Shown here one piece after another: positions 1 through 64,000 of a stretch of 64,000 bases of DNA. The notes beneath the pieces were generated by a model that worked only from the letters and a program-made list of their open reading frames with translations, was not told where the DNA came from and did not search any database. Source of the stretch: Thermanaeromonas sp. C210. Lineage in GTDB: Bacteria; Bacillota; DSM-521; Neomoorellales; Neomoorellaceae. Numbering within the stretch: the first letter of the stretch is position 1; every line of letters starts with the position of its first letter. The position numbers and the translations under genes were made by a program. Location: the NCBI RefSeq assembly GCF_013167955.1, contig NZ_BLWF01000001.1, positions 496,001 through 560,000 on the forward strand. The letters are read 5' to 3'.

Positions 1-869
1 GGTGGTACAATGCCTGGCGGCCCTTTTTCTTCTGGGGATATCACTCCGTACTATTTGAAGTCTTCTGGTGTGTATCCCTTTACACCTTGGTGCAACTTTT
101 GGAGTTCGGCGAAGTGGCCTTTGAGCGGATTCGCGTTCCATCGTTAAAAACGCGTTTGGAAAAACTGTTACCCTTCTTGTATATCCTGGGTATAGTGTTA
201 CCGACCCTGCATCAATCTTCCCTGGGAGGCCTGTGGGTGGTGACCGCCGGTCGACTGCACCCCCTGTGGTGGTCCATGGCCCTTCCTATTTTCTTCCTGC
301 TCTCGGCAGCTTTTGTAGGCCCGGCTATGGTGACTATAGAGTCCTACTTGAGCGCCAGGGCCTACAATCGGGAGCCTGAATTTGACGTGTTGGAAAGTTT
401 AAGCCGGATAGGCCGGTGGCTGCTGTTAGGATATCTCCTCCTTAAGAGTATTGACCTCAGCTACCGGGGACAATGGGGAGCTCTCCTGGAAGGGTCCCTG
501 GAAAGTCATCTTTTCATGGTAGAAATGGTGGGCGGTGTGCTGGTACCCCTCATCATGTATTTTACACCTTCCATCAGGAAAACCTCCTTCGGGTTGGTCG
601 CGGCTTCCGCCCTGGTGGTGGCCGGTGTAGTATTGAATAGGATAAATGTTTCTATCACCGGCATGCTGAGGGCTAATGGAGGAAGTTATTTCCCCTCCTG
701 GATGGAACTGCTGGTCACCTTGGGCCTAATTTCTTTAGGCGTATTGGTATACTGTTTTGTCGTAGAAAATTTTGCCATCCTTACGGCCCGGGAGAAGGGT
801 ACAGAAGAAACGGCTGTTCCTACTCCGGAAGCAAGGCTTGAAAGCCTGGTGTCTACCCAAGGGAGTTGA
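1..869 (+). CDS. NrfD/HybB-type membrane subunit (5' truncated by window edge)
   Basis: The open frame begins before the window (frame from base 3) and runs to a TGA at 867-869. It is almost entirely hydrophobic helices separated by short basic or acidic loops, in the style of NrfD/PsrC/HybB integral membrane subunits that pass electrons between quinones and a periplasmic or cytoplasmic oxidoreductase. The C-terminal 25 residues are hydrophilic and cytosolic-looking. fdhE starts 3 bp after its stop and fdhD follows, so it is probably the membrane anchor of a formate dehydrogenase (inference from context). An internal ATG at 87 is not the true start, because the coding signal continues upstream. 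About 90 bp of its 3' end are repeated, decayed, at 4228-4318. Confidence 0.8.
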   Translation, partial: WYNAWRPFFFWGYHSVLFEVFWCVSLYTLVQLLEFGEVAFERIRVPSLKTRLEKLLPFLYILGIVLPTLHQSSLGGLWVVTAGRLHPLWWSMALPIFFLLSAAFVGPAMVTIESYLSARAYNREPEFDVLESLSRIGRWLLLGYLLLKSIDLSYRGQWGALLEGSLESHLFMVEMVGGVLVPLIMYFTPSIRKTSFGLVAASALVVAGVVLNRINVSITGMLRANGGSYFPSWMELLVTLGLISLGVLVYCFVVENFAILTAREKGTEETAVPTPEARLESLVSTQGS

Positions 870-872
870 AAT

Positions 873-1628
873 ATGATCGGGGAGAAGCTCTATAATCTAC
901 TAGCATGCAATCCGCTGCCGCCGCAGGCCTTAAGACATACAGCCCTTACTCCGGCGCACCTAGAACAGTGGCAAAAGGGTGTCCCTATTATACATCTCAA
1001 CACGCCGGAAATAGACCTCCATATATTGGTAAACGTAGCCTATAAAGTTGGCGAGGCCTTGAAGGAAAATACTGCTGACCAAGGGCACCTCGACCGGGTG
1101 CTAGAGGTTATATCTAGCGAAAGGGAGACGGTGGTATCCGCTCTGTTACAGCAGAATTACGATGAGCTGTACAGCCTGGCTCAAAAACATCAATTGCCCG
1201 GGGAGGAGCTCTTCACTATCTTAGCCGAAACCTTGAGGCCCTTTGCCCGTCTTTACGCGCAGGCAATAGGTTCTTCATTAGATTTGAACCATTGGATGTA
1301 CGGTTACTGTCCGGTCTGCGGCGGTGAGCCCTACCTGGCATGTCTGACAGATACAGGGAAACGCCATCTCTTTTGCAGCCTTTGTGGTTTTGAGTGGCCC
1401 TATAAACGCCTGGGTTGCCCTTACTGTGGGAATACCGATCCCCATAAGATAAGCTTCCTGGAGGTCCGGGGCGGTGCTTACCGCCTCTATATGTGCGAGG
1501 CCTGTAAGGGCTACCTTAAAGCGGTAGATGAGCGCAAGGCCGGGGACAAAGTGGAGGATCCTCACCGGGTGTATGTATCCACCCGATTTCTTGACGCCTT
1601 GGCCCTGAACCAGGGATATGGAACCTGA
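873..1628 (+). CDS. fdhE: Formate dehydrogenase accessory protein FdhE
   Basis: 251 residues, the usual FdhE size. The C-terminal half carries four CxxC pairs: CPVC at 146-149, CSLC at 168-171, CPYC at 182-185 and CEAC at 208-211. These match the rubredoxin-like iron-binding fold of FdhE, which is needed for assembly of active respiratory formate dehydrogenase. It starts 3 bp after the NrfD-type gene, so the two are likely co-transcribed. fdhD follows after a 342-bp structured intergenic stretch. The product is cytoplasmic with no signal peptide. Confidence 0.93.
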   Translation: MIGEKLYNLLACNPLPPQALRHTALTPAHLEQWQKGVPIIHLNTPEIDLHILVNVAYKVGEALKENTADQGHLDRVLEVISSERETVVSALLQQNYDELYSLAQKHQLPGEELFTILAETLRPFARLYAQAIGSSLDLNHWMYGYCPVCGGEPYLACLTDTGKRHLFCSLCGFEWPYKRLGCPYCGNTDPHKISFLEVRGGAYRLYMCEACKGYLKAVDERKAGDKVEDPHRVYVSTRFLDALALNQGYGT

Positions 1629-1662
1629 ACCATGCCATAGCTAATATAGTCTGTGTCTGAGT

Positions 1663-1923
1663 TATCCCCACTTTTTACGGGAGAGGCCTGTCTTGGCTTG
1701 AAAGCGAGCGACTAAACCCGAGCGGCTGCCAAAGTTCACGAATATGATAAGCGGAGGCGGACCCGAGGCCAGGACGGCCGAGGCCGGCAACTGAGACAGG
1801 ATGTCGAATTTGCCGGGAAATCCGCCTTAAGCTCTGAGACTGAGTGAAGGGGTAGTTTGGCCCGCGAGGGTTTCCGGAAGCGAGCGAAAGCCAAGGCAGG
1901 GCCTAGCCTCGAGAGTGGGGATA
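1663..1923 (+). ncRNA. Candidate large structured RNA between fdhE and fdhD
   Basis: The 342-bp gap between fdhE and fdhD can fold into nested pairings read directly from the sequence. The outer stem pairs 1663-1672 with 1914-1923 (TATCCCCACT with AGTGGGGATA, 10 bp perfect). A second stem pairs 1685-1699 with 1888-1903 (about 14 bp with one wobble and one bulge). A third pairs AAACCC at 1714-1719 with GGGTTT at 1868-1873. A fourth pairs AGGCGGA at 1755-1761 with TCCGCCT at 1821-1827. A fifth pairs CCGGCAA at 1784-1790 with TTGCCGG at 1810-1816. The internal loop between stems two and three has AAGCGAGCGA on both sides. Strand is assumed from the flanking genes. I cannot assign a known class; a molybdenum/tungsten-cofactor riboswitch is possible from context but its consensus was not recognised. 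Confidence 0.55.
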
Positions 1924-1970
1924 CGCCAGAGTCTGTGTGGGGCTGCTAACTTGGGAGTGAGAAATCCCCT

Positions 1971-2753
1971 ATGCTGCAAGAACAAACGTACAAGGAATGG
2001 GCGATAACGGCTTCCCAAGAGGGGAACCTCGTCAGAAAAAAAGAAGCGGTTACTGTAGAATTTCCTCTAAGATTGCAAGTAAACGGCCGGCTGCTGGTAA
2101 ATCTCCTTTGCACCCCTTCCCACTTAGAAGACCTGGTAGTAGGCTTCTTATACAGCGAAGGACTGATCGCCGATGGAGGGGATATACTGGACCTTAAAAT
2201 ATACGACAGCACGGCGGAAGTAAAGGTGCGGGGAGAGACTGTGGCGCCGGAGGGCTGGGTCCCCTGGATCGCTACCGGCTGTGGACAGAACGTCGTCTGG
2301 TCAGGTCCCTCCAGGGGCAAGTGCCCGTGGGAGATAAAAATCAGCTCTCAATTGCGGGTTTCCCACCAGGGGGTCACCCGGCTCATCCAGATGCTGCAGC
2401 GCTCTTCTGTTCTCTATCAAAAAACGCGGGGCGTACATGCGGCCGCTCTGGCTACGCCGGAGGAAATATTTATCTTTAGGGAGGACATAGGACGGCATAA
2501 TGCGGTGGACAAAATAATCGGTCGTGTCCTAAGGGATGGTTTAGACGTTGAGGATAAACTATTGCTGACCACCGGCCGCATGTCTTCGGAGGTAGTGATA
2601 AAAGCGGCCCGGCTCGGGGTACCGCTGGTCGTGTCACGGTCGGTCCCCTCTGATTACGCCATATGGTTAGCTGAAAATTTCGAGATAACCCTGGTCGGGT
2701 TTGTGCGGGGAAGTAATTTTAAGATATATACCCACAATAGGCGCATCGTATAG
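1971..2753 (+). CDS. fdhD: FdhD sulfurtransferase for formate dehydrogenase maturation
   Basis: 260 residues with the FdhD family layout: an N-terminal region around VEFPLRLQVNGR, the TGCG loop at about 102-105, and the C-terminal block DIGRHNAVDKIIG followed by TTGRMSSEVVIKAA. FdhD transfers sulfur from a cysteine desulfurase to the molybdenum cofactor of formate dehydrogenase. The loop keeps one cysteine (C104) where enterobacterial FdhD has a CxxC-type pair. The start follows GGGAG at about 1953-1957 with a long spacing, and GGGA...TCCC next to it could fold over the site. A strong terminator follows the stop. Confidence 0.92.
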   Translation: MLQEQTYKEWAITASQEGNLVRKKEAVTVEFPLRLQVNGRLLVNLLCTPSHLEDLVVGFLYSEGLIADGGDILDLKIYDSTAEVKVRGETVAPEGWVPWIATGCGQNVVWSGPSRGKCPWEIKISSQLRVSHQGVTRLIQMLQRSSVLYQKTRGVHAAALATPEEIFIFREDIGRHNAVDKIIGRVLRDGLDVEDKLLLTTGRMSSEVVIKAARLGVPLVVSRSVPSDYAIWLAENFEITLVGFVRGSNFKIYTHNRRIV

Positions 2754-2772
2754 ACCAAATTTCTCTTCCAAC

Positions 2773-2801
2773 AAATACCGGGTTATACCCGGTATTTTTT
2801 T
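2773..2801 (+). terminator. Rho-independent terminator after fdhD
   Basis: A perfect stem AATACCGGG / CCCGGTATT with a 5-nt loop is followed by a run of T residues, 20 bp after the fdhD stop codon. Confidence 0.92.
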
Positions 2802-2948
2802 AAAGGACAGGCCGGTTTGATAGTTTGGCCACATATGTATATCTTGGGGTGGTCCATAGGGAAACAGAAAACGTTTCGACGTCGTAACGGTTCATATAGG
2901 CTTTTGGCAAACCGAATTTATATTGATAATGTTTTTTAAGTCGCCATG

Positions 2949-2976
2949 ATGACAGACCCATTTAATGTTATATAAT
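2949..2976 (+). promoter_or_regulatory. Probable promoter of the decayed MFS gene
   Basis: ATGACA at 2949-2954, a 16-bp spacer, and TATAAT at 2971-2976 lie about 70 bp upstream of the MFS reading frame. The surrounding 2803-3045 is AT-richer than the neighbouring genes and holds no other recognised feature. Confidence 0.5.
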
Positions 2977-3045
2977 AAGATACAGCGTTTGCGATGAGCC
3001 ATTGCTAGGTGTATAAGTCTGATAACAGGAATACGAGGAAGTACT

Positions 3046-4191
3046 ATGGAGAATAAAAACGATAATAGTAAGGGCTGGGAAAAAGGGTTTCTAACTATTG
3101 CCGGTGGACAAACTATATCCCTTATCGGCAGCAGTGCGGTACAATTCTCCCTTATATGGTGGTTGGCCAGCGAAACAGCATCTCCATTGATGATGTCCTT
3201 GGCAGGCCTGTTTGCATTTTTACCCCAGTTTCTACTTGGCCCTTTTGCAGGTGTTTGGATCGACCGGTTGAGCCGAAAGACAGTAATCATTTGTGCTGAC
3301 AGACCTGTTTATCGGCTTGATTGCTACTATTTTTGCAATATCATTCTTTATCTGGACCCCTCCTTACTGGTCGGCCTGTGTAGTGCTCGGTGTTCGTGCT
3401 ATTGGCAGTGTTTTTCACATGCCGGCAATTCAAGCCGTGGTGCCCATGCTTGTTCCCCAAGAAGAGCTTGTCCGTGCCAACGGCTGGAGCCAATTCCTGC
3501 AGTCGGGCGCCTTCATAGTGGGCCCCATCCTCGGTGCTGCCATGTATGCGGCGTTGCCCCTGCCCATTATTCTGCTTTCCGATCTGGTTGGTTCTGTTGT
3601 TGCGAGCATTTCCGTCGCTGTCGTAAAAATACCGGAAATTAAACATGGAAAGCAAACCCGCCGGGATTTTATTGGTGAAATCAAGGAGGGAATTGCCGTA
3701 TATTTGAGCGACAAAAAGCTTAGCATCGTCACACTGTTTATGGCTGTCAGCATGGTCTTTTTCATGCCGTTAGCCTCATTTTATCCTCTAATGACAAGCG
3801 ATTATTTTAAAGCTACCGCCTGGCATGCCAGCTTGGCGTGGTCCATATGGGGCTTATTGTATTAGGCGTGATATCGTTTTTTTGTGGAATACTTCCGCAA
3901 ACCATGGCGGGATTCTGGATATTTGGGGCATTGTGCCTGGCAATGGGGGCAAGTGTCAACCTGTATAACATACCCTATGTTGCCTATTTGCAGGAAAACA
4001 TACCCAGAGAGGCGCAGGGCCGTGCATTCTCGTTCATGGGCAGTCTGATGTCGATCACTATGCCAATTGGTCTATTGATTGCGGGGCCAGTGGCCGAGCG
4101 TTACGGCGTTCCTCTTTGGTTCCTTGTTGCGGGAATAGTAATGATAATTATAATGGGATTAAGTGCGGTTGTAACATTACTCCAACGATAA
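3046..4191 (+). pseudogene. MFS drug-efflux transporter, broken by a frameshift and a deletion
   Basis: Three overlapping frames together spell one major-facilitator transporter of the macrolide-efflux (Mef-like) kind. Frame one runs from the ATG at 3046 (GAGGAAG upstream) through GGQTISLIGSSAVQFSL to about 3300, where reading jumps to a second frame (LFIGLIATIFAISFF). A second break near 3838 joins TAWHASLAW to LIVLGVISFFCGILPQ; family members normally have about 30 extra residues there, so I infer an internal deletion. Predicted helices lie throughout. Lower GC than the flanks and many family members on mobile DNA suggest acquisition (inference). A sequencing error could explain one frameshift but not the missing segment. 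Confidence 0.8.
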
Positions 4192-4227
4192 CCGTGCCTA
4201 TCTTCTATGACCCCACACCTCCCTTTC

Positions 4228-4318
4228 CGGTCACCCTAGGGCTCATATCTTTGGCGTATTGATATACTGTTTTGCCGTAGAAAATTTTGCCATCCTTACA
4301 GCCCGGAAAAAAGTACAC
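4228..4318 (+). pseudogene. Fragment of a second nrfD-type gene
   Basis: About 90 bp closely match bases 711-805 at the 3' end of the NrfD-type gene. They share CGTAGAAAATTTTGCCATCC and flanking sequence with scattered substitutions. One base is missing in the copy, so the frame is broken. It is a remnant of a duplicated or previously tandem nrfD-like gene, now separated from the intact copy by fdhE, fdhD and the MFS pseudogene. Confidence 0.8.
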
Positions 4319-4342
4319 CCATTAAAGGCCTCTTTAGCTGTT

Positions 4343-6322
4343 TTACGGGCGTGGTTTAACCGCTAGAACCCGTAAGAGCGGCCCTCGCATGTAGATGTTG
4401 GGTTTATGCTCAAGGGTCCCTTCGATGACCACCTCCTGTCCCACATACCCCTCTAACGCGGCGGCCACCTCGGGGCTGGCCGGGATGACTACGAGGATGC
4501 CGTAGTCCTCCGTCTCTAGCTCCAGGTGGCGGCCTTCTACCAAGCTTTCCACCAGCCGGCCGGCAAAGGACCGCCCTTCGGCCTCCCCCGTCGGAGGCAA
4601 GGGATAAATGCTTACGTTAGGCGGGTAGTAGCTGCCGTAGTAGCCGGAGGAGCCGGTTATGTTGCGAACCAGTTCTTCCGGCCACCCGCCGGTTAAAGGT
4701 TGTCGGTAGAGGGAACCGGCGGTGGAGCCTTTAAGCCGCAGGAAATAGAGCTCCAGGCCGTCTAGAGATGAAGAGGGATACCAATCGGCTTCGTCGGGCA
4801 GACCGTCGGTCAGGGGGGCTGCCTTTCCGTCCCCCGTTGCCCGCCAAATGCGTCGGTAGCTCATCCCAGCTTCTGGATATCCCTTATCCCCGACGGTAGC
4901 GGCGGTGCCCCGGCAGAAAAGGAGGTCTTCTTGAGGCCCGGGCAGCCAAGTGGGCTGGCTGTCCACCGTACCGGGCTGTCCGTAGGAGGTAATATCACCC
5001 TCCGGCAGGGTTACTACCAGCAGGCGCTTATTGTACGTGGCCTGCCGGCCGCTTCCCTCGATAAAGGCCAATTTGTTGCCGTCCGGGGACCAGGCCGACC
5101 ACCGGCGGTAGGGCAGGCCGATGCCCAGGTTCAGAGGCTTCTGCGGATTCTCGACGTCCAGAACCTCCAGGGGCACACCGTCGGCGGAGAGGGAGGCGGC
5201 ATTATAGCGGAGATAATAGGCCAGGTAGCGGCCGTTGGGGGACCACTTGAGGCCCACGGGGTGGCTGAAGTAAACCTCGCCTATCGGGTTGCCGGTTCCC
5301 ATTCCCTTTATCAGGTTGGTACGCTCTCCCCTAAGGTTCAGGCGGTCGATCCTCCAGGGCTCTTCTGCCGTGCGCCTAAAGGAAATGGCTAAGCTCTGAC
5401 CGTCAGGTGCCCAGGCCCAATCTTCTATCGGGAGGCCCTGGTCAAGGAGAGGCTTTACCTGTACGCCTTCCTCGGCTACGGTCGCCAGCTTAAGGTTGCA
5501 ATCGGGAATGTAATCAAGGCCGGGATCCTGGGTGCTGTAGGCCAAGATATTGTCCCTAGGAGACCACTGGGGCTCCCCTATGACCGGCCGCGGGTCTACT
5601 TGAACAGCGCTGCTGCCGTCGTACTTCACTACCCAAAGATAAGGCTTGCTCTCCCCGGGCTCTGGCGTCTCCCGCTGCAGGTAGGCCAACCACAGGCCGT
5701 CAGGAGACCAGCCCAGGATCTGGACGGAGCCCCCCTTCGTCACCTGGACCGGTTGGGCACCGGCCTGGCTGCCGTCCAGAAGCCAGAGGTTGTTGTTGGC
5801 CGTGAAGGCCACCCGGGCCGGGAAAGCTTCCCGGTACACCCTTTCCGGCGGGGCGACCAGAGTTGCGGTCTGGGTCCTGTCATCCCAGTTCACCGCCAGC
5901 CCCAGGACCTGGGTTAAGAAGCGCAGGGGCACCATGGCCCGGCCGTTCTTCAATATGGCGGGCGAAGGCAAAGTAACCTTCTCTCCATCCACTATAGCCT
6001 CGCTGCTCCCTATCTGGAAACCAACGGTAGCCTGCGAAGAAGTGACCAGTACCCTTTGCGTCTTCTCGTCCCAGCTCACCTCCGCCCCCAAGGCCCGACC
6101 GAGATCCCGGACGGGAACAAGGAAATGGCCGTCCCGGGAAAAAGATGGGGATATCTCCCAGCTAAGCTCCCGGTCGCCCAAGAAAACCCGAACCTCCCCT
6201 TCTAAGACGGCCTCCCCCGGTTTCTCGATGGAGAAAGGTGCCGCCGGCGCCGCCGCTGCCACGGCTAAGAATATTAAAGCCGACCCCAAGGCTGCTAACC
6301 CCTTCTTAACCACCGCACCCAC
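4343..6322 (-). CDS. Secreted protein: copper-amine-oxidase N-domain plus TolB-like beta-propeller
   Basis: 659 residues from a GTG at 6322 with GGGAG upstream. An N-terminal hydrophobic stretch ending in AAAAPAAP looks like a signal peptide. Residues about 40-155 hold two copies of the copper-amine-oxidase N-terminal-like stalk motif (LVPVRDLGRALGAEVSWDE and MVPLRFLTQVLGLAVNWDD), a common wall-associated module in Firmicutes that does not imply oxidase activity. Residues about 165-560 have repeated WSPDG-type PD40/TolB beta-propeller blades. A C-terminal beta-rich domain of about 70 residues follows. The likely role is an extracellular binding scaffold; the ligand is unknown. A decayed relative of the propeller lies just upstream. 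Confidence 0.82.
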   Translation of the reverse strand: MGAVVKKGLAALGSALIFLAVAAAAPAAPFSIEKPGEAVLEGEVRVFLGDRELSWEISPSFSRDGHFLVPVRDLGRALGAEVSWDEKTQRVLVTSSQATVGFQIGSSEAIVDGEKVTLPSPAILKNGRAMVPLRFLTQVLGLAVNWDDRTQTATLVAPPERVYREAFPARVAFTANNNLWLLDGSQAGAQPVQVTKGGSVQILGWSPDGLWLAYLQRETPEPGESKPYLWVVKYDGSSAVQVDPRPVIGEPQWSPRDNILAYSTQDPGLDYIPDCNLKLATVAEEGVQVKPLLDQGLPIEDWAWAPDGQSLAISFRRTAEEPWRIDRLNLRGERTNLIKGMGTGNPIGEVYFSHPVGLKWSPNGRYLAYYLRYNAASLSADGVPLEVLDVENPQKPLNLGIGLPYRRWSAWSPDGNKLAFIEGSGRQATYNKRLLVVTLPEGDITSYGQPGTVDSQPTWLPGPQEDLLFCRGTAATVGDKGYPEAGMSYRRIWRATGDGKAAPLTDGLPDEADWYPSSSLDGLELYFLRLKGSTAGSLYRQPLTGGWPEELVRNITGSSGYYGSYYPPNVSIYPLPPTGEAEGRSFAGRLVESLVEGRHLELETEDYGILVVIPASPEVAAALEGYVGQEVVIEGTLEHKPNIYMRGPLLRVLAVKPRP

Positions 6323-6395
6323 TCCCGTTAATTTCTTAAGGAAGTATTCTCCGGAAGTACCTCTAAATCCTTTTATAAATTATTAACTTATCCCT

Positions 6396-6541
6396 CTAGA
6401 GAAACACCGCATAGCTCACCAGCCCCGGGACCGCAAAAAGACGCTCCGGCTGGCCCCGTTGAAGGGGTACCCGGTAGACCCCGGTAGCAGACAGAGAACC
6501 TTCGGGTGGAAAGCGATCCAGTTATAATGGTCCTGGTCGCC
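6396..6541 (-). pseudogene. Possible remnant of a beta-propeller gene
   Basis: Read on the minus strand, one frame stays open for about 40 codons to a TAG at 6396-6398 and includes GVYRVPLQRGQPERLF. This resembles the blade GSLYRQPLTGGWPEEL of the intact propeller gene downstream. A neighbouring frame upstream gives DQDHYNWIAFHP, so a frameshift joins them. No start or ribosome site is visible. I read this as the 3' remnant of a related gene, with modest confidence. Confidence 0.4.
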
Positions 6542-6871
6542 ACCGTTTCGGGATCACGAATACCAACTCCTTAACTAAGCTACTTGCCTTGCTTGCCGCC
6601 TTACTCTAGTCAGCCGGGACAGGAGGGCTTGCGCCATCGCCCTTACAGGGCTACGGTATCGGGCCTCTCGTAAATAATTGTTCGACATCGACCTTAGAGT
6701 CCCTGCAAATATTTTCCGGTATTAACAAATAGATGCCAAAGAGAGATTGGTACAGCCCCTAAAGGTTCCGGACAGCACAGTCTTCTATAACCGAACCACC
6801 TTTCTCATCAAAGTGCAGATAGGAAGGAATTTATGAAGGAATGTAGAATTGTTATCACAAAGAATAACAGC
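6542..6871. other. Non-coding stretch, nothing recognised
   Basis: No convincing reading frame, repeat or terminator was found between the propeller remnant and the IclR operator. Codon use in the short frames looks random. Confidence 0.6.
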
Positions 6872-6888
6872 GTTGTCTATTGGACAAC
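6872..6888. promoter_or_regulatory. Inverted repeat, candidate IclR operator
   Basis: GTTGTC and GACAAC form a perfect 6-bp inverted repeat with a 5-bp spacer, 38 bp upstream of the iclR start. IclR-family proteins often bind such palindromes in their own promoters; autoregulation is an inference. Confidence 0.5.
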
Positions 6889-6926
6889 AAGATTTAAGGT
6901 ACACTTTTTGCTTAGGGTGGTGGGGC

Positions 6927-7709
6927 ATGCGGGAAGGTATTCAATCGGTGCAGCGGGCGCTGTATATTTTGGAGCGCTTGGCGGTATCAGAACACGGTGC
7001 CGGTGCTTCGGAAATAGCCAGGGAGCTGGGGGTTAACCGCAGCACGGTGTTCAGGTTAATGGAAACGCTGATGCAGGAAGGCTATGTGAGGCAGGATCCG
7101 AGGAGCAAACGTTACTACCTCACCATGAAGGTTTTTTCCCTGGGCAGTAAGCTCCTCGATCAAATGGACATCCGTACTTCGGCGCGTGAAGTGCTGGAGG
7201 ACCTGCAGAGACAAACAGGACATACCGTCCATCTCGGCCTGCGCGACTTAAACGAGGTAGTATACATTGATAAGATTTCCGGCACCAATCCCATCCAGAT
7301 GTACTCGATGATAGGCAGGCGGGCGCCCCTTTACTGCACGGGAGTAGGCAAGGCCATCCTGGCTTTTCTTAAGGATGCAGAAATCCAAGCCCTCTTAAAG
7401 GAGGTAAGATTGACCAGATTTACCCCCAACACCATCACCGATCCCGGGGAACTATGGGAAGAGATAAAGCGCATTCGCAGCCGGGGTTATGCTTTGGATA
7501 TGGAAGAGCATGAACTCGGCATACGTTGTGTAGCCGCCCCTATTTTTGATTATACCCATGAGGTCATAGGTAGCATCAGCGTGGCTGCAGTAGCTATTAC
7601 CTTGGGGGAGAGGAATATTGAAGACTACGCCGGATTGGTTCTAGAGGCCGCCCAAAGGGTGAGTGAAAGGTTGGGTGCTGGCCCGGACGTTGGTACCATT
7701 CGAAGGTGA
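6927..7709 (+). CDS. IclR-family transcriptional regulator
   Basis: 260 residues from the ATG at 6927. The N-terminal winged helix-turn-helix (about residues 4-65) includes SVQRALYILERLA and ASEIARELGVNRSTVFRLM. The C-terminal effector-binding domain (about 80-250) includes APLYCTGVGKAILAFL and GIRCVAAPIFDYTHEVIGSISVA, both family signatures. These regulators sense small carboxylates, aromatics or sugars and usually repress an adjacent catabolic operon; no such operon lies next to it here. Longer upstream frames exist but this start keeps the HTH at its normal distance from the N-terminus. An inverted repeat upstream may be its own operator. Confidence 0.88.
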   Translation: MREGIQSVQRALYILERLAVSEHGAGASEIARELGVNRSTVFRLMETLMQEGYVRQDPRSKRYYLTMKVFSLGSKLLDQMDIRTSAREVLEDLQRQTGHTVHLGLRDLNEVVYIDKISGTNPIQMYSMIGRRAPLYCTGVGKAILAFLKDAEIQALLKEVRLTRFTPNTITDPGELWEEIKRIRSRGYALDMEEHELGIRCVAAPIFDYTHEVIGSISVAAVAITLGERNIEDYAGLVLEAAQRVSERLGAGPDVGTIRR

Positions 7710-7873
7710 GATACTTCCTTAAAGGACCCCCCTCACACCTACCAACAGTGTGGCCCCGGTAAGGTAAGGACCCGGACCTGTTATTTCCAGGTATCTGGCC
7801 CTTGGGAGTGGAGACAATAAGGAATAACCATTTGGCGTGCCAGAACAGCCGGAACCCCAAGGGAGGGATACAT

Positions 7874-8035
7874 TTGCCCGAAAAAACGAGCGGTCCGAGG
7901 GAAAAGCGCCTTTCACCTGAGATATGGAGAGAATACCAAAGGGAGCAGTGGATAGACGCGGGCGGTCAGAACCCCGACGATTTCGAAACCGGTGCCACGG
8001 GTCGCCGTTCTAGCCGTGACAAGGAGTCCCCCTAA
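7874..8035 (+). CDS. Small hydrophilic protein of unknown function
   Basis: 53 residues from a TTG at 7874 with a strong GGGAGGG site five bases upstream. The product is very charged (SPEIWREYQREQWIDAGG, then a Ser/Arg-rich tail) with no hydrophobic segment. I do not recognise a family. It sits alone between iclR and a terminator. The good ribosome site and even amino-acid composition argue that it is translated; a decayed gene end is the alternative. Confidence 0.5.
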   Translation: MPEKTSGPREKRLSPEIWREYQREQWIDAGGQNPDDFETGATGRRSSRDKESP

Positions 8036-8116
8036 TAGACGGTTGAAGCCTTCTCTGGTATCACGAAAGTAGAACGGCTTTAAGGCTTTCTTTTCCGCCT
8101 TTTGCATTGCTTGTTC

Positions 8117-8174
8117 GCCTCCTGGTATCTGGGGTTTTGCTCTTCAATTCTTTGCTACCAGGAGGCTTTCTTTT
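8117..8174 (+). terminator. Rho-independent terminator with large loop
   Basis: GCCTCCTGGTA at 8117-8127 pairs perfectly with TACCAGGAGGC at 8156-8166, with a 28-nt loop and TTTCTTTTT after it. It probably ends the transcript of the small gene at 7874-8035. Confidence 0.8.
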
Positions 8175-8302
8175 TGACAACGGCTACCCCCAGCCTTCGA
8201 GGCTGCCGAAATGGAGAACGAAACACAACGCTCAGCCTTCCGGGGTGTTCGGGTGAAGAGGCTATCAGGTTTTTTCCTAGGGCAGGACTTGCGAGGAGAC
8301 CA

Positions 8303-8345
8303 ACAAAAAAAGCCTCCTCAGCAGCACTAGAGTCCTTGAGGAGGC
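8303..8345 (-). terminator. Terminator downstream of the left tRNA-Leu
   Basis: On the minus strand GCCTCCTCA pairs with TGAGGAGGC and is followed by CTTTTTTT. It lies 10 bp beyond the tRNA 3' end. It is similar but not identical to the hairpin after the right tRNA copy, and here the U-tract is intact. Confidence 0.85.
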
Positions 8346-8354
8346 AAAACCTTA

Positions 8355-8439
8355 TGGTGCGGGCGAGAGGACTTGAACCTCCACGGGGGATACCCACCAG
8401 ATCCTAAGTCTGGCGCGTCTGCCGTTCCGCCACGCCCGC
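8355..8439 (-). tRNA. tRNA-Leu (anticodon UAG), left copy
   Basis: The minus strand reads a complete class II tRNA. The 7-bp acceptor stem is GCGGGCG / CGCCCGC, the discriminator is A, and CCA is encoded. The anticodon loop is CTTAGGA with anticodon TAG (plus-strand bases 8404-8406). The T-loop is GTTCAAGTC, and a long variable arm is present. It is identical over its whole length to the copy at 22422-22506. The two copies flank the integrated element. Sequence upstream of its 5' end (from 8440) belongs to the element and shows no clear promoter, so this copy may be silent. Confidence 0.95.
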
Positions 8440-8440
8440 C

Positions 8441-8522
8441 TGAGCCCTGGACCGCAAGGGCTCCAGGCACGGCTTCCAGGCGCTCCACCAGCACCACCAG
8501 ACTTCGCCTTTGCATATCTTCG
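8441..8522. other. Left-end element DNA without a gene
   Basis: This stretch between the left tRNA and the first element gene has no supported reading frame. Part of it (about 8490-8530, minus strand) resembles the end of the micro-ORF at 10520-10621 in degraded form. Confidence 0.5.
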
Positions 8523-8588
8523 TCATGGACTGAGGTTTCCCTTTTTCGTTATATGAAAATCCAACCCGTGGCTAAAAACTTTCGTCAT
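8523..8588 (-). pseudogene. Truncated copy of a duplicated micro-ORF
   Basis: The minus strand encodes 21 residues beginning MTKVFSHGLDFHITKKGN and then a stop. About 60 bp align with 10605-10667, where the same frame continues into a 33-residue ORF. The start codon overlaps the stop of the upstream membrane gene (ATGA), suggesting former translational coupling. The C-terminal part is lost or scrambled. Confidence 0.5.
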
Positions 8589-9244
8589 GGCCGAACAGTT
8601 TGCCCATTACGCACCCCAGCTATATATAGAACACAGGCGGTGATCGCTGATAAAGCCACAAGCCCACCCCATACCGCTGTGGCTAGTTTTCGTTTCTCCC
8701 AGGCAAGACGCGCTAGTTCGGACACTGCCGTTTCTTCAGCCTGACGCTCCACATCGGCCAGCTCTTTAGCAAGTAGCGCACCCTTATTGTTCGCTTCCTC
8801 CCACGCTTTAAAACCGTCAATTACCTCTCGCGGCAGGGACGCCACGGTTTTGGAGAGCAATGCTTGATTATACTTGTTCCGCGCTCCCTCGTTAAGCTCC
8901 TTTATTCGATAGCACTCGGCAAGCTGAGCGTTCAGCGTGTCTCTGTATTCTCTCTGACCTAACCTTTCCAGCACTTGTTCCTTTCTTTGCGCAATTTCCC
9001 CCTGTGAAGGAATGGGTCGCATCTCACCGCTGTACCACTTCTTTTCTTTTGCGTCGTTTCCATAGATTGCCACCCATGATTGCCCCGTCCAGCGATCCCG
9101 CAAGTGATGAACTTCAGCCGTCCACGCAATTCCCTGATAGGTGCCGGACTGCTTTTGCACTGGCCCCTTTTCCCACCTGAACGGCCACGCCAGCAGCAGC
9201 GCAATGCACACTATCGCTGGGAGCACCCACAGGTGCTTTCTCAC
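8585..9244 (-). CDS. Element protein: two membrane segments flanking a coiled coil
   Basis: 219 residues from a GTG at 9244, chosen because GGGGGTGG lies 5 bases upstream; a GTG at 9253 is also in frame. An N-terminal helix (WVLPAIVCIALLLAWPF) follows a short basic start. The middle (about residues 75-180) is charged and helix-prone and likely a coiled coil. A second hydrophobic helix (WGGLVALSAITACVLYI) lies near the C-terminus. The family is not recognised. The layout matches the neighbouring frameshifted gene at 9275-9896, and both begin with Met-Arg-Lys, so they may be distant paralogues. A role at the membrane or in particle entry is only a guess. Confidence 0.65.
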   Translation of the reverse strand: MRKHLWVLPAIVCIALLLAWPFRWEKGPVQKQSGTYQGIAWTAEVHHLRDRWTGQSWVAIYGNDAKEKKWYSGEMRPIPSQGEIAQRKEQVLERLGQREYRDTLNAQLAECYRIKELNEGARNKYNQALLSKTVASLPREVIDGFKAWEEANNKGALLAKELADVERQAEETAVSELARLAWEKRKLATAVWGGLVALSAITACVLYIAGVRNGQTVRP

Positions 9245-9274
9245 AGCAGCCACCCCCAGACTGTTCCACAGCCG

Positions 9275-9896
9275 CTATAGTGTGGTGCTTCTATCCTGCC
9301 CACTAGGCTTGCCGCCTTCGGCCTCTCCGGCTCTCTTGCGGAAGCCCCATACGAGTATCCAGTAGCCTAGAGACAGAAGGCAGTAGGCATACCCGACTAT
9401 GAAGATCCTGCCTAGATTTCCCCGATCAGCATCCACCCGGACCTTAAGTTTGGCGGGGTCAACCTGCGGCGCGGGAATAACTTCACGCGAAGGTACACTG
9501 CCCAACGCTTTTGCGGCCACTTCCTCGGCCTTCTTGTTTAGGGCCTCCCTTATTCTTTGCTGTTGTGTATACCACAAATCGTCATATGTAACCAGCCGAC
9601 CCGTATATAGCGACGGATAGCGCATACGCAAGATCGCAATTTTCTTCTCTAATAAGCTGCTCACGGTACCTTGCCGCTTCATCTGACTTAAGCCATGCCT
9701 CTTTAGCCGTCTCATAGGCATCCAGTGCTTGCCTGCGAGCTTCCTGGGCCTCTTTATACTTTTGCCACTCGAACACAGCAGCCCGGTAGCTATCGAGGTC
9801 CGCTCTATAAGCCCTTACAGCAGCCACATAGAAAGGCGCCCACAACCCTGCAACCACCACAGTAACAGCCAACCACACCGCAAAAGCCTTCCGCAC
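9275..9896 (-). pseudogene. Frameshifted two-TM coiled-coil protein of the element
   Basis: Frame one starts at a GTG at 9896 with GGAGG 8 bases upstream. It gives a basic N-terminus, a membrane helix (AVWLAVTVVVAGLWAPFYV), then a helical region with repeated Ala, Glu and Arg, and stops at 9582. A second frame (+1 relative) continues smoothly from about 9610 (VTYDDLWYTQQQRIREAL) to a second membrane helix (GYAYCLLSLGYWILVWGF) and stops at 9275. Joined, they give about 207 residues with the same layout as the 219-residue neighbour. No homopolymer slip site is visible. It may be a real mutation, a sequencing error, or less likely a programmed shift. Confidence 0.6.
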
Positions 9897-9913
9897 CCTT
9901 GCACACCTCCCGC

Positions 9914-10300
9914 CTACCGCTGCTTTGTGGCGGCAGCCTCTTTCTGGTGAACCCAGAACGCGAAACCCCTTCCCTGTTTCTCCGCAGTTGCCAATCCCAG
10001 GGCGCAAAGCACTATCAGAATGTTCTCGATTTCATACCTCTTCTTCCATGAAGTGTAGGAAGTCAGCCGCAACCCTTTGATCGCGCCACGCTCAACCTCG
10101 TCAAGTACACCGTCTATAGTGATCACTCGCCCTCGCACCGCCTCGTAGAGCTTTTGCACATTACTTGCCTGGACGACATCTTCAAAGGACTGGCGCTTGC
10201 TGTAGTGCTTAACGATGTATATCCCCGGCAGGTCCACAGGTTTAAGTACCTCGTGTTCGTTCCTTAAAGTCACCAAGCCCAGGCGAACCCTTTCCGGCAT
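9914..10300 (-). CDS. Element protein of unknown function
   Basis: 128 residues from the ATG at 10300, preceded by GGGGGAGGAGG. The product is soluble-looking with mixed alpha/beta composition. It contains TLRNEHEVLKPVDLPGIYIV and, near the C-terminus, a hydrophobic helix (IENILIVLCALGLATAE) in a likely winged-helix-like setting (RYEIENILIVLCALGLATAEKQGRG interrupted by charges). I do not recognise the family. The next gene starts about 18 bp downstream, so they form a leftward operon with the two membrane proteins. Confidence 0.6.
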   Translation of the reverse strand: MPERVRLGLVTLRNEHEVLKPVDLPGIYIVKHYSKRQSFEDVVQASNVQKLYEAVRGRVITIDGVLDEVERGAIKGLRLTSYTSWKKRYEIENILIVLCALGLATAEKQGRGFAFWVHQKEAAATKQR

Positions 10301-10381
10301 ACCCACCGCCTCCTCCCCCTAGCACCATGCTGTAATATTTCGACAAAACCCCAGAAATCTCCTTGCCCGTCCACGCTGTAG

Positions 10382-10414
10382 CAAAAAGGAAAGCCCTCCC
10401 GCTTGTGGGAGGGT
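10382..10414 (-). terminator. Rho-independent terminator (leftward)
   Basis: On the minus strand CCCTCCC pairs with GGGAGGG across a 6-nt loop, and CTTTCCTTTTT follows. It ends transcription from the 10667-11425 gene and its trailing micro-ORF before the next leftward gene. Confidence 0.8.
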
Positions 10415-10519
10415 CCAGGCAGGGATGCGGTAATGCGCTCGTGTGATATGGAGGTGCCTCTATCTGAATTTTAGTACAGATCACCACCGCGAGCAACTTT
10501 AGCTCTTTCCACAGGTGGG

Positions 10520-10621
10520 TTAAAGAAGCTCCTTTGCTATATCCTCGACGCTCATGTGCTTGTCCAGCCTCCGCTTGATCCACCGTTCAGCGGCCCGCCT
10601 GCTGTTTCCCTTTTTCACCAT
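10520..10621 (-). CDS. 33-residue micro-ORF, basic, possibly decayed
   Basis: It starts at an ATG at 10621 and encodes a basic, helix-prone peptide including AAERWIKRRLDKHMSVEDIA. The same frame is open upstream to an ATG at 10657 (MSKVFSHR) except for one TAA, and a truncated copy exists at 8523-8588. I infer an ancestral protein of about 45 residues that followed each leftward gene block. The ribosome site is weak. A short DNA-binding peptide would fit the composition but is not shown. Confidence 0.4.
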   Translation of the reverse strand: MVKKGNSRRAAERWIKRRLDKHMSVEDIAKELL

Positions 10622-10666
10622 GCGAAAATCTTACCTGTGGCTGAAAACTTTCGACATAGACGAACA

Positions 10667-11425
10667 TTATTCTCCCTTGAGGAAGGGCCTGTAATTGCTA
10701 TACCACCCTGTAGGCAAACCCGCTTCACGGCACACCTCGTAGTATTCCCTTATGGCCTGCTGTACCGAACCCGTTCGGGCCTTCCTAGCAATGCGCTCAA
10801 TTTCTGTCTGGGTGTACTCCCACTCTCTCACTATAATGGCCCCGTACAGCAGCCTGCTCTTATGCTGCCTTAGAAGGCTAAGGAACCGCTTTCTGAGCTG
10901 CTCTTCAGGCTTGCATATGGGGCACTCCTCATGGTAAAGGGCCACATGCTTCTTACAGGCTTTAAATGGCTGCCTTACACCATGCATAAAAGCCAGTGTG
11001 AGTTCGGCTGTAGCAGCCCCCAACTCATCCGCAGCCCTTACATGCCAACCGAAGGCGTTAGCACGGGGTAACTTAGCATAGAAAGGCAGCACTTGCAGCC
11101 TGTTCCACACAGCCCACAGCTCGGGGCAATCGCCGTTCAAGTAGGTTTCTAGCTCTACATCCTCCCTTCGAGGCAGCGCTTCCATCTTCCTCCTTCCCCT
11201 GCCACCAGCCAGGAAAAAGGCCAGGACGCATAAGGGCATGAGATAGCGGCTGGTCTCCTCTTCATCCGCCAGCCCAAGCCTTTGCACCAGGGAAGAGAGA
11301 CCCTCTTGCATGAGCCTGTTTACGAGCGGGACGGCGAAATGCCCCAGCTCCACACGCTGCCACCTTTCGCCAGACCAGAGATACTCTTGCACGCCTCTTG
11401 ACCTTATTTGGAAAAACAGCTCCAC
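10667..11425 (-). CDS. Element protein with a Cys/His zinc-type cluster
   Basis: 252 residues. A cluster CKKHVALYHEECPIC at about 163-177 has the spacing of a zinc-binding site. The N-terminal half contains AFFLAGGRGRRKMEAL and an acidic linker; the C-terminal part (WEYTQTEIERIARKARTGSVQQAI) looks like a helix-turn-helix. No family is recognised; a DNA-binding regulator or replication accessory is plausible. It is divergent from the HTH/PrimPol operon, with a shared 175-bp control region containing a GTCAC-ATGA-GTGAC inverted repeat 22 bp upstream of its start. Confidence 0.65.
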   Translation of the reverse strand: MELFFQIRSRGVQEYLWSGERWQRVELGHFAVPLVNRLMQEGLSSLVQRLGLADEEETSRYLMPLCVLAFFLAGGRGRRKMEALPRREDVELETYLNGDCPELWAVWNRLQVLPFYAKLPRANAFGWHVRAADELGAATAELTLAFMHGVRQPFKACKKHVALYHEECPICKPEEQLRKRFLSLLRQHKSRLLYGAIIVREWEYTQTEIERIARKARTGSVQQAIREYYEVCREAGLPTGWYSNYRPFLKGE

Positions 11426-11446
11426 TTGTCACACCGCCTTCATTCC

Positions 11447-11460
11447 GTCACATGAGTGAC
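11447..11460. promoter_or_regulatory. Inverted repeat in the divergent control region
   Basis: GTCAC and GTGAC form a perfect 5-bp inverted repeat around ATGA, just upstream of the leftward gene start. It is a candidate operator for the small HTH protein or the divergent zinc-cluster protein. Confidence 0.45.
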
Positions 11461-11533
11461 ATGACATTTAGTGCACAAGTGCAAGGGATTGATACACATT
11501 GCCTTGCTCCGATTGTAACGCATTGCCGAGTGT

Positions 11534-11563
11534 TTGTCAATTGTGAGGCGGTGCTGCTACAAT
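11534..11563 (+). promoter_or_regulatory. Promoter of the rightward element operon
   Basis: TTGTCA, an 18-bp spacer and TACAAT lie 38 bp upstream of the small HTH gene at 11601. Confidence 0.65.
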
Positions 11564-11600
11564 GTAGGCGAAAAATCTAATGCAGGAGGGTGAAGAGTAA

Positions 11601-11774
11601 ATGCGGCTACTGACACTGAAAGACCTGGAGAACCTGACCGGGATCAAGGCCCGGACCTGGCGCTTCTATGTCCAAACGCGGCGTCTGGAGGCACTCCGCG
11701 GGCCTCGGAACAAGTTAGTCGTCACCGAAGACGAGTTGAGGCGGTTCATACTGAGCCTTCCCAGGGCACGGTAA
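11601..11774 (+). CDS. Small HTH (MerR/excisionase-like) DNA-binding protein
   Basis: 57 residues from an ATG with GCAGGAGGG upstream. The sequence LTLKDLENLTGIKARTWRFY, then RRLEALRGPRNKLVV and TEDELRRFI, follows the HTH_17/excisionase pattern: a DNA-recognition helix after a short first helix, a basic wing, and a final helix with a conserved leucine or phenylalanine. Such proteins act as excisionases or as replication or copy-number regulators on integrative elements. It is first in the rightward operon, 53 bp before the replication gene, so either role fits. Confidence 0.75.
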   Translation: MRLLTLKDLENLTGIKARTWRFYVQTRRLEALRGPRNKLVVTEDELRRFILSLPRAR

Positions 11775-11827
11775 AACAAAAACCTCCGGCGGCGTGCTCC
11801 CGGAGGCGAGCGAGGAGGTGAAATACC

Positions 11828-13753
11828 ATGGGTTCTGACCATATTCTACCGGAAAATCCGGAATTCGCCAAGCTGCTCTTCGATACCTACCACGAAGCAG
11901 GCTGCGACCGTTTCATACTTATCCAGCCCGGTACCAAAGAGCCGCTCCGTGACCCAGAAACTGGAAGCTGGGCTGTCGTAGATGTCGCCACAGCCTTCCA
12001 GCACTGGTTAGGCGGCGGTAACGTCGCAATCGTGCCTACCTGGTACAACATGACAGTGCTTGACTTTGACCCGCTGCCCGGTTGCCGGATCAAGGTTTCC
12101 CACGTCCTGGAGGTCCTGGCAAGCGCCGGTATTACAAAAACGCCGATCGTTTTAAGCCCAGGGCAAAAGCATGAAGGTGGGATACACGTCCACCTTAAGG
12201 ACCCCGGTCCCGAATGGGACATCAAATTGCCAATATTTGACATTCCCAATCTGAACCATGTTGATGTTCGTCGGGGAAATTACATCTTGCTACCACCGAG
12301 CACCATTAATGGCAAAAAGTACCAGTGGTATGACGACGGTAAAGAGTTATGGGCACTTGGTACCACGGCCCTTGCGGAGGTTCCTAGAGCCTGGTTAGTC
12401 CCGGCGAAAGCGGAAGACGAACTGGAGATACCCACAGCGGGGGTGGACTTGGCAGCAGCCATCGAGAAATTGGCGCAGAAGTGCAGGTCAGGAGATGCGG
12501 AATTTGTGAAACAAGCCTTAACCGGAAGCTGGCCGGAAAAGCAGACTGACGGAATTGACCGCTCCGGCGCGGAATACAGGTTGGCCCGTATATGCGAAGA
12601 AGCGGGTTTAACCCCACAGGAAACGGCGGCGGTTGTGCGGGTTAGCGCGGTGCACCAGGCAAAATTTGGCAACCGGCAGGACGAGCGTGAACGGCTCAAA
12701 GCCGTCGTCGAGGCCGCATTCCAAGACCGTACTGAGCAGCAGTCGCCACCGCGAGTCTCAGTAGGCAAAATCTGGAGTGCGGATGAACTCGCTAGGGCCG
12801 ACCTACCCGAGCCCTCATGGCTGCTGCCCGGCCTGCTCCCCGCGCAAGGCCTAACGGTACTGGCAGGTAGGCCTAAGGTAGGTAAGTCCTGGCTGGCCCT
12901 GGACATTGCCTTAAGCCTGGCCGCGAGCAAACAAGTCCTGGGGATGAGGCCCCCGGCGGAAGCCCCTACCCTGTATATCAGCCTAGAGGATAACCCAAGG
13001 CGGCTAAAAAACCGCCTCGAAATGGCCCGCCTGCCTGCACCCCGAGACGGTTTACTCACCACATCGTTCCCGAATATGCCTGCGGCGCTAGAGGAGCTCG
13101 ACAAGCTTATCCCGCGCTATGGCCTCAAGCTAATCGCCGTTGACACCTGGGCTCGTTTTAGGCCTGCACGGCGTGGCAAGTCAAGCGACATTTACGCCCA
13201 GGATTACCAGGAAATTTCCGCCTTCAAGCAACTTCTGGATACGCACGGTATTGCGGGCCTGCTTGTGCACCACCTAAACCAGGCAAAGGACACAGAGCAT
13301 TGGACGGACCGAGTTCTGGGCACCACAGGCCTGATTGGAGGGCCGGATACCTTATTGGCACTGACACGGGCACCACAAGGGGCAGTCCTCCGGGCTATTG
13401 GCCGTGACGTGCCCGAAACCGAGCTGGCTGTGGAATTTAAAGATTACCGCTGGCACGTGCTCGGGGCCGCTGAGCAAGTGCACATGAGCGAGGCCCGCAA
13501 ACAGGTGCTGGAAGCCCTCCGGCTTTTGAACGGGGCCACAGCGCAGGAGGTAGCCGACTATACGGGTAAGCCACCCAGCACAGTGCGGCGTCTCTTGGCG
13601 CACCTCCATAGAGACGGGCTGGTTGTGAAGGTCAAAGGCCGCTACTATCCGGTAGAGGGACTTATCATAAAGCACCAGGGCAAAGTGGTCGAGGTGAATT
13701 TTGCACAATTAAATCCCACACGCGGTGAGGATAACACCAATGATGATAACTAA
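11828..13753 (+). CDS. PrimPol-AAA replication protein
   Basis: 641 residues with three parts. Residues about 5-190 form a bifunctional primase/polymerase (PrimPol) domain: VLDFDP near 78-83 supplies the catalytic acidic pair and GGIHVHLK near 117-124 the conserved histidine region. Residues about 330-530 are a RepA/RadA-like AAA ATPase with Walker A GRPKVGKSW (about 346-354), Walker B LIAVDTW (about 434-440) and a VHHLNQAK sensor region. Residues about 560-615 form a winged helix (VADYTGKPPSTVRRLLAHLH). This is the typical initiator-primase-helicase of plasmids, phage satellites and integrative elements. It is followed directly by an iteron-like region, so it probably recognises and opens that origin. 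Confidence 0.88.
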   Translation: MGSDHILPENPEFAKLLFDTYHEAGCDRFILIQPGTKEPLRDPETGSWAVVDVATAFQHWLGGGNVAIVPTWYNMTVLDFDPLPGCRIKVSHVLEVLASAGITKTPIVLSPGQKHEGGIHVHLKDPGPEWDIKLPIFDIPNLNHVDVRRGNYILLPPSTINGKKYQWYDDGKELWALGTTALAEVPRAWLVPAKAEDELEIPTAGVDLAAAIEKLAQKCRSGDAEFVKQALTGSWPEKQTDGIDRSGAEYRLARICEEAGLTPQETAAVVRVSAVHQAKFGNRQDERERLKAVVEAAFQDRTEQQSPPRVSVGKIWSADELARADLPEPSWLLPGLLPAQGLTVLAGRPKVGKSWLALDIALSLAASKQVLGMRPPAEAPTLYISLEDNPRRLKNRLEMARLPAPRDGLLTTSFPNMPAALEELDKLIPRYGLKLIAVDTWARFRPARRGKSSDIYAQDYQEISAFKQLLDTHGIAGLLVHHLNQAKDTEHWTDRVLGTTGLIGGPDTLLALTRAPQGAVLRAIGRDVPETELAVEFKDYRWHVLGAAEQVHMSEARKQVLEALRLLNGATAQEVADYTGKPPSTVRRLLAHLHRDGLVVKVKGRYYPVEGLIIKHQGKVVEVNFAQLNPTRGEDNTNDDN

Positions 13754-13754
13754 C

Positions 13755-13878
13755 CGAGCACTACGAGCAACATGAACAACATGAGCATAGCGATCAAGGC
13801 GATCATAGCGAGCAAAGCGAGCACCCCGAGCACAAGGCGAGCGGAGCGAGCAGAGCGAGCAAGGCGATCATAGGCGAG
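13755..13878. repeat. Array of 9-bp iteron-like repeats
   Basis: Starting just after the PrimPol-AAA stop, the unit GCGAGCA or GCGATCA recurs mostly every 9 bp, with two variable bases between units. The clearest run is 13798-13825, and another lies at 13841-13870. I count at least nine recognisable copies, some degenerate. The right half carries the complement of the unit (TGCTCGCC), giving inverted repeats. Iterons next to a rep gene are typical of theta-replication origins; function here is inferred. Confidence 0.7.
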
Positions 13879-13965
13879 CGCTCGCCTTGTGCTCGCCCTA
13901 CCCTGGGAGGGGGCGAGCACTGTGGAAGCTAGATTTTTCAAGGCTTCCAGGGCTCAGTGCTCGCC
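13827..13965. other. Two large inverted repeats, candidate replication origin
   Basis: A perfect 17-bp inverted repeat pairs 13827-13843 (CGAGCACAAGGCGAGCG) with 13879-13895 around a 35-bp loop made of 9-bp repeats. A second stem pairs GGCGAGCACTG at 13912-13922 with CAGTGCTCGCC at 13955-13965, and inside it TGGAAGC pairs with GCTTCCA around an AT-rich loop. The segment lies between the replication gene and the next operon genes, encodes nothing convincing, and together with the iterons looks like an origin or a control site for copy number. Confidence 0.6.
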
Positions 13966-14031
13966 TGCTCGCCCTGCTCGCCCACATATATAGGTATTAT
14001 GTAAACTGCCAGAAAGGGGGTTTGTCCGGCT

Positions 14032-14331
14032 ATGGCAATAGTTACCAGGTATTACCCGAACGTCTATCCTGAGGAGGGCGGTGTGTTCTGTCCCCTTATG
14101 ACCTGCGACTTCTGCGGGGAGGTAATTGAGGAGCACGGGAACGCTACCTGGCCGTGGGATGAACCAGGGCGGGTTTACTTCACCCACAAGCACTGCCAGC
14201 GCGCTTTTGAGAGACCCCGCCCGGGCGTGTGGCTTGCGGAGGAACTCGATGTGTTTATCAGCCACCTGGTGGCGAATAGCAAGCTCGCAAACGCTCATAA
14301 GGGGGTGAAACGACCATGCGCTACTTCGTAA
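14032..14331 (+). CDS. Small zinc-finger-like element protein
   Basis: 99 residues from an ATG with GAAAGGGGG upstream. CPLMTCDFCG near the N-terminus and THKHC about 25 residues later supply a C-x4-C-x2-C / H-x-H-C set that could bind zinc. The C-terminal half is helical. No family is recognised. The next gene overlaps its last 16 bases, so the two are probably translationally coupled. Confidence 0.6.
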   Translation: MAIVTRYYPNVYPEEGGVFCPLMTCDFCGEVIEEHGNATWPWDEPGRVYFTHKHCQRAFERPRPGVWLAEELDVFISHLVANSKLANAHKGVKRPCATS

Positions 14332-14705
14332 ACCGGCCCTCGAGCCCGTTCCATGAGGCAGTCCAAGCGCTTGAGCGTTTAGCCGGGGAGGAGGGCCTGG
14401 AAATGGCAGAGCGGGCCTTTGCCACAGCCGTGTGGGAAAAGCGGAGAGAAGCTTTTGCCAAACGCCTCGGTGTGAAGCCAACTGCTGGGCACGTATGCCT
14501 TAACAGGCTGGTGAAGGGCCATTGCAAGGGCACAGGGCTCATGTTTCCGAAATGCTTCTGGCTACCGGTGGTCAATGTTCACGTCTCGCTATGGCTTAGA
14601 GACGGGAAGCCACACGTCTATGTTTCTCAGCCTTACGCCCTTACCCTCAAGGACATGCGGGCACTCGTGCAGTTTTGTGATCGCACGGCCTTGACGCTGC
14701 CGTGA
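14316..14705 (+). CDS. Element protein of unknown function
   Basis: 129 residues with GGGGGTGA upstream of the ATG. The N-terminal half is helical and basic (ALERLAGEEGLEMAERAFA). The C-terminal half is beta-rich and contains the pair C-x8-C (HVCLNRLVKGHCKG) and VVNVHVSLWLRDGKPHVYVS. I recognise no domain. It lies in the rightward operon between two zinc-motif proteins. Confidence 0.55.
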   Translation: MRYFVNRPSSPFHEAVQALERLAGEEGLEMAERAFATAVWEKRREAFAKRLGVKPTAGHVCLNRLVKGHCKGTGLMFPKCFWLPVVNVHVSLWLRDGKPHVYVSQPYALTLKDMRALVQFCDRTALTLP

Positions 14706-14786
14706 GCGCCGGGAGCTGGCATTTCCCTGGGAGCACGCTGCTTATTGAGATAACACGCCGGGAAGGCTAGGAGGTGCTAATGTAAC

Positions 14787-14891
14787 ATGCTGGATGCTCT
14801 GTTAATCGTTGGGTGGGTGTTGGCAATGGCAGCCTGCTACCCATACCCGCTCAAGGCGGTGGCCTGCATTATGCGATGCGAAAGGAGGTGA
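14787..14891 (+). CDS. Small membrane peptide
   Basis: 34 residues from an ATG with AGGAGG 12 bases upstream. Most of it is one hydrophobic helix (LLIVGWVLAMAACYPY) with a basic C-terminus (RCERR). Its stop codon is embedded in the ribosome site of the next gene (AAAGGAGGTGA), a normal operon arrangement. Function unknown; a holin-like or antisense-spurious origin cannot be excluded. Confidence 0.45.
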   Translation: MLDALLIVGWVLAMAACYPYPLKAVACIMRCERR

Positions 14892-14897
14892 GGCGGA

Positions 14898-15248
14898 TTG
14901 TCTCTCAGGCTCACTCTGGAGCCACGCGCAAAGGGAGCTCACTGGATTGTCTGCCACTTCTGCGAGAAGCCCGCTGCCCGGATACACCTGCGGCCCGACG
15001 GTGAAGGCGGCTGGGAGATCCTTCCATCCTGTGGAACATGCGACCCCGGCGGTTACTGGATACCCCTCCAGGACTTCGCCCAGCGACCGCTGGAATGGCT
15101 CGGCGCTTTGCTGGAAGTGAACCCCGCTCAGGCGTTGGAGTTGCTTCGCTGGGCCAGCGGCAAGGTGCGACTGCTTGAACGGGCAGCCAGGGGCGAGGAC
15201 GTTGGTATGACGCGCGAGGCCGTGCTGGAATGGCTGGGGAAGCGTTAG
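14898..15248 (+). CDS. Zinc-motif element protein
   Basis: 116 residues from a TTG at 14898 following AAAGGAGGTGAG. CHFCEKPA and CGTCDPGG, about 26 residues apart, form a CxxC...CxxC zinc ribbon in the first half. The second half is helical and Leu/Ala-rich. The family is not recognised. A small antisense frame ends over its stop codon. Confidence 0.6.
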   Translation: MSLRLTLEPRAKGAHWIVCHFCEKPAARIHLRPDGEGGWEILPSCGTCDPGGYWIPLQDFAQRPLEWLGALLEVNPAQALELLRWASGKVRLLERAARGEDVGMTREAVLEWLGKR

Positions 15249-15445
15249 AGGCCGCGCCTCCGCCGCCACATCTCCAGCTTCCTGGCAAGGGCGCTGCCGT
15301 AGCGTGACCTGCGGCGGCTCCCTCCCCCGCCTGTGCGAGGCTTGCCGGTCCAGAGCAGAATATCGCCATGCTTAAACTTCGGCAGGCAGCTCTCAAGCCC
15401 CTCCAAGGGCGTGCCTGCGTAAGGCGAAGGCTTGAGTTTAAGCAG
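15245..15445 (-). CDS. Possible small antisense-strand gene, basic C-terminus
   Basis: On the minus strand a 66-codon frame runs from a CTG at 15445 (GGGAGGG 6 bases upstream) or a TTG at 15406 to a TAA at 15245. It reads sensibly: a proline-containing N-terminus, FKHGDILLWTGKPRTGGGG, then a very basic tail ending KLEMWRRRRGL. It has no ATG. It would be convergent with the gene at 14898 and divergent from the one at 15535, filling an otherwise empty 286-bp gap. Confidence 0.4.
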   Translation of the reverse strand: MLKLKPSPYAGTPLEGLESCLPKFKHGDILLWTGKPRTGGGGSRRRSRYGSALARKLEMWRRRRGL

Positions 15446-15503
15446 AGGCTATCCCTCCCTTTTGCGGGCTAGGGCGATTATACCACAATGCCGAATGGCG
15501 TGC

Positions 15504-15509
15504 TATAAT
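15504..15509 (+). promoter_or_regulatory. -10 box upstream of a zinc-ribbon gene
   Basis: A perfect TATAAT lies 26 bp before the ATG at 15535. No good -35 box is visible (TACCAC at 17-bp spacing). It implies a second start of transcription inside the rightward block. Confidence 0.5.
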
Positions 15510-15534
15510 GTTGACCAAAGGGACGTGGTTGATT

Positions 15535-15978
15535 ATGCCTGTGATGGAAAATTGTGTAAAGCTCTATGCAAATACGTTTCGTGAACACCACAGCCGGGGC
15601 CGCATTGAGGGCGGCTGGACCACGGTGGGTTATGTCCTATGGCCGGATAAAGTCAACCTGGTGTGGGCCAGGCGTGCTCAGGTGGTGCGGCGGGTGCGGC
15701 TGCCGCTCACCTGCCCGAATGGCGGGTGGGTGCGCTGGTGGCTGTGTCCCACCTGTGGAAGACAGACGCCCACGCTCTATCTTCCACCTGGGGCCATAGC
15801 CTTCGCGTGCCGTCACTGCCTTAAGCTCACTTACGGCCTGTGGAAGCGGAACGGCTACTACCGCTGGCCGAAAGATGCAGGTCTGTGGCTAAAACAGTTC
15901 ATGAGACGTGCGGGGGAGGTGCAAAGGCATGCGGCAGGAGATGGAAAAGGCGAGGCGGGAGGCCGCTGCTGCGATTGA
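15535..15978 (+). CDS. Zinc-ribbon protein common on phages and plasmids
   Basis: 147 residues from the ATG at 15535 (AAAGGGA upstream); an ATG at 15508 overlaps the -10 box and is unlikely. The core WLCPTCGRQTPTLYLPP followed by AFACRHCLKLTYG is a paired CxxC zinc ribbon with aromatic residues in between. I know this pattern from many small phage and mobile-element proteins of unknown function. The C-terminus is basic. The next gene starts inside its last 50 bases. Confidence 0.65.
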   Translation: MPVMENCVKLYANTFREHHSRGRIEGGWTTVGYVLWPDKVNLVWARRAQVVRRVRLPLTCPNGGWVRWWLCPTCGRQTPTLYLPPGAIAFACRHCLKLTYGLWKRNGYYRWPKDAGLWLKQFMRRAGEVQRHAAGDGKGEAGGRCCD

Positions 15979-16198
15979 GCGGGCCGTCCCGCAGGTATTA
16001 CAAGCGCTGGCGGAGCAGGCGGCCGGAGGAGACCGCAAAGCCCGGCGGCTGCTAGAAGAAGTCTTGCGCAATGCGAAAGGAGGCGGCGAGCATGTTCGAG
16101 TTTCTGGAAAATATCGGCAAGCGGATCAAGGACGTTGCAACACGGGTTGCCCAATCGGGGACGGCAAAGCGCGTGAGTGCGTGGCTGCGCTCTATTAG
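15929..16198 (+). CDS. Small helical protein overlapping its neighbours
   Basis: 89 residues from an ATG with GGGGGAGGTG upstream. The first 55 residues are a charged helix (MRQEMEKARREAAAAIERAV, then LLEEVLRNAK); the remainder reads through the start of the 1097-residue gene in another frame and looks less natural. It may therefore be a shortened gene whose original end was lost. The helical part recalls small-terminase-like or scaffolding-type helices, but that is only a resemblance. Confidence 0.45.
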   Translation: MRQEMEKARREAAAAIERAVPQVLQALAEQAAGGDRKARRLLEEVLRNAKGGGEHVRVSGKYRQADQGRCNTGCPIGDGKARECVAALY

Positions 16199-19100
16199 CG
16201 CCCCGCGTTACGAAGCTAAGACACCGGACGAGCTTTACAAGCAGGTCCGTAAAGAGGCCGAGGCGTACCGGAAGGCGCAGGTGGAAACACTTACCAGAGC
16301 CATTGAACGCCTGCCCGCACGGTTGCGCTCCGTTGCATACGGGGCCTTGACTGTTCCCGATTATGCGGCCTTTGGCGCTTTCCGCTCGCGGGAGGTCGGG
16401 CAGAAGCTCATAGAGCGGGGCGCACTTACCCCCCAGGCCGAGAAGACGGCCCGTGCGGTTGGTGAGGTGCTTGGGGTTTACCTCCCATTCGCTGGGGCAT
16501 CCCGGCTGCTGCGGCCCGTAACGCGCATTATAGCCGCCGAAAGCCCAAAACTCGGTCGGATAGCTGCCGCCATCCTAGAGGGCGCTCTTGGCGGCGCGTG
16601 GCTGGGCGTTGAAGAAAGCAAGCGCAAGGGGCAGCCCACGGCCCAATGGGTGCAGCGGGAAGCGGTTTCCGGTGCTCTATGGGCAGGTGCCGGTGCAGCC
16701 GCAGGCGAAAAGCTCATGCAGGCCGGGAGCAAGCTCTTGCAGCGTGCTGGCGGTAGCCCGGCCTTAGAGCAGATCAGGCGCGTGATGCATGAATGGGTGA
16801 TTGGCCGCAAAGTGGCCGAAAACAAGCCCAGGATGTTCGAGAGCCTCTTGCAGAAGGCGGCAGGCGGGGATGAGGGCCTCTTGAACCTCGCCCATCTAGC
16901 CAGGGCCTGGCTCAAGGACCCGGAATTCCTTGACCCGCAGCACTGGCGCACTACCTTGGCGAGCAGGATTTCCCAGGTGGAGCAGAAGGCTGCGCAGGCG
17001 GGCAACCTGGAAAGCGCCGCCTTCCTGCGCTCGCTACGGGAAAAGCTCCCCACTATGGAGGATGCCACCATCCAGCGGCTGGCTAGGGCCACCCAGGACG
17101 TGCATAGCCTCAGCGAGCGTCTGAACCGAGTGCTTACCCGCCTGGGTCTTGAAGAAACCTGGCAGCACCCACAAGAAATTTACGTACCGCGCTACGTCGC
17201 TGAGACGGCCCTGGCGCAGCGTGGCGCACAACCCACGGGCTCGGCGGCGGGCGCTATGCTGGCCCGCAGGCCGCACCTTTTCAGTCCGCACCAACTGCCC
17301 AGGCAGTTGAGCCTGGAAGAAGCGCTCGTTAAGTTCAAGCCGCAAGAACTGACGCTGGACGTGTCGAAAACGTTGCCCTTGCGAATTTCTGAGCACCAGC
17401 GGCTATTGGAAAACGTGAAATTCCTCAACCGCATCCGTGCACTGGCCTCGCGGGAGTATGCGCCTGGGGTGAAGGAGATCACACTGCCGGGCGAACTACG
17501 CTCCCTGGAGGCACGGCGTATCAAAGAGCTGGGCCAGCAGGCTGCCCGAGGCGCTAAAGCCGCTGCCAAAGCCTTAGAGCGGGAGACGGGGCACCTGTAC
17601 CTACCGGCGGACGCCGCGAAGTGGTTGGAGGGGCGCTTGGCAGCCATGTATCATTCTCCTGGGCCTGCTGGTAGGGCCTGGCAGGAGGTAATGCGCCAGA
17701 CCACGCGGCTGAAAGTCTACCTGCCCTGGGATTGGGTAAGCCAGATGGTGTTCGGCGCTGTCGGTCCGGCCAAGGACTTTGTGACCGCCCTCAACCCCGT
17801 AGCACGCTTCGCCTATGCATGGCGCACAAGACAGACTGGTGCGGAGGCTTTGCAGAAAGTCTCACCCGAGCTGGCGAAGCTGGTGGAGGCTGGCCTTGAT
17901 ATAGGCGGCAGTGATTGGCACCGCAGGACGCTCGAGGCAGCCACAAAGCCCGTGCGGGAGCCTATCGCCAGGCTGTGGCGCACAATCGAGAGCCGCGTTT
18001 TAGAACCTGTGGAAACAATGGCCTTCGGCCCTACGATAGAGATGCGCACCGGCCTGGCCCTGGACCTGTTCAAGCGCTTCACTCAGCAGGGTAAGCCGGA
18101 GAGCGAGGCCGCGAAGACGGCGGCGCACCTGGCTAACTTCCTTACGGGCAGCGTTATGACGGAGATGCTTGACCCCACAGCTCAAAAGGCCTTGCGGTAT
18201 TTCTTCCTCGCGCCTAAGTGGCTCACCCACACCCTGCAATTGCCCTTCCGGGCGGCGGGATTGGTCACGGAGCCAGCGCTATCCCCTGAAGCCCGAGAGC
18301 TAGCGCAGCGGTTCCTAGCAGGTTATCTCATGAACAACGTGCTGGCGAATTTTATACTCGCCAATGCCTTGAACAGGCGCATTAACAACGGGCGCAATAT
18401 ATGGGAGAACCCTCCCGGATACCGGCACTTGGTGGACATCACGCCCTTGGTTGGGCTCGGACCGCAGGGGCAAAGACAATACTTTGATCCCTGGTTCTTC
18501 TGGCGGGACTACCCGAGGTTGCTCCAATACATCATGGGCGAGGTAAGGCCCGAGCGCTACTTTGTGTACAAGCTCGCGCCTCTGGTGGCGGTAGCTGCGG
18601 ACGCAGCAGGGTATGACCTCTCCACGGGGCAAGTACGGCCTATGGGCCTTGAGGAGCGTATACGAGCCACTGTGAAGGATATGGTCAGTATGCTGCTCCC
18701 CGCCGGTACGTTGGAAATACCCGGTGCTGGTCTCTCGGCTATGGGCGGCTGGTCCGCAACGCCTACAGGCAGGTTCGATTTACCCAGGCAGATAATGGAG
18801 TGGGTTGGGCTGCGGACGTTCCCGGGGCAGCGCCCCGTTCAGGGCCGCGGCACCCGATTGTTGCCCGAGGAGCAGGTGAGAATGCGGGAAGCCATGCGCC
18901 AGGGCGTTCTTGGGGTGCGGCGTGACAGTAAGGGCGTAATCCGGTTTGCGCTTACCAAAGACTGGTACTATTGGCTGGCCAGGGTACTCGGCAAGGCGCC
19001 CAGCGAAGAGGAAACAATCGAGGCCGTGCTTGATGTGCTCGGGCTACCGCCCGATGTAAGGGATAAGGCACTACGGAATATTTTCTCGCCGGAGAGCGTG

Positions 19101-19385
19101 GAGCTGTTCCGCAAATACTTCAGGGCGAACCCGACACCCAGGGGCCTGTGGATGATCCGCACTATTCTTGCCCAGGACAACCATGCGGACAGGGAGCGGG
19201 TGTTACAACGGCTGCTCTCGCAGGATAACCTAAACTGGCTGGCCGAAAAGCTGGGAAGATGGCCCACAGTGGAGGATGTGCTGCGTTATCACAAGACCAT
19301 GCTGCAACGGGAACTGCCAGACGTAGCAGCCCTGGGCACGGGGGCCACGGCGAGGCGGGCCTTACCACAGTTGTTAGGGAGGTGA
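16092..19385 (+). CDS. 1097-residue protein of unknown function, possibly transferred with the element DNA
   Basis: This is the largest gene of the element, starting at the ATG at 16092 (AAAGGAGGCGG upstream). The N-terminal 100 residues are basic helices. Residues about 120-210 are Ala/Gly-rich amphipathic segments. The middle is mostly helical with many Arg and Gln residues. Around residues 702-715 is YFFLAPKWLTHTLQ, then a hydrophobic stretch near 741-761 (FLAGYLMNNVLANFILANAL) and WFFWRDYPRLLQYI. The C-terminal 200 residues contain helical repeats with KAPSEEETIEAVLDVLGLPP and RWPTVEDVLRYH. No enzymatic motif is evident. Size, composition and the FFLAP-type segment recall large polyvalent or internal virion proteins that enter the host with DNA. 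That is inference. Confidence 0.7.
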   Translation: MFEFLENIGKRIKDVATRVAQSGTAKRVSAWLRSISAPRYEAKTPDELYKQVRKEAEAYRKAQVETLTRAIERLPARLRSVAYGALTVPDYAAFGAFRSREVGQKLIERGALTPQAEKTARAVGEVLGVYLPFAGASRLLRPVTRIIAAESPKLGRIAAAILEGALGGAWLGVEESKRKGQPTAQWVQREAVSGALWAGAGAAAGEKLMQAGSKLLQRAGGSPALEQIRRVMHEWVIGRKVAENKPRMFESLLQKAAGGDEGLLNLAHLARAWLKDPEFLDPQHWRTTLASRISQVEQKAAQAGNLESAAFLRSLREKLPTMEDATIQRLARATQDVHSLSERLNRVLTRLGLEETWQHPQEIYVPRYVAETALAQRGAQPTGSAAGAMLARRPHLFSPHQLPRQLSLEEALVKFKPQELTLDVSKTLPLRISEHQRLLENVKFLNRIRALASREYAPGVKEITLPGELRSLEARRIKELGQQAARGAKAAAKALERETGHLYLPADAAKWLEGRLAAMYHSPGPAGRAWQEVMRQTTRLKVYLPWDWVSQMVFGAVGPAKDFVTALNPVARFAYAWRTRQTGAEALQKVSPELAKLVEAGLDIGGSDWHRRTLEAATKPVREPIARLWRTIESRVLEPVETMAFGPTIEMRTGLALDLFKRFTQQGKPESEAAKTAAHLANFLTGSVMTEMLDPTAQKALRYFFLAPKWLTHTLQLPFRAAGLVTEPALSPEARELAQRFLAGYLMNNVLANFILANALNRRINNGRNIWENPPGYRHLVDITPLVGLGPQGQRQYFDPWFFWRDYPRLLQYIMGEVRPERYFVYKLAPLVAVAADAAGYDLSTGQVRPMGLEERIRATVKDMVSMLLPAGTLEIPGAGLSAMGGWSATPTGRFDLPRQIMEWVGLRTFPGQRPVQGRGTRLLPEEQVRMREAMRQGVLGVRRDSKGVIRFALTKDWYYWLARVLGKAPSEEETIEAVLDVLGLPPDVRDKALRNIFSPESVELFRKYFRANPTPRGLWMIRTILAQDNHADRERVLQRLLSQDNLNWLAEKLGRWPTVEDVLRYHKTMLQRELPDVAALGTGATARRALPQLLGR

Positions 19386-19392
19386 TCTCCAA

Positions 19393-19707
19393 GTGAGCAG
19401 GCGAACGAGCACCAACCTGGCCGTAGTAGACAATCAAAGCACTGCCCTTTCACCGGAGGTGCTTCAGGAGAAGCGCCAGGCAATAATTGCCAGAGCTGTG
19501 GAGGTGGCAGATGAAGTTTTGGGAGCCCTGCTTGAGGAGGCCAGAGCCGGGAATGTGCAGGCGGCTAAACTGATCATGCAGGTGGCGGGGCTGCTCCAAG
19601 GTGGTGGGCCGGTAGTGGCTACCCAGATCAACGTGCCGCAAATAACAATCAGCCCGGAAGAGCTTGCGGAGCTGGAAAGGGGCCTGCGGGAGCGCGGGGC
19701 AATATAA
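19393..19707 (+). CDS. Small helical protein, terminase-small-subunit-like
   Basis: 104 residues from a GTG at 19393, 7 bp after the 1097-residue gene; its ribosome site (GGGAGGTGA) overlaps that stop. Helices (EVADEVLGALLEEARAGN, VQAAKLIMQVAGLL) are followed by TQINVPQITISPEEL. The combination of an Ala-rich helix pair with an INVPQ-type strand is seen in small phage proteins near packaging genes, including terminase small subunits. No large terminase lies nearby, so the assignment is weak. Confidence 0.5.
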   Translation: MSRRTSTNLAVVDNQSTALSPEVLQEKRQAIIARAVEVADEVLGALLEEARAGNVQAAKLIMQVAGLLQGGGPVVATQINVPQITISPEELAELERGLRERGAI

Positions 19708-19880
19708 CGGCCTGCGTATGGAAAACTAGCGCGAGAGACGCCCCGCTCACGCAACATTTCTAGGACCGGGGTACCCAGGCCATTAACCGGTTTTCTCTAC
19801 CTAGGGAAAAATAAGGCCGGGTTTGCGGCTTGCATTAATTGACGGCACTACCCAGCCACGCAGTTGGTCCAACATGGAAA

Positions 19881-19917
19881 AAGAAAATCCCTGGGCAAAT
19901 ACCCAGGGATTTTCTTG
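19881..19917. terminator. Bidirectional terminator between convergent genes
   Basis: GAAAATCCCTGGG pairs perfectly with CCCAGGGATTTTC across a 6-nt loop. T and A runs on both sides allow it to serve the rightward operon and the leftward 87-residue gene. The region 19708-19880 between the operon and this hairpin contains no recognised gene. Confidence 0.85.
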
Positions 19918-19920
19918 TAT

Positions 19921-20184
19921 TTACACTACACCACCATGTAAAGTTCCCAAGTCGCATAAGTCAATATACTCCTCGACGTCGATCAGCCTATCAATTAGGT
20001 TTTGCAGCCTTCCCTCACTGTGGTCGTTTACGTAACACCAAATGTGGCTGTTTTCTTCGCTCCTTAGTTCTCTCCAAAACAGTAACGCCAGTTCCGCTGC
20101 CCTTTCCTCCAACTTTTCCCTCACTCTCTCGATGGTCACCCCCTTCTTCACTTCCTGGGTGACTTGGACTACAGCATTGGACAT
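19921..20184 (-). CDS. Small acidic element protein
   Basis: 87 residues with an excellent AAAGGAGG site 8 bases before the ATG. Helical and charged (IERVREKLEERAAELALLFW), ending in an acidic stretch (LIDVEEYIDLCDLG). No family is recognised. It has its own strong promoter (TTGACA-17-TACAAT at 20233-20261, minus strand), divergent from the XRE/HicBAB operon. A lysogeny-type or antitoxin-type small regulator is possible but unsupported. Confidence 0.6.
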   Translation of the reverse strand: MSNAVVQVTQEVKKGVTIERVREKLEERAAELALLFWRELRSEENSHIWCYVNDHSEGRLQNLIDRLIDVEEYIDLCDLGTLHGGVV

Positions 20185-20232
20185 AGGTAAAACCTCCTTT
20201 TGAAATGTAGTTTTGGTATCGTTTCTGATTAT

Positions 20233-20261
20233 ATTGTATTCGACAGCGACACCTCTGTCAA
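20233..20261 (-). promoter_or_regulatory. Strong leftward promoter
   Basis: On the minus strand TTGACA, a 17-bp spacer and TACAAT, about 50 bp upstream of the leftward 87-residue gene. Confidence 0.8.
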
Positions 20262-20273
20262 CACTTTTGTAAT

Positions 20274-20281
20274 CGTTAACG
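20274..20281. promoter_or_regulatory. Palindrome between divergent promoters
   Basis: CGTTAACG is an 8-bp palindrome lying between the leftward and rightward promoters, 22 bp upstream of the rightward -35. A candidate operator for the XRE protein encoded next to it. Confidence 0.4.
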
Positions 20282-20302
20282 GTAAAAACTTATTCAATGC
20301 TG

Positions 20303-20331
20303 TTGCTAAAATGCTCAAAGACGGTTACAAT
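20303..20331 (+). promoter_or_regulatory. Promoter of the XRE-hicBAB operon
   Basis: TTGCTA at 20303-20308, a 17-bp spacer and TACAAT at 20326-20331, 24 bp before the XRE start codon. Confidence 0.65.
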
Positions 20332-20355
20332 GGTAGTGAAAGGAGGAAATCCGCT

Positions 20356-20577
20356 ATGCGAATAGAATCGAGGCTATCTCACATTCTAGGAGCTCAGCGA
20401 TTAAAGATGAGTGAAGTCGCTAGGCGGACAGGTATTGGGAAATCGACACTGCTCAGGCTTTATCACGACAGAGCTGAGGGAATACGATTTGACGTTTTGG
20501 CTAAGCTATGTAAAGTCCTTAACTGCCAACCCGGCGATTTGCTCGTCTACGTGCCTGACGAGGAGCAAGTCTGCTAA
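20356..20577 (+). CDS. XRE-family (Cro/CI-type) regulator
   Basis: 73 residues from the ATG at 20356 with AGGAGGAAA upstream. MSEVARRTGIGKSTLLRLYH is a Cro/CI helix-turn-helix, followed by FDVLAKLCKVLNCQPGDLL, the conserved helix-four/five block of short XRE regulators. It heads an operon with HicB-like, HicA and HicB proteins. It could repress that operon, since neither HicB-like protein has a visible DNA-binding domain, or control the switch between integrated and active states. Confidence 0.82.
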   Translation: MRIESRLSHILGAQRLKMSEVARRTGIGKSTLLRLYHDRAEGIRFDVLAKLCKVLNCQPGDLLVYVPDEEQVC

Positions 20578-20651
20578 TGGGCTTGCCTCACAGGCTCGTG
20601 AGCTTGAGCCCACACCGGCTAAACCCAAAGGCGAAGGAGGTTGTTACTGTT

Positions 20652-20852
20652 ATGCGCTTTACGGCTGTATTGACGAAAGAGGGCCAATGGTATGTAGCTA
20701 AAGCTGTGGAGGTAGAGGTAGCGAGCCAAGGCAGGACCATCGAAGAGGCCCTTGCGAACTTGAAGGAGGCCCTGGAGCTTTATTTCGAGGACGAGCCTTT
20801 GCCGGAGGCCCTGCCTGAACCTATAATCGCCACGGTTGAGGTAGCATTATGA
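20652..20852 (+). CDS. HicB-like partial antitoxin (first copy)
   Basis: 66 residues from the ATG at 20652 (GAAGGAGG upstream). FTAVLTKEGQWYVAKAVEVEVASQGRTIEEA is the degenerate RNase H-like HicB fold, with the helix EEALANLKEALELYFED, and no C-terminal DNA-binding domain. Its stop overlaps the hicA start (ATGA). HicB proteins occlude the HicA active site. Confidence 0.78.
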   Translation: MRFTAVLTKEGQWYVAKAVEVEVASQGRTIEEALANLKEALELYFEDEPLPEALPEPIIATVEVAL

Positions 20853-21073
20853 GCCCTAAACTGCCTTTGGTATCCGGTCGGGAGGTCATCAAAGCCCTTA
20901 CAAAGGCGGGGTTTCGCCAGGCAAGCCAGCGAGGGAGCCATGTGAAAATGCGTCACCCCAGCGGCAGAACGGCCATAGTGCCCTTGCATGATGAGCTTGC
21001 TCCTGGTACGTTACGCTCAGTTCTCAAGCAGGCGGGCCTCACTGTGGAGGAGTTCACTGCGCTTTTGCGCTAG
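20849..21073 (+). CDS. hicA: HicA-type mRNA interferase toxin
   Basis: 74 residues. VSGREVIKALTKAGFRQASQ, then GSHVKMRHP carrying the catalytic histidine, and LAPGTLRSVLKQAGLTVEEF match the double-stranded RNA-binding-like HicA fold throughout its usual length. HicA cleaves mRNA when free of HicB. It is flanked on both sides by HicB-like genes. The intact active site suggests the module is functional and helps keep the element in the host. Confidence 0.88.
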   Translation: MSPKLPLVSGREVIKALTKAGFRQASQRGSHVKMRHPSGRTAIVPLHDELAPGTLRSVLKQAGLTVEEFTALLR

Positions 21074-21087
21074 GAGGTCAAGCGTCA

Positions 21088-21315
21088 ATGACCGAATACC
21101 TCATTGTGATTGAGCGGGCAGGCAATAACTTTTCCGCCTATTCCCCTGACCTGCCGGGCTGCGTGGCTACAGGTGCAACGCTTGAAGAGGTAAGGGCTAA
21201 CATGGCCGAAGCCATACGTATGCACATCGAGGGCTTGAAGGAAGACGGCCTTCCCATTCCACAACCTGCGACCATAGCTGAGCGCGTAAGTGTGGACCTG
21301 GGCCTGCTCGCCTAA
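21088..21315 (+). CDS. hicB: HicB-family antitoxin (second copy)
   Basis: 75 residues starting 14 bp after hicA. YLIVIERAGNNFSAYSPDLPG, then CVATGATLEEVRANMAEAIR and HIEGLKEDGLPIP are the classic HicB N-terminal domain motifs. It lacks a DNA-binding tail. It is much closer to canonical HicB than the gene before hicA, so this is probably the cognate antitoxin. Confidence 0.85.
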   Translation: MTEYLIVIERAGNNFSAYSPDLPGCVATGATLEEVRANMAEAIRMHIEGLKEDGLPIPQPATIAERVSVDLGLLA

Positions 21316-21356
21316 CAAATACGGCCTTCTAGAAGCCTCTACAAAGGGCGCAAAAT

Positions 21357-21392
21357 GGCCGGGAGGTATAGAAGTATCCCCCGGCCTTTTTC
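21357..21392 (+). terminator. Rho-independent terminator after hicBAB
   Basis: GGCCGGG pairs with CCCGGCC and is followed by TTTTTC, about 40 bp after the second HicB stop. Confidence 0.85.
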
Positions 21393-21435
21393 ATGGCCTT
21401 ATAGCGCCTTCTAGAGGCCGCTTTTGGATTAGTGC

Positions 21436-22371
21436 CTAAAGCCTGCGCTTAGCCCTTTTGCCTAATTGCTGGAGTTTTGCCACAGGTGTGGCCTTCTCAT
21501 GGATCTCTTTCACGTCTTCTTGCAGGTAGCGCACGTACCTGCGGGTCATGGCAAGGTCCTTATGGCCTAATATGCGCTGCAAAGCGAACGGGTCATTGGC
21601 CTCTTTCAAAAACTCAATGGCGAAGGTGTGCCGCAGGCCGTAGGGCGTGACCTTAACACCCGCTTTCTGGCAGTATTCCCTCACCCTTGCAGCCCACTGG
21701 CTACGGTCTAAAGCCTTCCCGTTTTCGGTAGCGAACAAGGGCACATCCTCACCCCACCATGTGGGCCGTACTTTGAGGAACTTCGCCAACGCTTGCGCGG
21801 TGAAAGGCGAAAGGACCAGAGTCCTTCCCACACGGGTCTTAGCTACTTCCGGGCGTATGTACAGCTCGCGGGCTTCGAGGTTTAAATCGCCTACCCTCAC
21901 CCGGAATAGCTCTCCGGGTCTTGCTCCGGTGTCTATTTGCACCAGCAAGAGGCAGTAATCCCTTAAGCCTGCATAGCTCCGCTTGTCCGGTTGCTGGAGC
22001 AGCTTCTTCAAGGCTTCTAAAGGCACGTGCCTTATGCGGTTTAAGTCTTCCTTCGCTGGCCTTATCCCTGCCACAGGGTTGGCGGGAAGGTAGCCTTGGC
22101 TTACGCACCAGTTGAAGAACGCTTTGAGGTGGCGCAAGCGGATGTTGCGGTACCCAGGAGAGCAAGGCTGGCTGAAGTAGCGTATAACGGCTTTCTGCAC
22201 GGCCTCGTAGGTGTTGAGGTTGGGGCTGGCCTTGAGGAAGGTCTCCACATGGAAGCGGTAGTTCTCCAGCGAGGCGGGCACTATACCATCAGCCTGCTTG
22301 GCAAGAAGGAACTCCTCCAGGGCTTGGGATAAGTCCAGCACCTTGGGGCTAAGTTTCGCAATCCTGCCCAT
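21436..22371 (-). CDS. Tyrosine-recombinase integrase of the element
   Basis: 311 residues from the ATG at 22371. Residues about 12-100 form the SAM-like core-binding domain. The catalytic domain shows R151 in DTGARPGEL, K179 in AKTRVGR, R247 in YGLRHTFA, H270 in LGHKDLAMT, and the nucleophile Y279 in TRRYVRY. The usual first histidine of the HxxR box is tyrosine (Y244), a known variation. A longer frame upstream reads through the tRNA and is not real. It sits 51 bp from the right tRNA-Leu, in the same direction. Its ribosome site GAGGAGG is the 3' arm of the tRNA terminator-like hairpin. It should catalyse integration and excision at tRNA-Leu. Confidence 0.93.
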   Translation of the reverse strand: MGRIAKLSPKVLDLSQALEEFLLAKQADGIVPASLENYRFHVETFLKASPNLNTYEAVQKAVIRYFSQPCSPGYRNIRLRHLKAFFNWCVSQGYLPANPVAGIRPAKEDLNRIRHVPLEALKKLLQQPDKRSYAGLRDYCLLLVQIDTGARPGELFRVRVGDLNLEARELYIRPEVAKTRVGRTLVLSPFTAQALAKFLKVRPTWWGEDVPLFATENGKALDRSQWAARVREYCQKAGVKVTPYGLRHTFAIEFLKEANDPFALQRILGHKDLAMTRRYVRYLQEDVKEIHEKATPVAKLQQLGKRAKRRL

Positions 22372-22378
22372 AAAAACA

Positions 22379-22412
22379 GCCTCCTCAGCAACACTAGATT
22401 TCTTGAGGAGGC
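22379..22412 (-). terminator. tRNA-Leu terminator hairpin that doubles as integrase ribosome site
   Basis: On the minus strand GCCTCCTCA pairs with TGAGGAGGC, as after the left tRNA copy, but the following tract is GTTTTTATG, i.e. interrupted and ending in the integrase start codon. GAGGAGG in the 3' arm is 8 bases from that ATG, so folding would hide the ribosome site and termination would be leaky. Confidence 0.65.
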
Positions 22413-22421
22413 AAAGCCTTG

Positions 22422-22506
22422 TGGTGCGGGCGAGAGGACTTGAACCTCCACGGGGGATACCCACCAGATCCTAAGTCTGGCGCGTCTGCCGTTCCGCCAC
22501 GCCCGC
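22422..22506 (-). tRNA. tRNA-Leu (anticodon UAG), right copy
   Basis: Same 85 bp as the left copy, including encoded CCA; anticodon bases are 22471-22473. Its 5' flank is chromosomal and contains a probable promoter, so this is likely the expressed copy. Downstream lies the element integrase. Confidence 0.95.
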
Positions 22507-22517
22507 AGGCTACGAAT

Positions 22518-22547
22518 AGCTTAGCACAATGAAGATCCCCTCGTCAA
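22518..22547 (-). promoter_or_regulatory. Probable promoter of the right tRNA-Leu
   Basis: On the minus strand TTGACG (bases 22542-22547), an 18-bp spacer and TAAGCT (22518-22523), ending 11 bp before the tRNA 5' end. The -10 box is weak. The left edge of the IS duplication begins 3 bp upstream of the -35. Confidence 0.5.
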
Positions 22548-22564
22548 GGGGACGACGCTTTCTT

Positions 22565-24002
22565 TGTGATCCGTCTGTGATATTGTCAGGGTGAAATCCA
22601 TCAGTGAAAATGTCAGTATGAGCAGGGAGAGGATTACTTTGTCACAGACGGAACTAAATCGCATCCAAGTCTTAGAACAAACTCTGAGAGGGTTAATTAC
22701 CACTAGTTATGCGGCCTTACTTCTAGGCCTAAGTGAACGGCACGTCTATAGGCTCAAGGCCAGGTTGCGAGAGCACGGGCCCGCTTCCTTGGCCCACGGA
22801 AACCGCGGACGTAAGCCAGCCCACACTATCCCAGAAGGTACCCGCCAGCAGGTGGTCCATCTCGCTCAAACTAAGTATAGGGGGTGCAATTACACTTTCC
22901 TTAGTGAGTTGCTTTATGAGCATGAAGGTATCTCTTTAAGCCCTTCTTCTGTAGCCCGTATCCTCAAAGCCGCCGGTATCTTAAGCCCTAAAAAGCACCG
23001 GCCTCCTAAACTCCACCGCAGCCGCCCACGTAAACCTCAAATGGGCCTTCTGGTCCAAATCGACGGCAGCCACCACGACTGGTTGGAAGGCCGCGGCCCT
23101 AAGCTCGTCTTGCTTTTAGCCATCGACGACGCTACCGGCCAAATACTTTCTGCCCTCTTCCGGCCTTCTGAAGATTTCGAGGGCTACCGCCGTCTCCTCT
23201 ATGACCTAGTAATTAACTACGGTATCCCACTGGCCATCTACTCCGACCGCCATACCCTCTTCTTCCCTCCTAAGGGTGAAGAGAATACTGCTAGTATCGC
23301 ACAACAGCTCCTGGGCCAACAACGCTCTTTAACCCAAATTGGCCGTATCTTAAACGAACTGGGGATCCAGCACATCCCCGCCCATTCCCCTCAGGCTAAA
23401 GGCCGCATCGAACGCTCCTTCCAGACCCTCCAGGAAAGGCTAGTTCTTGAGTTGCGCCTGGCAGGTGCTTCTACCCTGGAAGAGGCTAATGCCGTCCTTA
23501 AAAACTTTATCGTGCGCTATAACCAAAAGTTTGCTATACCCCCGGCTAACCCGGTTTCCGCTTTCCGCCCCATCCCCTCCCACTTGCGCCTGGAACATAT
23601 CTTCTGCTGGAAGGAACACCGGATATTGAACCCCGGCTATACCATCCGCTTCGAGTGCAAGACTTATAAAGTGTTAACTCCTAAAGGTGCGCCTATTATC
23701 CCTGTGCGTTCTGTGGTAGAAGTGCATAAACTGCCTGATGGTCGCTTGTATGTGGGATGGAAGGGAAATATATACTCGTTAGAACCTTTGGAGATTGCCC
23801 CCTCCTCTAAAACCCGGAGTAATATCCAGCCTGCGCTTACTCCCCAAATCGAGGAAAAGGCGGGCACTACTTCAATTCGTAGGCCCGCTCAAAATCATCC
23901 ATGGCGTAAGCCATGGAAACCCCGCAGGCCTAATTATACCACTTCTACCCTGACAGAATCACAGACGAGTTTTACCTGACATTTTCATTGACGCTTGACA
24001 TT
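22565..24002. mobile_element. IS1202-like (ISNCY) insertion sequence with 15-bp target duplication
   Basis: About 1.44 kb. The ends are imperfect inverted repeats, 19 of 26 matches between TGTGATCCGTCTGTG... and the complement of the right tip. GGACGACGCTTTCTT occurs immediately outside the left end (22550-22564) and again at 24003-24017, a 15-bp direct repeat read as target duplication; the exact right tip is uncertain by 2 bp. From what I recall of the IS1202 group, long target duplications are characteristic, and the transposase fits. Confidence 0.8.
22618..23979 (+). CDS. DDE transposase, IS1202/ISNCY type
   Basis: 453 residues from the ATG at 22618, which lies just inside the left inverted repeat; a GTG at 22591 inside the repeat is also in frame. 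An N-terminal HTH (SYAALLLGLSERHVYRLKAR) is followed by a second HTH-like segment and an rve integrase core. The core has the first Asp in LVQIDGSHHDW, the second in IYSDRHTLFF and the Glu in KGRIERSFQTLQ. Full length and uninterrupted, so probably active. Its stop codon lies in the right inverted repeat. Confidence 0.9.
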   Translation: MSRERITLSQTELNRIQVLEQTLRGLITTSYAALLLGLSERHVYRLKARLREHGPASLAHGNRGRKPAHTIPEGTRQQVVHLAQTKYRGCNYTFLSELLYEHEGISLSPSSVARILKAAGILSPKKHRPPKLHRSRPRKPQMGLLVQIDGSHHDWLEGRGPKLVLLLAIDDATGQILSALFRPSEDFEGYRRLLYDLVINYGIPLAIYSDRHTLFFPPKGEENTASIAQQLLGQQRSLTQIGRILNELGIQHIPAHSPQAKGRIERSFQTLQERLVLELRLAGASTLEEANAVLKNFIVRYNQKFAIPPANPVSAFRPIPSHLRLEHIFCWKEHRILNPGYTIRFECKTYKVLTPKGAPIIPVRSVVEVHKLPDGRLYVGWKGNIYSLEPLEIAPSSKTRSNIQPALTPQIEEKAGTTSIRRPAQNHPWRKPWKPRRPNYTTSTLTESQTSFT

Positions 24003-24127
24003 GGACGACGCTTTCTTCTGTCTTTAGAAAGGTTTTGAGGGGTCTTCGCCTTTCGGCCGGGGGTGATACCGGGGGTGATATGGGGCCGCCCTCGTACCAA
24101 CAGCTTCGCGGAGCGGATGCATCCTCT

Positions 24128-25264
24128 TTAGGAATCGTCTTTTTTCTTAAAAAGAAAAGCCTTACGGGCCAATGGTAAAAGACCTCTCAGGGCCAGTTCC
24201 GCCACCGGTAAGACCAGCCTTTGCCGGAAGAAATAATAGGCCAGGCCTCCCACCAGCAGGAGGCCGCCATAGCCGACCAGGGGAAAGAGGAAGGCCACCA
24301 GGCGGGAGAATCCCGACTGGGCGGCTATCAAGGCGACGGCGCTGGCGATAACGGCCAGATAGGAAAACCGCCTGCTTTCCGGTTCGGCCAGGCGGGCCGT
24401 AAAACCGTAAAGGCTGCTGACGCCGGTGGTATAAATTTCCGCCAGGAGAATTATGCTGTACAAGGTGCGGGCCACGGGAGCGAGGCCTCCCGCTATCTGG
24501 AGCATGGGTACTTCCCACGCCGTAACGTCGGGTGCGGCGGCCAGGAGGGCCAAGGTGATGGCCCCGGCTCCCAGACCGAGCCCCGCTCCTCCCAAAATGG
24601 CGCCGGGGAGGAGATTTTCCTCCCGGCTTAAGCTCCCCAACGGTGCCAGTACCGCTATAGACAGGACCAGGTTGTAAGAGGCGTAAAGGACGGCGGCCAG
24701 GGGCCAGAAGGGTGCCGCGGCCCGGGGCACATCCGACCAGGCGAGATTGGCCACCACAGAAGAAGGATTAGTAAACAGGGCGAATAGGCTTACCCCTAGG
24801 ACGGTGGCCAGCAGAAGGGGAGCGACGAAGCTAATGGCATTAATAACCTGCGTTATACCCAAGAGTACCGTAGCCAGGGTGGCGGCGATCAATATACTGC
24901 TGCCCACAAGGGCGGGAAGGTGGTACTCCTCCCTGAAAATAGCACCGGCGCCGGCGGCCATGACGGCCAGGGCTCCGAAGAGGAAAAAGGTGGTGATCCC
25001 GTCCACCACTTTACCCACCAGCGGCCCCCCGGCGTGGCGGATGATGGGTAAGTGGGAATGGGCTTGGAGGCGGTGGCTGAAGAGCAGGACGGCATAGCCG
25101 AGGACGATGAAAAGGATGGTGGCCACAACCAAGCCCAGGAGACCCCGGATACCGAAATAGGCGAAGAACTGGAGCACCTCCTGGCCGGAGGCGAAGCCTG
25201 CCCCGACTACTGTGCCGATATAGGTCGCAGCAATTTTGAGTTCGGAATATTGTTTAGCGGCCAT
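24128..25264 (-). CDS. YkvI-family integral membrane protein
   Basis: 378 residues from the ATG at 25264 (a longer frame overlaps the upstream gene). It contains about 10-11 hydrophobic helices. The N-terminal ATYIGTVVGAGFASGQEVLQFF is the hallmark of YkvI-like proteins of the APC/LeuT-fold superfamily, with its unwound helix-one glycines. The substrate is unknown; amino-acid transport is the common guess. It lies 32 bp downstream of the superoxide dismutase gene on the same strand and may be co-transcribed. Confidence 0.85.
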   Translation of the reverse strand: MAAKQYSELKIAATYIGTVVGAGFASGQEVLQFFAYFGIRGLLGLVVATILFIVLGYAVLLFSHRLQAHSHLPIIRHAGGPLVGKVVDGITTFFLFGALAVMAAGAGAIFREEYHLPALVGSSILIAATLATVLLGITQVINAISFVAPLLLATVLGVSLFALFTNPSSVVANLAWSDVPRAAAPFWPLAAVLYASYNLVLSIAVLAPLGSLSREENLLPGAILGGAGLGLGAGAITLALLAAAPDVTAWEVPMLQIAGGLAPVARTLYSIILLAEIYTTGVSSLYGFTARLAEPESRRFSYLAVIASAVALIAAQSGFSRLVAFLFPLVGYGGLLLVGGLAYYFFRQRLVLPVAELALRGLLPLARKAFLFKKKDDS

Positions 25265-25296
25265 ACTACGTTTATTTTGCCTGTCCGGGAGCCGTC

Positions 25297-25971
25297 TTAA
25301 ACATGAGCTTTGCCTAGAGGAACCCTGGCGGGCAAGGCCAGCTGAAGGCGTTTTTCCACTTCCGACCAATCAACTAAGTGCCACCAGGCCTCGACGTAGT
25401 CCCGCCGTCGGTTTTGGTAGTCCAGGTAATAGGCGTGTTCCCACAGGTCGAGCACCAGAACGGGAATAACACCCCACTGGGTCAAATCCTGGTGTTTTTC
25501 GGCGGTGAGGATCTCCAGCCGCCGCCAGAAGGGTTGCCAAACCAGAAGGGCCCAGCCCGAGGCTTCCACATCTACGGCGGCTTGTGTAAATTGTTCCCGG
25601 AAAATAGGCCAGCTCCCGAAATATTTCTCCAGGTATTGACGCACCAGTCCAAAGGGCTCCCGGATACCGCCGGGCCCCATGGTGGTCCAGTAAATGCTAT
25701 GGAGGATGTGCCCGGAGCCGTGGAAGGCCAGTTCCCTTTCCCAATGCTTTACCAGGGAAAAGTCGCTCTTCTGCCGGGCCTCGGCGAGTTTAACCTCGGC
25801 GTTGTTCAGTCCCTGTACGTAAGACAGGTGGTGGCGGTCGTGGTGGATCTGTACGGTGGTAGTACTAATATAGGGTTCTAAGGCGTTGTAAGGGTAAGGT
25901 AAGGGCGGCAGGCGGTGGTGCCCCGGCGGAAGATAAGCGGATAAACTGTGGCTTGCGGCCTGGTCTTTCAT
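25297..25971 (-). CDS. Iron/manganese superoxide dismutase
   Basis: 224 residues from the ATG at 25971 with AGGAG upstream. The N-terminal domain includes LPYPYNALEPYIS and the ligand His in IHHDRHHLSYV (H43); the second His is in GSGHILHSIYW; Asp and His are in LDLWEHAYYLDY. Detoxifies superoxide in the cytoplasm, useful to an anaerobe briefly exposed to air. It has about 17 extra N-terminal residues compared with enterobacterial enzymes. The metal cannot be told from sequence alone. Confidence 0.93.
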   Translation of the reverse strand: MKDQAASHSLSAYLPPGHHRLPPLPYPYNALEPYISTTTVQIHHDRHHLSYVQGLNNAEVKLAEARQKSDFSLVKHWERELAFHGSGHILHSIYWTTMGPGGIREPFGLVRQYLEKYFGSWPIFREQFTQAAVDVEASGWALLVWQPFWRRLEILTAEKHQDLTQWGVIPVLVLDLWEHAYYLDYQNRRRDYVEAWWHLVDWSEVEKRLQLALPARVPLGKAHV

Positions 25972-26249
25972 TTTTAGCGCTCTCCTTCCCCGTCTTAATC
26001 TATATCGTATGCCGGCCGTCCCATGCCGTGACATGTCCTTAGAAACTTTCCATTTCCTGCCCTTAAAGCCCGGACCCGCGATCCGGCATAACCCCCAGCC
26101 TTTTCCTTTTGGCCGGAAGGACCGGTGAGGTCCCGAGTTGTCGATTTAAGTAGGGAGGATTTGGTTTCTTGTGCTAGAATGTTAAAGGGAGGGGCTTTGG
26201 CCCCTTCAGTTCGGGCGAACAAGAAACAATAGATAAAGGTGGTGCCGAG

Positions 26250-27443
26250 GTGGAGTTAACCGAGCCAAGCCGGAAGGAACTCTTAGACCTCTGCCGCATG
26301 TTCCTTTCCATACCCAGCGTTACGGGAGAGGAAAAAGCGCTGGCCGACGCTGTAAAAAATGTCATGCTGCAGTTGGGTTTTGACCGGGCCTGGATTGACG
26401 AGAGGGGCAGTGTAGTGGGGGTAGTGAAGGGAGCTCTGCCGGGGAGGAAAGTGCTCCTGGACGGGCATTTGGACACCGTGGGCCCCGGCGAGGACCGGTG
26501 GAAGTACCCTCCTTTCCAGGGTACGGTGGTAGAGGGGAAAATATATGGCCGGGGAGCTTCGGACATGAAGGGCGCCCTGGCCGCCATGGTTTACGCCGTA
26601 GGGCAACTGGCCGGGCACAGGGAGAATCTTAAGGGGGAAATCTATGTTTCCGGAACGGTCCACGAAGAAACTGCCGAAGGAGTGGCCCTGGGATACGTCC
26701 TGCAAGAGGTGCGTCCTGATGCGGTGGTGATCGGAGAGGCCAGCGAACTCAAGCTTAATATCGGCCAGAGAGGCCGGGCGGAAATTGTCTTAGAAACCTA
26801 CGGCAAGGCCGCTCACTCGTCTCACCCCGAGGTAGGCATCAATGCCGTTTGCAAGATGGTTACAGCCATCGAGGCGCTGTCCCACTTGGAGCTACCCCGG
26901 GATGAACTGCTGGGGCCGGCCATCATGGAGCTTACGGACATCATATCCTTTCCCTATCCCGGCAATTCGGTAGTCCCGGGAAAATGCCGGGCCACCTACG
27001 ACCGGAGGCTCCTGGTGGGAGAGACCCCCGAAGAAGTGGTGGGGGTTATCACGGGTGCCTTGCAAAAGTTGGAAGACGCGGACCCGGCCTTCCGGGGCCG
27101 AGCCTTCATTGCCCTTAATGATTTTGCCACCTACACGGGGTTCAGGGTACACGGCCTCCGCTTCGCCCCCGCCTGGAAAATGCCCACCGAACACTGGGTG
27201 GTGCGGGGAGCCCTTCAGGCCCTCAGGAAAGCCAACCTGCCACCCGTCATATCTGCTTATTCCTTCTGTACCAATGGCAGCTCCTCCGCCGGGGTGTACG
27301 GTATTCCCACGGTGGGTTTTGGCCCCGGACGGGAAACCGAGGCCCACATTGCCGATGAGTATTTGGAATTGGACCAGCTATACAAGAGTGCCGCAGGCTA
27401 TTACTACCTGGCGGCGGAGCTGGCCGCCGGTGAGGGCATGTAA
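26250..27443 (+). CDS. M20-family metallohydrolase, YgeY-type
   Basis: 397 residues from a GTG at 26250. Zinc-site motifs: LLDGHLDTVGPG (His and Asp), YGRGASDMKG (bridging Asp), and VHEETAEG (catalytic Glu region). The block GQRGRAEIVLETYGKAAHSSHPE is the dimerisation-domain start. Closest in style to YgeY hydrolases, which often occur with selenium-dependent purine or hydroxylase genes; no such genes are seen here. Cytoplasmic. A small hairpin (GTTCG/CGAAC) precedes the start. Confidence 0.85.
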   Translation: MELTEPSRKELLDLCRMFLSIPSVTGEEKALADAVKNVMLQLGFDRAWIDERGSVVGVVKGALPGRKVLLDGHLDTVGPGEDRWKYPPFQGTVVEGKIYGRGASDMKGALAAMVYAVGQLAGHRENLKGEIYVSGTVHEETAEGVALGYVLQEVRPDAVVIGEASELKLNIGQRGRAEIVLETYGKAAHSSHPEVGINAVCKMVTAIEALSHLELPRDELLGPAIMELTDIISFPYPGNSVVPGKCRATYDRRLLVGETPEEVVGVITGALQKLEDADPAFRGRAFIALNDFATYTGFRVHGLRFAPAWKMPTEHWVVRGALQALRKANLPPVISAYSFCTNGSSSAGVYGIPTVGFGPGRETEAHIADEYLELDQLYKSAAGYYYLAAELAAGEGM

Positions 27444-27540
27444 CGGGGTTAAGGCGGGGATCGCCCGCGGTGTAATTTTGGATTGTTGGCCCGGGACTCC
27501 CTGCTGCTTGTTGAAAAATGGACGGTAACCGGGGAAAAAC

Positions 27541-27558
27541 CGGGGCGCCGGCGCCCCG
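27541..27558. repeat. 18-bp perfect palindrome upstream of the sirtuin gene
   Basis: CGGGGCGCCGGCGCCCCG is self-complementary over its full length and lies 52 bp before the sirtuin start. It could be a protein-binding site or simply a GC-rich hairpin. Confidence 0.5.
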
Positions 27559-27610
27559 CCCTAGGGGGAAGGCTGGAAAAGCATTGAGAACAAGGAAGGT
27601 GGTGCGGAAA

Positions 27611-28369
27611 ATGATGAGCGGCCCGTCAGGGGCGGCTTCCCGGGTGGCCGATATCTTAAGGGAGTCCCGCAAGACCATGGTGCTGACCGGTGCCGGGGTC
27701 AGTACGGAAAGCGGGATACCGGACTACCGGAGCAAAGGGACCGGCCTGTGGGAGAAGTATGATCCCATGGAGAAGGCCAGCCTGCAAGCCCTGCTTTCCA
27801 ATCCCGCAGAATTCTACCGGTTTAACCTGCCGCGCTGGTGCGATTACGCGGCGGCCCAGCCCAATATAACCCATCGGGCCCTGTACCAGTTGGAAAGGAA
27901 GGGATACATCCACGGCATTATCACCCAGAACATCGACGGACTGCACCGCAAAGCTGGCTCCCAAAGGGTTTGGGAGGTCCACGGGCACCTGCGTACCTGC
28001 CGCTGCCTGGATTGCGCCGCCAGTTACCCCTTCACCGAGCTCATAACCCAGTTCAACCGGGGAACTAACCCGCCCCGGTGCCCGCAGTGTAACGGGTTGC
28101 TGCGGCCGGATGTGGTGCTCTTCGGCGATCCTATGGGGGACGATTATTACCGGGCCCGGGAAGAAATGCACGGGTGCGAGGTGCTGATGGTAGTTGGCAG
28201 CAGTTTGCAGGTATACCCGGTGGCCGACCTGCCCCGCCTGGCGAGGAGGCTGGTCATAATCAACAAGGAGCCCACCCCGTGGGACCCCAAAGCCGAAGTG
28301 GTAGCCTATAAAGAGGCGGGCTCCTTCTTCCATAATCTGTTAGAGGCCCTAGGAATTGAAGGACAATGA
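27611..28369 (+). CDS. cobB: NAD-dependent protein deacylase (sirtuin)
   Basis: 252 residues from the ATG at 27611, chosen because GGAAGGTGG precedes it and the Rossmann motif then sits at residues 27-41 (GAGVSTESGIPDYRS). TQNIDGLH at 105-112, catalytic H124 in VHGHL, and zinc pairs C132/C135 and C157/C160 are all present; GSSLQVYPVADLP lies in the NAD site. It removes acyl groups from lysines, for example on acetyl-CoA synthetase, using NAD. Confidence 0.92.
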   Translation: MMSGPSGAASRVADILRESRKTMVLTGAGVSTESGIPDYRSKGTGLWEKYDPMEKASLQALLSNPAEFYRFNLPRWCDYAAAQPNITHRALYQLERKGYIHGIITQNIDGLHRKAGSQRVWEVHGHLRTCRCLDCAASYPFTELITQFNRGTNPPRCPQCNGLLRPDVVLFGDPMGDDYYRAREEMHGCEVLMVVGSSLQVYPVADLPRLARRLVIINKEPTPWDPKAEVVAYKEAGSFFHNLLEALGIEGQ

Positions 28370-28468
28370 TTAAATGGTAATTGTTATCAAGGGAAGGCAA
28401 ATTTTGCGGAACCGAAAAGGGGGGAATAACGTCTAAATAATAAACAAGGAAAAGAGGAGCAGACCGGG

Positions 28469-29524
28469 GTGGGGCAGGTAGTCAAATATATTGTCGATCA
28501 TTGGTCTTTGACAGCCGGTTTAATGCTACGGCCTTGGGCGGCATGGCGCGCGGGGTTGCTGCGGCTGAGGCTGGCTATGATGGTGGCTGTTCCGTTAGCC
28601 CTTCTCCTCCTTTGCAGCGGAGCGGACCGGCAGGCGGCGGGGGCGCAAGGAGGCCCCGTGGGGGGAAACATACATACCATCCAACAGCCCCCTGTAGACC
28701 CTGCGCCGGCGACCCGGCCCCCGGCCGGCGGGGCGTCCCCCGAGAGAGGGACAGACGATCATCCCTCTCCCCCTCCGACGCCCCGACCTCCCGTCGATCA
28801 CCATGGTAGTCAGACAGCGCCGGCTCCCGGGGAGCCGGAAAGGGATGTTTCCCCACCCGGCGCGGATGCCGGGGTGGAACCTCCGCCCGGAAGAGGGGGA
28901 CAGTTCAAGGGTCAGCCCGTGCGGGAGGTGCCCGGCGCGGGACGGCGGGTGGCCCTCACCTTTGATGATGGGCCCGTTCCCGGATGGACCGAGCGCTATC
29001 TTCGGGCTCTGAAGGCCGCCGGAGCTCCGGCCACTTTCTTCATGGTGGGCAGGCAAGCGGAGGCTAACCCTGCTCTGGTGAAGGCCGTTCAGGCCGGGGG
29101 TCACCAGGTGGCCAGCCACTCCTGGCGCCATGCTGATCTCACTAAAGCCGCCCAGGAGGAAATCGAGGAAGACCTCCTCCGGACTGCCACAGTACTCCAG
29201 GCCATCACCGGCCAGCCGGTGGAATACTTCCGCCCTCCTTACGGCGCCGTGGGTCCCAACTTGATAGCCGCTGCGGCCAAATTAGAGCTAATAATGGTGA
29301 CCTGGAATATCGATCCCCGTGACTGGTCGAGGCCTGCTCCAGAGGTCATAACAGAGCACGTAATGTCCCGCGTAGGCGACGGCAGCATCATTCTTCTCCA
29401 TGAATCCCGTCCCGGCACCCTGGCGGCTCTGCCCCGTTTAATCGAAAGGCTCAGGAGTCAAGGCTATGAATTGGTAACCGTATCCGACTTAATTGCTTCT
29501 TCCTTGGCCGCGGCCGCCAGGTAA
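28469..29524 (+). CDS. Polysaccharide deacetylase (NodB domain), surface-anchored
   Basis: 351 residues from a GTG at 28469. An N-terminal membrane anchor (MMVAVPLALLLLCSG) is followed by a Pro/Gly-rich linker (about residues 55-150). The NodB catalytic domain has ALTFDDGPVPGWT (catalytic Asp and metal Asp), ASHSWRHADL (HxxxH metal site), YFRPPYGA, and DPRDW. Such enzymes deacetylate peptidoglycan or chitin-like glycans at the cell surface or in spores. It converges with the CofE-like gene across 20 bp. Confidence 0.88.
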   Translation: MGQVVKYIVDHWSLTAGLMLRPWAAWRAGLLRLRLAMMVAVPLALLLLCSGADRQAAGAQGGPVGGNIHTIQQPPVDPAPATRPPAGGASPERGTDDHPSPPPTPRPPVDHHGSQTAPAPGEPERDVSPPGADAGVEPPPGRGGQFKGQPVREVPGAGRRVALTFDDGPVPGWTERYLRALKAAGAPATFFMVGRQAEANPALVKAVQAGGHQVASHSWRHADLTKAAQEEIEEDLLRTATVLQAITGQPVEYFRPPYGAVGPNLIAAAAKLELIMVTWNIDPRDWSRPAPEVITEHVMSRVGDGSIILLHESRPGTLAALPRLIERLRSQGYELVTVSDLIASSLAAAAR

Positions 29525-29544
29525 AGGTTATGTTTGTTCCCTTC

Positions 29545-31125
29545 TTAATCGCGTTTTATGCCCCTTACCAGCACTATAGGGGTGCCCTGGTCGGCCGAGC
29601 CGGCCAGGAGATCCGCCAGGGTAGCGGCAATGCTCACCAGCCTTCGCGGTGTAGTGCCGAGGTCGCTCTGCTCCTCCCTTGTTTCTGCTACGAGACGGGC
29701 AATCTCTTCGCGGCTGTAACCTTTGTTGTAGAGGGTATCTACCACCAGCTTGAGCTTCTTACCGGTCCTGAGCCTTAAGTCCCGCATTCCTTCGGAAACC
29801 CCCAGGGCGGGGTAGGGGTCGGCCAGTTCGTAAATACCGGTATCCGGATCCTTATAAGCGCCGTCGCCGAAAATAAGGACCTCCACGTCCTTACCCGTAT
29901 CCTTGAGAATCCGTTTCCGTATCTGCTCCGCGGTTCCGTCGGCATCCTCCGGCAAAAGTTTTAAGATGCCCTTTTCATAATCAGAAACATTGGAGCCGAT
30001 GACCCCCCACGGGGAAGGCCCGAGTTCGTCCAGGGTTTTTACCGGAACTTTAGCTCCCAGGGCCAAAAACAGATCCCGCCGCTCCTGGCGGTTGTGGACT
30101 TCACCCAGGACTATACCGTCCAGATACCCCAGTTCGTAGACTTTGAGGGGGTTGTTGGTAAAGATCACGTCGCCCTGGGCGCCGGCTTCTTGGATGACTT
30201 CTGAATAAAGCCGGCGGTAGTCGATGCCGGTAATGGGGTGGCAAAACACCTCGTTGGGCAGTTCCCGGCCGTGGATAACCTCCTCTTCCGCAAAAGCGCT
30301 CAGCTGCTCGGCAAAGGATACCTGCCGCAACGGCTCCCTGTCTCCCTCCAAATACCGCCGGGCATCGAAAAGGGCGAATTCCTTCCGGCCCAGGTCTACT
30401 CCTGCCGCCAGGGCCTGACCGGCCTCCGGCATGTCTTCCAGGATTTCCACGGCCTTCCGCGCTGCCCTCTCGTGTTCGACGAAGGTTACTTCCAGAGGAG
30501 CCAGGACGCCTTCAGGGGTGCGCACGGTAATATCGGCGATCCCGCTGCCCAGGATTTTTCTCATGCCCACGATGCTGTAGCCTAAGGATTGAAGGGTGAG
30601 GGCAGCTATTACTTCCCGGATGAGGATATTCAAATACGGTGTACTGCCCCGGGCCGAGGACAGATGTTTGTAAAGCATTTTGAGCCCCAGGCGGACCCTG
30701 GCCAGCTCGGCGTCTATGACCTGGTTCCCCACTTCATCTGCTGGAACGGGGAAAGCCACTATAACCCTGCCTCCCTGGCTGGCCATGGCTATGGCCTTTA
30801 ATACCAGGGCAAAGCGATTGCGGCTGGCAATGGGGTACACTACGGCCAGGGTGCTCTTGGGTTTTAGCCCAAAGATATCCTTTACCTGCTCGGCCAGCTC
30901 TTCGCAACTCAAGTACCGGTTCTGGGAACGGGCGACGACCGCTTCGGTCACGCAAACTATATCCCCGTCCTCCACTATGCCTCGTACGGCCTCCGCCACC
31001 GTAGCGGCGATGTCGTCGTGGGGCAGGATGAGCCCTGTTTTAACCGCTAGTACCTGCGCGGCTACGCGTTCTCCATACTCCTTCACCAAACTCCTCATCC
31101 TTTGCCATAAGAATTTTTCCACCAT
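29545..31125 (-). CDS. CofE-like coenzyme F420-0:glutamate ligase family protein, enlarged
   Basis: 526 residues from the ATG at 31125 (GAGGTG upstream). AVKTGLILPHDDIAATVAEA and GDIVCVTEAVVARSQNR near the N-terminus match the CofE fold. Later PSPWGVIGSNVSDYEKGI and VLIFGDGAYKDPDTGIYELADP match its metal and active-site region. CofE alone is about 250 residues; here roughly 270 extra residues lie mostly between the two parts and at the C-terminus. No other F420 gene is in the window, so the substrate may differ. Confidence 0.65.
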   Translation of the reverse strand: MVEKFLWQRMRSLVKEYGERVAAQVLAVKTGLILPHDDIAATVAEAVRGIVEDGDIVCVTEAVVARSQNRYLSCEELAEQVKDIFGLKPKSTLAVVYPIASRNRFALVLKAIAMASQGGRVIVAFPVPADEVGNQVIDAELARVRLGLKMLYKHLSSARGSTPYLNILIREVIAALTLQSLGYSIVGMRKILGSGIADITVRTPEGVLAPLEVTFVEHERAARKAVEILEDMPEAGQALAAGVDLGRKEFALFDARRYLEGDREPLRQVSFAEQLSAFAEEEVIHGRELPNEVFCHPITGIDYRRLYSEVIQEAGAQGDVIFTNNPLKVYELGYLDGIVLGEVHNRQERRDLFLALGAKVPVKTLDELGPSPWGVIGSNVSDYEKGILKLLPEDADGTAEQIRKRILKDTGKDVEVLIFGDGAYKDPDTGIYELADPYPALGVSEGMRDLRLRTGKKLKLVVDTLYNKGYSREEIARLVAETREEQSDLGTTPRRLVSIAATLADLLAGSADQGTPIVLVRGIKRD

Positions 31126-31266
31126 AACTTTACACCTCGTTTCACTCTAAGGCAAGCTCCCTCCTTAAGCAAGTTTTTAAACCTGGAGCCCTCGCGGATT
31201 GGGCGGTAGAATATAATTGCGGTTCCTGAATAACGGGTAAACACTTCTGGAAAGGAGTCACGGGTT

Positions 31267-32163
31267 ATGGGCAAGATCGGCTTCATCGGGTTGGGCATCA
31301 TGGGTAAACCCATGAGCAAGAATCTCCTCAAGGCGGGCTATCAATTGGTGGTTTATAATAGGAGCCGGGCCGCCGTGGAGGAGCTGGTGGCGGCCGGAGC
31401 CGAAGCCGCAGGCTCTCCCCGCGAGGTGGCCGAACGGTGTGACAAGTTTATTACCATGCTCCCCAATTCCCCCGAAGTAAAGGAAGTCGCCTTGGGTCCT
31501 AAGGGCCTTATCGAAGGGGCACGGCCGGGCTCCATACTCATTGATATGAGTTCCATCGATCCCTACGTAACCCGGGAGATAGCGGCCGAGCTGGCCAAAA
31601 AGGGAGTCCGCATGCTGGATGCGCCGGTAAGCGGCAGCGAGCCCAAGGCTATCCAGGGTACCCTGGCCATCATGGTAGGGGGGAAAGAGGAAGATTTTGC
31701 CGAATGTTATCCCCTCCTTAAGGCCATGGGCAGTTCGGTGGTGCGGGTAGGGGACATAGGGGCCGGCAACGTGGCCAAACTTGCCAATCAAATAATCGTA
31801 GCCTTGAACATGGCCGCCATGTCCGAAGCCCTGGTGCTGGCCGCCAAGGCCGGGGTGGATCCCGAACTCCTTTACCAGGCCATAAGGGGAGGGCTGGCGG
31901 GGAGTGCGGTGCTGGATATGAAGACACCCATGGTCCTGGCCGGGAACTTTAAGCCGGGGTTCCGGATAAACCTGCACATAAAGGATCTAGCCAATGCCCT
32001 GGCCGCAGCCCATGGAATAGGGGTTCCCCTGCCCTTGACGTCCCTGGTCATGGAGATCTTCCAGTCCCTTAAAGTGGACGGGCTGGGCGAGGCGGACCAC
32101 AGCGCCATCGTGCGCTTCTACGAAAAAATGGCGCAGGTAAAGGTGAGAAAGGAGCCGGGGTAA
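31267..32163 (+). CDS. 3-hydroxyacid dehydrogenase (tartronate-semialdehyde reductase/GarR-like)
   Basis: 298 residues. The N-terminal signature IGFIGLGIMGKPMSKNLLKA binds NAD(P). SSIDP and LDAPVSGSEPKAIQGTL form the substrate loop, and GNVAKLANQ carries the catalytic lysine. It belongs to the beta-hydroxyacid dehydrogenase family with GarR and 3-hydroxyisobutyrate dehydrogenase; the exact substrate cannot be fixed. TATAAT at 31212-31217 lies upstream, divergent from the CofE-like gene. Confidence 0.85.
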   Translation: MGKIGFIGLGIMGKPMSKNLLKAGYQLVVYNRSRAAVEELVAAGAEAAGSPREVAERCDKFITMLPNSPEVKEVALGPKGLIEGARPGSILIDMSSIDPYVTREIAAELAKKGVRMLDAPVSGSEPKAIQGTLAIMVGGKEEDFAECYPLLKAMGSSVVRVGDIGAGNVAKLANQIIVALNMAAMSEALVLAAKAGVDPELLYQAIRGGLAGSAVLDMKTPMVLAGNFKPGFRINLHIKDLANALAAAHGIGVPLPLTSLVMEIFQSLKVDGLGEADHSAIVRFYEKMAQVKVRKEPG

Positions 32164-32280
32164 CGTTGCCAAAGAGGAAAAAGATTACGCTTGGTTTGTC
32201 AGATTAAGTGAAAAGTACGGTTTGCTGCACCGGAAGGAAAAAGCGATTTGCATAGGTCCTTAACTAGGCCCTCAATTTTC

Positions 32281-32309
32281 TTGACACCTGGCGGCGTATT
32301 CTGTATGAT
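32281..32309 (+). promoter_or_regulatory. Promoter of the purine operon
   Basis: TTGACA at 32281-32286, exactly 17 bp, then TATGAT at 32304-32309. The leader from here to purE is about 260 nt and contains the riboswitch. Confidence 0.88.
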
Positions 32310-32395
32310 AAAACTGACTAAAAAAAGAATACGGGGTCTGTTAACCAGAGGCAGGGATCGTCACCGGGGTACCGGGAGTATGCGTCTTGGCTAAC

Positions 32396-32510
32396 AGGCT
32401 GAAAGTGTACCTCAGGGTTCCGCGCAAAGGGAGATCCTTTGCGGCCTGGTCCGAGTGGTACAGGCACCTTTTGGTGCCACACCGGAGGGACTAAAAACCC
32501 AGGCGGGTAG
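32396..32510 (+). ncRNA. ykkC-class riboswitch, probably PRPP-sensing
   Basis: The leader has the ykkC signature in order: TCAGGGTTCCGC at 32412-32423, a hairpin CGCAAAGG...CCTTTGCG, CTGGTCCGAGTGG, a hairpin GGCACC/GGTGCC, then CCGGAGGGACTAAAAACCC. GTGTACC and GGTACA close the first domain. Subtype 2 ykkC RNAs upstream of purine biosynthesis genes bind PRPP and switch genes on; here the first gene is purE, so PRPP is the best call. The 5' part (32330-32395) also pairs (CTGTTA with TAACAG) and may extend the aptamer. No guanine aptamer precedes it. Confidence 0.85.
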
Positions 32511-32555
32511 GTTTCAGCACACTTGGCGACCTACCGGGCCTGGGTTAATTAATTT
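32496..32555 (+). terminator. Riboswitch-controlled terminator before purE
   Basis: AACCCAGGC and GGTAGGT pair with ACCTACC and GCCTGGGTT in one long stem followed by a T/A-rich tract. Its 5' arm shares bases with the 3' end of the ykkC aptamer (CCCAGGCGGG), so ligand binding and termination exclude each other. Confidence 0.8.
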
Positions 32556-32571
32556 ATAAAGGGGTGATGGG

Positions 32572-33102
32572 ATGCAACAGCCTTTAGTGGGCATTGTCAT
32601 GGGCAGCGATTCGGACCTGCAGGTGATGAAGCAAGCAGCCGAGGTCTTGGATGAATTCGGCGTACCCTATGAAGTGCGTATTCTTTCCGCCCACCGCACC
32701 CCGGAAGCGGCCCTGGACTACGGCCGGGGAGCGGCGGACCGGGGGCTTAAGGTGTTGATTGCCGGAGCGGGGGGCGCAGCCCACTTGCCGGGCGTGCTGG
32801 CCTCTGTTACTCCTCTGCCGGTGATCGGCGTGCCCATTCACACTCCGGCCCTGGGAGGGCAGGATTCCCTTTATTCCATAGTTCAGATGCCCCGGGGAGT
32901 CCCGGTAGCCACGGTGGCCATCGACGGGGCCGCCAATGCGGCCTTGCTGGCCGTCCGGATACTGGCCGTGAAGGATTCCTCCCTGCAGGACGAACTCATA
33001 GCCTATAAGGACCGGCTGGCCCGGGAAGTACAGGAGAAGGATAGGAGATTACAAGCCTCGGGGCAGAATAGGTGTGAAGGAGAGGTGCCGGCCGATGATT
33101 GA
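32572..33102 (+). CDS. purE: N5-carboxyaminoimidazole ribonucleotide mutase PurE
   Basis: 176 residues. [17 protein letters not shown] at the N-terminus and [14 protein letters not shown], then [12 protein letters not shown] and [18 protein letters not shown], are PurE signatures. Converts N5-CAIR (or AIR plus CO2 in class II enzymes) to CAIR. purK is not in the operon. The last bases overlap purB. Confidence 0.96.
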
Positions 33103-34390
33103 GCGCTACACCTTGCCGGAAATGGCCCGCATCTGGGACGAGGAAAATAAGCTGCGCAAGTGGCTGGAGATCGAGATCTACGCCTGTGAAGCCTGGGCCG
33201 AGCTGGGAAGGATCCCGCCGGAGGCGGTGGCGGCAATTAAGGAAAAGGCCGCCTTTGACGTGGCCCGGGTCAAGGAAATAGAGGCCACGGTCCGGCACGA
33301 CGTCATCGCCTTTTTAACGAACGTTGCCGAGAGGGTGGGAGAGGCCTCGAAGTATATCCACCTGGGCATGACCTCCTCGGATGTCCTGGATACGGCTCTC
33401 GCCCTGCAGATGCGGGAAGCGGCCGACCAGCTCCTGGGAAGGCTGGAGGGCCTGCGGGGGGTGCTGGTAGAAAGGGCCAGGGAGCATAAGTTCACCCTTA
33501 TGATGGGACGCACCCACGGCATTCACGCCGAACCTACCACCTTGGGCCTCAAGCTCGCCTTGTGGGTTACGGAGGTGGACCGTAGCCGGGAAAGACTCCG
33601 GCAGGCGCGGGAAATGATCAGTGTAGGGAAAATTTCCGGCGCGGTGGGGACCTTTGCCCACGTGGATCCCTTCGTGGAAGAGTATGTCTGCCGCAAGTTG
33701 GGACTTAAGCCCGCCCCTGTTTCCACCCAGATCCTCCAGCGCGACCGCCACGCCCAATACCTTACCACCCTGGCCGTTATAGCCGGATCCCTGGAAAAGA
33801 TGGCCACGGAAATCCGCAACCTCCAGCGCACGGATATTCTGGAGGTGGAAGAGCCCTTTGCCCAGGGGCAGAAGGGTTCTTCTGCCATGCCCCACAAGCG
33901 AAATCCCATTATGTGTGAGCGGATAGCGGGCCTGGCCCGGGTGGTACGCGGAAACGCCCTGGCAGCCCTTGAAGATATGAGCCTCTGGCACGAACGGGAT
34001 TTAACCCACTCTTCGGTAGAGCGGATCATTATTCCCGACACCACCATCCTGCTGGACTACATGCTGGCCAAATTCACGGAAATAATGGCGGGTCTGACCG
34101 TTTACCCGGAGAACATGAGGCGGAACCTGGAACGGACCCACGGCCTCATCTTCTCCCAGCGCGTCCTGTTAGCCCTGGTGGAAAAGGGGATGTTGCGGGA
34201 AGAAGCCTATGCCCTGGTCCAGCGCCACGCAATGCAGGCCTGGCGGGAGGGGTTATCCTTCAAAGATTTGCTCCTGCGAGACCCCGAAGTTACCTCCCGC
34301 CTGAGCCCGGAAGAAATAGAGGGGGTGTTCGACTACAACTACCATCTGAAACATGTGGATTACATTTTCCGGCGCGCCGGCCTGGAATAA
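33095..34390 (+). CDS. purB: Adenylosuccinate lyase PurB
   Basis: 431 residues from the ATG at 33095 (GAAGGAGAGG upstream), overlapping purE by 8 bp; a GTG at 33074 is less likely. [27 protein letters not shown] and the flexible catalytic loop [12 protein letters not shown] are present. It acts twice in purine synthesis, splitting SAICAR and adenylosuccinate. Confidence 0.96.
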
Positions 34391-34428
34391 AAACATCTTT
34401 ATCTATCCGGTCGAAAGGGGACAAGCCA

Positions 34429-35145
34429 ATGGGCATGCGAGGGGAGCTCCTTTACGAGGGCAAGGCCAAGCGGGTTTACCGGACGGAACACCCCGACCTG
34501 TACCTGGTGGAGTTTAAAGACGATGCTACCGCCTTTGACGGGCTCAAAAAAGGGGTTATAGCCGGCAAGGGAGAAATCAACGCCCAGCTTTCTGCCCTCC
34601 TTTTCCGGAAGCTGGAGAAGGAGGGTATAGCCACCCACTTCGTGGAACTGGTGGGCCCGCGGGAAATGCTGGTCAAGGCCCTTAAAATCCTGCCGGTGGA
34701 GGTGGTGGTACGCAATATAGCCGCGGGCAGCCTTTCCCGGCGTTTGGGGCTGGCAGAGGGTACCCCCTTAAGAACGCCGGTGGTGGAATTCTATTATAAA
34801 TCCGACGAACTCCACGACCCCATGATTAACGAAGATCATATAGCCGCCTTGGATTTGGCCGGCCCCGATGAGGTAAAAGAATTTAAGGCACGGGCCCTGA
34901 AGATTAACGAGGTATTGACCCGGCTCTTAGAACCCGCCGGCCTTGTCCTGGTGGACTTTAAACTGGAGTTTGGCCTGCACCGTGGCCGGCTGCTCCTGGG
35001 GGATGAGATTTCTCCCGATACCTGCCGCTTCTGGGACCGAGATACCGGGGAAAAGCTGGATAAGGATCGCTTCCGGCGGGATCTAGGAGGCGTGGAGGAG
35101 GCCTACGCCTCCGTGTACGAGCGTATCAGCAAGGTGGTGGGTTGA
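34429..35145 (+). CDS. purC: SAICAR synthetase PurC
   Basis: 238 residues. [13 protein letters not shown] is the nucleotide-binding start, [20 protein letters not shown] and [15 protein letters not shown] follow, and [13 protein letters not shown] is the conserved C-terminal motif. Joins CAIR with aspartate using ATP. One base separates it from purS. Confidence 0.96.
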
Positions 35146-35146
35146 A

Positions 35147-35404
35147 GTGTCCAAGTTGTACCTGGCCCGGGTCCACGTGACCCTGAAGACGGGCGTCATG
35201 GACCCCCAGGGGGAAGCGGTGAAGCAGGGGCTGTTGACCCTTGGATACCAAGGGGTAAAAGAGGTCCGGGTGGGTAAATACCTGGAAGTGCGCCTGGAGG
35301 CCCCGGATGAGGAAGAAGCACGGCACCGGGCAGAGGAGATGTGCCGGCGCCTGCTGGCCAATCCGGTCCTTGAGGATTACATCGTAGAGGTGGCCGAAGG
35401 ATGA
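35147..35404 (+). CDS. purS: FGAM synthase subunit PurS
   Basis: 85 residues from a [22 protein letters not shown] and [11 protein letters not shown] are typical of the small PurS dimer that holds PurQ and PurL together. Overlaps purQ by 4 bp (ATGA). Confidence 0.95.
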
Positions 35405-36123
35405 GGTTCGGAGTCATCGTATTTCCCGGCTCCAACTGCGATCAGGACGTCTATTACGCCCTGAAAGAAGTCCTCGGGCAACCGGTGGACTACCTCTGGT
35501 ATGCCGAAACCCGCCTGAAAGGCTATGACTGCCTGATACTGCCGGGGGGATTTTCTTACGGCGATTATTTGCGGCCCGGGGCCATTGCCAGTTTGTCCCC
35601 CATCATGACGGCGGTAAAGGATTTTGCCCTCGAGGGGGGCCTGGTGCTGGGCATCTGTAACGGGTTTCAGATTCTTTTGGAAGCGGGGCTGTTGCCCGGG
35701 GCCATGCTGCGCAACCGCTGCCTCCAATTCCGCTGCCAGGACGTCTACCTTAAGGTGGAAAACAATACCACTCCCTTCACCGGCCGTTTTGCCCGGGGGC
35801 AGGTGCTAAGGATGCCCATTGCCCATAATGAGGGGAATTATTACGTCGACCCCGCAACCCTGGGGCGTTTAAAGGAGAAAAATCAAATTGTCTTCCGGTA
35901 CAGCAATCCGGAGGGGGAGATAACCCCTGCGGCCAACCCCAACGGTTCGGTAGACAATATTGCCGGAGTCATAAACGAAGAGGGAAACATTCTGGGCCTT
36001 ATGCCCCACCCGGAGCGCTGTGTGGAGGAGCTCCTGAGCGGCACCGACGGGCGGGAGCTCTTTGCTTCCATTGTGGACTGGTGGGCGCAGCAGGGCTTGC
36101 GCGGTCTGTCTAACAGTTTTTGA
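35401..36123 (+). CDS. purQ: FGAM synthase glutaminase subunit PurQ
   Basis: 240 residues, class I glutamine amidotransferase. [25 protein letters not shown] with the catalytic cysteine, and [10 protein letters not shown] with the catalytic histidine. Supplies ammonia to PurL. Confidence 0.96.
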
Positions 36124-36139
36124 CGAAGGAGAGAAACCC

Positions 36140-38341
36140 ATGAAGGAAGAGGTCTGGCGGCAGATGGGCCTGACGGACGAAGAATACGAGCGCATTAAAA
36201 CCCTCTTGGGGCGGGAGCCCAACTACGTGGAACTGGGCATGTTTGCCGTCATGTGGTCCGAACACTGCGGCTACAAGCATTCGCGCCCCTTTTTAAAAAT
36301 GTTTCCCACCGAGGCCCCCTGGGTCCTGCAGGGCCCGGGAGAGAATGCGGGGGTTATAGATATCGGCGACGGCCAGGCCGTGGTGTTTAAGATGGAAAGC
36401 CATAACCACCCGTCGGCCATCGAACCCTTCCAGGGCGCGGCAACCGGCGTGGGAGGTATTGTGCGGGACATCTTCGCCATGGGTGCGCGGCCCATAGCTC
36501 TGCTGGATTCTTTGCGCTTTGGTCCCCCAGACAACCCCCGGAACCGCTACCTTTTAAGCGGAGTGGTAAGCGGAATATCCTTTTACGGAAATTGCATCGG
36601 GGTTCCCACCGTGGGAGGTGAAGTAGCCTTTGCTCCCTGCTACTCCGGCAACCCCCTGGTCAACGTTATGTGTGTGGGTCTGCTGGAGCACGGCCGGGTC
36701 CAGCGGGGCCGGGCCGACGGGATAGGGAATGCCGTTATGGTAGCAGGAGCCCCCACCGGCCGCGACGGCCTCCACGGTGCCACCTTTGCCTCCGAAGGGT
36801 TGGGCGAAGCATCGGAGGAACGCCGGCCCTCCGTACAGGTAGGCGACCCCTTCCGGGAGAAGCTGTTGATTGAGGCCTGCCTGGAGGTGGTGAAGGAGGA
36901 CCTCCTGGTGGGCATGCAGGACATGGGAGCTGCCGGCCTGACCAGTTCCACCGCCGAGATGGCTTCCCGGGCCGGTACAGGAATGGAGATCGACGTGGAG
37001 CTGGTGCCGCGGCGGGAAGAGGGCATGACACCCTATGAAGTCATGCTGTCGGAATCCCAGGAGAGGATGCTACTGGTCCCCAAAAGGGGCAGAGAAGAGC
37101 GGGTGAAGTCCATTTTTGCCCGTTGGGGCCTGGAGGCCGCGGTGATAGGGCGGGTGACCGGTGACGGCGTGCTGCGGGTGAGGGAAGGGAACCGCGTGGT
37201 GGCCGAAGTGCCCGCGCGCTATCTCACGGACGAATGCCCGGTTTATGTGAGGAAGCGGGAACGTCCCCCATATCTGGCGGAGGTGCAGGCCTACGACTGG
37301 TCGGCCCTGCCGGAACCGGTGGACTACGGCGATACCCTCCTCAGGCTTCTCTCTTCTCCTAACATTGCCAGTAAGGAAGGGGTCTACCGGCAGTACGATT
37401 ATATGGTACGCACCGATACGGTGGTAAGGCCGGGTGCCGATGCAGCCGTGCTGCGAATTAAAGGTACCCGGAAGGGGTTGGCCCTAACCGCCGACGGCAA
37501 TGCCCGTTACTGTTACCTGGACCCGGAGACCGGGGGAGCCATTGCCGTGGCCGAAGCGGCTCGCAATGTTTCCTGCGTAGGCGCCCGGCCCCTGGGCCTG
37601 ACGGACTGTTTGAATTTCGGTAACCCCGAAAAACCGGAAGTAGCCTGGCAGTTCTACCACTGCATCGCGGGGATGAGCCGGGCCTGTAGGCGCCTCAACA
37701 TTCCGGTAGTTGGGGGCAACGTCAGCTTTTACAATGAAACCGGGGGGAAGGACATATACCCCACACCGGTGGTAGGAATGGTGGGGCTGCTGGAAAATAT
37801 CGAGGGCCGGTGCACCCCCGGTTTCAAGGCCGAAGGCCATGTGGTGCTGCTCCTGGGGGAAACCCTGGACGAGTTGGGCGGAAGCGAATACCTGGCCTTA
37901 ATCCACGGTGTGGTGGCCGGCCGGCCGCCCCGGCTGGATCTGGAGCGGGAGGCGGCCGTGCAGGAAACGGTGCGCCAAGCCATCGGCCGGGGGCTGGTAG
38001 AAGCAGCTCACGACTGTTCGGACGGGGGTCTGGCCGTGGCTCTGGCAGAGATGTGCATCCTGGGCCGCGTAGGGGCCCGGATCCACTTGGAAGAAGTAGG
38101 GCGTGTCGACAGCCTCCTTTTCTCCGAAAGCCAGTCACGGGTTATCGTAAGCGTTCGGCCGGAAAAGGTGGCCGCAGTGGAGGCCTTGGCTCGGGCGAGG
38201 CAGGTGCCCCTTAAAGTCCTGGGAACCTGCGGGGGGCAGGTCCTGGAGATTAGGGTAGGCCTCGTTAAGGCCGTAAACCTCACCCTAGAGGAGATGGAAG
38301 CAGCATGGCGGGGGAGCCTGGCCACATTTCTGGAGGGTTAG
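36140..38341 (+). CDS. purL: FGAM synthase large subunit PurL
   Basis: 733 residues from the ATG at 36140 (GAAGGAGAG upstream), the size of the bacterial small Pur[19 protein letters not shown] near the N-terminus, [15 protein letters not shown] and [17 protein letters not shown] are present. An upstream frame overlapping purQ is not used. Its end overlaps purF by 37 bp. Confidence 0.96.
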
Positions 38342-39696
38342 CCAAGTTCCGGGAAGAATGCGGTGTTTTCGGTATTTATGGTCCGGGAGCCGAGGTGGCG
38401 CAGCTTACCTATTACGGCCTATTTGCCCTCCAGCACCGGGGGCAGGAAAGCGCCGGTATGGCCGTAAGCTGCGGCAGCGAGATAGAGGTGTATAAAGGGT
38501 TGGGCCTCGTGGCGGAGGTCTTCCGCCCCGACCATCTGCAGACTTTAAAGGGAGAGGTGGCCATAGGCCACGTTCGTTATTCCACCACCGGCTCCACCTC
38601 CCTGGTCAACGCCCAGCCCCTGGTGGCCAGCACGGGACAGGGGATGCTGGCGGTGGCCCACAACGGCAACCTGGTAAACACCTCCTCCTTGCGCCGCAAA
38701 CTGAGCGCGGAGGGCTCGGTTTTCCAGACTACTACCGACAGTGAAATTATTTTAAACCTGCTGGCCCGTTACCGGCATCATCCCCTACCGGAAGCTATAA
38801 GGCAGTGCATGGCCGAATTAAAGGGAGCTTACAGCCTGGTCATAATGACGGAGAAACGACTTTTCGGTGTGCGGGATCCCCACGGGATAAGGCCCCTCTG
38901 TTTGGGTAGACTGGGCACCTCAGTTGTACTGGCCTCGGAGTCTTGCGCCCTAGATGTCCTGGGGGCAGAATTAATACGGGAAGTGGAGCCGGGAGAAATT
39001 ATAATTATTGACGAACATGGTATTTCCTCCCTCCAGGGTCCCCGGGCGGACCGTCCGGCCCACTGTATTTTCGAGTTTATTTATTTTGCGCGGCCGGACA
39101 GCACCCTCGAGGGGATGAATGTTTATGCCGTAAGGAGGGAGCTGGGACGGCGTCTGGCGGCCGAGTGTCGGGTGGACGCCGACCTGGTCATTCCGGTGCC
39201 CGATTCGGGAGTTGCGGCAGCCGGCGGGTATGCCGAGGGATCGGGCCTACCGCTGGTGGAAGGCTTGATCAAGAACCGCTACGTGGGCCGGACCTTCATC
39301 CAGCCGACCCAGGAGAGTCGGGAACTGGGGGTGCGCTTGAAGCTCAATCCCATCCGCTCCCTCCTCCGGGGCAAGCGGATCATTATCATCGATGATTCCC
39401 TCGTAAGGGGCACTACCAGCCGACACATCATCCAGATGCTGCGGGAGGCAGGCGCCAAGGAGGTCCACCTTCTAATCGCGTCTCCCCCGGTACTTCACCC
39501 CTGTTATTACGGCATCGATACCAGCGCCTACGGGGAGCTGATTGCGGCTCGCTGGCCGGTGGAAAGAGTAAGGCGTTACGTGGGGTGCGATACCCTTTAT
39601 TACTTGAGCTTGGAAGGCCTCTTGAGCGCCTTCGGCCCCCAAAGGGACGATTACTGCACGGCCTGTTTTACCGGCTGTTATCCGGTGCCCCTTTAG
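38305..39696 (+). CDS. purF: Amidophosphoribosyltransferase PurF
   Basis: 463 residues, including a propeptide of about 18 residues before the catalytic C19 of CGVFGIYG. Glutaminase motifs [10 protein letters not shown] and [12 protein letters not shown]-binding motif [14 protein letters not shown]. Cysteines C-x2-C near the end ([11 protein letters not shown]) suggest the Fe-S ligands seen in Bacillus PurF. Catalyses the first committed step, consuming PRPP, the likely riboswitch ligand. Confidence 0.96.
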
Positions 39697-39770
39697 GGGA
39701 TTATGGTTCGGCAGAAGTTTTGAGCCGGGATATACGGCGAATTAAGATATGTATTAAGGAGGCCTGGGCG

Positions 39771-40820
39771 TTGAGCAGGCGGAACTGGACCTATGCGGCG
39801 GCGGGAGTCGATATCGTTGCCGGCAGCCGCGCGGTGGAACTGATGCGGGAGCACGTGCGCAGTACGTGGCGGCCGGGGGTTTTGGGGGATATCGGAGGCT
39901 TTGGGGGCCTTTTTGCCCTTAAGGGGACGTACCGGGAGCCGGTGCTGGTGGCCGGGGCCGACGGGGTTGGTACCAAGTTAAAAATTGCCTTCATGCTGGA
40001 CCGTCACCATACCGTCGGCCAGGATGTAGTGGCCATGTGCGTGAATGACATCCTGGTTCACGGGGCGGAACCCCTTTTCTTCCTCGACTATCTGGCGGTG
40101 GGCAAGCTCGACCCGGAAAAGGCAGCCGCTATCGTTAAGGGTGTGGCCGCGGCCTGTCGGCTGGCCGGGTGCGCCCTCCTGGGAGGAGAAACGGCGGAGA
40201 TGCCCGGCTTTTATTCCCCGGGCGAATACGACCTGGCGGGATTTGCCGTAGGCGTGGTGGAAAGGAAGGAACTTCTGGACGGTACGGCCATCCGGCCCGG
40301 TCAGGCTGTAGTTGGGCTGGCCTCGTCAGGGCTCCATTCCAACGGCTTTTCCCTGGCCCGCCGGGTGCTCCTGGAAGAGGCCGGCCTGTCCCTCGGCGGG
40401 GAAATACCGGTGCTGGGTTCCACCTTGGGAGAGGAAATGCTGAAGCCCGCCCGCATTTATGTAAGGGCCCTGCTGCCCCTGATCCGGGAAGGGCTCATCA
40501 AGGGCCTGGCCCACATTACCGGCGGCGGCCTCGTCGAAAACCCGCCGCGCATTCTGCCCCCGGGGGTGGCCCTGCGCCTTTACCGGGGAGAGTGGCCGGT
40601 CCCCCCTATCTTCAATTTGATCCAGGAAGCCGGGGGCATTTCTGACCTTGAGATGTACCGCACCTTCAATATGGGCCTGGGAATGCTGGCGGTGGTAGAA
40701 AAAGGGCAAGTCCCTTCCGTCCTCACCCGCCTGCGGGCGGCCGGAGAGCTCCCTTACCTCGTGGGCGAAGTGGTGGAAGGGGCAGGGGAGGTGGAGTTCG
40801 TTCCGCCCCTGGAAGGGTAG
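39771..40820 (+). CDS. purM: AIR synthetase PurM
   Basis: 349 residues from a TTG at 39771 preceded by AAGGAGG; a longer frame that begins inside purF is a shadow. [28 protein letters not shown], and [13 protein letters not shown] are PurM motifs. Makes AIR from FGAM with ATP. Confidence 0.95.
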
Positions 40821-41008
40821 TTAGGCAGCCACCCCTTCCTTACTTCGGCCCGGCGAGGCAAGGCAGTTTACGGTGGCGGGGCGGAGGAGGCGCCGGCAGG
40901 TTGGGGTCTAAAAGGAGCATACTGCTGTGGTAGGGGACCTTTCCGGAGATACGGGAAGACCCCGCGGCCGGCCATGGTAGAGAGAAAACAAATTAAGGGG
41001 GGAAAAGG
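40821..41008. other. purM-purN gap, nothing recognised
   Basis: 188 bp, GC-rich, without a clear promoter, terminator or reading frame; probably a simple spacer within the operon. Confidence 0.5.
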
Positions 41009-41617
41009 ATGTCCCTACCTATTGGAGTACTGGCTTCGGGCCGGGGCAGCAACCTGGAGGCCATTATACGGGCCCGGGAGGCCGGGGAGCTTCCGGTAGA
41101 GCTCAAGGTGGTCATAAGTGATAAAAGGGAGGCCCGCGCCCTCCGGATTGCGGCCGAACACGGCATCCCGGCGGAATTTCTGGATCCCCGGGCTTTTCCC
41201 GACCGGGTGAGCTATGATTTAGCCCTCGCGGCCCGCCTTAAAGAAGCAGGGGTAGAGCTGGTGGTCCTGGCGGGTTTCATGCGCATCTTGAGTCCGGCCT
41301 TCCTGGAACAGTTTCCCCTGCGGGTGATAAATATCCATCCCGCCCTTTTGCCGGCCTTTCCCGGTTTGGAAGCCCAGCGGCAGGCCTGGGAATACGGAGT
41401 AAAGATCAGCGGCTGTACGGTCCACTTTGTGGATGTCGGCGTGGACACCGGCCCCATTATCGCTCAGGCAGCCGTGACCGTAGAAGATGGCGACACGCCC
41501 GAAACCCTGGCCGAGCGCATACTGGAGCAAGAGCACAGGCTGTTGCCGGAGGCTATACGCTGGATAGCCCAGGGACGCGTTCGAGTCCAGGGCCGCCGGG
41601 TATACGTGGAGAAATAG
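41009..41617 (+). CDS. purN: GAR transformylase PurN
   Basis: 202 residues. [45 protein letters not shown] (catalytic Asn and His), and [17 protein letters not shown] (catalytic Asp). Formyl transfer from 10-formyl-THF, plentiful in an organism using the Wood-Ljungdahl pathway if that is present. Confidence 0.96.
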
Positions 41618-41648
41618 ACCTGCAGAATACCGAAAGGAGGAAACGGAC

Positions 41649-43187
41649 GTGACACGCAGAGCCTTGCTCAGTGTTTGGGACAAGAGGGGCCTGGTCGACT
41701 TTGCCAGGGGGCTTGTGGAGCTGGGATGGGAAATCATTTCCACCGGAGGGACGGCCAAGGTCCTGCAAGATGCCGGCCTGCCCGTCACCCCCGTCCAGGA
41801 CGTGACGGGTTTTCCGGGCATACTGGAAGGTAGAGTCAAGACCCTGCACCCCATGCTCCACGGCGGCATATTGGCCAAGCGCACGCCGGAGCACCTGGCC
41901 CAGCTGGATGAGCTGGGAATCAAACCCATCGACCTGGTAGCGATAAACCTTTATCCCTTCCAGGAAACCATCTCCCGCCCGGGCTGTACTATAGAGGAGG
42001 CCATTGAAAACATCGATATAGGCGGGCCGGCCATGGTGCGGGCGGCGGCTAAAAATCATGAATATGTCACGGTGATTGTGAACCCCGAGCGTTATGAAGA
42101 GGTCCTGGCCTGCCTGCGCCAGAACGGCGATGTGGACCTGGCCACCCGGAGGAAGCTGGCAGCCGAGGCCTTCGCCCATACGGCGGCCTATGATGCAGCC
42201 ATCGCCCTTTACTGGCAGGGCGAAGCCTACGGCCAGGAAAGTTTCCCGCCCGCCTTTTTCCTGGTGGGGTTCAAGGTCCAGGACCTGCGCTACGGCGAAA
42301 ACCCCCACCAGGGTGCGGCCTTTTACCGGCTGCCCCGCGTACCGGCCGGCAGCCTGGCCGGCAGCCGCCAACTCCAGGGGAAGGAACTTTCCTACAACAA
42401 TATAATGGACCTGGATGCCGCCTGGAACCTGGTAAGGGAGTTTAAGGAGCCGTTGGTGACCATTATTAAGCACACCAACCCGTGTGGGGCGGCCAAGGGG
42501 GGAACGGCCGCGGAGGCCTACCGGAGGGCTTACGAAGCGGACCCCCTTTCGGCCTTCGGCGGCATAGTGGGTTGCAACCGGCCGGTGGACCGGGAGATGG
42601 CCGAAGAGCTGGTCAAAACTTTCCTGGAAGCCGTTATTGCTCCCCTCTTCACCCCCGTAGCCCTGGAAATCCTGCGGTCCAAGCCTAACATGCGCCTGGT
42701 GGCGGCGGGCGAGGGGCAGGCCTCCGCTGGCTTTTGCCAGGTGCGACCCGTAAGCGGCGGATTTCTCGTGCAAGAGCCCGATCTCCGCGAAGTGCGAGGG
42801 GAAGAGCTGAAAGTGGTGACCAGGCGCCGTCCGAGCCCCGAGGAAATGGAAGACCTCCTTTTCGCCTGGAAGGTAGTTAAACATGTAAAATCCAACGCTA
42901 TTGTAGTCGCTAAGAAGGGTGTTACCCTCGGGATAGGTGCCGGGCAGATGAACAGGGTGGGCGCCGCCCGCCTGGCCCTGGAACAGGCGGGAGAAAAGGC
43001 CCGGGGGGCAGTACTGGCTTCGGATGCCTTCTTCCCCTTCCCCGACACGGTGGAGGCCGCCGCGAAAGCCGGGATCACGGCGATAATCCAGCCCGGGGGA
43101 TCCATCAGGGATAAAGAATCCATAGCCTGCGCCGACGAATACGGTCTTACTATGGTCTTCACCGGCGTGCGCCACTTCCGGCACTAA
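41649..43187 (+). CDS. purH: Bifunctional AICAR transformylase/IMP cyclohydrolase PurH
   Basis: 512 residues from a GTG (AAAGGAGGAAA upstream). The N-terminal IMP cyclohydrolase domain has [20 protein letters not shown] and [13 protein letters not shown]. The C-terminal transformylase domain has [11 protein letters not shown] and [10 protein letters not shown], and [11 protein letters not shown]. Last two steps to IMP. Confidence 0.97.
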
Positions 43188-43242
43188 GGAAGGCGGGCCG
43201 GTTGCGAAGGCGAGTATATTTTCCCTTGAAGGGGGGATAGCC

Positions 43243-44526
43243 GTGAAAATCCTGGTGATAGGAAGTGGCGGGCGGGAACATGCCCTGGTGTGGAAATTGG
43301 CCCAGAGTCCTACGGTCACCGAGATCTATTGCGCTCCCGGCAATGCCGGTATAGCCAATCACGCCTACTGCGTCCCCATATCCTCCGACGACATTGAAGG
43401 CCTGGTGGATTTTGCCCGCAAGGCCGACATCCAGCTGACGGTGGTGGGACCGGAAGCGCCCCTGGTGGCCGGGGTGGTGGATGCCTTTGAGGCAGCCGGT
43501 TTGAGGATATTCGGCCCGCGGCGGGAGACGGCCCTCTTAGAAGGCAGCAAAGCCTGGGCCAAAGAATTCATGGCTAAAGAAGGCATCCCCACCGCCCGTT
43601 ATGCGGTAGTGGATAACCTGGAGGACGCCCGCCGCTACCTGGACAGGGAAGGGGTGCCGGTGGTAATCAAGGCCGACGGCCTGGCCGCCGGCAAGGGCGT
43701 GGTAGTAGCAGAAGACGAAAGGGAAGCCCTTCGGACCATCGAGGAAATGCTGGGCGGCCGCTTCGGCCCTGCGGGGCGACGTCTCGTCCTGGAAGAGAAG
43801 CTGGAGGGAGAAGAGGTAAGCGCCATGGCCCTGTGTGACGGAGAGCACATCCTCCCTTTGTTGCCGTCCCAGGACCATAAGCGTCTTTTGGACGGGGACC
43901 GGGGCCCCAATACTGGCGGAATGGGTGCCTACGCGCCCGTTCCCTTCTATGACGGGGGCACGGCAGCGGAAGTGATGGAAACCATCTTACAGCCGGCCGT
44001 ACGCGCCATGGCCGCGGCCGGGAGGCCTTACACCGGCATCCTATACGCCGGATTAATGCTGACTGCCCGGGGGCCCCGCGTCCTGGAGTTCAACTGCCGG
44101 CTGGGGGATCCCGAAGCCCAGGCCTTACTGATGCTCCTGGAAAGCGATCTGGTGGATATTATGCTAGCAGCCCTGGAGGGCCGGCTGGACCGGGTGGAAG
44201 TCAAATGGCATCCGGGAGCCGCAGCCTGCGTGGTCCTGACGGCTCCGGGATACCCCGGCGCGTATCCCCGGGGTGAAACCATTAGCGGGCTGGACAAGAT
44301 CCCGCCAGGGGTAGAGGTGTTCCACGCCGGTACGGCCCTGAAGGGGGGACGCCTGGTCACCGCCGGAGGGCGGGTGTTGGGGGTTACGGCCCGCGACGAA
44401 ACCCTGGAGGAAGCCTTAAAGAAGTCCTATGCCGCGGCGGAGCTTATTGACTTTCCTGGAAAGCACTACCGGCGGGATATCGGTCAGCGGGCGTATAAAC
44501 TTTCCCCCGCAGGCCAATCTAAATAA
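43243..44526 (+). CDS. purD: GAR synthetase PurD
   Basis: 427 residues from a [36 protein letters not shown] (ATP-grasp), [21 protein letters not shown] and [14 protein letters not shown] are family motifs. Makes GAR from phosphoribosylamine, glycine and ATP. Last gene of the purine operon; no terminator follows clearly. Confidence 0.97.
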
Positions 44527-44560
44527 GAGTAGATACGAAGTCAGTTCCGGTACTGCTCAA

Positions 44561-46228
44561 ATGCAAATAGGGGGGAAGCCGGTGCCTCGCCCCTTCCGTA
44601 AACCTCTCCGCGCAGCCCTTTGGCGCTTAAAGAGCAAGGCAGGTGAAATTGGTGCTTCTGGGGGGCCAGGGTTAAAATACCCCTACCCCCCTCTAGAACA
44701 TTACGTTTTTACTTCTGAGCTGAAGCTAAACCTGCAACAGCTGGAGGAGATATTCAACCAGAGCGGCGACGTAGTAAAAAGGGACTTTTTCATCGGCGGC
44801 CGGGCCCGGGCGGCTATCATTTATGTTGACGGGCTGGCCGACAAGACCCTCATCGAGGATACCCTCTTGAGAACTTTGCAGCGCGCACCTGCGGATTTAG
44901 CCCAGGCCTTGGTGGACAAAACTGCACCCCTGGATCGCCTTTTAGAAATCATCGTACCCATGGCCGACGTTGATTTTGTGGAGAAAATGCCGGATGTGGT
45001 CAATCATGTGCTTAACGGCGATGCAGTTCTCTTGTTTGAGGGCTACCACAAAGGCCTGGCTACCAGCACCCGCTCTTGGGAACACCGCAGTGTCAGCGAA
45101 CCCCTCACCGAAAGCGTAGTACGGGGGCCGCGGGAAGGCTTCGTGGAGAACTTGAGGACTAATACGGCCCTAATACGCCGGCGTCTGAAGACGCCGGACC
45201 TCGTAGTGGAAAACCTCCTGGTCGGTCGCTACAGCCAAACCAACGTATCTCTGGCCTATCTAAAGAGTCTGGTCAATCCGGCTCTGCTCCAAGAAGTACG
45301 CCGGCGGCTGGACAGTATTGATGTAGACGGGATTTTGGAAAGTGCCTATATCGAAGAGCTCATTGAGGATAACCCCTTTTCACCCTTTCCCCAGATCGAC
45401 CATACGGAACGGCCGGACAAGGTGGCGGCCGCCCTCCTGGAGGGGAGGGTGGCCATTCTCCTCGATAACACTCCCTTTGCCCTCTTAGTGCCTACCTTGT
45501 TTGTCCAGTTCCTTCAGGCCAGTGAGGATTATTATGAGCGTTACTGGCTGGCGAGTTTCTTGAGGCTAGTGCGGTTCGTGATCTTAAACATTGCCCTCTT
45601 GTTGCCCAGCGCTTACGTGGCCGTCAGCACCTTTCACCAAGAAATGCTGCCCACCAATTTGTTGGTGCGCCTGGCCGCCCAGAGGGAGGGGATCCCCTTC
45701 CCCGCCCTGGTCGAGGCGCTGTTGGTGGAACTGGTCTTTGAAATTTTGCGCGAAGCAGGGGTGCGTCTCCCCCGCTTGGTGGGCCAGGCGGTAAGTATAG
45801 TGGGCGCCCTGGTTATCGGTGAAGCGGCAGTGAGCGCAGGTCTGTTTTCCCCGGCCATGGTGATTGTGGTAGCCCTGACCGGCATCAGTTCCTTTGCCCT
45901 TCCTAAGTTTTCCATGGCCATTACCATCCGCCTGCTCCGCTTTATTATGCTGGTTCTGGCCGGGGTACTGGGATTTTACGGCATCATGCTGGGTTTGCTG
46001 GCCGTTTTGGTGCACCTCACCACCCTGCGCTCTTTCGGAGTGCCCTACCTGGCGCCGGTGGCTCCCTATCATGGGCGCGACTACAAGGATGTTTTTGTAC
46101 GCGCACCGCGCTGGGCGCAAGATTCCAGGCCTACGGAACTCGTCTACCGCGATCCCAGGCGGCAGACCGAGGGATTGAAACCGGCCCCTCCCGGTAGAGA
46201 TAAGGGAGAGCCGGGGGGAGGCCGCTAG
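44561..46228 (+). CDS. GerA-family spore germination protein (GerKA-like A subunit)
   Basis: 555 residues from the ATG at 44561; a GTG at 44582 after GGGGGGAAG is an equal candidate. A hydrophilic N-terminal domain with LVDKTAPLDRLLEIIVP and VLNGDAVLLFEGYHKGL is followed by the GerA core RSWEHRSVSEPLTESVVRGP, which leads into FVENLRTNTALIRRR and four to five helices. Part of a germinant receptor in the inner spore membrane; the ligand is unknown. Forms an operon with the B, C and D-like genes. Confidence 0.9.
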   Translation: MQIGGKPVPRPFRKPLRAALWRLKSKAGEIGASGGPGLKYPYPPLEHYVFTSELKLNLQQLEEIFNQSGDVVKRDFFIGGRARAAIIYVDGLADKTLIEDTLLRTLQRAPADLAQALVDKTAPLDRLLEIIVPMADVDFVEKMPDVVNHVLNGDAVLLFEGYHKGLATSTRSWEHRSVSEPLTESVVRGPREGFVENLRTNTALIRRRLKTPDLVVENLLVGRYSQTNVSLAYLKSLVNPALLQEVRRRLDSIDVDGILESAYIEELIEDNPFSPFPQIDHTERPDKVAAALLEGRVAILLDNTPFALLVPTLFVQFLQASEDYYERYWLASFLRLVRFVILNIALLLPSAYVAVSTFHQEMLPTNLLVRLAAQREGIPFPALVEALLVELVFEILREAGVRLPRLVGQAVSIVGALVIGEAAVSAGLFSPAMVIVVALTGISSFALPKFSMAITIRLLRFIMLVLAGVLGFYGIMLGLLAVLVHLTTLRSFGVPYLAPVAPYHGRDYKDVFVRAPRWAQDSRPTELVYRDPRRQTEGLKPAPPGRDKGEPGGGR

Positions 46229-46230
46229 CC

Positions 46231-47337
46231 GTGCTGGGTAGCCGGGAAGAAGGTTTTATCGATCCATGGCAGGGAGCGATTTTGCTGTGGTTCAGCGTCT
46301 TGCCCACGGCCATTCTTTTTCTACCGAGCCTTCTAGTTTCGAGGGCCCAGCAAGATGCATGGATAGCCGTCGTAGTGGCCACTCTGCTCACCGTACCCCT
46401 AGCGGTCCTGATTGGTTGGTTACTGGGTCGGTTTCCGGGAAAAACCCTTTTTCAGGCCAGTGAGGCCATCCTGGGGAAAATCCTGGGCAAGGCCTTTGCC
46501 TTATTCTATGTCCTGGCCTTTGTGCAATTGAACGCCATTGTCCTGCGGGAGTTCGGCGAGTTTCTGGTGACCGCCGTCATGCCCGAAACCCCCCTCATCG
46601 TTTTCACCGTTACCCTTACCGCCTTGACCATTTACGCGGCCCGCAACGGCCTGGAAGTAATCGCGCGGTCGGCCCAGTTTATTCTTCCCCTCATGGTCAG
46701 CTTTTTCGTTATTGTCCTGGTGCTAGTTACCCCTAAGATGTCCCCTCGCAACCTTTTCCCCCTCTTCGAAGGAGGCCTTGGCTCCCTTTTATTAGGCGCG
46801 TTCATCGCCTTGGGGTTTACAGGGGAAATCATCGTTATGGCCATCATTGGCGCCTTTATTCAACCTACCCAGGGGGTGAAGAAAAGCCTGGTTCTGGGCC
46901 TGGCTGGCATCCTGTTATTCTTGACTTTAACCGTGATAGGAGGCCTTCTGGTCTTCGGCGCTTCCGAGGCGGCGCGCCTCACCTTTCTGGCCTTCTCCCT
47001 CGCCCGGGTGATAAGCATCGGCAATTTCCTGGAACGCATCGAAGTGCTCTTTATGGCCATTTGGGTGGGAGGAGTCTTTATCAAGGTTACTCTAAACCTG
47101 TATATTGCAGCTTTGGGCCTGGCTACGGCTGCCAATTTGACCGAATATCGTCCCCTCTGTGCACCCCTGGCTGCCCTGACGGTCGTCCTGTCCACCTGGC
47201 TTTTTGATAGCCTTACCCGCGTGTTCTTTTTCGTGGAGCAAGTTTTTCCTATTTGGGCTTTAATATGGGAATTCATCATTCCCTTTAGCTTGGGCTTTAT
47301 GGCGCTGGTCAGGAAGGTTGAGGGGGGAAGACCATGA
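46231..47337 (+). CDS. GerKB-like germinant receptor permease subunit
   Basis: 368 residues from a GTG. About ten hydrophobic helices with PEDI-like start ISPWQGAILLW-type pattern (IDPWQGAILLWFSVLPTAIL), an APC-fold endospore permease. Probably recognises the germinant. It overlaps the C subunit by 4 bp. Confidence 0.9.
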   Translation: MLGSREEGFIDPWQGAILLWFSVLPTAILFLPSLLVSRAQQDAWIAVVVATLLTVPLAVLIGWLLGRFPGKTLFQASEAILGKILGKAFALFYVLAFVQLNAIVLREFGEFLVTAVMPETPLIVFTVTLTALTIYAARNGLEVIARSAQFILPLMVSFFVIVLVLVTPKMSPRNLFPLFEGGLGSLLLGAFIALGFTGEIIVMAIIGAFIQPTQGVKKSLVLGLAGILLFLTLTVIGGLLVFGASEAARLTFLAFSLARVISIGNFLERIEVLFMAIWVGGVFIKVTLNLYIAALGLATAANLTEYRPLCAPLAALTVVLSTWLFDSLTRVFFFVEQVFPIWALIWEFIIPFSLGFMALVRKVEGGRP

Positions 47338-48641
47338 GGAGATACTTCCGTCCCTTGTTCCCCCTCCTTTCCCTCGCCCTCATAGGCCTGGTGCTGGCCG
47401 GGTGCTGGAGCCGGCGGGAAATCGAAGAACTGGCCCTCATAATGGCCGCTGCCCTGGACGCGGAAGAAGAGAACCAGGTTCGCTTGAGCGTCTTTATCAT
47501 CAACCCCCGCGAAATCGGCGGCGGGCAGCCCATGGGAGCCGGGGGCGGGGGCGGCACCAGGATGCCGGGAGAAATTGTTACTGCCGTGGCCGACAATTTT
47601 GCCGAAGCCACTCGCCGTCTGGAGGAACATATTCCTCGCCGTGTTTTTTGGGCCCACAACCGGGTGATCATCCTGGGGGACGGGCTGGCACGCAGGGGCT
47701 TACAGAGTTTAGACTGGTTTAGCCGCGACCGCCAGATGCGCCTGGATACGGTGGTCATCATTACCGAGGGCGAAGCACGTCGCGTGTTGGATTTGCCCCC
47801 TGGGATCGAGCTCAACCCGGGGAGCATCATCACCGGCATCTTGAACAGCCATGTGATTTTAAGAGTAGAGTTAAAGGATCTATTTGCCATGTGGCAGGCC
47901 AAGGGAGATAATCCGGTAGTGCCGCGGGTGGTTCTGCTTTCTCCCGAAGAACACAGCGGGAGCAAGACCCAAGGCGGAGGGGACCGGCAAGGCGGTGCAA
48001 GCCAGGGAGGCGAAGGCGGGGGAGAGGGTCGTAAACAGGATCAGGACGGCCCGGCAGCCATACGTTTCGATGGGGCGGGAGTTTTTAAAGATGATAAACT
48101 GGTAGGATATCTCAATCATTTGGAGACCCTGGGCACCATGTGGTTGCGGGGGGAAGTGAGGGAGGGCGTCATTACCTTTAATTGCCCTGCTCATCCGGAG
48201 GGGCAGGTGGCGGTCCGCTTCTACCGCTCCCAAACCAAGGTCAAACCCCAGGTAGCGGGCAACAAAATTAGCTTTCTGGTCAAAATTACGGCCGAGGGCG
48301 ACCTTACCGAGCACACGTGCCCCGATTCCCTAAAGGACCCGGCCCAGCTTAAGGTCATGGAAGATGCCCTGCGCCGGGAACTGGAGAGGAGGGTGCAGGC
48401 CGCCTTGAATAAAGCCCAGAAGGAACTGAAAGTGGACATGTTCGGATTCGGTGAAGTCCTCCACCGCGAGCAACCTAAATTATGGCGGCAAGTGCAGGAC
48501 AATTGGAACGAAATCTTTGCCGGAGTCGAGGTAAGGGTAGAGAGCCAGATGGAGGTGAGGAGGGTGGGCATGACCTACGCTTCGGTAGAAGCCATCCGCG
48601 GCAACACCAGCGGCAAGGAGACTTCTCCGGGGGGCAGGTAA
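47334..48641 (+). CDS. Ger(x)C-family germinant receptor lipoprotein
   Basis: 435 residues. The signal peptide ends in a lipobox (LVLAGC), followed by WSRREIEELALIMAAALD, a GerC family start. A Gly-rich loop near residues 60-80 and a Gly/Gln/Glu-rich insert near 205-240 are unusual. The C-terminal domain has AAL-type helices and EIFAGVEVRVESQMEVRRVGM. Anchored on the outer leaflet of the inner spore membrane. Confidence 0.9.
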   Translation: MRRYFRPLFPLLSLALIGLVLAGCWSRREIEELALIMAAALDAEEENQVRLSVFIINPREIGGGQPMGAGGGGGTRMPGEIVTAVADNFAEATRRLEEHIPRRVFWAHNRVIILGDGLARRGLQSLDWFSRDRQMRLDTVVIITEGEARRVLDLPPGIELNPGSIITGILNSHVILRVELKDLFAMWQAKGDNPVVPRVVLLSPEEHSGSKTQGGGDRQGGASQGGEGGGEGRKQDQDGPAAIRFDGAGVFKDDKLVGYLNHLETLGTMWLRGEVREGVITFNCPAHPEGQVAVRFYRSQTKVKPQVAGNKISFLVKITAEGDLTEHTCPDSLKDPAQLKVMEDALRRELERRVQAALNKAQKELKVDMFGFGEVLHREQPKLWRQVQDNWNEIFAGVEVRVESQMEVRRVGMTYASVEAIRGNTSGKETSPGGR

Positions 48642-48878
48642 ATGTTCATTTTCTTAATCGCCGTGGCTTTTCTCCTTATCGCCTACGGGGAGGCCGTCCC
48701 TTTGTATCGACAGAAGAAGTACAGTGAACTGGCAGTGATGGGCGTGGTGTGGTCCCTCGGACTGGCCCTGAGCCTCGCCCTGGTCTTAAATTTGCCGTTA
48801 CCCAATCCTACCGATTGGATGGAACGCCTCATGGTACCCTTATTCCGGCTCTTGGAGACATTTTTAGGATCGCTGTGA
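48642..48878 (+). CDS. Small membrane protein of the germination operon
   Basis: 78 residues starting at the base after the gerC stop. Two hydrophobic helices (FIFLIAVAFLLIAYGEAVPL and a second, VWSLGLALSLALVLNL) with a short polar loop. Small D-type proteins of this size accompany ger operons in several Firmicutes. Membership of the receptor is inferred from position. Confidence 0.75.
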   Translation: MFIFLIAVAFLLIAYGEAVPLYRQKKYSELAVMGVVWSLGLALSLALVLNLPLPNPTDWMERLMVPLFRLLETFLGSL

Positions 48879-49009
48879 ATAATCTTGGGCGGCTTGTTAA
48901 GAAGGAAGATATCTTGGACGTCCGATATTATCGTAAAGCCCTGGCAACATGGATTTTGATTTAGCTCTGTTCCGGCGTGATGTGGCAGAAGCATGGTTAC
49001 AAAAATGCT

Positions 49010-49037
49010 TTGACGTGGCTATACGTTGTGATATACT
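49010..49037 (+). promoter_or_regulatory. Promoter of the gene at 49137
   Basis: TTGACG, a 16-bp spacer and TATACT. A hairpin (ACACCA/TGGTGT) lies in the leader just before the ribosome site. Confidence 0.75.
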
Positions 49038-49136
49038 GACCTCGGTGGCGGCTACCTTCTCAGAGTATATTTACGATTTTTGGGACACCCCACACCAGGC
49101 TTAGAGGCTTGCTTTGGTGTAGGAGGGAAGTTAAAT

Positions 49137-49778
49137 ATGCCCGGAAGCTCGTTATCTTTTGTTCGGATTATTATTGTTGCAATAATTTTTTCAACAGGCT
49201 TTTTCTGGTTGGGCCGCCGCTCTGTTACCCCTATCATTCCCGGGCCGGAGGACATTTCATTCAATGCTAAAGTCTATCCCTTTAGCTCTGTTTTTGGATA
49301 TCGTTCCTATTTTGGCCTAATAGACCACGGTCGTACAGATGATGAGTATGAGGACGAAATGAAACGGGCGATAGAAGTAGCCGTCTATTGGGAACTAAGT
49401 CCGCAAAAGCGTCTCGAAGATGAGAACAGACTTTATTATCCACCATATATCATCATTATTCCCGATCAAGAGTACTGGACATATGCGGGCACCATGCGTA
49501 GTGAAATTAAACTGCATACCGTTAGATCTTTACCTCACGATATTATCGACAAGGTTTTAAAATATCATCCAGAATACAACTGGGTCAAGCACAGTGAAGA
49601 ACGTTTTGCATGGGTGCTGCATGCAACCTCTTTTGAACAAGGTTTCACCAGCCTGGCATTTAGAAAAAGAAGCAATTCCGGCCAACCCCAACCGTTCAAG
49701 ATCTGCTTTGTTTACTACGATCCGGTGCTCCAGAAAGGGTGGGCCAAATCCTTGGAAGTTGGGGTTCCGGTAATTTGA
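49137..49778 (+). CDS. Membrane-anchored protein of unknown function
   Basis: 213 residues from the ATG at 49137 with AGGAGGGAAG upstream. A single N-terminal membrane helix (FVRIIIVAIIFSTGFFWLG) is followed by a domain rich in Tyr, Ile and Pro (YYPPYIIIIPDQEYWTYAG). It has AT-richer codon use than its neighbours. I recognise no family. It has its own promoter and may be a recent arrival. Confidence 0.65.
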   Translation: MPGSSLSFVRIIIVAIIFSTGFFWLGRRSVTPIIPGPEDISFNAKVYPFSSVFGYRSYFGLIDHGRTDDEYEDEMKRAIEVAVYWELSPQKRLEDENRLYYPPYIIIIPDQEYWTYAGTMRSEIKLHTVRSLPHDIIDKVLKYHPEYNWVKHSEERFAWVLHATSFEQGFTSLAFRKRSNSGQPQPFKICFVYYDPVLQKGWAKSLEVGVPVI

Positions 49779-49903
49779 GAGAGCAGCTGCCGGAAGCCGC
49801 GGGGTGGGGACTTATAAGGCGTTCCCGGCAGGAATTCTTCGGCGGGAAAGAGAATAATTGAGGCCAACAAGACAATTAAAATGAGTGAGGAGGCGTTTTA
49901 ATT

Positions 49904-50197
49904 ATGCCCCTACCGCCCTTTGTTGAAGCTTTAGCAGAACGGGATCCCGAGTTTTACCGGGCCGTCAGAGCTGTGGCCGAAGCGGCCATGGGCCCTGGTG
50001 CCCTGGACGCCAAAACTAAGACCCTGATTACCCTTGCCCTGGACGCCGCCCACGGCGCCGGCGAGGGGGTAGCCGTCTTGGCCCGGCAGGCCCGCCAGCT
50101 GGGCGCCAGCGAGGAGGAAATCCGGGAAGCCCTGCGCCTGGCCTACTTTGTGGCCGGCAACGGCGTTCTGGTGGCGGCCGATGCGGCCTATCGGTAA
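49904..50197 (+). CDS. Carboxymuconolactone decarboxylase-like (AhpD-fold) protein without CxxC
   Basis: 97 residues. LDAKTKTLITLALDAAHGAG and LGASEEEIREALRLAYFVAGN are the helices of the CMD/AhpD fold. The position where AhpD-type members carry CxxC...H reads DAAHGAGEGV, with no cysteine, so disulfide reductase activity is unlikely. It may be structural or bind a small molecule. Confidence 0.7.
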   Translation: MPLPPFVEALAERDPEFYRAVRAVAEAAMGPGALDAKTKTLITLALDAAHGAGEGVAVLARQARQLGASEEEIREALRLAYFVAGNGVLVAADAAYR

Positions 50198-50528
50198 ATG
50201 GGCGGCTCCTTCGAAGATGGGACCATGCTCCTGAAGCGGGAAGACCTCCTCGGTTTATTAAAGACCCAGGGGGTCTTACCTTACCTCATCACAAGGACGG
50301 GGACTCCCGCTACGGTTGTTGACCACCCAGGGTATGGGCGATACTGGGCAGGCTTGCATTATTCCTCTCCGCTGTTCCTTCCGCAATTTCCACAGCGACC
50401 GTGACCGTGGTAGAGTCTTCCCCTTTAATGTCAGCAGATTTGCCGGCCTAGTAGGGAACGACGCCTCGTCACCCAGGGATTGTCGTGCTGTTAACCGTCT
50501 TGGCCCTTCCCATAATTCCCGCTTCAGA
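50198..50528. other. Gap with a possible degenerate short gene
   Basis: One plus-strand frame (50198-50404) begins MGGSFEDGTMLLKREDLLGL and continues plausibly for about 45 codons, then loses coding character. It starts right at the end of the AhpD-fold gene. I treat it as a decayed or very short unknown gene, not a confident CDS. The remainder holds nothing recognised. Confidence 0.35.
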
Positions 50529-50544
50529 TGTGATCCAGATCACA
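50529..50544. promoter_or_regulatory. CRP/FNR-family palindrome
   Basis: TGTGATCCAGATCACA is a perfect palindrome of the TGTGA-N6-TCACA type bound by CRP/FNR-family regulators. It lies about 80 bp upstream of the hemerythrin promoter. In anaerobic Firmicutes the HcpR group controls nitrosative-stress genes through similar sites; the regulator here is inferred. Confidence 0.65.
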
Positions 50545-50610
50545 AAGAACCGTGACAATTTTTGGGTTCCCAGAGTGATGTTCCTCACTCTCCTCTTTTG
50601 GGAGGTGCTC

Positions 50611-50616
50611 TATAAT
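50611..50616 (+). promoter_or_regulatory. -10 box of the hemerythrin gene
   Basis: Perfect TATAAT 29 bp before the start codon, without a good -35 box, as expected of an activator-dependent promoter. A hairpin GAGTG/CACTC lies between it and the palindrome. Confidence 0.6.
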
Positions 50617-50644
50617 AGGGGCCAAAAAGAGGGGAGAGATACTT

Positions 50645-51055
50645 ATGTTAACGGAGACCCTGGTAAGGCAGCATAAGGAGATTATGGGCCTCTTGGGCGA
50701 CATTGAGGAGATGGGAAGGGAGCATATTTCCGGCCGGCCGTTCGAGCTCCTCATTAAGCTGGGGGAGCTTTCCGGCAAGGTGAAGGTCCACCTGGCCCAG
50801 GAAGATCGGGGGCTGTACCCCGTTCTCCTCAAACACCCGGACGGGCAGGTGCGGGAAAAGGCGCAGAGGTTCATCCAGGAGATGGGCGGCCTCAGGGAGG
50901 CCTTCGAGCGCTTTAGGACTAGGTACGCGTCTACCGGGGCCATCAAAGAAGATCCGGCCCGATTCCTGGCCGACGTAAGGGACCTCGCCTCGGCCTTGAC
51001 CAAACGCATCCGCCTTGAAGAGGACGAGCTGTATCCCTTGGTTAAAAATCTATAG
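50645..51055 (+). CDS. Hemerythrin-like (HHE) protein
   Basis: 136 residues, four helices. Iron-ligand motifs: RQHKEIM near the N-terminus, VHLAQEDRGLYP, and RIRLEEDELYP near the C-terminus. Binds a di-iron centre; related proteins handle oxygen, NO or iron-sulfur repair. AGGGGAGAG precedes the ATG. Confidence 0.88.
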   Translation: MLTETLVRQHKEIMGLLGDIEEMGREHISGRPFELLIKLGELSGKVKVHLAQEDRGLYPVLLKHPDGQVREKAQRFIQEMGGLREAFERFRTRYASTGAIKEDPARFLADVRDLASALTKRIRLEEDELYPLVKNL

Positions 51056-51104
51056 AACCCCCTTCACAAGGCAGGGCCGGTTAAGGGCCGGTAGGCGCCC
51101 GGCC

Positions 51105-52490
51105 CTAAGAACCCTCCTTGCTCAGAGCCGGGATATTCCTCGAATTTGCCGCTTCTGACCGAAAATCGTAATACAGGAAGGCCGCCGTCAGCAAAGTGGA
51201 GCCCAAGTCGGACACGGGTAGGCTCCACCATACCCCGTGCAGGCCCCAGAACCGCGGAAGAACGAGAAGGAGGGGTATGAGCAAGAGAACCTGGCGCGAC
51301 AGGGTAAGCAAGGTGCCTTGGAGGGGCTTGCCCGTAGCCTGGAAATACCCCGAACCCACAATCTGAAACCCTATGAGGGGGAGTACGAAAAAGAGTATGC
51401 GCATGGCCTCGACGGCCAGGCTTATTAACTGCGGGTCCTGACGGCCGAACAAAGCAACGAGTTCTTCCGGCCATATCCTGGTGACGGTATAGCCGACACC
51501 TATAATTACCGTGGCCCAGAAACTGGCCAGCTTGAGGGCTTCTTTCACCCGGTCCATTCTCCGTGCCCCGTAGTTGAAACCGATGATGGGCTGGGCGGCC
51601 TGAGAAATGCCCATGACGGGCATAAACATGAAAGTTCCCAGACTGAAAACGACGCCCACCGCGGCAATGGCCAAATCCCCACCGTAATGGGAGAGGCCCC
51701 TGTTAAAAATTACCTGCTGCAAGCTGTGGACCAATTGCAGGGCGAGATGGGGGAAGCCGACCGAGAAAATCTTCAGGCAGGCAGAACGGCGCAGGACAAG
51801 GTTGCGTACGGAGAGTCTTACCACGCTGCGCCCGGAAACATAGTAGTACATAGCCCAGGCAGCAGATATGCCCTGGGAGACGACCGTAGCCAGGGCCGCG
51901 CCTTTGATGCCCATGCCCAGGGAGAAAACTGTTACATAGTCCAGAATGATGTTACTTAGGGCCCCTACGATGTTGATAACCATAGCCAGGAACGGCTGAC
52001 CTTCGCCCCTGATCATGCTGCTGAGGCCGAACCCCACGCTCATGAGCACATTGCCTAGAAGTATTATGCGCGTGTACTCCAGAGCATAGGGTAGGACGTT
52101 TTCCAGAGCGCCAAAACTTGAGAGCAAAGGCCGGAGGAAAGCAAGGCCGACCGCGGAAGCGCTAAGGGCCACCAGCACCAGGAGGGTCAGGGCGTTCCCG
52201 GCTACGACCTCGGCCTCTTCCTTTTTCCTTTCTCCCAGGCGGATGGAAATGAGGGCAGTAGCTCCCATGCCTACCAGCATGGTAAGGGCCATAAGCACCA
52301 TCATCAGGGGAAAGGCCACGGTGGTCGCCGCTATGGCCAGCGGCCCGACTCCCCTTCCCACAAATATCCTGTCTACGACGTTATAAAGGGCGTTCACCAG
52401 CATTCCCGCTATGGCCGGGAGCGAAAATTTCCACAGCAAGCGGCCGACCGGGGCCAGCTCCAGTTCACGGGCTCCCCTCGTTTTTTCCAT
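51105..52490 (-). CDS. MATE-family multidrug efflux pump
   Basis: 461 residues from the ATG at 52490. Twelve hydrophobic helices in two similar halves; FSLPAIAGMLVNALYNVVDRIFVG and GVGPLAIAATTVAFP in the first, and PIIGFNYGARRMDRVKEAL in the second, are MATE signatures. An Na+- or H+-driven exporter; substrate unknown. A GC hairpin (GGGCCGG/CCGGCCC) sits between it and the convergent hemerythrin gene. Confidence 0.9.
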   Translation of the reverse strand: MEKTRGARELELAPVGRLLWKFSLPAIAGMLVNALYNVVDRIFVGRGVGPLAIAATTVAFPLMMVLMALTMLVGMGATALISIRLGERKKEEAEVVAGNALTLLVLVALSASAVGLAFLRPLLSSFGALENVLPYALEYTRIILLGNVLMSVGFGLSSMIRGEGQPFLAMVINIVGALSNIILDYVTVFSLGMGIKGAALATVVSQGISAAWAMYYYVSGRSVVRLSVRNLVLRRSACLKIFSVGFPHLALQLVHSLQQVIFNRGLSHYGGDLAIAAVGVVFSLGTFMFMPVMGISQAAQPIIGFNYGARRMDRVKEALKLASFWATVIIGVGYTVTRIWPEELVALFGRQDPQLISLAVEAMRILFFVLPLIGFQIVGSGYFQATGKPLQGTLLTLSRQVLLLIPLLLVLPRFWGLHGVWWSLPVSDLGSTLLTAAFLYYDFRSEAANSRNIPALSKEGS

Positions 52491-52656
52491 ATTAGCTCTT
52501 TCACTCCCCTCTTCTAATTGGAAATCCGGCCGTTCCCGCGGCGGTAACGAAGGGTTGTTCGGCATTCGTATGGCAAGACTTTTAACATAAATAAAGATAA
52601 AAAGCAAGCCAGAGCCGAGGGGTTAAAGGAGAAATCGGAACTGGGAGGTTAAAAGC

Positions 52657-52776
52657 ATGAGGAGATCTCCTCCGGCTGCCAGGCAAAATGGCCCTTGCCC
52701 CTTCTTTAGGCTAGGTGATATTATTACGGTAGCAGTATACCGGATTCAATTTTATTCCGAGGTGAGGCCGCTTTGA
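52657..52776 (+). CDS. Possible leader ORF coupled to hisZ
   Basis: A 39-codon frame with GGGAGG 8 bases before its ATG. Its TGA overlaps the hisZ TTG start (TTGA). The peptide (starting MRRSPPAARQNG) contains no histidine run, so it is not a classic attenuator peptide. Translation could open the hisZ start by coupling. Confidence 0.35.
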   Translation: MRRSPPAARQNGPCPFFRLGDIITVAVYRIQFYSEVRPL

Positions 52777-53963
52777 ATCTTAACCGACAACTGCAGTTGC
52801 CCGAGGGGGTTGATGATTTTCTCCCCGGAGCGGCGGCGGCCAAACGGGATTTGGAATATAAACTGCTAACGCTTTTCCAGGGCTGGGGTTACCAGGAGGT
52901 GGTAACCCCAACCTTTGAGTTCGTGGAAGTTTTCCAGGCCGGACAGGCCAACGGCAGCGAGGATGTGCTGTATAAGTTCATCGACCGGCAGGGGAGGGTT
53001 TTGGCCCTGCGGCCGGAGATGACCGCGCCTATAGCCCGCCTGGTAGCTACCCGCCTCAAAAGGGAGAAGCTTCCCTTGCGCCTCTGCTACAGTGCTACCG
53101 TGTTCCGGTATGAAGACCCCGCCCGCGGCCGGCGTCGGGAGTTCAATCAGGCCGGCGTAGAGCTCCTGGGGGCCAGCGGCGTGGGAGCCGACTGTGAAGT
53201 AGTGGCCCTGGCGGTAGAGGCCCTCCTGCAAGCTGGCCTCAAAGAATTCCGGATAGGTTTGGGACAGGTGGCGGTGACTAAGGGAGTACTGGCCGAGCTG
53301 AACCTGCCAGGGGAGGCCTTGGCGAGGGTGAAGGAAGCCATGGTGGGCAAAGACTGGGTGCGCTTGAGTTACCTTTGTGAGGAATACGGCCTCAAGGGCG
53401 ATGCCCGGCGGTGCCTGGAACTGCTCTTTACTCTGCACGGTGGCCGGGAGGCCCTGCGGGGAGCCGGTCCTCTTAGCAAAATGAAGGCCGCCCGGGAGCC
53501 CCTGGAGCATTTGGAAGAAGTTCTGGCCGTCCTGGAACGCTACGGTCTGGGATCCTACCTCTTCATCGACCTGGGCATTTTGAGGGATTTCGATTATTAC
53601 ACCGGCCTCGTATTTGAAGGTTATACGGCCGGCCTGGGGTTTCCCGTCTTGGGCGGGGGCCGATACGACGAGCTGTTACAGGAGTTCGGCTATCCTTGCC
53701 CGGCTACCGGATTTGCGGTGGGGCTGGAGCGGGTGTTAACGGTGAGGAACGGCCTGGGTTCGCCCCCCGAGGAGAGCCCTACCGGTTACTTGGTGGCCGG
53801 GGAGGACCTGGCGGAGGTTCTCCTCCGGGCCCGGGAATTGCGGCTTACCGGGGCACGGGTGCAACTGGCTTGGGGCCTGAAGACCCCGGAAGAGGCCGCC
53901 GGGGAAGCGGCGGAACGGAAGCTCACTCCCGTGTGGGTATCATCCAGGGGTGAAGGGGAATGA
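52773..53963 (+). CDS. hisZ: ATP phosphoribosyltransferase regulatory subunit HisZ
   Basis: 396 residues from a TTG (GAGGTGAGG upstream). Class II synthetase-like motifs: LPEGVDDFLPG, LRPEMTAPIARLVATR, and GGGRYDELL. HisZ lacks aminoacylation and partners the short HisG next to it as its histidine-sensing subunit. It overlaps hisG by 4 bp. Confidence 0.94.
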   Translation: MNLNRQLQLPEGVDDFLPGAAAAKRDLEYKLLTLFQGWGYQEVVTPTFEFVEVFQAGQANGSEDVLYKFIDRQGRVLALRPEMTAPIARLVATRLKREKLPLRLCYSATVFRYEDPARGRRREFNQAGVELLGASGVGADCEVVALAVEALLQAGLKEFRIGLGQVAVTKGVLAELNLPGEALARVKEAMVGKDWVRLSYLCEEYGLKGDARRCLELLFTLHGGREALRGAGPLSKMKAAREPLEHLEEVLAVLERYGLGSYLFIDLGILRDFDYYTGLVFEGYTAGLGFPVLGGGRYDELLQEFGYPCPATGFAVGLERVLTVRNGLGSPPEESPTGYLVAGEDLAEVLLRARELRLTGARVQLAWGLKTPEEAAGEAAERKLTPVWVSSRGEGE

Positions 53964-54655
53964 ATGACGTGGTGGTGACCTTAGCCCTGCCCAAGGGGAA
54001 GTTGGGGCATGAGACCTTAAAACTTTTGGCCGTCGCAGGCTTGCCGGTAGAGGGGGTTTCCACAGAAGCGAGGCAGCTCACTTTCAGTTTTCCTCGAGAA
54101 TCCCTGCGCTATATCATCTGCCGGCCGACTGATGTGCCTACTTATGTGGAACATGGGGCGGCCGACCTGGGGATCGTAGGGAAGGATACCCTGGTGGAAA
54201 GCGGAGCCGATGTATTCGAACTGGTAGACTTGGGGTTTGGCTACTGCCGCTTTGTAGTTGCTGCTCCGCGACGGCAGTGGGAAGAAGCCGGGGGTTCCCT
54301 GGAAACCCTGCTGGCCGGGAGCCGCCGGGTGGCCACCAAGTTTCCCCGGGTGGCGGCCCGCTTCTTTTCTGACCTTGGGCAGCAGGTAGAGATCATTAAG
54401 CTGCATGGAAATATCGAGCTGGCCCCCCAGGTGGGCCTGGCGGACCTCATTGTGGATATCGTTTCTACGGGTAGGACATTAAGGGAGAACGACCTGGTGG
54501 AAGTAAAGCCTATCTTTCAGGCCACAGCCCGGCTTATTGCCAATAGAGTGAGCTACCGCATGCACCACGAGCGGCTCCAGCCCCTGGTGGAAAGGCTGCG
54601 GCGGGCGAGCAATAATCTGGGCGAAAAAAGGGACTTCCAAATTTTATCAAGTTAG
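53960..54655 (+). CDS. hisG: ATP phosphoribosyltransferase catalytic subunit HisG (short form)
   Basis: 231 residues, the short form that needs HisZ. ALPKGKLGHETLKLL, RPTDVPTYVEHGAADLGIVGKD is interrupted normally, and ADLIVDIVSTGRTLREN binds PRPP. First step of histidine synthesis. Confidence 0.95.
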   Translation: MNDVVVTLALPKGKLGHETLKLLAVAGLPVEGVSTEARQLTFSFPRESLRYIICRPTDVPTYVEHGAADLGIVGKDTLVESGADVFELVDLGFGYCRFVVAAPRRQWEEAGGSLETLLAGSRRVATKFPRVAARFFSDLGQQVEIIKLHGNIELAPQVGLADLIVDIVSTGRTLRENDLVEVKPIFQATARLIANRVSYRMHHERLQPLVERLRRASNNLGEKRDFQILSS

Positions 54656-54861
54656 TTTATGATTCTCCTTGAAAGGCATTAATTAGTATTCCTTTGACAG
54701 CAAGTCCCCAATCTCGCCTTTCTCGTCCTAATTTCGATAGAGGACGCGCGCAAGGGCCGTGGGAAGAAGACCCTCGCGGCGACGCCGACCCGTATAAGTC
54801 CGGACGTCCCGCCGGTACCGTATCATTTTATTACCCCAGAGGGAAGGGCTGGTGTTTAGTT

Positions 54862-55386
54862 TTGGGTTACCCCTCCCGGGATGAAAAACAGTTTCGTGTC
54901 ATCTATGAAAGCTTTTATGGCCAGGCCTTTTACACGGCCTGGGCGATACTTAAAGATTACAACCTGGCGGAAGATGCTACCCAGGAGGCCTTTATCGAAG
55001 TTTTCACCCATTTCGACAAGTTGCCCGGAGAAGATAATTTCTTGCGGTGGCTCAAAACGGTTACCGCTCGCAAGGCCATCGATCTGTGGCGCAAACACAG
55101 GAAGTCACAGGCGCGGGAGCAGGCTGCGGCCGGAAGGAGCTCACAAGACTCCGGTTTTCTGGCCACTGAAAATAAAGTCCTGATATACCAATTGTTGCAA
55201 GAATTGCCAGCCACTTATAGACAAATTATCTATCTGCGTTTTTACTGCGATTTTTCGGTGAGAGAAACGGCCGAGATTATGCAGGTTAAGGAGGGTACGG
55301 TGAAATCACGATTGCACCGGGCCCTAAGCTACCTTAAACGCAAATGCGAGGTGGCCCGGGAAGTGCGGGAGCTCAGGAGGTGTTGA
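54862..55386 (+). CDS. ECF-type RNA polymerase sigma factor
   Basis: 174 residues from a TTG at 54862; a TTG at 54694 is in frame but the intervening 56 codons look unrelated. Region 2: FRVIYESFYGQAFYTAWAIL and AEDATQEAFIEVFTHFDKL. Region 4: LPATYRQIIYLRFYCDFSVR followed by ETAEIMQVKEGTVKSRLHRA. The following anti-sigma gene begins at its end, a standard ECF pair. Probably responds to envelope stress. Confidence 0.85.
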   Translation: MGYPSRDEKQFRVIYESFYGQAFYTAWAILKDYNLAEDATQEAFIEVFTHFDKLPGEDNFLRWLKTVTARKAIDLWRKHRKSQAREQAAAGRSSQDSGFLATENKVLIYQLLQELPATYRQIIYLRFYCDFSVRETAEIMQVKEGTVKSRLHRALSYLKRKCEVAREVRELRRC

Positions 55387-55394
55387 CCCTGGAG

Positions 55395-56201
55395 ATGGCT
55401 CACGAGGGCTATTGGGAGCGGCTGTTAAAAGAAGTCATCATCCGGGAGATAGAGAGGCAGTCTCTTCCCACACCCACCGATGACCAGTGGGCCGAGGTTT
55501 GGCGGGCGGTCCAGAGGAGGCGCTCACAAGAGAAAAAGAGTCGCCGGAGGCGGTATTTGGTCGCCGCGGCCGTTTTGGTATTCCTGTTAGCCGGTGTACC
55601 GGCCGTTTTTTATCCTGATGGGATTGCCGGTTGGGCCCGCCAAGTCTTGGGCTTGGCGCAAGGGCGGGACACGATGGTGAACGAGGGGCAGGAGGGAAGC
55701 AGCGCTTTGCCCCGTATTACCCAAGGTGCTCCGAAAATTACACTGGACCAGCAAGGACCTTTAGCAGCCGCGGCGCCGGAGGCAGGAAGGGCGTTGCGCG
55801 CCGAACTGGAGGATAAAGAGTTTCCCTTTGCCGTAAAGCTGCCGGCCTACTTGCCTCCGGGATTCGAGCTCAAGGGTGTGGAAGTGGACCCGGCGGAAAC
55901 CGAAGGGGCTGACGTCGGCCGCGTTAGGCTTCTTTACGGAAAGGGTTCCCAGACGGTAGAAATCCTTCAGACTAGAGCGGCGGAGGAAGGGAGTGCCTTT
56001 TCCGTCGGCCCCGGGGCTCAGGAGGAGATCATCACCGTTGAGGGCCGGGAGGCGCGGTTAACTTCGGATGGGCATTCTTACACCCTGTATTTTCAGGATG
56101 AAGACCAGGTAGCCGTGCAGGTAAAGGGGAACATCGCGAAAGAAGATATCATTAGAATTGCGGCTTCCCTCGGCAAGGCCCCGGGTCCGGCACAGGAGTG
56201 A
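55395..56201 (+). CDS. Membrane anti-sigma-type protein with DUF4367-like outer domain
   Basis: 268 residues from the ATG at 55395; a TTG at 55383 is possible. A charged cytoplasmic N-terminus (about 65 residues) precedes one helix (RYLVAAAVLVFLLAGVPAVF). The outer part contains FAVKLPAYLPPGFELKGVEV, typical of DUF4367 domains that end many Firmicute anti-sigma factors. Next to the ECF gene, so it likely holds that sigma factor at the membrane. Confidence 0.82.
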   Translation: MAHEGYWERLLKEVIIREIERQSLPTPTDDQWAEVWRAVQRRRSQEKKSRRRRYLVAAAVLVFLLAGVPAVFYPDGIAGWARQVLGLAQGRDTMVNEGQEGSSALPRITQGAPKITLDQQGPLAAAAPEAGRALRAELEDKEFPFAVKLPAYLPPGFELKGVEVDPAETEGADVGRVRLLYGKGSQTVEILQTRAAEEGSAFSVGPGAQEEIITVEGREARLTSDGHSYTLYFQDEDQVAVQVKGNIAKEDIIRIAASLGKAPGPAQE

Positions 56202-56299
56202 GCGCGTGTCCCTTCCGCGGGGCAGAGGTGGCGCATTTCCTCCGGGAGAAGGGTTTGGGGGTCAGATGATGGGTTGCCCGGGGGTTAGAGGGAAGAGAA

Positions 56300-56329
56300 C
56301 AGGCCCCCGGCAAAAACGCCGGGGGCCTG
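56300..56329. terminator. Strong hairpin between convergent genes
   Basis: CAGGCCCCCGGC pairs perfectly (12 bp) with GCCGGGGGCCTG over a 6-nt loop. On the minus strand TGTTCTCTTC follows; on the plus strand no T-run. It best serves the SLH gene. Confidence 0.75.
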
Positions 56330-56348
56330 GCCGTTACTAGCCGCGTTA

Positions 56349-58571
56349 CTATTTTTCCATATTCAGGGTTCTCGCCAGGGCTACGGCAGCTTCGGCGCGG
56401 GATACCGGCTCCTCGGGCCGGAATAGCCGGCCGTCCCCCTGCAGGATGTCCAGACCATAGCTCAAGGCCACGTAGCCGAGGGAATCGGAGGGTATCTCTC
56501 CGGCGTCCGCGAAGGGCACCCTGTAGATGTCCCGAGCCCGGGCCGCCCGGTCGAGGCCCAGGAAGCGCACCATCAGGCGGGCCAGCATCTGGCGGCTCAC
56601 CTCATCGCCCGGTGCCAAGTTCTCCTTTACCCAGCCGCGCAGTCTGGCCCTGTCCAGCACCTGTTCATCGGACAGACCGGCGGTGGCCGGCACGCCGTCC
56701 TGGGCGCCTATCATGGCCCGTAGCAGTTGGGCTGCCTTAATCCTTTCCTGGGGGCGGAAGGTATTACCATACTCGCCGAACAGACCGGCCTGGCCGAGGA
56801 GGGAGATCTCCTTCTCCGCCCAGTGACCCGCGATATCGGTAAAGCGGTAGGGCCGCGGCTGCTGGGCCACCGGTTTTCCCTGCCAGTCTAAGGCTTCGCC
56901 CGTCTTGGCCTCGATCATGGCCGCCCCTACGGCGCCCGGAAGAACTGTAGGACGATATACCAGCTTTATCTCCCGGTCTCCCCGGGGGCGATAAATCTCG
57001 ACGTAGCTTAAGGTTAGAGGCTGGCGGGAGAGATACCGTTCGACGGCTTCTCCGGCAGATAATATCCCCTCGGCCCGCGGGAAATCCAGATCGGACCAGG
57101 CGAGGTTATAAGAAGTAATATCGCCGGTGGCCGCATCCACGGTAATACTGAAGCCGTCCTCCGGGTAAGGGACGTCATTTACCAGCCGGCGGTAGTAAAA
57201 AACGTGGTAAGCCGGAAGTTCTTCTTCCAGGGGACGTATGGGCCCCAGATACCGGTCTTCCACCAGTTCCACCTGGCGGAAGCGTTCGGGCTGGATCTTC
57301 TGGAGGAAGGCCTCGGCCTTGGCTTGGGCCTCCTTGCGGGTGAGCTTCCGCGCTTCTTTCTCGCTTTCACCGGGAGAGGGGCCTATATGGAAGCTCAGCA
57401 GTTCACCGGTGACGGCGTTAACCCGGGCGTGAACGTAGCGGTAGTTGTCGCCGTCTTGTTGTGTGCTCCAGGAGAAGTTCCAGGTGCGCAGGGGCGGATC
57501 CGTCCAGGTGTCGGCCGTTAGGGCGGCATTATCAAGTTTGCAATCCTGGGGGATGCTAACCCATTGGCGTACGACGGCCTCGGCCTCCTGCTGGGAGATG
57601 AGCCTGGTGGTTTCCTGGATCTCCCGGATCTCTTCCGGGGTAAGGGGAGTGGAGGGCTGTTCAAGAGCCTGTTTGGCGGCCCGATCGTAGGCCCCCATGC
57701 CGTCCCCACCGGGGCTTCCCATCCACCCGCCGTCCAGGTCTACGGGCTCTCCCGTCAAGGCGTCTATGGCGCCGCCGGACGGATGGTCCAAGCGGTAGAC
57801 GAGCATTACCGGCATTTTCTTTTTGGGCTCGGTGGGATACGGGCGGAAGTACTGGAGCTTGAGCATTCCTGCCTGGTCAAAGGCTTGACGGGCCCTTTCC
57901 GGGGAAATAGCTTTAGTAGCATCGGGAAACTCCGCCCGGGTCCACCGCAAATTGTAAGAGGTTACCTGGCCCGTCTGGGCGTCCACGGAGATAGAGACGC
58001 CGTCGGCAGGGAAGGGGATGCCGTTAACCAGGCGTTGCCAGCGGAAACTGTAGGCGGATTGTTGCCGGGCCCATAAGGGTAAAAGCTCTTCTTCACCGGC
58101 CTGCAGGCTCAATTCTTCTAGCCGCGAGGGGTGCAGGCGGCGCAGGAGTTCCTCGGCGGTCTTGAGGGCCTCCTGGCGGGAAAGGGACGGAAGTTGGGCC
58201 CCGGTTTCCGGCCTGTGGCGCCACAGGTACATACTGAGGATCTCGCCCGTTTGAGCGTCTACGGCGGCGTTCATGGTCCCGCCGGGTTCTTGGGCCCTTT
58301 GCCAGGTAAGGTGCCAGCTTTGCCCTTCTTCGTCCTGCTGGTAGCTGGAGGAGAACTGGGTGAAGTCCCCGGGCACTTCGAAAACGGCTTTAACTTTCTC
58401 GATGGCCTGTTCCAGGGTCACCGCGGGTTGGACCTCCGCCCGGGCGGTTCCCGGTAGCAGCGCCAGGCATGTCCAAAGGAAAGCGGCTGCCAGCAGCGTA
58501 CCCTTTATGAGACCTCGGTCAGGCTTGCCCACTTCTTGCCGAACCTCCTTAATTTTCGTGGATCTATTCAA
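56349..58571 (-). CDS. Secreted YcdB/YcdC-repeat protein with SLH anchor
   Basis: 740 residues. Signal peptide (GLIKGTLLAAAFLWTCLALL, then GTARAE). Several repeats of a YcdB/YcdC-PepSY-like unit cover about residues 50-560; each has a DAQTG or DAATG turn, for example VDAQTGEILSMYLW and VDAATGDITSYNLAW. The C-terminal about 160 residues are SLH repeats: FTDIAGHWAEKEISLLGQAG, VPFADAGEIPSDSLGYVA and EPVSRAEAAVALARTL. It should bind the S-layer wall polymer. It converges on the anti-sigma gene and lies between hisG and hisD. Confidence 0.85.
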   Translation of the reverse strand: MNRSTKIKEVRQEVGKPDRGLIKGTLLAAAFLWTCLALLPGTARAEVQPAVTLEQAIEKVKAVFEVPGDFTQFSSSYQQDEEGQSWHLTWQRAQEPGGTMNAAVDAQTGEILSMYLWRHRPETGAQLPSLSRQEALKTAEELLRRLHPSRLEELSLQAGEEELLPLWARQQSAYSFRWQRLVNGIPFPADGVSISVDAQTGQVTSYNLRWTRAEFPDATKAISPERARQAFDQAGMLKLQYFRPYPTEPKKKMPVMLVYRLDHPSGGAIDALTGEPVDLDGGWMGSPGGDGMGAYDRAAKQALEQPSTPLTPEEIREIQETTRLISQQEAEAVVRQWVSIPQDCKLDNAALTADTWTDPPLRTWNFSWSTQQDGDNYRYVHARVNAVTGELLSFHIGPSPGESEKEARKLTRKEAQAKAEAFLQKIQPERFRQVELVEDRYLGPIRPLEEELPAYHVFYYRRLVNDVPYPEDGFSITVDAATGDITSYNLAWSDLDFPRAEGILSAGEAVERYLSRQPLTLSYVEIYRPRGDREIKLVYRPTVLPGAVGAAMIEAKTGEALDWQGKPVAQQPRPYRFTDIAGHWAEKEISLLGQAGLFGEYGNTFRPQERIKAAQLLRAMIGAQDGVPATAGLSDEQVLDRARLRGWVKENLAPGDEVSRQMLARLMVRFLGLDRAARARDIYRVPFADAGEIPSDSLGYVALSYGLDILQGDGRLFRPEEPVSRAEAAVALARTLNMEK

Positions 58572-58738
58572 GGGGGCGCCCTCTGGGTACTTCTTTACCT
58601 CCTTTCCCGGGCCTATTTTCCCCTGACATCTATTGTAACGGTTCGGGCCGGGAAAAGGTTCCCTGGGTTGGTATTTTCTTAGAGGGCCAGGGGTGCTTCC
58701 GACAGGAGAAGAGTATTTTCCCTTAATTTCTTTTCTGT

Positions 58739-58744
58739 TATAAT
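58739..58744 (+). promoter_or_regulatory. Extended -10 promoter of the hisD operon
   Basis: TGTTATAAT, 65 bp before hisD, gives a TATAAT with an extended TG. No good -35. It shows that the second his block has its own promoter. Confidence 0.6.
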
Positions 58745-58808
58745 GTTCCCGTAGTCGGCAACTGCCCTTTATATATTTTTTCTGCAGTGGGGAAGAGAGG
58801 TAAGGCCC

Positions 58809-60134
58809 GTGGTGCTACGCCTTATAGAAGGGGAGGATGCGTCCTGGCAGGGCTTGTGGGAGGGTAGGCTGGCTGCCCAGGAAGAGGCCGCCCGGCAGGT
58901 ACGCTCCATTGTGGAGGCAGTTCGCAGCCAGGGACAGGTTGCGGTCTTTGCTTACACTCGGGAGTTAGACAGGGTTTCTTTAACTGAGGAAACCTTCCGC
59001 GTAAAGCCAGAGGAAATTGAGGCCGCTTATAAGGAAGTGGAACCCGGGCTGCTGGCCGCCATCCGGCGGGCCAGGGCCAACATTATTGAATACCACCGGC
59101 GCCAGGTGGATAACTCCTGGATCACCACTGATGAGGCCGGCAACGTCCTCGGACAGCTCTGCCGCCCGCTGAGGCGGGTGGGGATCTACATACCGGGGGG
59201 ATCGGCCGCTTATCCTTCTTCGGTGCTCATGACCGCTTTACCGGCGAAGGTGGCCGGTGTTAAGGAGGTGGCCCTGGCCACGCCTCCGCGGCCGGATGGC
59301 AGTGTGCATCCCCTGGTCCTGGTGGCGGCGCGGGAATGCGGGATAGAGGAAATCTATAAAATGGGCGGGGCCCAGGCCGTGGCTGCTCTGGCCTACGGTA
59401 CGGAATTGGTCCCCCGGGTGGATAAGATCGTGGGCCCGGGCAACCTTTACGTCACCCTGGCCAAGAAGGAAGTGTACGGCCGGGTGGATATCGATATGCT
59501 GGCCGGGCCGAGCGAAATTGTGGTGGTGGCGGACGCTACGGCCCGGCCGGACTGGGTGGCGGCCGATCTTCTATCCCAGGCCGAACACGATCCCCTGGCC
59601 GGTGCCGTGCTCGTAACACCGGTACGGGATCTGGCGCAGGCGGTTATCGCCGAGGTGGAAGGGCAACTCAGCAACCTTCCCCGCCAGGCCATTGCCGCCC
59701 GGTCCCTGGAAAATTACGGGGCCGTCATCCTGGTGGAGGATATGTATAAGGCGCTAGAGGTAGTCAACGGCCTGGCTCCCGAGCACCTGGAGCTCTATGT
59801 GGCCGATCCGTGGCGGTGGCTGGGTATGGTTACCAATGCCGGAGCTATATTCCTGGGTCCGTATTCACCAGAACCCCTGGGCGATTACCTGGCAGGTCCC
59901 AGCCATGTGTTGCCCACCGGGAGTACGGCGCGTTTTTACTCCCCCTTGAATGTGGATACCTTCCTTAAGAAGAGCAGCTTAATCGCCTACAGCCGTGAGG
60001 GTTTAATTAAAGCAGCGCGAGACGTGGAGAAACTGGCCGAGGCCGAGGGCCTGACGGCCCACGCCCGGGCGGTGGTTCTGCGACGAGAAGAACTGGAAGG
60101 GAGTAACGCTGGTGGGAGAGATGGAGGGTCTTAG
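58809..60134 (+). CDS. hisD: Histidinol dehydrogenase HisD
   Basis: 441 residues from a [56 protein letters not shown], and [12 protein letters not shown] carry the zinc and active-site residues. Last two steps to histidine. Overlaps hisB by 23 bp. Confidence 0.96.
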
Positions 60135-60717
60135 CCGGCGAGGAGCGGTGACCAGGCAGACCGGGGAGACCGACATCAGGGTGGAGCTCAACCTGGACGG
60201 ACGGGGCGACTTCGAGGGCAGCAGCGGTATTGCCTTTCTGGATCACCTTCTGGCCCAGCTGGCTAAGCACGGCCTTATAGACCTGAAGGTGGAGGCTAAG
60301 GGCGACCTGGAGGTGGACGGTCACCATACGGTTGAAGACCTGGGCATATGCTTGGGGCAGGCACTGGGGCAGGCCCTGGGGGCTAAAGAAGGTATAACGC
60401 GCTACGGCACCGCCTTTATTCCCATGGATGATGCCCTGGTGATGGCGGCCCTGGATGTGAGTGGCCGGCCCTATCTGGCCTACGAACTGGAATTAACCGT
60501 CCAACGCCTGGGAGGTTTGGATGCGGAGCTGGTGGAAGAGTTCCTGCGCGCCTTGGTCAACCATAGCGGTTTGACCCTCCATGTGAGGAAGCTGGCTGGC
60601 CGCAACAGCCATCACCTGGCCGAGGCCCTTTTTAAAGCCTTGGGACGCGCCCTGCGCCAGGCGGTAGGCCGGGACCCCGGGGCCCAAGGGATCCCGTCGA
60701 CCAAGGGAGTATTGTAG
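60112..60717 (+). CDS. hisB: Imidazoleglycerol-phosphate dehydratase HisB
   Basis: 201 residues from a GTG (GAAGGGAG upstream). GIAFLDHLLAQLAKHG, DGHHTVEDLGICLGQAL and AGRNSHHLAEALFKALGRAL carry the metal-binding histidines. Single-domain form, without a phosphatase domain. Confidence 0.95.
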   Translation: MGEMEGLSRRGAVTRQTGETDIRVELNLDGRGDFEGSSGIAFLDHLLAQLAKHGLIDLKVEAKGDLEVDGHHTVEDLGICLGQALGQALGAKEGITRYGTAFIPMDDALVMAALDVSGRPYLAYELELTVQRLGGLDAELVEEFLRALVNHSGLTLHVRKLAGRNSHHLAEALFKALGRALRQAVGRDPGAQGIPSTKGVL

Positions 60718-60746
60718 CCATTAACGTACGAGGGAAGGGAAAGGGT

Positions 60747-61361
60747 TTGCAGCCGATCTGTATCATTGACTACCGGATGGGCAATCTTTTAAGCGTGCAA
60801 AAGGCTCTGGAGGCCGTGGGTTTTCCTGCCAGAGTTACCAACAGCCCCGAAGAGGTGCTGGCTGCCCCGGGGGTGATCCTTCCGGGGGTGGGGGCCTTCG
60901 GGGATGCCATGGAGGCTTTAAAACAGAAGGGCTTGCAGAAAGCCATAGTAGAAGTCTGCCGTCGCGGTACTCCTTTTTTAGGCATCTGTCTGGGCATGCA
61001 GCTTCTTTTTGAGGCCAGCGAGGAGGGCGGCAGGGTTGAAGGTTTGAACCTGCTTCCCGGTGTAGTCAAACGCCTGCCCGGTGGAGTAAAGATACCCCAT
61101 ATGGGCTGGAACCAGGTGGACTTTTGCCGGACCAGTCCCTTGTTTAAAGACATACCTTCGGCGGCCTTTTTTTATTTCGTACATTCCTACCACGTTGAAC
61201 CCGCCGACCCCGGCGTCACCGTGGGCCGGACGGAGTACGGCGGCCGGCTGGTAGCCGCCGTTCAGGCTGGTAATATTTTCGGCGTCCAGTTCCACCCAGA
61301 AAAGAGCAGTACCCTGGGCCTGAAAGTACTGGCCAACTTCGGGGAGCTGGTCTACCAATGA
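60747..61361 (+). CDS. hisH: Imidazole glycerol phosphate synthase glutaminase HisH
   Basis: 204 residues from a TTG. DYRMGNLLSVQKALE, GICLGMQLLFEASEEGG with the catalytic cysteine, and FGVQFHPEKSS with the histidine. Works with HisF; overlaps hisA by 4 bp. Confidence 0.95.
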   Translation: MQPICIIDYRMGNLLSVQKALEAVGFPARVTNSPEEVLAAPGVILPGVGAFGDAMEALKQKGLQKAIVEVCRRGTPFLGICLGMQLLFEASEEGGRVEGLNLLPGVVKRLPGGVKIPHMGWNQVDFCRTSPLFKDIPSAAFFYFVHSYHVEPADPGVTVGRTEYGGRLVAAVQAGNIFGVQFHPEKSSTLGLKVLANFGELVYQ

Positions 61362-62122
61362 TCGTTTTCCCGGCTATTGACTTGCGCCGCGGCCGCTGCG
61401 TCCGCCTATACCAGGGAAGACCTGAAAAGGAAACGGTTTATTCTGGAGATCCGGTGGCCATAGCCCGGAAATGGGTACAAGAGGGCGCTTCCTGGCTGCA
61501 TGTAGTGGACCTGGACGGCGCCTTTGCAGGAAGGGTACAGAATCTGGGCGTCATTCGAGAGATCATCAGGGCCGCCGGCGTTCCCGTCCAGGTGGGGGGA
61601 GGAGTGCGTACCCTGGCGGACATAGAAGCCTTGCTCGAGGCCGGAGCGGCCCGGGTGGTCTTGGGCACGGCGGCGGTGGCCGATCCCGACCTGGTGGCCG
61701 GGGCCTGCCGGACCTACGGAGAAGCCATCGCAGTAGGTATAGACAGCCGGGATGGACTGGTAGCCATCAAAGGCTGGCTCGACCTTTCCCCGCGGCGGGC
61801 GGTGGACCTCGGGCGAGAGATGGGCGACCTGGGGATCCGCAGGATTATTTATACCGATATCAGCCGGGACGGCACCCTTCAAGGGCCCAACTTGGAAGCC
61901 ATCCGGGAGATGGCTGCGGGCTGCGGACTGCCGGTTATAGCCTCGGGGGGCATAGCGGAGTTGCGGGATGTAGCTGCCCTCCGGGAACTGGAACCCTCGG
62001 GGGTGGAGGGCGTAATTATCGGCCGCGCCCTTTATAACGGCCGGTTCACCCTGGCCGAAGCATTGGCCGCGGCCGGAGAGGTAAAGGTGGCCTTTAAGGC
62101 CGGAGGTGAAACCCGGTGCTGA
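61358..62122 (+). CDS. hisA: ProFAR isomerase HisA
   Basis: 254 residues, beta/alpha barrel. [20 protein letters not shown] with the catalytic Asp, [20 protein letters not shown], and [18 protein letters not shown]. Overlaps hisF by 7 bp. Confidence 0.95.
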
Positions 62123-62898
62123 CCAAGCGTATTATTCCCTGTCTCGATGTAAACCACGGCAGGGTGGTAAAGGGTGTAAACTTCTTAAACTTGCGCGATG
62201 CCGGGGACCCGGTGGAGCTGGCGGCCGCCTACGATCGCGCCGGTGCAGATGAACTGGTGTTCCTGGACATAACGGCCTCGGTTGAGGGCCGGGATATTAT
62301 GCTAGAGGTGGCCCGCAAGACCGCCGAACAGGTATTTATCCCCTTTACGGTGGGAGGAGGCCTAAGGAGCCTGGAAGACATCCGACGGATGCTCGCGGCG
62401 GGGGCGGACAAAGTATCCATCAACACTGCGGCCGTGGAAAATCCTCGCCTTATAGAAGAGGCGGCCCGTCGTTTCGGCAGCCAGTGCATTGTGGTGGCCA
62501 TCGACGCCAAGAAGCGTGAACCTGGCCGCTGGGAAGTGGTGACCTACGGCGGCCGGCGACCTACAGGTAAGGATGCCGTGGCCTGGGCGCGGGAGGCGGC
62601 TGACCTGGGGGCGGGGGAGATCCTGCTTACCAGCATGGATGCTGACGGTACCCAGGATGGCTATGACCTGGAACTCACGGCCGCCGTCAGTCGCAGTGTA
62701 AATATACCTGTCATAGCCTCCGGCGGAGTGGGCAATCTCAAGCACCTGCTGGACGGTTTAACCTTGGGAGGGGCCGATGCCGTGCTGGCAGCTTCCATTT
62801 TCCATTTCGGCACCTATACCATTGCCCAGGCTAAGGAATACCTGGCGGCCCGGGGCGTACCGGTGCGCCCGGTGTATGCCGCCCGGAAAACGAGGTGA
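62116..62898 (+). CDS. hisF: Imidazole glycerol phosphate synthase cyclase HisF
   Basis: 260 residues from a [21 protein letters not shown] with the catalytic Asp, [34 protein letters not shown], and [14 protein letters not shown]. Partner of HisH. Confidence 0.96.
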
Positions 62899-62905
62899 CC
62901 TTTCC

Positions 62906-63550
62906 ATGGAGATTTCCTTACCCGCGGAGCTCAAATTTAATCAAGAGGGCCTCATCCCGGCCATCGTACAGGATGTAGAGACGGGAGAGGTCTTAATGCT
63001 GGCCTACATGAATCGCGAAGCTCTGGAGCGTTCCCTGGCCAGCGGCCAGATGTGGTTTTATAGCCGCAGCAGGCAGGAACTGTGGCATAAAGGGGCTACC
63101 TCCGGTCATTATCAGCACATCGTCAGCGTTTCCTATGACTGTGACGGGGACGCTTTGCTCTTTAAAGTCCGGCAGGAAGGAGTGGCGTGCCATGAAGGCC
63201 GCTTTTCCTGCTTTCATAATCCCCTGCCCCGCGGGGGCGATCCTTCGGTGCCTGAGCCGCCTGCCAAGCTGGGAGCCGTGCTGGAAGGACTTTTCGCGGT
63301 GATCAGGGAGCGTCAAGCTTTGCTGCCCGAAGGTTCCTACACAGCCTATCTTTTTAAGGAGGGTCAGGATAAAATTTTAAAGAAGGTTGCCGAGGAGGCG
63401 GGAGAGGTGATCATCGCCTCCAAGAACCAGAGTGAAGCCGAAGTTCTCTACGAACTGGCCGACCTGTACTATCATACCCTGGTTCTCCTGGCTTATCACG
63501 GCCTGGGACCGGACCGGCTGGCCGGGGAGCTGAACGGCCGCCGGAAGTAA
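62906..63550 (+). CDS. hisI: Bifunctional PR-AMP cyclohydrolase/PR-ATP pyrophosphatase HisIE
   Basis: 214 residues from the ATG at 62906. HisI part: [42 protein letters not shown] and the zinc cysteines in [12 protein letters not shown]. HisE part (about residues 120-214): [19 protein letters not shown] and [15 protein letters not shown] longer frame from inside hisF is not used. Confidence 0.95.
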
Positions 63551-63612
63551 TAAGTTCTCGCAACTGCCTACACCATGGAAACCGGAAGTCTTTCCACAAA
63601 GGAGGGTAAGGC

Positions 63613-64000
63613 ATGAAGCTTTCCCTGCGCGGACATTATAAGGTGGTGCTGGCATACTTTTTCTACCTTCTAATCTTAACTCTGCTACCCACTATTGCCG
63701 GTGCCCTGCTCACCGCCCGGCAGGGCGTAAGCCTGGAGCACTTTTGGCTGGCTGCCCTGGCAGCGGTGCTGCTGGCAGTTATCCTCAGCTTGTTAACCTT
63801 CTTTCTTCTCTGGCAGAAGTGGATCCGCCCCCTGGGTAGGTTGGAAAGCTTTCTCCAGATTCTAGGAGCAGGGGATCCGGTTAAGGCAGAACGATTCTTT
63901 TCCCAGGCGGGCTCCAGTGGGGCCTTCAGGCAAATGGGGCAGGCTGTTTTGGACAGTTTTTTCCGAATTATAGGCCATATGCAGCGTAGCTCGGATCAAT
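63613..64000 (+). CDS. Two-TM membrane sensor-like protein (3' truncated by window edge)
   Basis: 129 codons are visible from the ATG at 63613 with AAAGGAGGG upstream; the frame continues past the window. Two membrane helices (AYFFYLLILTLLPTIAGALL and AAVLLAVILSLLTFFLLW) have only a short loop between them. A basic RPLGRLESFLQILGAGDP then resembles a HAMP-like linker. It may begin a chemoreceptor-like or sensor protein; the signalling domain is not in view. Confidence 0.65.
   Translation, partial: MKLSLRGHYKVVLAYFFYLLILTLLPTIAGALLTARQGVSLEHFWLAALAAVLLAVILSLLTFFLLWQKWIRPLGRLESFLQILGAGDPVKAERFFSQAGSSGAFRQMGQAVLDSFFRIIGHMQRSSDQ

Follow-up and report, generated by a model that had tools for sequence, protein, structure and literature searches.

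Few landing sites are used by mobile elements as commonly as tRNA genes, and in the usual model, as set out with Islander (PMC4383910), an element restores the tRNA gene that it splits and leaves a displaced fragment behind. Integrated elements with AEP primases are found most often in tRNA genes, and some of them are cryptic, carrying neither phage nor conjugation genes (class iii of Kazlauskas et al. 2018, PMC5862659). Tycheposons have in turn been proposed as satellites in the accounts given in PMC10872708 and PMC11389934. Our literature search on mobile elements of Moorella found nothing. The element described here lies within a 64,000-nucleotide stretch of the Thermanaeromonas sp. C210 genome (the window) and, in contrast to the usual model, is flanked by two complete copies of a tRNA gene that is absent from the ancestral operon. 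Our account as a whole, which we consider moderately probable, is of a site-specific integrative element whose sub-family stands apart among the small PrimPol elements integrated at tRNAs, with tRNA-Leu(UAG) brought to this locus by an element of that lineage. Its features are listed below in window coordinates, with L numbers denoting related loci and G numbers genomes.

8300–8354, minus strand: hairpin 3′ of the left tRNA copy, akin to the hairpin between right tRNA and integrase
8355–8439, minus strand: left (distal) complete tRNA-Leu(UAG)
8530–8597, no strand: 68-nt motif, copy 1; L005 has a related sequence close to its distal tRNA
8585–10306, minus strand: four-gene block g1–g4 (8585–9253, 9275–9721, 9582–9899, 9914–10306)
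10599–10666, no strand: 68-nt motif, copy 2, at the 3′ end of the 252-aa gene
10667–11425, minus strand: 252-aa putative zinc-binding protein (C..H......C..C), a family marker, divergent from HTH-PrimPol
11601–11774, plus strand: 57-aa HTH_17 excisionase-like protein (PF12728, 1.8e-5, just under the curated cut-off)
11828–13753, plus strand: 641-aa PrimPol-AAA_25-winged-helix replication protein (PrimPol PF09250, 1.7e-11; AAA_25 PF13481, 2.2e-28; C-terminal HTH)
13783–13990, no strand: GAGC/GATC 9-bp iterons and inverted GCTCGCC repeats
14032–15248, plus strand: three small unassigned genes, two of them cysteine-rich (14032–14331, 14316–14705, 14898–15248)
15535–15978, plus strand: zinc-ribbon-like protein with a 48% relative in L224
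16071–19385, plus strand: 1104-aa orphan protein
19393–19707, plus strand: 104-aa protein; its relative in L224 (60% across 52 aa) adjoins the zinc-ribbon gene of that locus
19921–20184, minus strand: 87-aa unassigned protein, partial match within the L005 element
20356–20577, plus strand: XRE-type regulator (HTH_26, 9.9e-23)
20577–21315, plus strand: HicB-like gene, HicA toxin (4.1e-22) and second HicB-like gene
21436–22371, minus strand: tyrosine integrase, 311 aa (PF00589, 5.4e-27)
22372–22421, minus strand: hairpin between right tRNA and integrase, common to the integrase locus L026 of G004
22422–22506, minus strand: right (integrase-side) complete tRNA-Leu(UAG)

ARAGORN places identical 85-bp tRNA-Leu(UAG) genes at the two ends, 14,067 bp apart, as originally predicted, and the direct repeat to which they belong is longer than the genes themselves, at 140 bp (94% ungapped) or 135 bp (95.6% by BLAST). 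Homology between the end repeats extends from the 5′ end of the tRNA as far as a T run, comprising 85 tRNA bases that are 100% identical and then about 50 bp of diverged hairpin 3′ of the tRNA, to which the mismatches are confined. The integrase gene that accompanies these direct repeats at the tRNA starts directly after the right-hand hairpin. Upstream of the right tRNA-Leu(UAG), TTGACG and TGCTAAGCT were read by eye as a putative promoter, and no promoter-like site was found upstream of the left copy. The two copies of the 68-nt motif are possible arm-type sites for the integrase. Adjoining the element, an ISNCY-family transposase gene begins 85 bp outside the right tRNA-Leu(UAG).

The integrase is intact, as the original prediction held, and keeps the catalytic residues R151, K178, R247, H270 and Y279, with Y244 occupying the usual place of the first His in this protein and in its relatives alike. 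An AEP/PrimPol primase gene lies inside the element in combination with an AAA_25 ATPase, and the iteron-like region predicted after it was borne out: spaced 9-bp repeats occupy 13783–13873, 3′ of the PrimPol gene, GAGC/GATC words number 16 in 310 bp against 2.9 in shuffles, and the whole iteron region is a candidate replication origin. The predicted XRE regulator and HicBA-type module were recovered as well, the latter with two HicB-like genes. We propose that the integrase would excise the element and insert it at the tRNA anticodon stem-loop, that the PrimPol-AAA protein would start to replicate the excised circle from the iterons, that the XRE regulator and HicBA would retain the element in the cell, and that spread would require a helper phage, a conjugative element or natural uptake.

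About 13 genes of the element have no assignment in Pfam, PHROGs or PADLOC. The g1–g4 block, placed between the two copies of the 68-nt motif and with membrane-like segments in three of its four genes, gave no family match in these collections. Relatives of the 252-aa protein occur in L005 (51–52%) and L239 (32%, 6e-25). For the 1104-aa protein, searches of Pfam, PHROGs, NCBIfam, phages, plasmids, IMG/VR, GTDB contigs and 398 genomes of the phylum returned no relative, and an AlphaFold2 model built without relatives has a pLDDT of 39. Its PDB matches were weak (best E 0.14) and were disregarded, and we claim no resemblance to the large ‘polyvalent’ proteins of phages. Alignment of a 129-aa window protein with the small conserved gene that neighbours the primase in relatives gave no convincing match.

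HMM searches (Pfam, PHROGs, PADLOC) matched no capsid, portal, tail, terminase, relaxase or type IV secretion gene in the element, in agreement with the original prediction, and by these searches it carries no recognisable phage structural or conjugation genes. The prediction had gone on to read the locus as a satellite or mobilisable element, and here the integrative character, the replication gene of its own and the lack of detectable packaging or transfer genes stand, whereas no satellite gene and no HK97-type helper terminase (PF03354) came to light. A PICI-like satellite, self-replicating and packaged by a helper phage, would fit the size, the integrase at a tRNA, the PrimPol replication and the repressor; moreover, a prophage-like region of the related genome G007 uses an integrase of the same clade (50% identical), and the relative L031 has one weak terminase-small-subunit match. 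We nonetheless regard packaging by a helper phage as unlikely. No packaging-redirecting gene (terminase small subunit, capsid remodelling) and no interference gene was matched in the window element with Pfam and PHROGs, although an unrecognised packaging-redirecting gene is possible, and the genome is negative for the HK97-type large terminase, the one terminase type covered, though a helper phage need not be resident. The HK97 terminase matches phrog_9.

The ATPase part of the replication protein resembles that of an 8.3-kb Caldicellulosiruptor bescii plasmid (35%), and this likeness, together with the iterons after the replication gene and the lack of any phage-type gene match in the element, would suit an integrated plasmid, or a mobilisable element, spreading through oriT-only conjugation or natural uptake, as ICETh2 does with ICETh1. 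The description of ICETh2 as an 11.3-kb tRNA-integrated PrimPol element of a thermophile (PMC9751324) lends this reading a precedent. However, relaxase searches of the element gave no match, so that the relaxase of an integrative mobilisable element is missing from the recognised genes, and a plasmid or mobilisable origin likewise seems to us improbable.

Related loci, found with the integrase as bait, come from Thermanaeromonas, Ammonifex, Desulfovirgula, Thermincola, a Fermentithermobacillaceae MAG, other Bacillota and an Armatimonadetes MAG, among others, and mostly from thermophilic Firmicutes. Ten relatives were delimited by repeats of the integrase-adjacent tRNA. Nine of these, 5.6–8.6 kb long, retain most or all of a common layout consisting of the tRNA, the integrase, variable cargo, a primase in the opposite direction, an HTH gene, usually a divergent zinc-finger gene that points at the far repeat, and the tRNA repeat; from the tenth, L263 (3.6 kb), this layout is gone. 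It recurs in distant hosts, and in the window element it is extended by two additions, the 1104-aa gene region and the far-end four-gene block. A search for the same gene order, suggested with the original prediction, was thereby rewarded with same-layout elements in thermophilic Clostridia. L239 carries an integrase, a PrimPol (33%) and the 252-aa protein arranged as in the window element. L005, a reduced 4.5-kb relative at tRNA-Cys in G007, contains the 252-aa protein, a PrimPol fragment, an XRE gene (65%), an integrase (36%) and a portion of the 68-nt motif. Among 49 further proteins from relatives, Pfam and PHROGs recognised regulators, a resolvase and a CGNR zinc finger, with no virion, large-terminase or relaxase match.

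These relatives also bear on whether the element is a prophage or ICE in decay, stripped of its genes for virions or transfer. The integrase clade is common to the prophage-like region of G007, and the relative in that genome is clearly reduced, both of which speak for decay. The main genes of the window element are intact, however, and the compact layout without virion genes that many relatives share points to a stable architecture rather than to one decay event, leaving decay a very improbable explanation.

Since the repeat spans tRNA position 22–28 (anticodon stem) to the 3′ end in most delimited relatives, the crossover can be placed, provisionally, in the anticodon region. The second tRNA copy is complete or nearly so in the window element, L228, L242 and L263. 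The distal copy of L005 comprises a nearly complete tRNA-Gly and tRNA-Cys, a hairpin of the same type and then the opening 30-odd codons of another integrase; this end is what is left of a tandem element and illustrates one way in which a complete second tRNA copy can arise.

The tRNA itself has an unusual position. In the 12 sampled genomes of the host family, tRNA-Leu(UAG) forms the end of the cluster rdgB-Gly-Arg-His-Gln-Lys-Leu (G005 is counted among the 12, its contig showing Gln-Lys-Leu only). In this genome the cluster is present between rdgB and tig but ends at Lys, without Leu, and no tRNA-Leu remnant was found in the N-free stretch between Lys and tig, where local alignment was no better than shuffles. 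Searched with the repeat, the genome yielded the two window copies plus the leucine tRNAs CAG and CAA, and the two copies at the element ends are the only tRNA-Leu(UAG) genes found among its draft contigs (99.4% complete). Under standard decoding, CUA is read by the UAG anticodon only. CUA accounts for 4.6% of the leucine codons in 20 flanking genes, which is normal use, so tRNA-Leu(UAG) should be essential. No tRNA-Leu was found near ykvI, which adjoins the element on the right, in seven relatives that have this gene. The expectation of an empty tRNA-Leu site in relatives is therefore inapplicable in its simple form, because the site is not ancestral and the relatives hold tRNA-Leu(UAG) at another locus.

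Both window copies carry the hairpin type that sits between tRNA-Leu(UAA) and the integrase in L026 of the Thermanaeromonas genome G004, whereas native copies are followed by unrelated terminators, and for this reason the chromosomal site itself looks element-derived. It appears to have been delivered by elements of the same family, probably along with the tRNA, and we infer the manner of delivery from the similarity of the flanking hairpins and from those relatives in which the second tRNA copy is complete. An element of this lineage with a whole tRNA gene in its attachment site would have brought tRNA-Leu(UAG) to the present locus, and the original cluster copy would have been lost afterwards, leaving the attachment site as an essential gene. 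Alternatively, the tRNA may have moved by another route, such as recombination or the neighbouring insertion sequence, which could have moved it first, and the element merely followed its target. The adjoining transposase gene and the clean loss in the old cluster are compatible with such a history, but an element-type hairpin follows both tRNA copies and has no counterpart in the native ones, and we think a move by other means possible but rather doubtful. Delivery by the element family, if general, would mean that small PrimPol elements can relocate tRNA genes by harbouring them whole in their attachment sites, and that the essential tRNA-Leu(UAG), now solely the attachment site of an element, ties host survival to that site; we advance this tentatively, with slightly more doubt than confidence. 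If elements do relocate essential tRNAs, they would shape core translation genes and be hard to lose.

Overall, the family offers a compact, recurring gene set in thermophiles for studying the spread of elements that lack transfer genes, and its members can be compared with several known systems. By description, ICETh2 of Thermus thermophilus HB27 shares with the window element a similar size (~11 kb in ICETh2), a tRNA gene, a tyrosine recombinase, a PrimPol and a thermophilic host, and we regard it, by analogy, as a functional counterpart. It differs in acting with ICETh1 in transjugation, and tRNA relocation is not among the features reported in the portions of PMC9751324 available to us. 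Tycheposons of Prochlorococcus and Methylophilaceae, as outlined in the same two reports cited above, similarly have a border tRNA and a tyrosine recombinase and lack full transfer genes, but they span 4–200 kb, bear metabolic cargo and belong to marine or freshwater bacteria; the complete border tRNA gene with a tyrosine recombinase in our element is a resemblance only. PICIs are comparable in size, integrase, regulator and possession of a replication protein, whereas the window element has no match for a terminase small subunit or capsid remodelling, and the HK97-type terminase search found no helper. In content the element also resembles the cryptic AEP/PrimPol elements, which likewise combine an AEP primase, an integrase, direct repeats and frequent tRNA targets with no phage or conjugation genes, and from which the present sub-family is set apart, by description, in its fixed layout with a divergent zinc-finger gene. 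Because that tRNA-integrated class is already published (PMC5862659), the claim of an undescribed family applies at most to the sub-family: the element belongs to a known class, within which it is distinguished by the sub-family's conserved layout and by a complete, apparently relocated tRNA.

The four-gene block g1-g4 of the 14-kb PrimPol element is bracketed by two copies of a 68-nt motif, one on each side and 79% alike:

Window 8530-8597: 68-nt motif, first copy
Window 10599-10666: 68-nt motif, second copy

A core of about 40 nt recurs in the element of the related genome G007 (locus L005, about 11798-11842), close to the tRNA copy far from the integrase, which suggests a candidate attachment-arm site or cassette boundary. 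The same locus holds two elements in tandem, one of which is cut down to the start of its integrase:

L005 11400-16240 (G007): tandem pair of elements at tRNA-Gly/tRNA-Cys

Three further features lie around the orphan 1104-aa gene and the right border of the window element:

Window 15929-16198: overlapping 96-aa frame, ahead of the 1104-aa gene
Window 19393-19707: 104-aa protein, after the 1104-aa gene
Window 22591-23979: ISNCY-family transposase, immediately outside the integrase-side tRNA-Leu(UAG)

The first two share a weak likeness (41% over 46 aa, E 0.009) and are possibly paralogues. The transposase may have been involved in rearrangement of the adjacent tRNA locus.

Two other integrase loci were found in the window's own genome, G000:

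L036 7913-8369 (G000:C1, at about 793 kb): integrase remnant adjoining tRNA-Leu(CAA)
L034 (short contig G000:C6, 3,147 bp): integrase of the same clade as the window's (42%), adjoining tRNA-Asn and tRNA-Met

L036 is probably another decayed element. HicAB genes also lie close to this remnant. Among relatives of the window element, a gene of 115-166 aa without known family adjoins the primase and is conserved in five loci (L234, L257, L246, L228 and L244), and may provide a further marker of the family.

Follow-up and report, generated by a model that had tools for sequence, protein, structure and literature searches.

A probable iteron-type replication origin adjoining the PrimPol–helicase gene of an integrated element in Thermanaeromonas sp. 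C210

Directly after a PrimPol–helicase gene of Thermanaeromonas sp. C210, a cluster of short repeats (iterons) occupies positions 13754-13985 of the window, by which we mean the whole 64,000-nucleotide stretch of DNA analysed. We propose, with a probability of about 0.82, that this cluster is the replication origin of the 14-kb element in which it lies, that the winged helix of the initiator binds the iterons, and that helicase rings load there while the PrimPol domain primes. Sequence comparison gives good support to an iteron-type origin beside the PrimPol gene, through the position and layout of the array and its covariation among relatives: because many distant relatives carry a cluster of the same layout, built from other words, in the same place, the array is very probably where replication of the element starts. 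The initial annotation had gone further and suggested a new type of origin. Support for a new type is weaker, since an initiator gene followed by its own iteron origin is an already known plan, established for SaPI/PICI elements and SCC Cch2.

The iteron array, its gene and its element

The first unit begins on the first base past the stop codon of the initiator gene (11828-13753, plus strand). Within 13754-13981 the core GCGAGCA occurs 18 times (at most one mismatch, both strands), mainly at 9-bp steps; the interval 13751-13985 holds 18 units, where 235-bp tiles average 0.65. Lag-9 identity over 60 bp is highest in the whole 64 kb for the stretch that begins at 13765 (44/60 matches; the runner-up has 32). 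The 9-bp GCGAGCA-type repeats that the initial annotation had placed after the PrimPol gene are thus confirmed. A dispersed genome-wide repeat was excluded, as the tandem unit GCGAKCANNGCGAKCA is confined to this locus within the 2.68-Mb genome. Rfam matched nothing in the window except two tRNA genes.

The units follow an ordered plan that can be written +9, +5, -2, +1, a 38-bp gap, -3. Nine 9-bp slots with the core GCGAKCA form the first direct series (13754-13834, plus strand), the cores starting at 13754, 13763, 13772 (degenerate), 13781, 13790, 13799, 13808, 13817 and 13826. Five more direct iterons (13837, 13846, 13855, 13864 and 13874; 13837-13880, plus strand) are followed by two inverted ones at 13879 and 13890 (13879-13896, minus strand), which together with 13827-13843 form a perfect 17-bp inverted repeat. 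A lone direct iteron at 13913-13919 (plus strand), laid out likewise in relatives, precedes the gap (13920-13957), which contains a 7-bp hairpin. The array closes with a triplet of inverted iterons at 13958, 13966 and 13975 (13958-13981, minus strand). Beside these last iterons, at about 13980-14014, lies a patch of 68% AT that is a candidate melting region.

The predicted initiator combines a PrimPol domain (residues 29-187; E 1.7e-11), an AAA_25 RecA-like helicase (316-486; E 2e-28) and a C-terminal winged helix of the HTH_IclR type (about 554-608; E 1.4e-9), as assigned by Pfam/PHROGs searches, PDB profiles and a structure model. A family profile searched against the PDB matched the hexameric RSF1010 RepA (E 7.8e-11) and the PrimPol part of pRN1 ORF904 (E 1e-7). 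The model, built from a 45-sequence input, reached a mean pLDDT of 78, most of the helicase and winged-helix blocks exceeding 90, and Foldseek aligned it to RSF1010 RepA at a TM-score of 0.69 (target-normalised). By sequence and predicted fold, the helicase is thus RepA-like; AAA_25 was its only family assignment, with no match to SF3 or to the PICI helicase families (DUF927, Primase_Cterm/D5-type). N-terminal domains vary within the family (Prim-Pol, RepB_primase and Toprim by Pfam), and by eye the PrimPol domain is replaced by a DnaB-like N-terminus in L029, L040 and L041 and by a zinc-finger/Toprim-like one in L025 and L030. The primase part seems to be swapped around a constant set of helicase, reader and iterons, which suggests that these three form a stable module.

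The element is bounded by two identical 85-bp tRNA-Leu copies in exact direct repeat (8355-8439 and 22422-22506, both minus strand), and a tyrosine integrase recognised by Pfam/PHROGs lies at its right end (21436-22464, minus strand). The initiator gene is the one recognisable replication gene inside it, and no packaging or PICI capsid-interference genes were recognised among the ORFs scanned. Also present is a HicA toxin gene (20849-21073) that adjoins a gene for a HicB-like antitoxin (21088-21315) and is preceded by a small ORF matching DUF7387 (20577-20852). About a quarter of the element is taken up by a 1104-aa ORF (16071-19385) that has no Pfam/PHROGs family; neither phage records nor 40 related genomes yielded a match to it. 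Directly outside the right tRNA-Leu copy, an IS-like transposase gene (HTH plus integrase core) spans 22591-23979.

Position and layout recur in relatives while the iteron word changes

Relatives were sought through protein similarity alone and not through the repeats, in whole genomes, plasmids and alignment-based scans of genome_contigs and viral_contigs. This yielded 165 homologues with the whole AAA and winged-helix part, which fell into 120 clusters at 70% identity and came from Bacillota, Alphaproteobacteria, Acidobacteria, Chloroflexi, uncultivated viruses and one autonomous plasmid. Close nucleotide relatives did not come to light, peptide scans of viral_contigs and genome_contigs with the single protein giving none, and the searches turned up no near relative that shares these iterons. 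In the region beginning at the end of the winged-helix coding sequence, iterons were called where the best 7-mer word, counted on both strands, exceeded the 99% level of shuffled sequence. Of the 120 clusters, 57.5% passed, against 4.2% of coding-sequence controls and 13.3% of downstream controls; about 42% fell below the threshold. The comparison of repeats in related elements that the initial annotation had recommended thus returned iteron clusters in the same place with differing words.

Averaged over clusters, lag-9 identity was 0.39 in the first 50 nt past the end of the winged helix versus about 0.28 further downstream. The periodicity peaked 0-200 nt beyond this end, had fallen back by 250 nt and was absent from downstream flanks, and lags near 9 did not rise; minor lag-9 bumps within the coding region are probably due to motifs conserved in the protein. 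The iterons lie past the stop codon in 29 loci, within the coding tail in 23 and across the boundary in 17. Coding and non-coding clusters share the 9-bp step, which is therefore a feature of the DNA and not a three-codon repeat; where iterons fall in the coding tail, they translate to low-complexity peptides such as SIHSIHSIHSIHS. One viral contig (L208:4675-6426) carries in its initiator coding tail a run of 19 iterons at 9-bp steps with the core AGTCGCG.

Of the 58 loci with at least two blocks, 47 end in a block of opposite orientation to the first (p = 1e-6), and in 31 the final block consists of exactly three units, the triplet found in the window. First-block length peaks at six units (20 loci, against nine with five units and two with seven), the class of three being large as well, partly owing to the three-unit minimum. 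The recurrent layout reads about six direct, two or three inverted and one direct iteron, a gap of about 35-50 bp and three inverted iterons; +6, -2 or -3, +1, gap, -3 is seen in many loci, including L169, L064, L026, L025 and the Caldicellulosiruptor bescii plasmid pATHE01 (NC_012036; L022). The window fits this plan with an enlarged direct block, its core GCGAGCA and its 13-14 direct units deviating from the commonest forms. The plasmid encodes a homologous AAA_25-wHTH initiator and shows +6, -3, +1, -3; unlike the element, it is autonomous, uses the core TTCACTC and holds its iterons inside the coding tail. pATHE01 is presumably the pBAL of the literature, which has the same size of 8.3 kb; no experimental origin mapping for it was found in the literature searched. 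GC skew, proposed in the initial annotation as a check on the origin, proved uninformative, as it follows gene orientation both in the element and in pATHE01.

A same-family genome (G007) contains, at L003:1330-3012, a disrupted initiator-gene relative with an in-frame TAG and without its 3′ part, followed by an ORF resembling the HTH gene of the element (20200-20577). This locus is probably a decayed sister element; because the winged-helix end and any iterons are missing, it is uninformative on iteron conservation.

Core words vary between elements (TTCACTC, GGTAACT, TGTAACC, GCGAGCA and others). Across 69 loci, core similarity correlated with winged-helix identity when helicase-domain identity was controlled for (partial r 0.245, permutation p = 0.001), and the converse partial correlation, of core with helicase domain, was not significant (p = 0.14). 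Such covariation would be expected of a winged helix that reads the iterons. At most, it would indicate binding, and an operator array, through which the winged helix autoregulates the operon of the initiator, controls genes further downstream or handcuffs copies, would predict it as well; the location between the initiator gene and downstream ORFs on the same strand also agrees with such a role. We nevertheless consider an operator unlikely. The array follows the gene and does not sit at its promoter, it lies inside the coding tail in 23 loci, its elaborate two-orientation layout is kept across phyla, and the known analogues in such a position are origins (PMC6092414, PMC7581432, PMC4234260).

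Stems, gap and AT content

Both stems proposed in the initial annotation were found: the 17-bp repeat (13827-13843/13879-13895) exceeds in length every other close perfect inverted repeat of the window, and the second stem (13912-13922/13955-13965), which encloses the gap hairpin, can be extended to 16 nt at 88%. Folded as single-stranded DNA, the region scored z = -8.35, and none of 200 shuffles did equally well. Both stems consist mostly of inverted iterons and are not separate features; the long stems and the strong predicted fold are due mainly to iterons facing one another. Of an origin combining iterons and cruciforms, as first put forward, the iterons are well supported by the comparison with relatives, and the cruciforms appear largely as a by-product of inverted iterons.

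The strength of the fold would suit a stem-loop origin in which the protein recognises cruciforms and not iterons. There is a precedent in pRN1, where a 100-nt stem-loop on the 3′ side of the PrimPol gene is used by the encoded protein (PMC4234260). Like the present initiator, that protein (ORF904) unites PrimPol, helicase and C-terminal winged helix in one chain. However, pRN1 pairs an SF3 helicase with a large stem-loop free of iterons (PMC4234260), whereas here the helicase is AAA_25/RecA-like and resembles RepA, and the stems are built from iterons. Most relatives have iteron arrays and not one large stem, and gap hairpins are not general among them (mean z -0.4). A stem-loop origin is accordingly somewhat less probable still than an operator. 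Least probable of all, to the point of being highly improbable, is a degenerate tandem repeat or transcription terminator devoid of any replication role: slippage can expand short-unit repeats and the RNA fold is strong, but position, 9-bp step and inverted layout recur across phyla with unrelated words, and no terminator-like site was found in the region.

On its minus strand, the gap contains GCCCTGGAAGCCTTGAAA (13936-13953), a motif common to the gaps of some relatives, with a consensus of about gCCCtgAAAgCCttGt. In leave-one-out tests, p was at most 0.05 in 16 of 73 loci and 0.009 in the window, which makes the motif a moderate lead, some automatically chosen gaps perhaps being the wrong interval. 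As a guess, it may be a candidate priming or loading site.

The AT-rich loop of the initial annotation did not hold up, since AT enrichment in 13923-13954 is only mild and the AT-rich patch of the window lies instead at about 13980-14014. No specific enrichment of such a patch was seen across relatives, where AT content is raised similarly in the gap, in the block and after it, leaving an AT-rich unwinding element (DUE) at a fixed place unsupported. DnaA boxes were also discarded as an origin marker, with a single perfect match in the window (13699) and no enrichment in relatives.

Proposed mechanism and relation to known replicons

By analogy with SaPI/PICI, SCC Cch2 and RSF1010, we propose that the 9-bp-spaced iterons 3′ of the initiator gene would be bound by the C-terminal winged helix of its own PrimPol-AAA_25 product. 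The direct and inverted blocks may place RepA-like hexameric rings face to face, the DNA between or beside the rings would open, helicase would load on the opened DNA, and the fused PrimPol domain would lay the first primers, possibly at the conserved gap motif. We hypothesise that the six-iteron block matches a hexamer; the window itself has 13-14 direct units.

SaPI/PICI origins directly follow the initiator gene on its 3′ side and contain two iteron sets (PMC6092414), and in SCC the C-terminal domain of Cch2 binds repeats downstream of the cch2 gene (PMC7581432). The present element resembles SaPI/PICI in being integrated, in having an integrase, in the order of initiator gene and two sets of iterons, and in a C-terminal domain expected to read them. 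In SaPI/PICI origins the two sets flank an AT-rich stretch; here their position and number match, but the centre is only mildly AT-rich. PICI Rep helicases are of the DUF927 or Primase_Cterm/D5 type (PMC7581432), whereas here an AAA_25/RepA-like helicase is fused to PrimPol. No description of a 9-bp step with a +6/-3/+1/-3 layout was found in the literature searched.

RSF1010 (IncQ) has in RepA a helicase close to the one here. According to PMC4234260, it has an iteron-bearing oriV and a primase acting nearby, and RepC, RepA and RepB′ divide iteron binding, helicase activity and priming among them. Whereas these are three separate proteins, with RepC binding the iterons, all three roles are apparently fused in one chain here; the ssi stem-loops of RSF1010 are without a proven equivalent. 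In the literature searched, which is largely open-access, we found no account of a single protein that joins primase, RepA-like helicase and iteron reader, combined with a 9-bp geometry fixed across phyla; an earlier description is possible, for instance for the C. bescii plasmid.

More tentatively, and at rather less than even odds, these loci may represent a widespread, undescribed replicon family in which primase, RepA-like helicase and iteron reader are united in one chain. In such a family, six direct iterons would face three plus three inverted ones at 9-bp steps, two hexamers would sit head to head with subunits matched to iterons, the origin would often lie inside the initiator coding tail, and reader and word would co-evolve.

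For a large set of little-studied integrated elements and plasmids, the findings provide a sequence rule for locating origins, namely 9-bp-spaced iterons 0-200 nt past the end of the winged-helix coding sequence. Iteron words vary along with the winged helices, and such natural pairs may help to decipher a recognition code. A specific geometric model of how the helicase loads can be tested on the basis of the layout. Portable pairs of origin and initiator could become vectors for thermophilic Bacillota.
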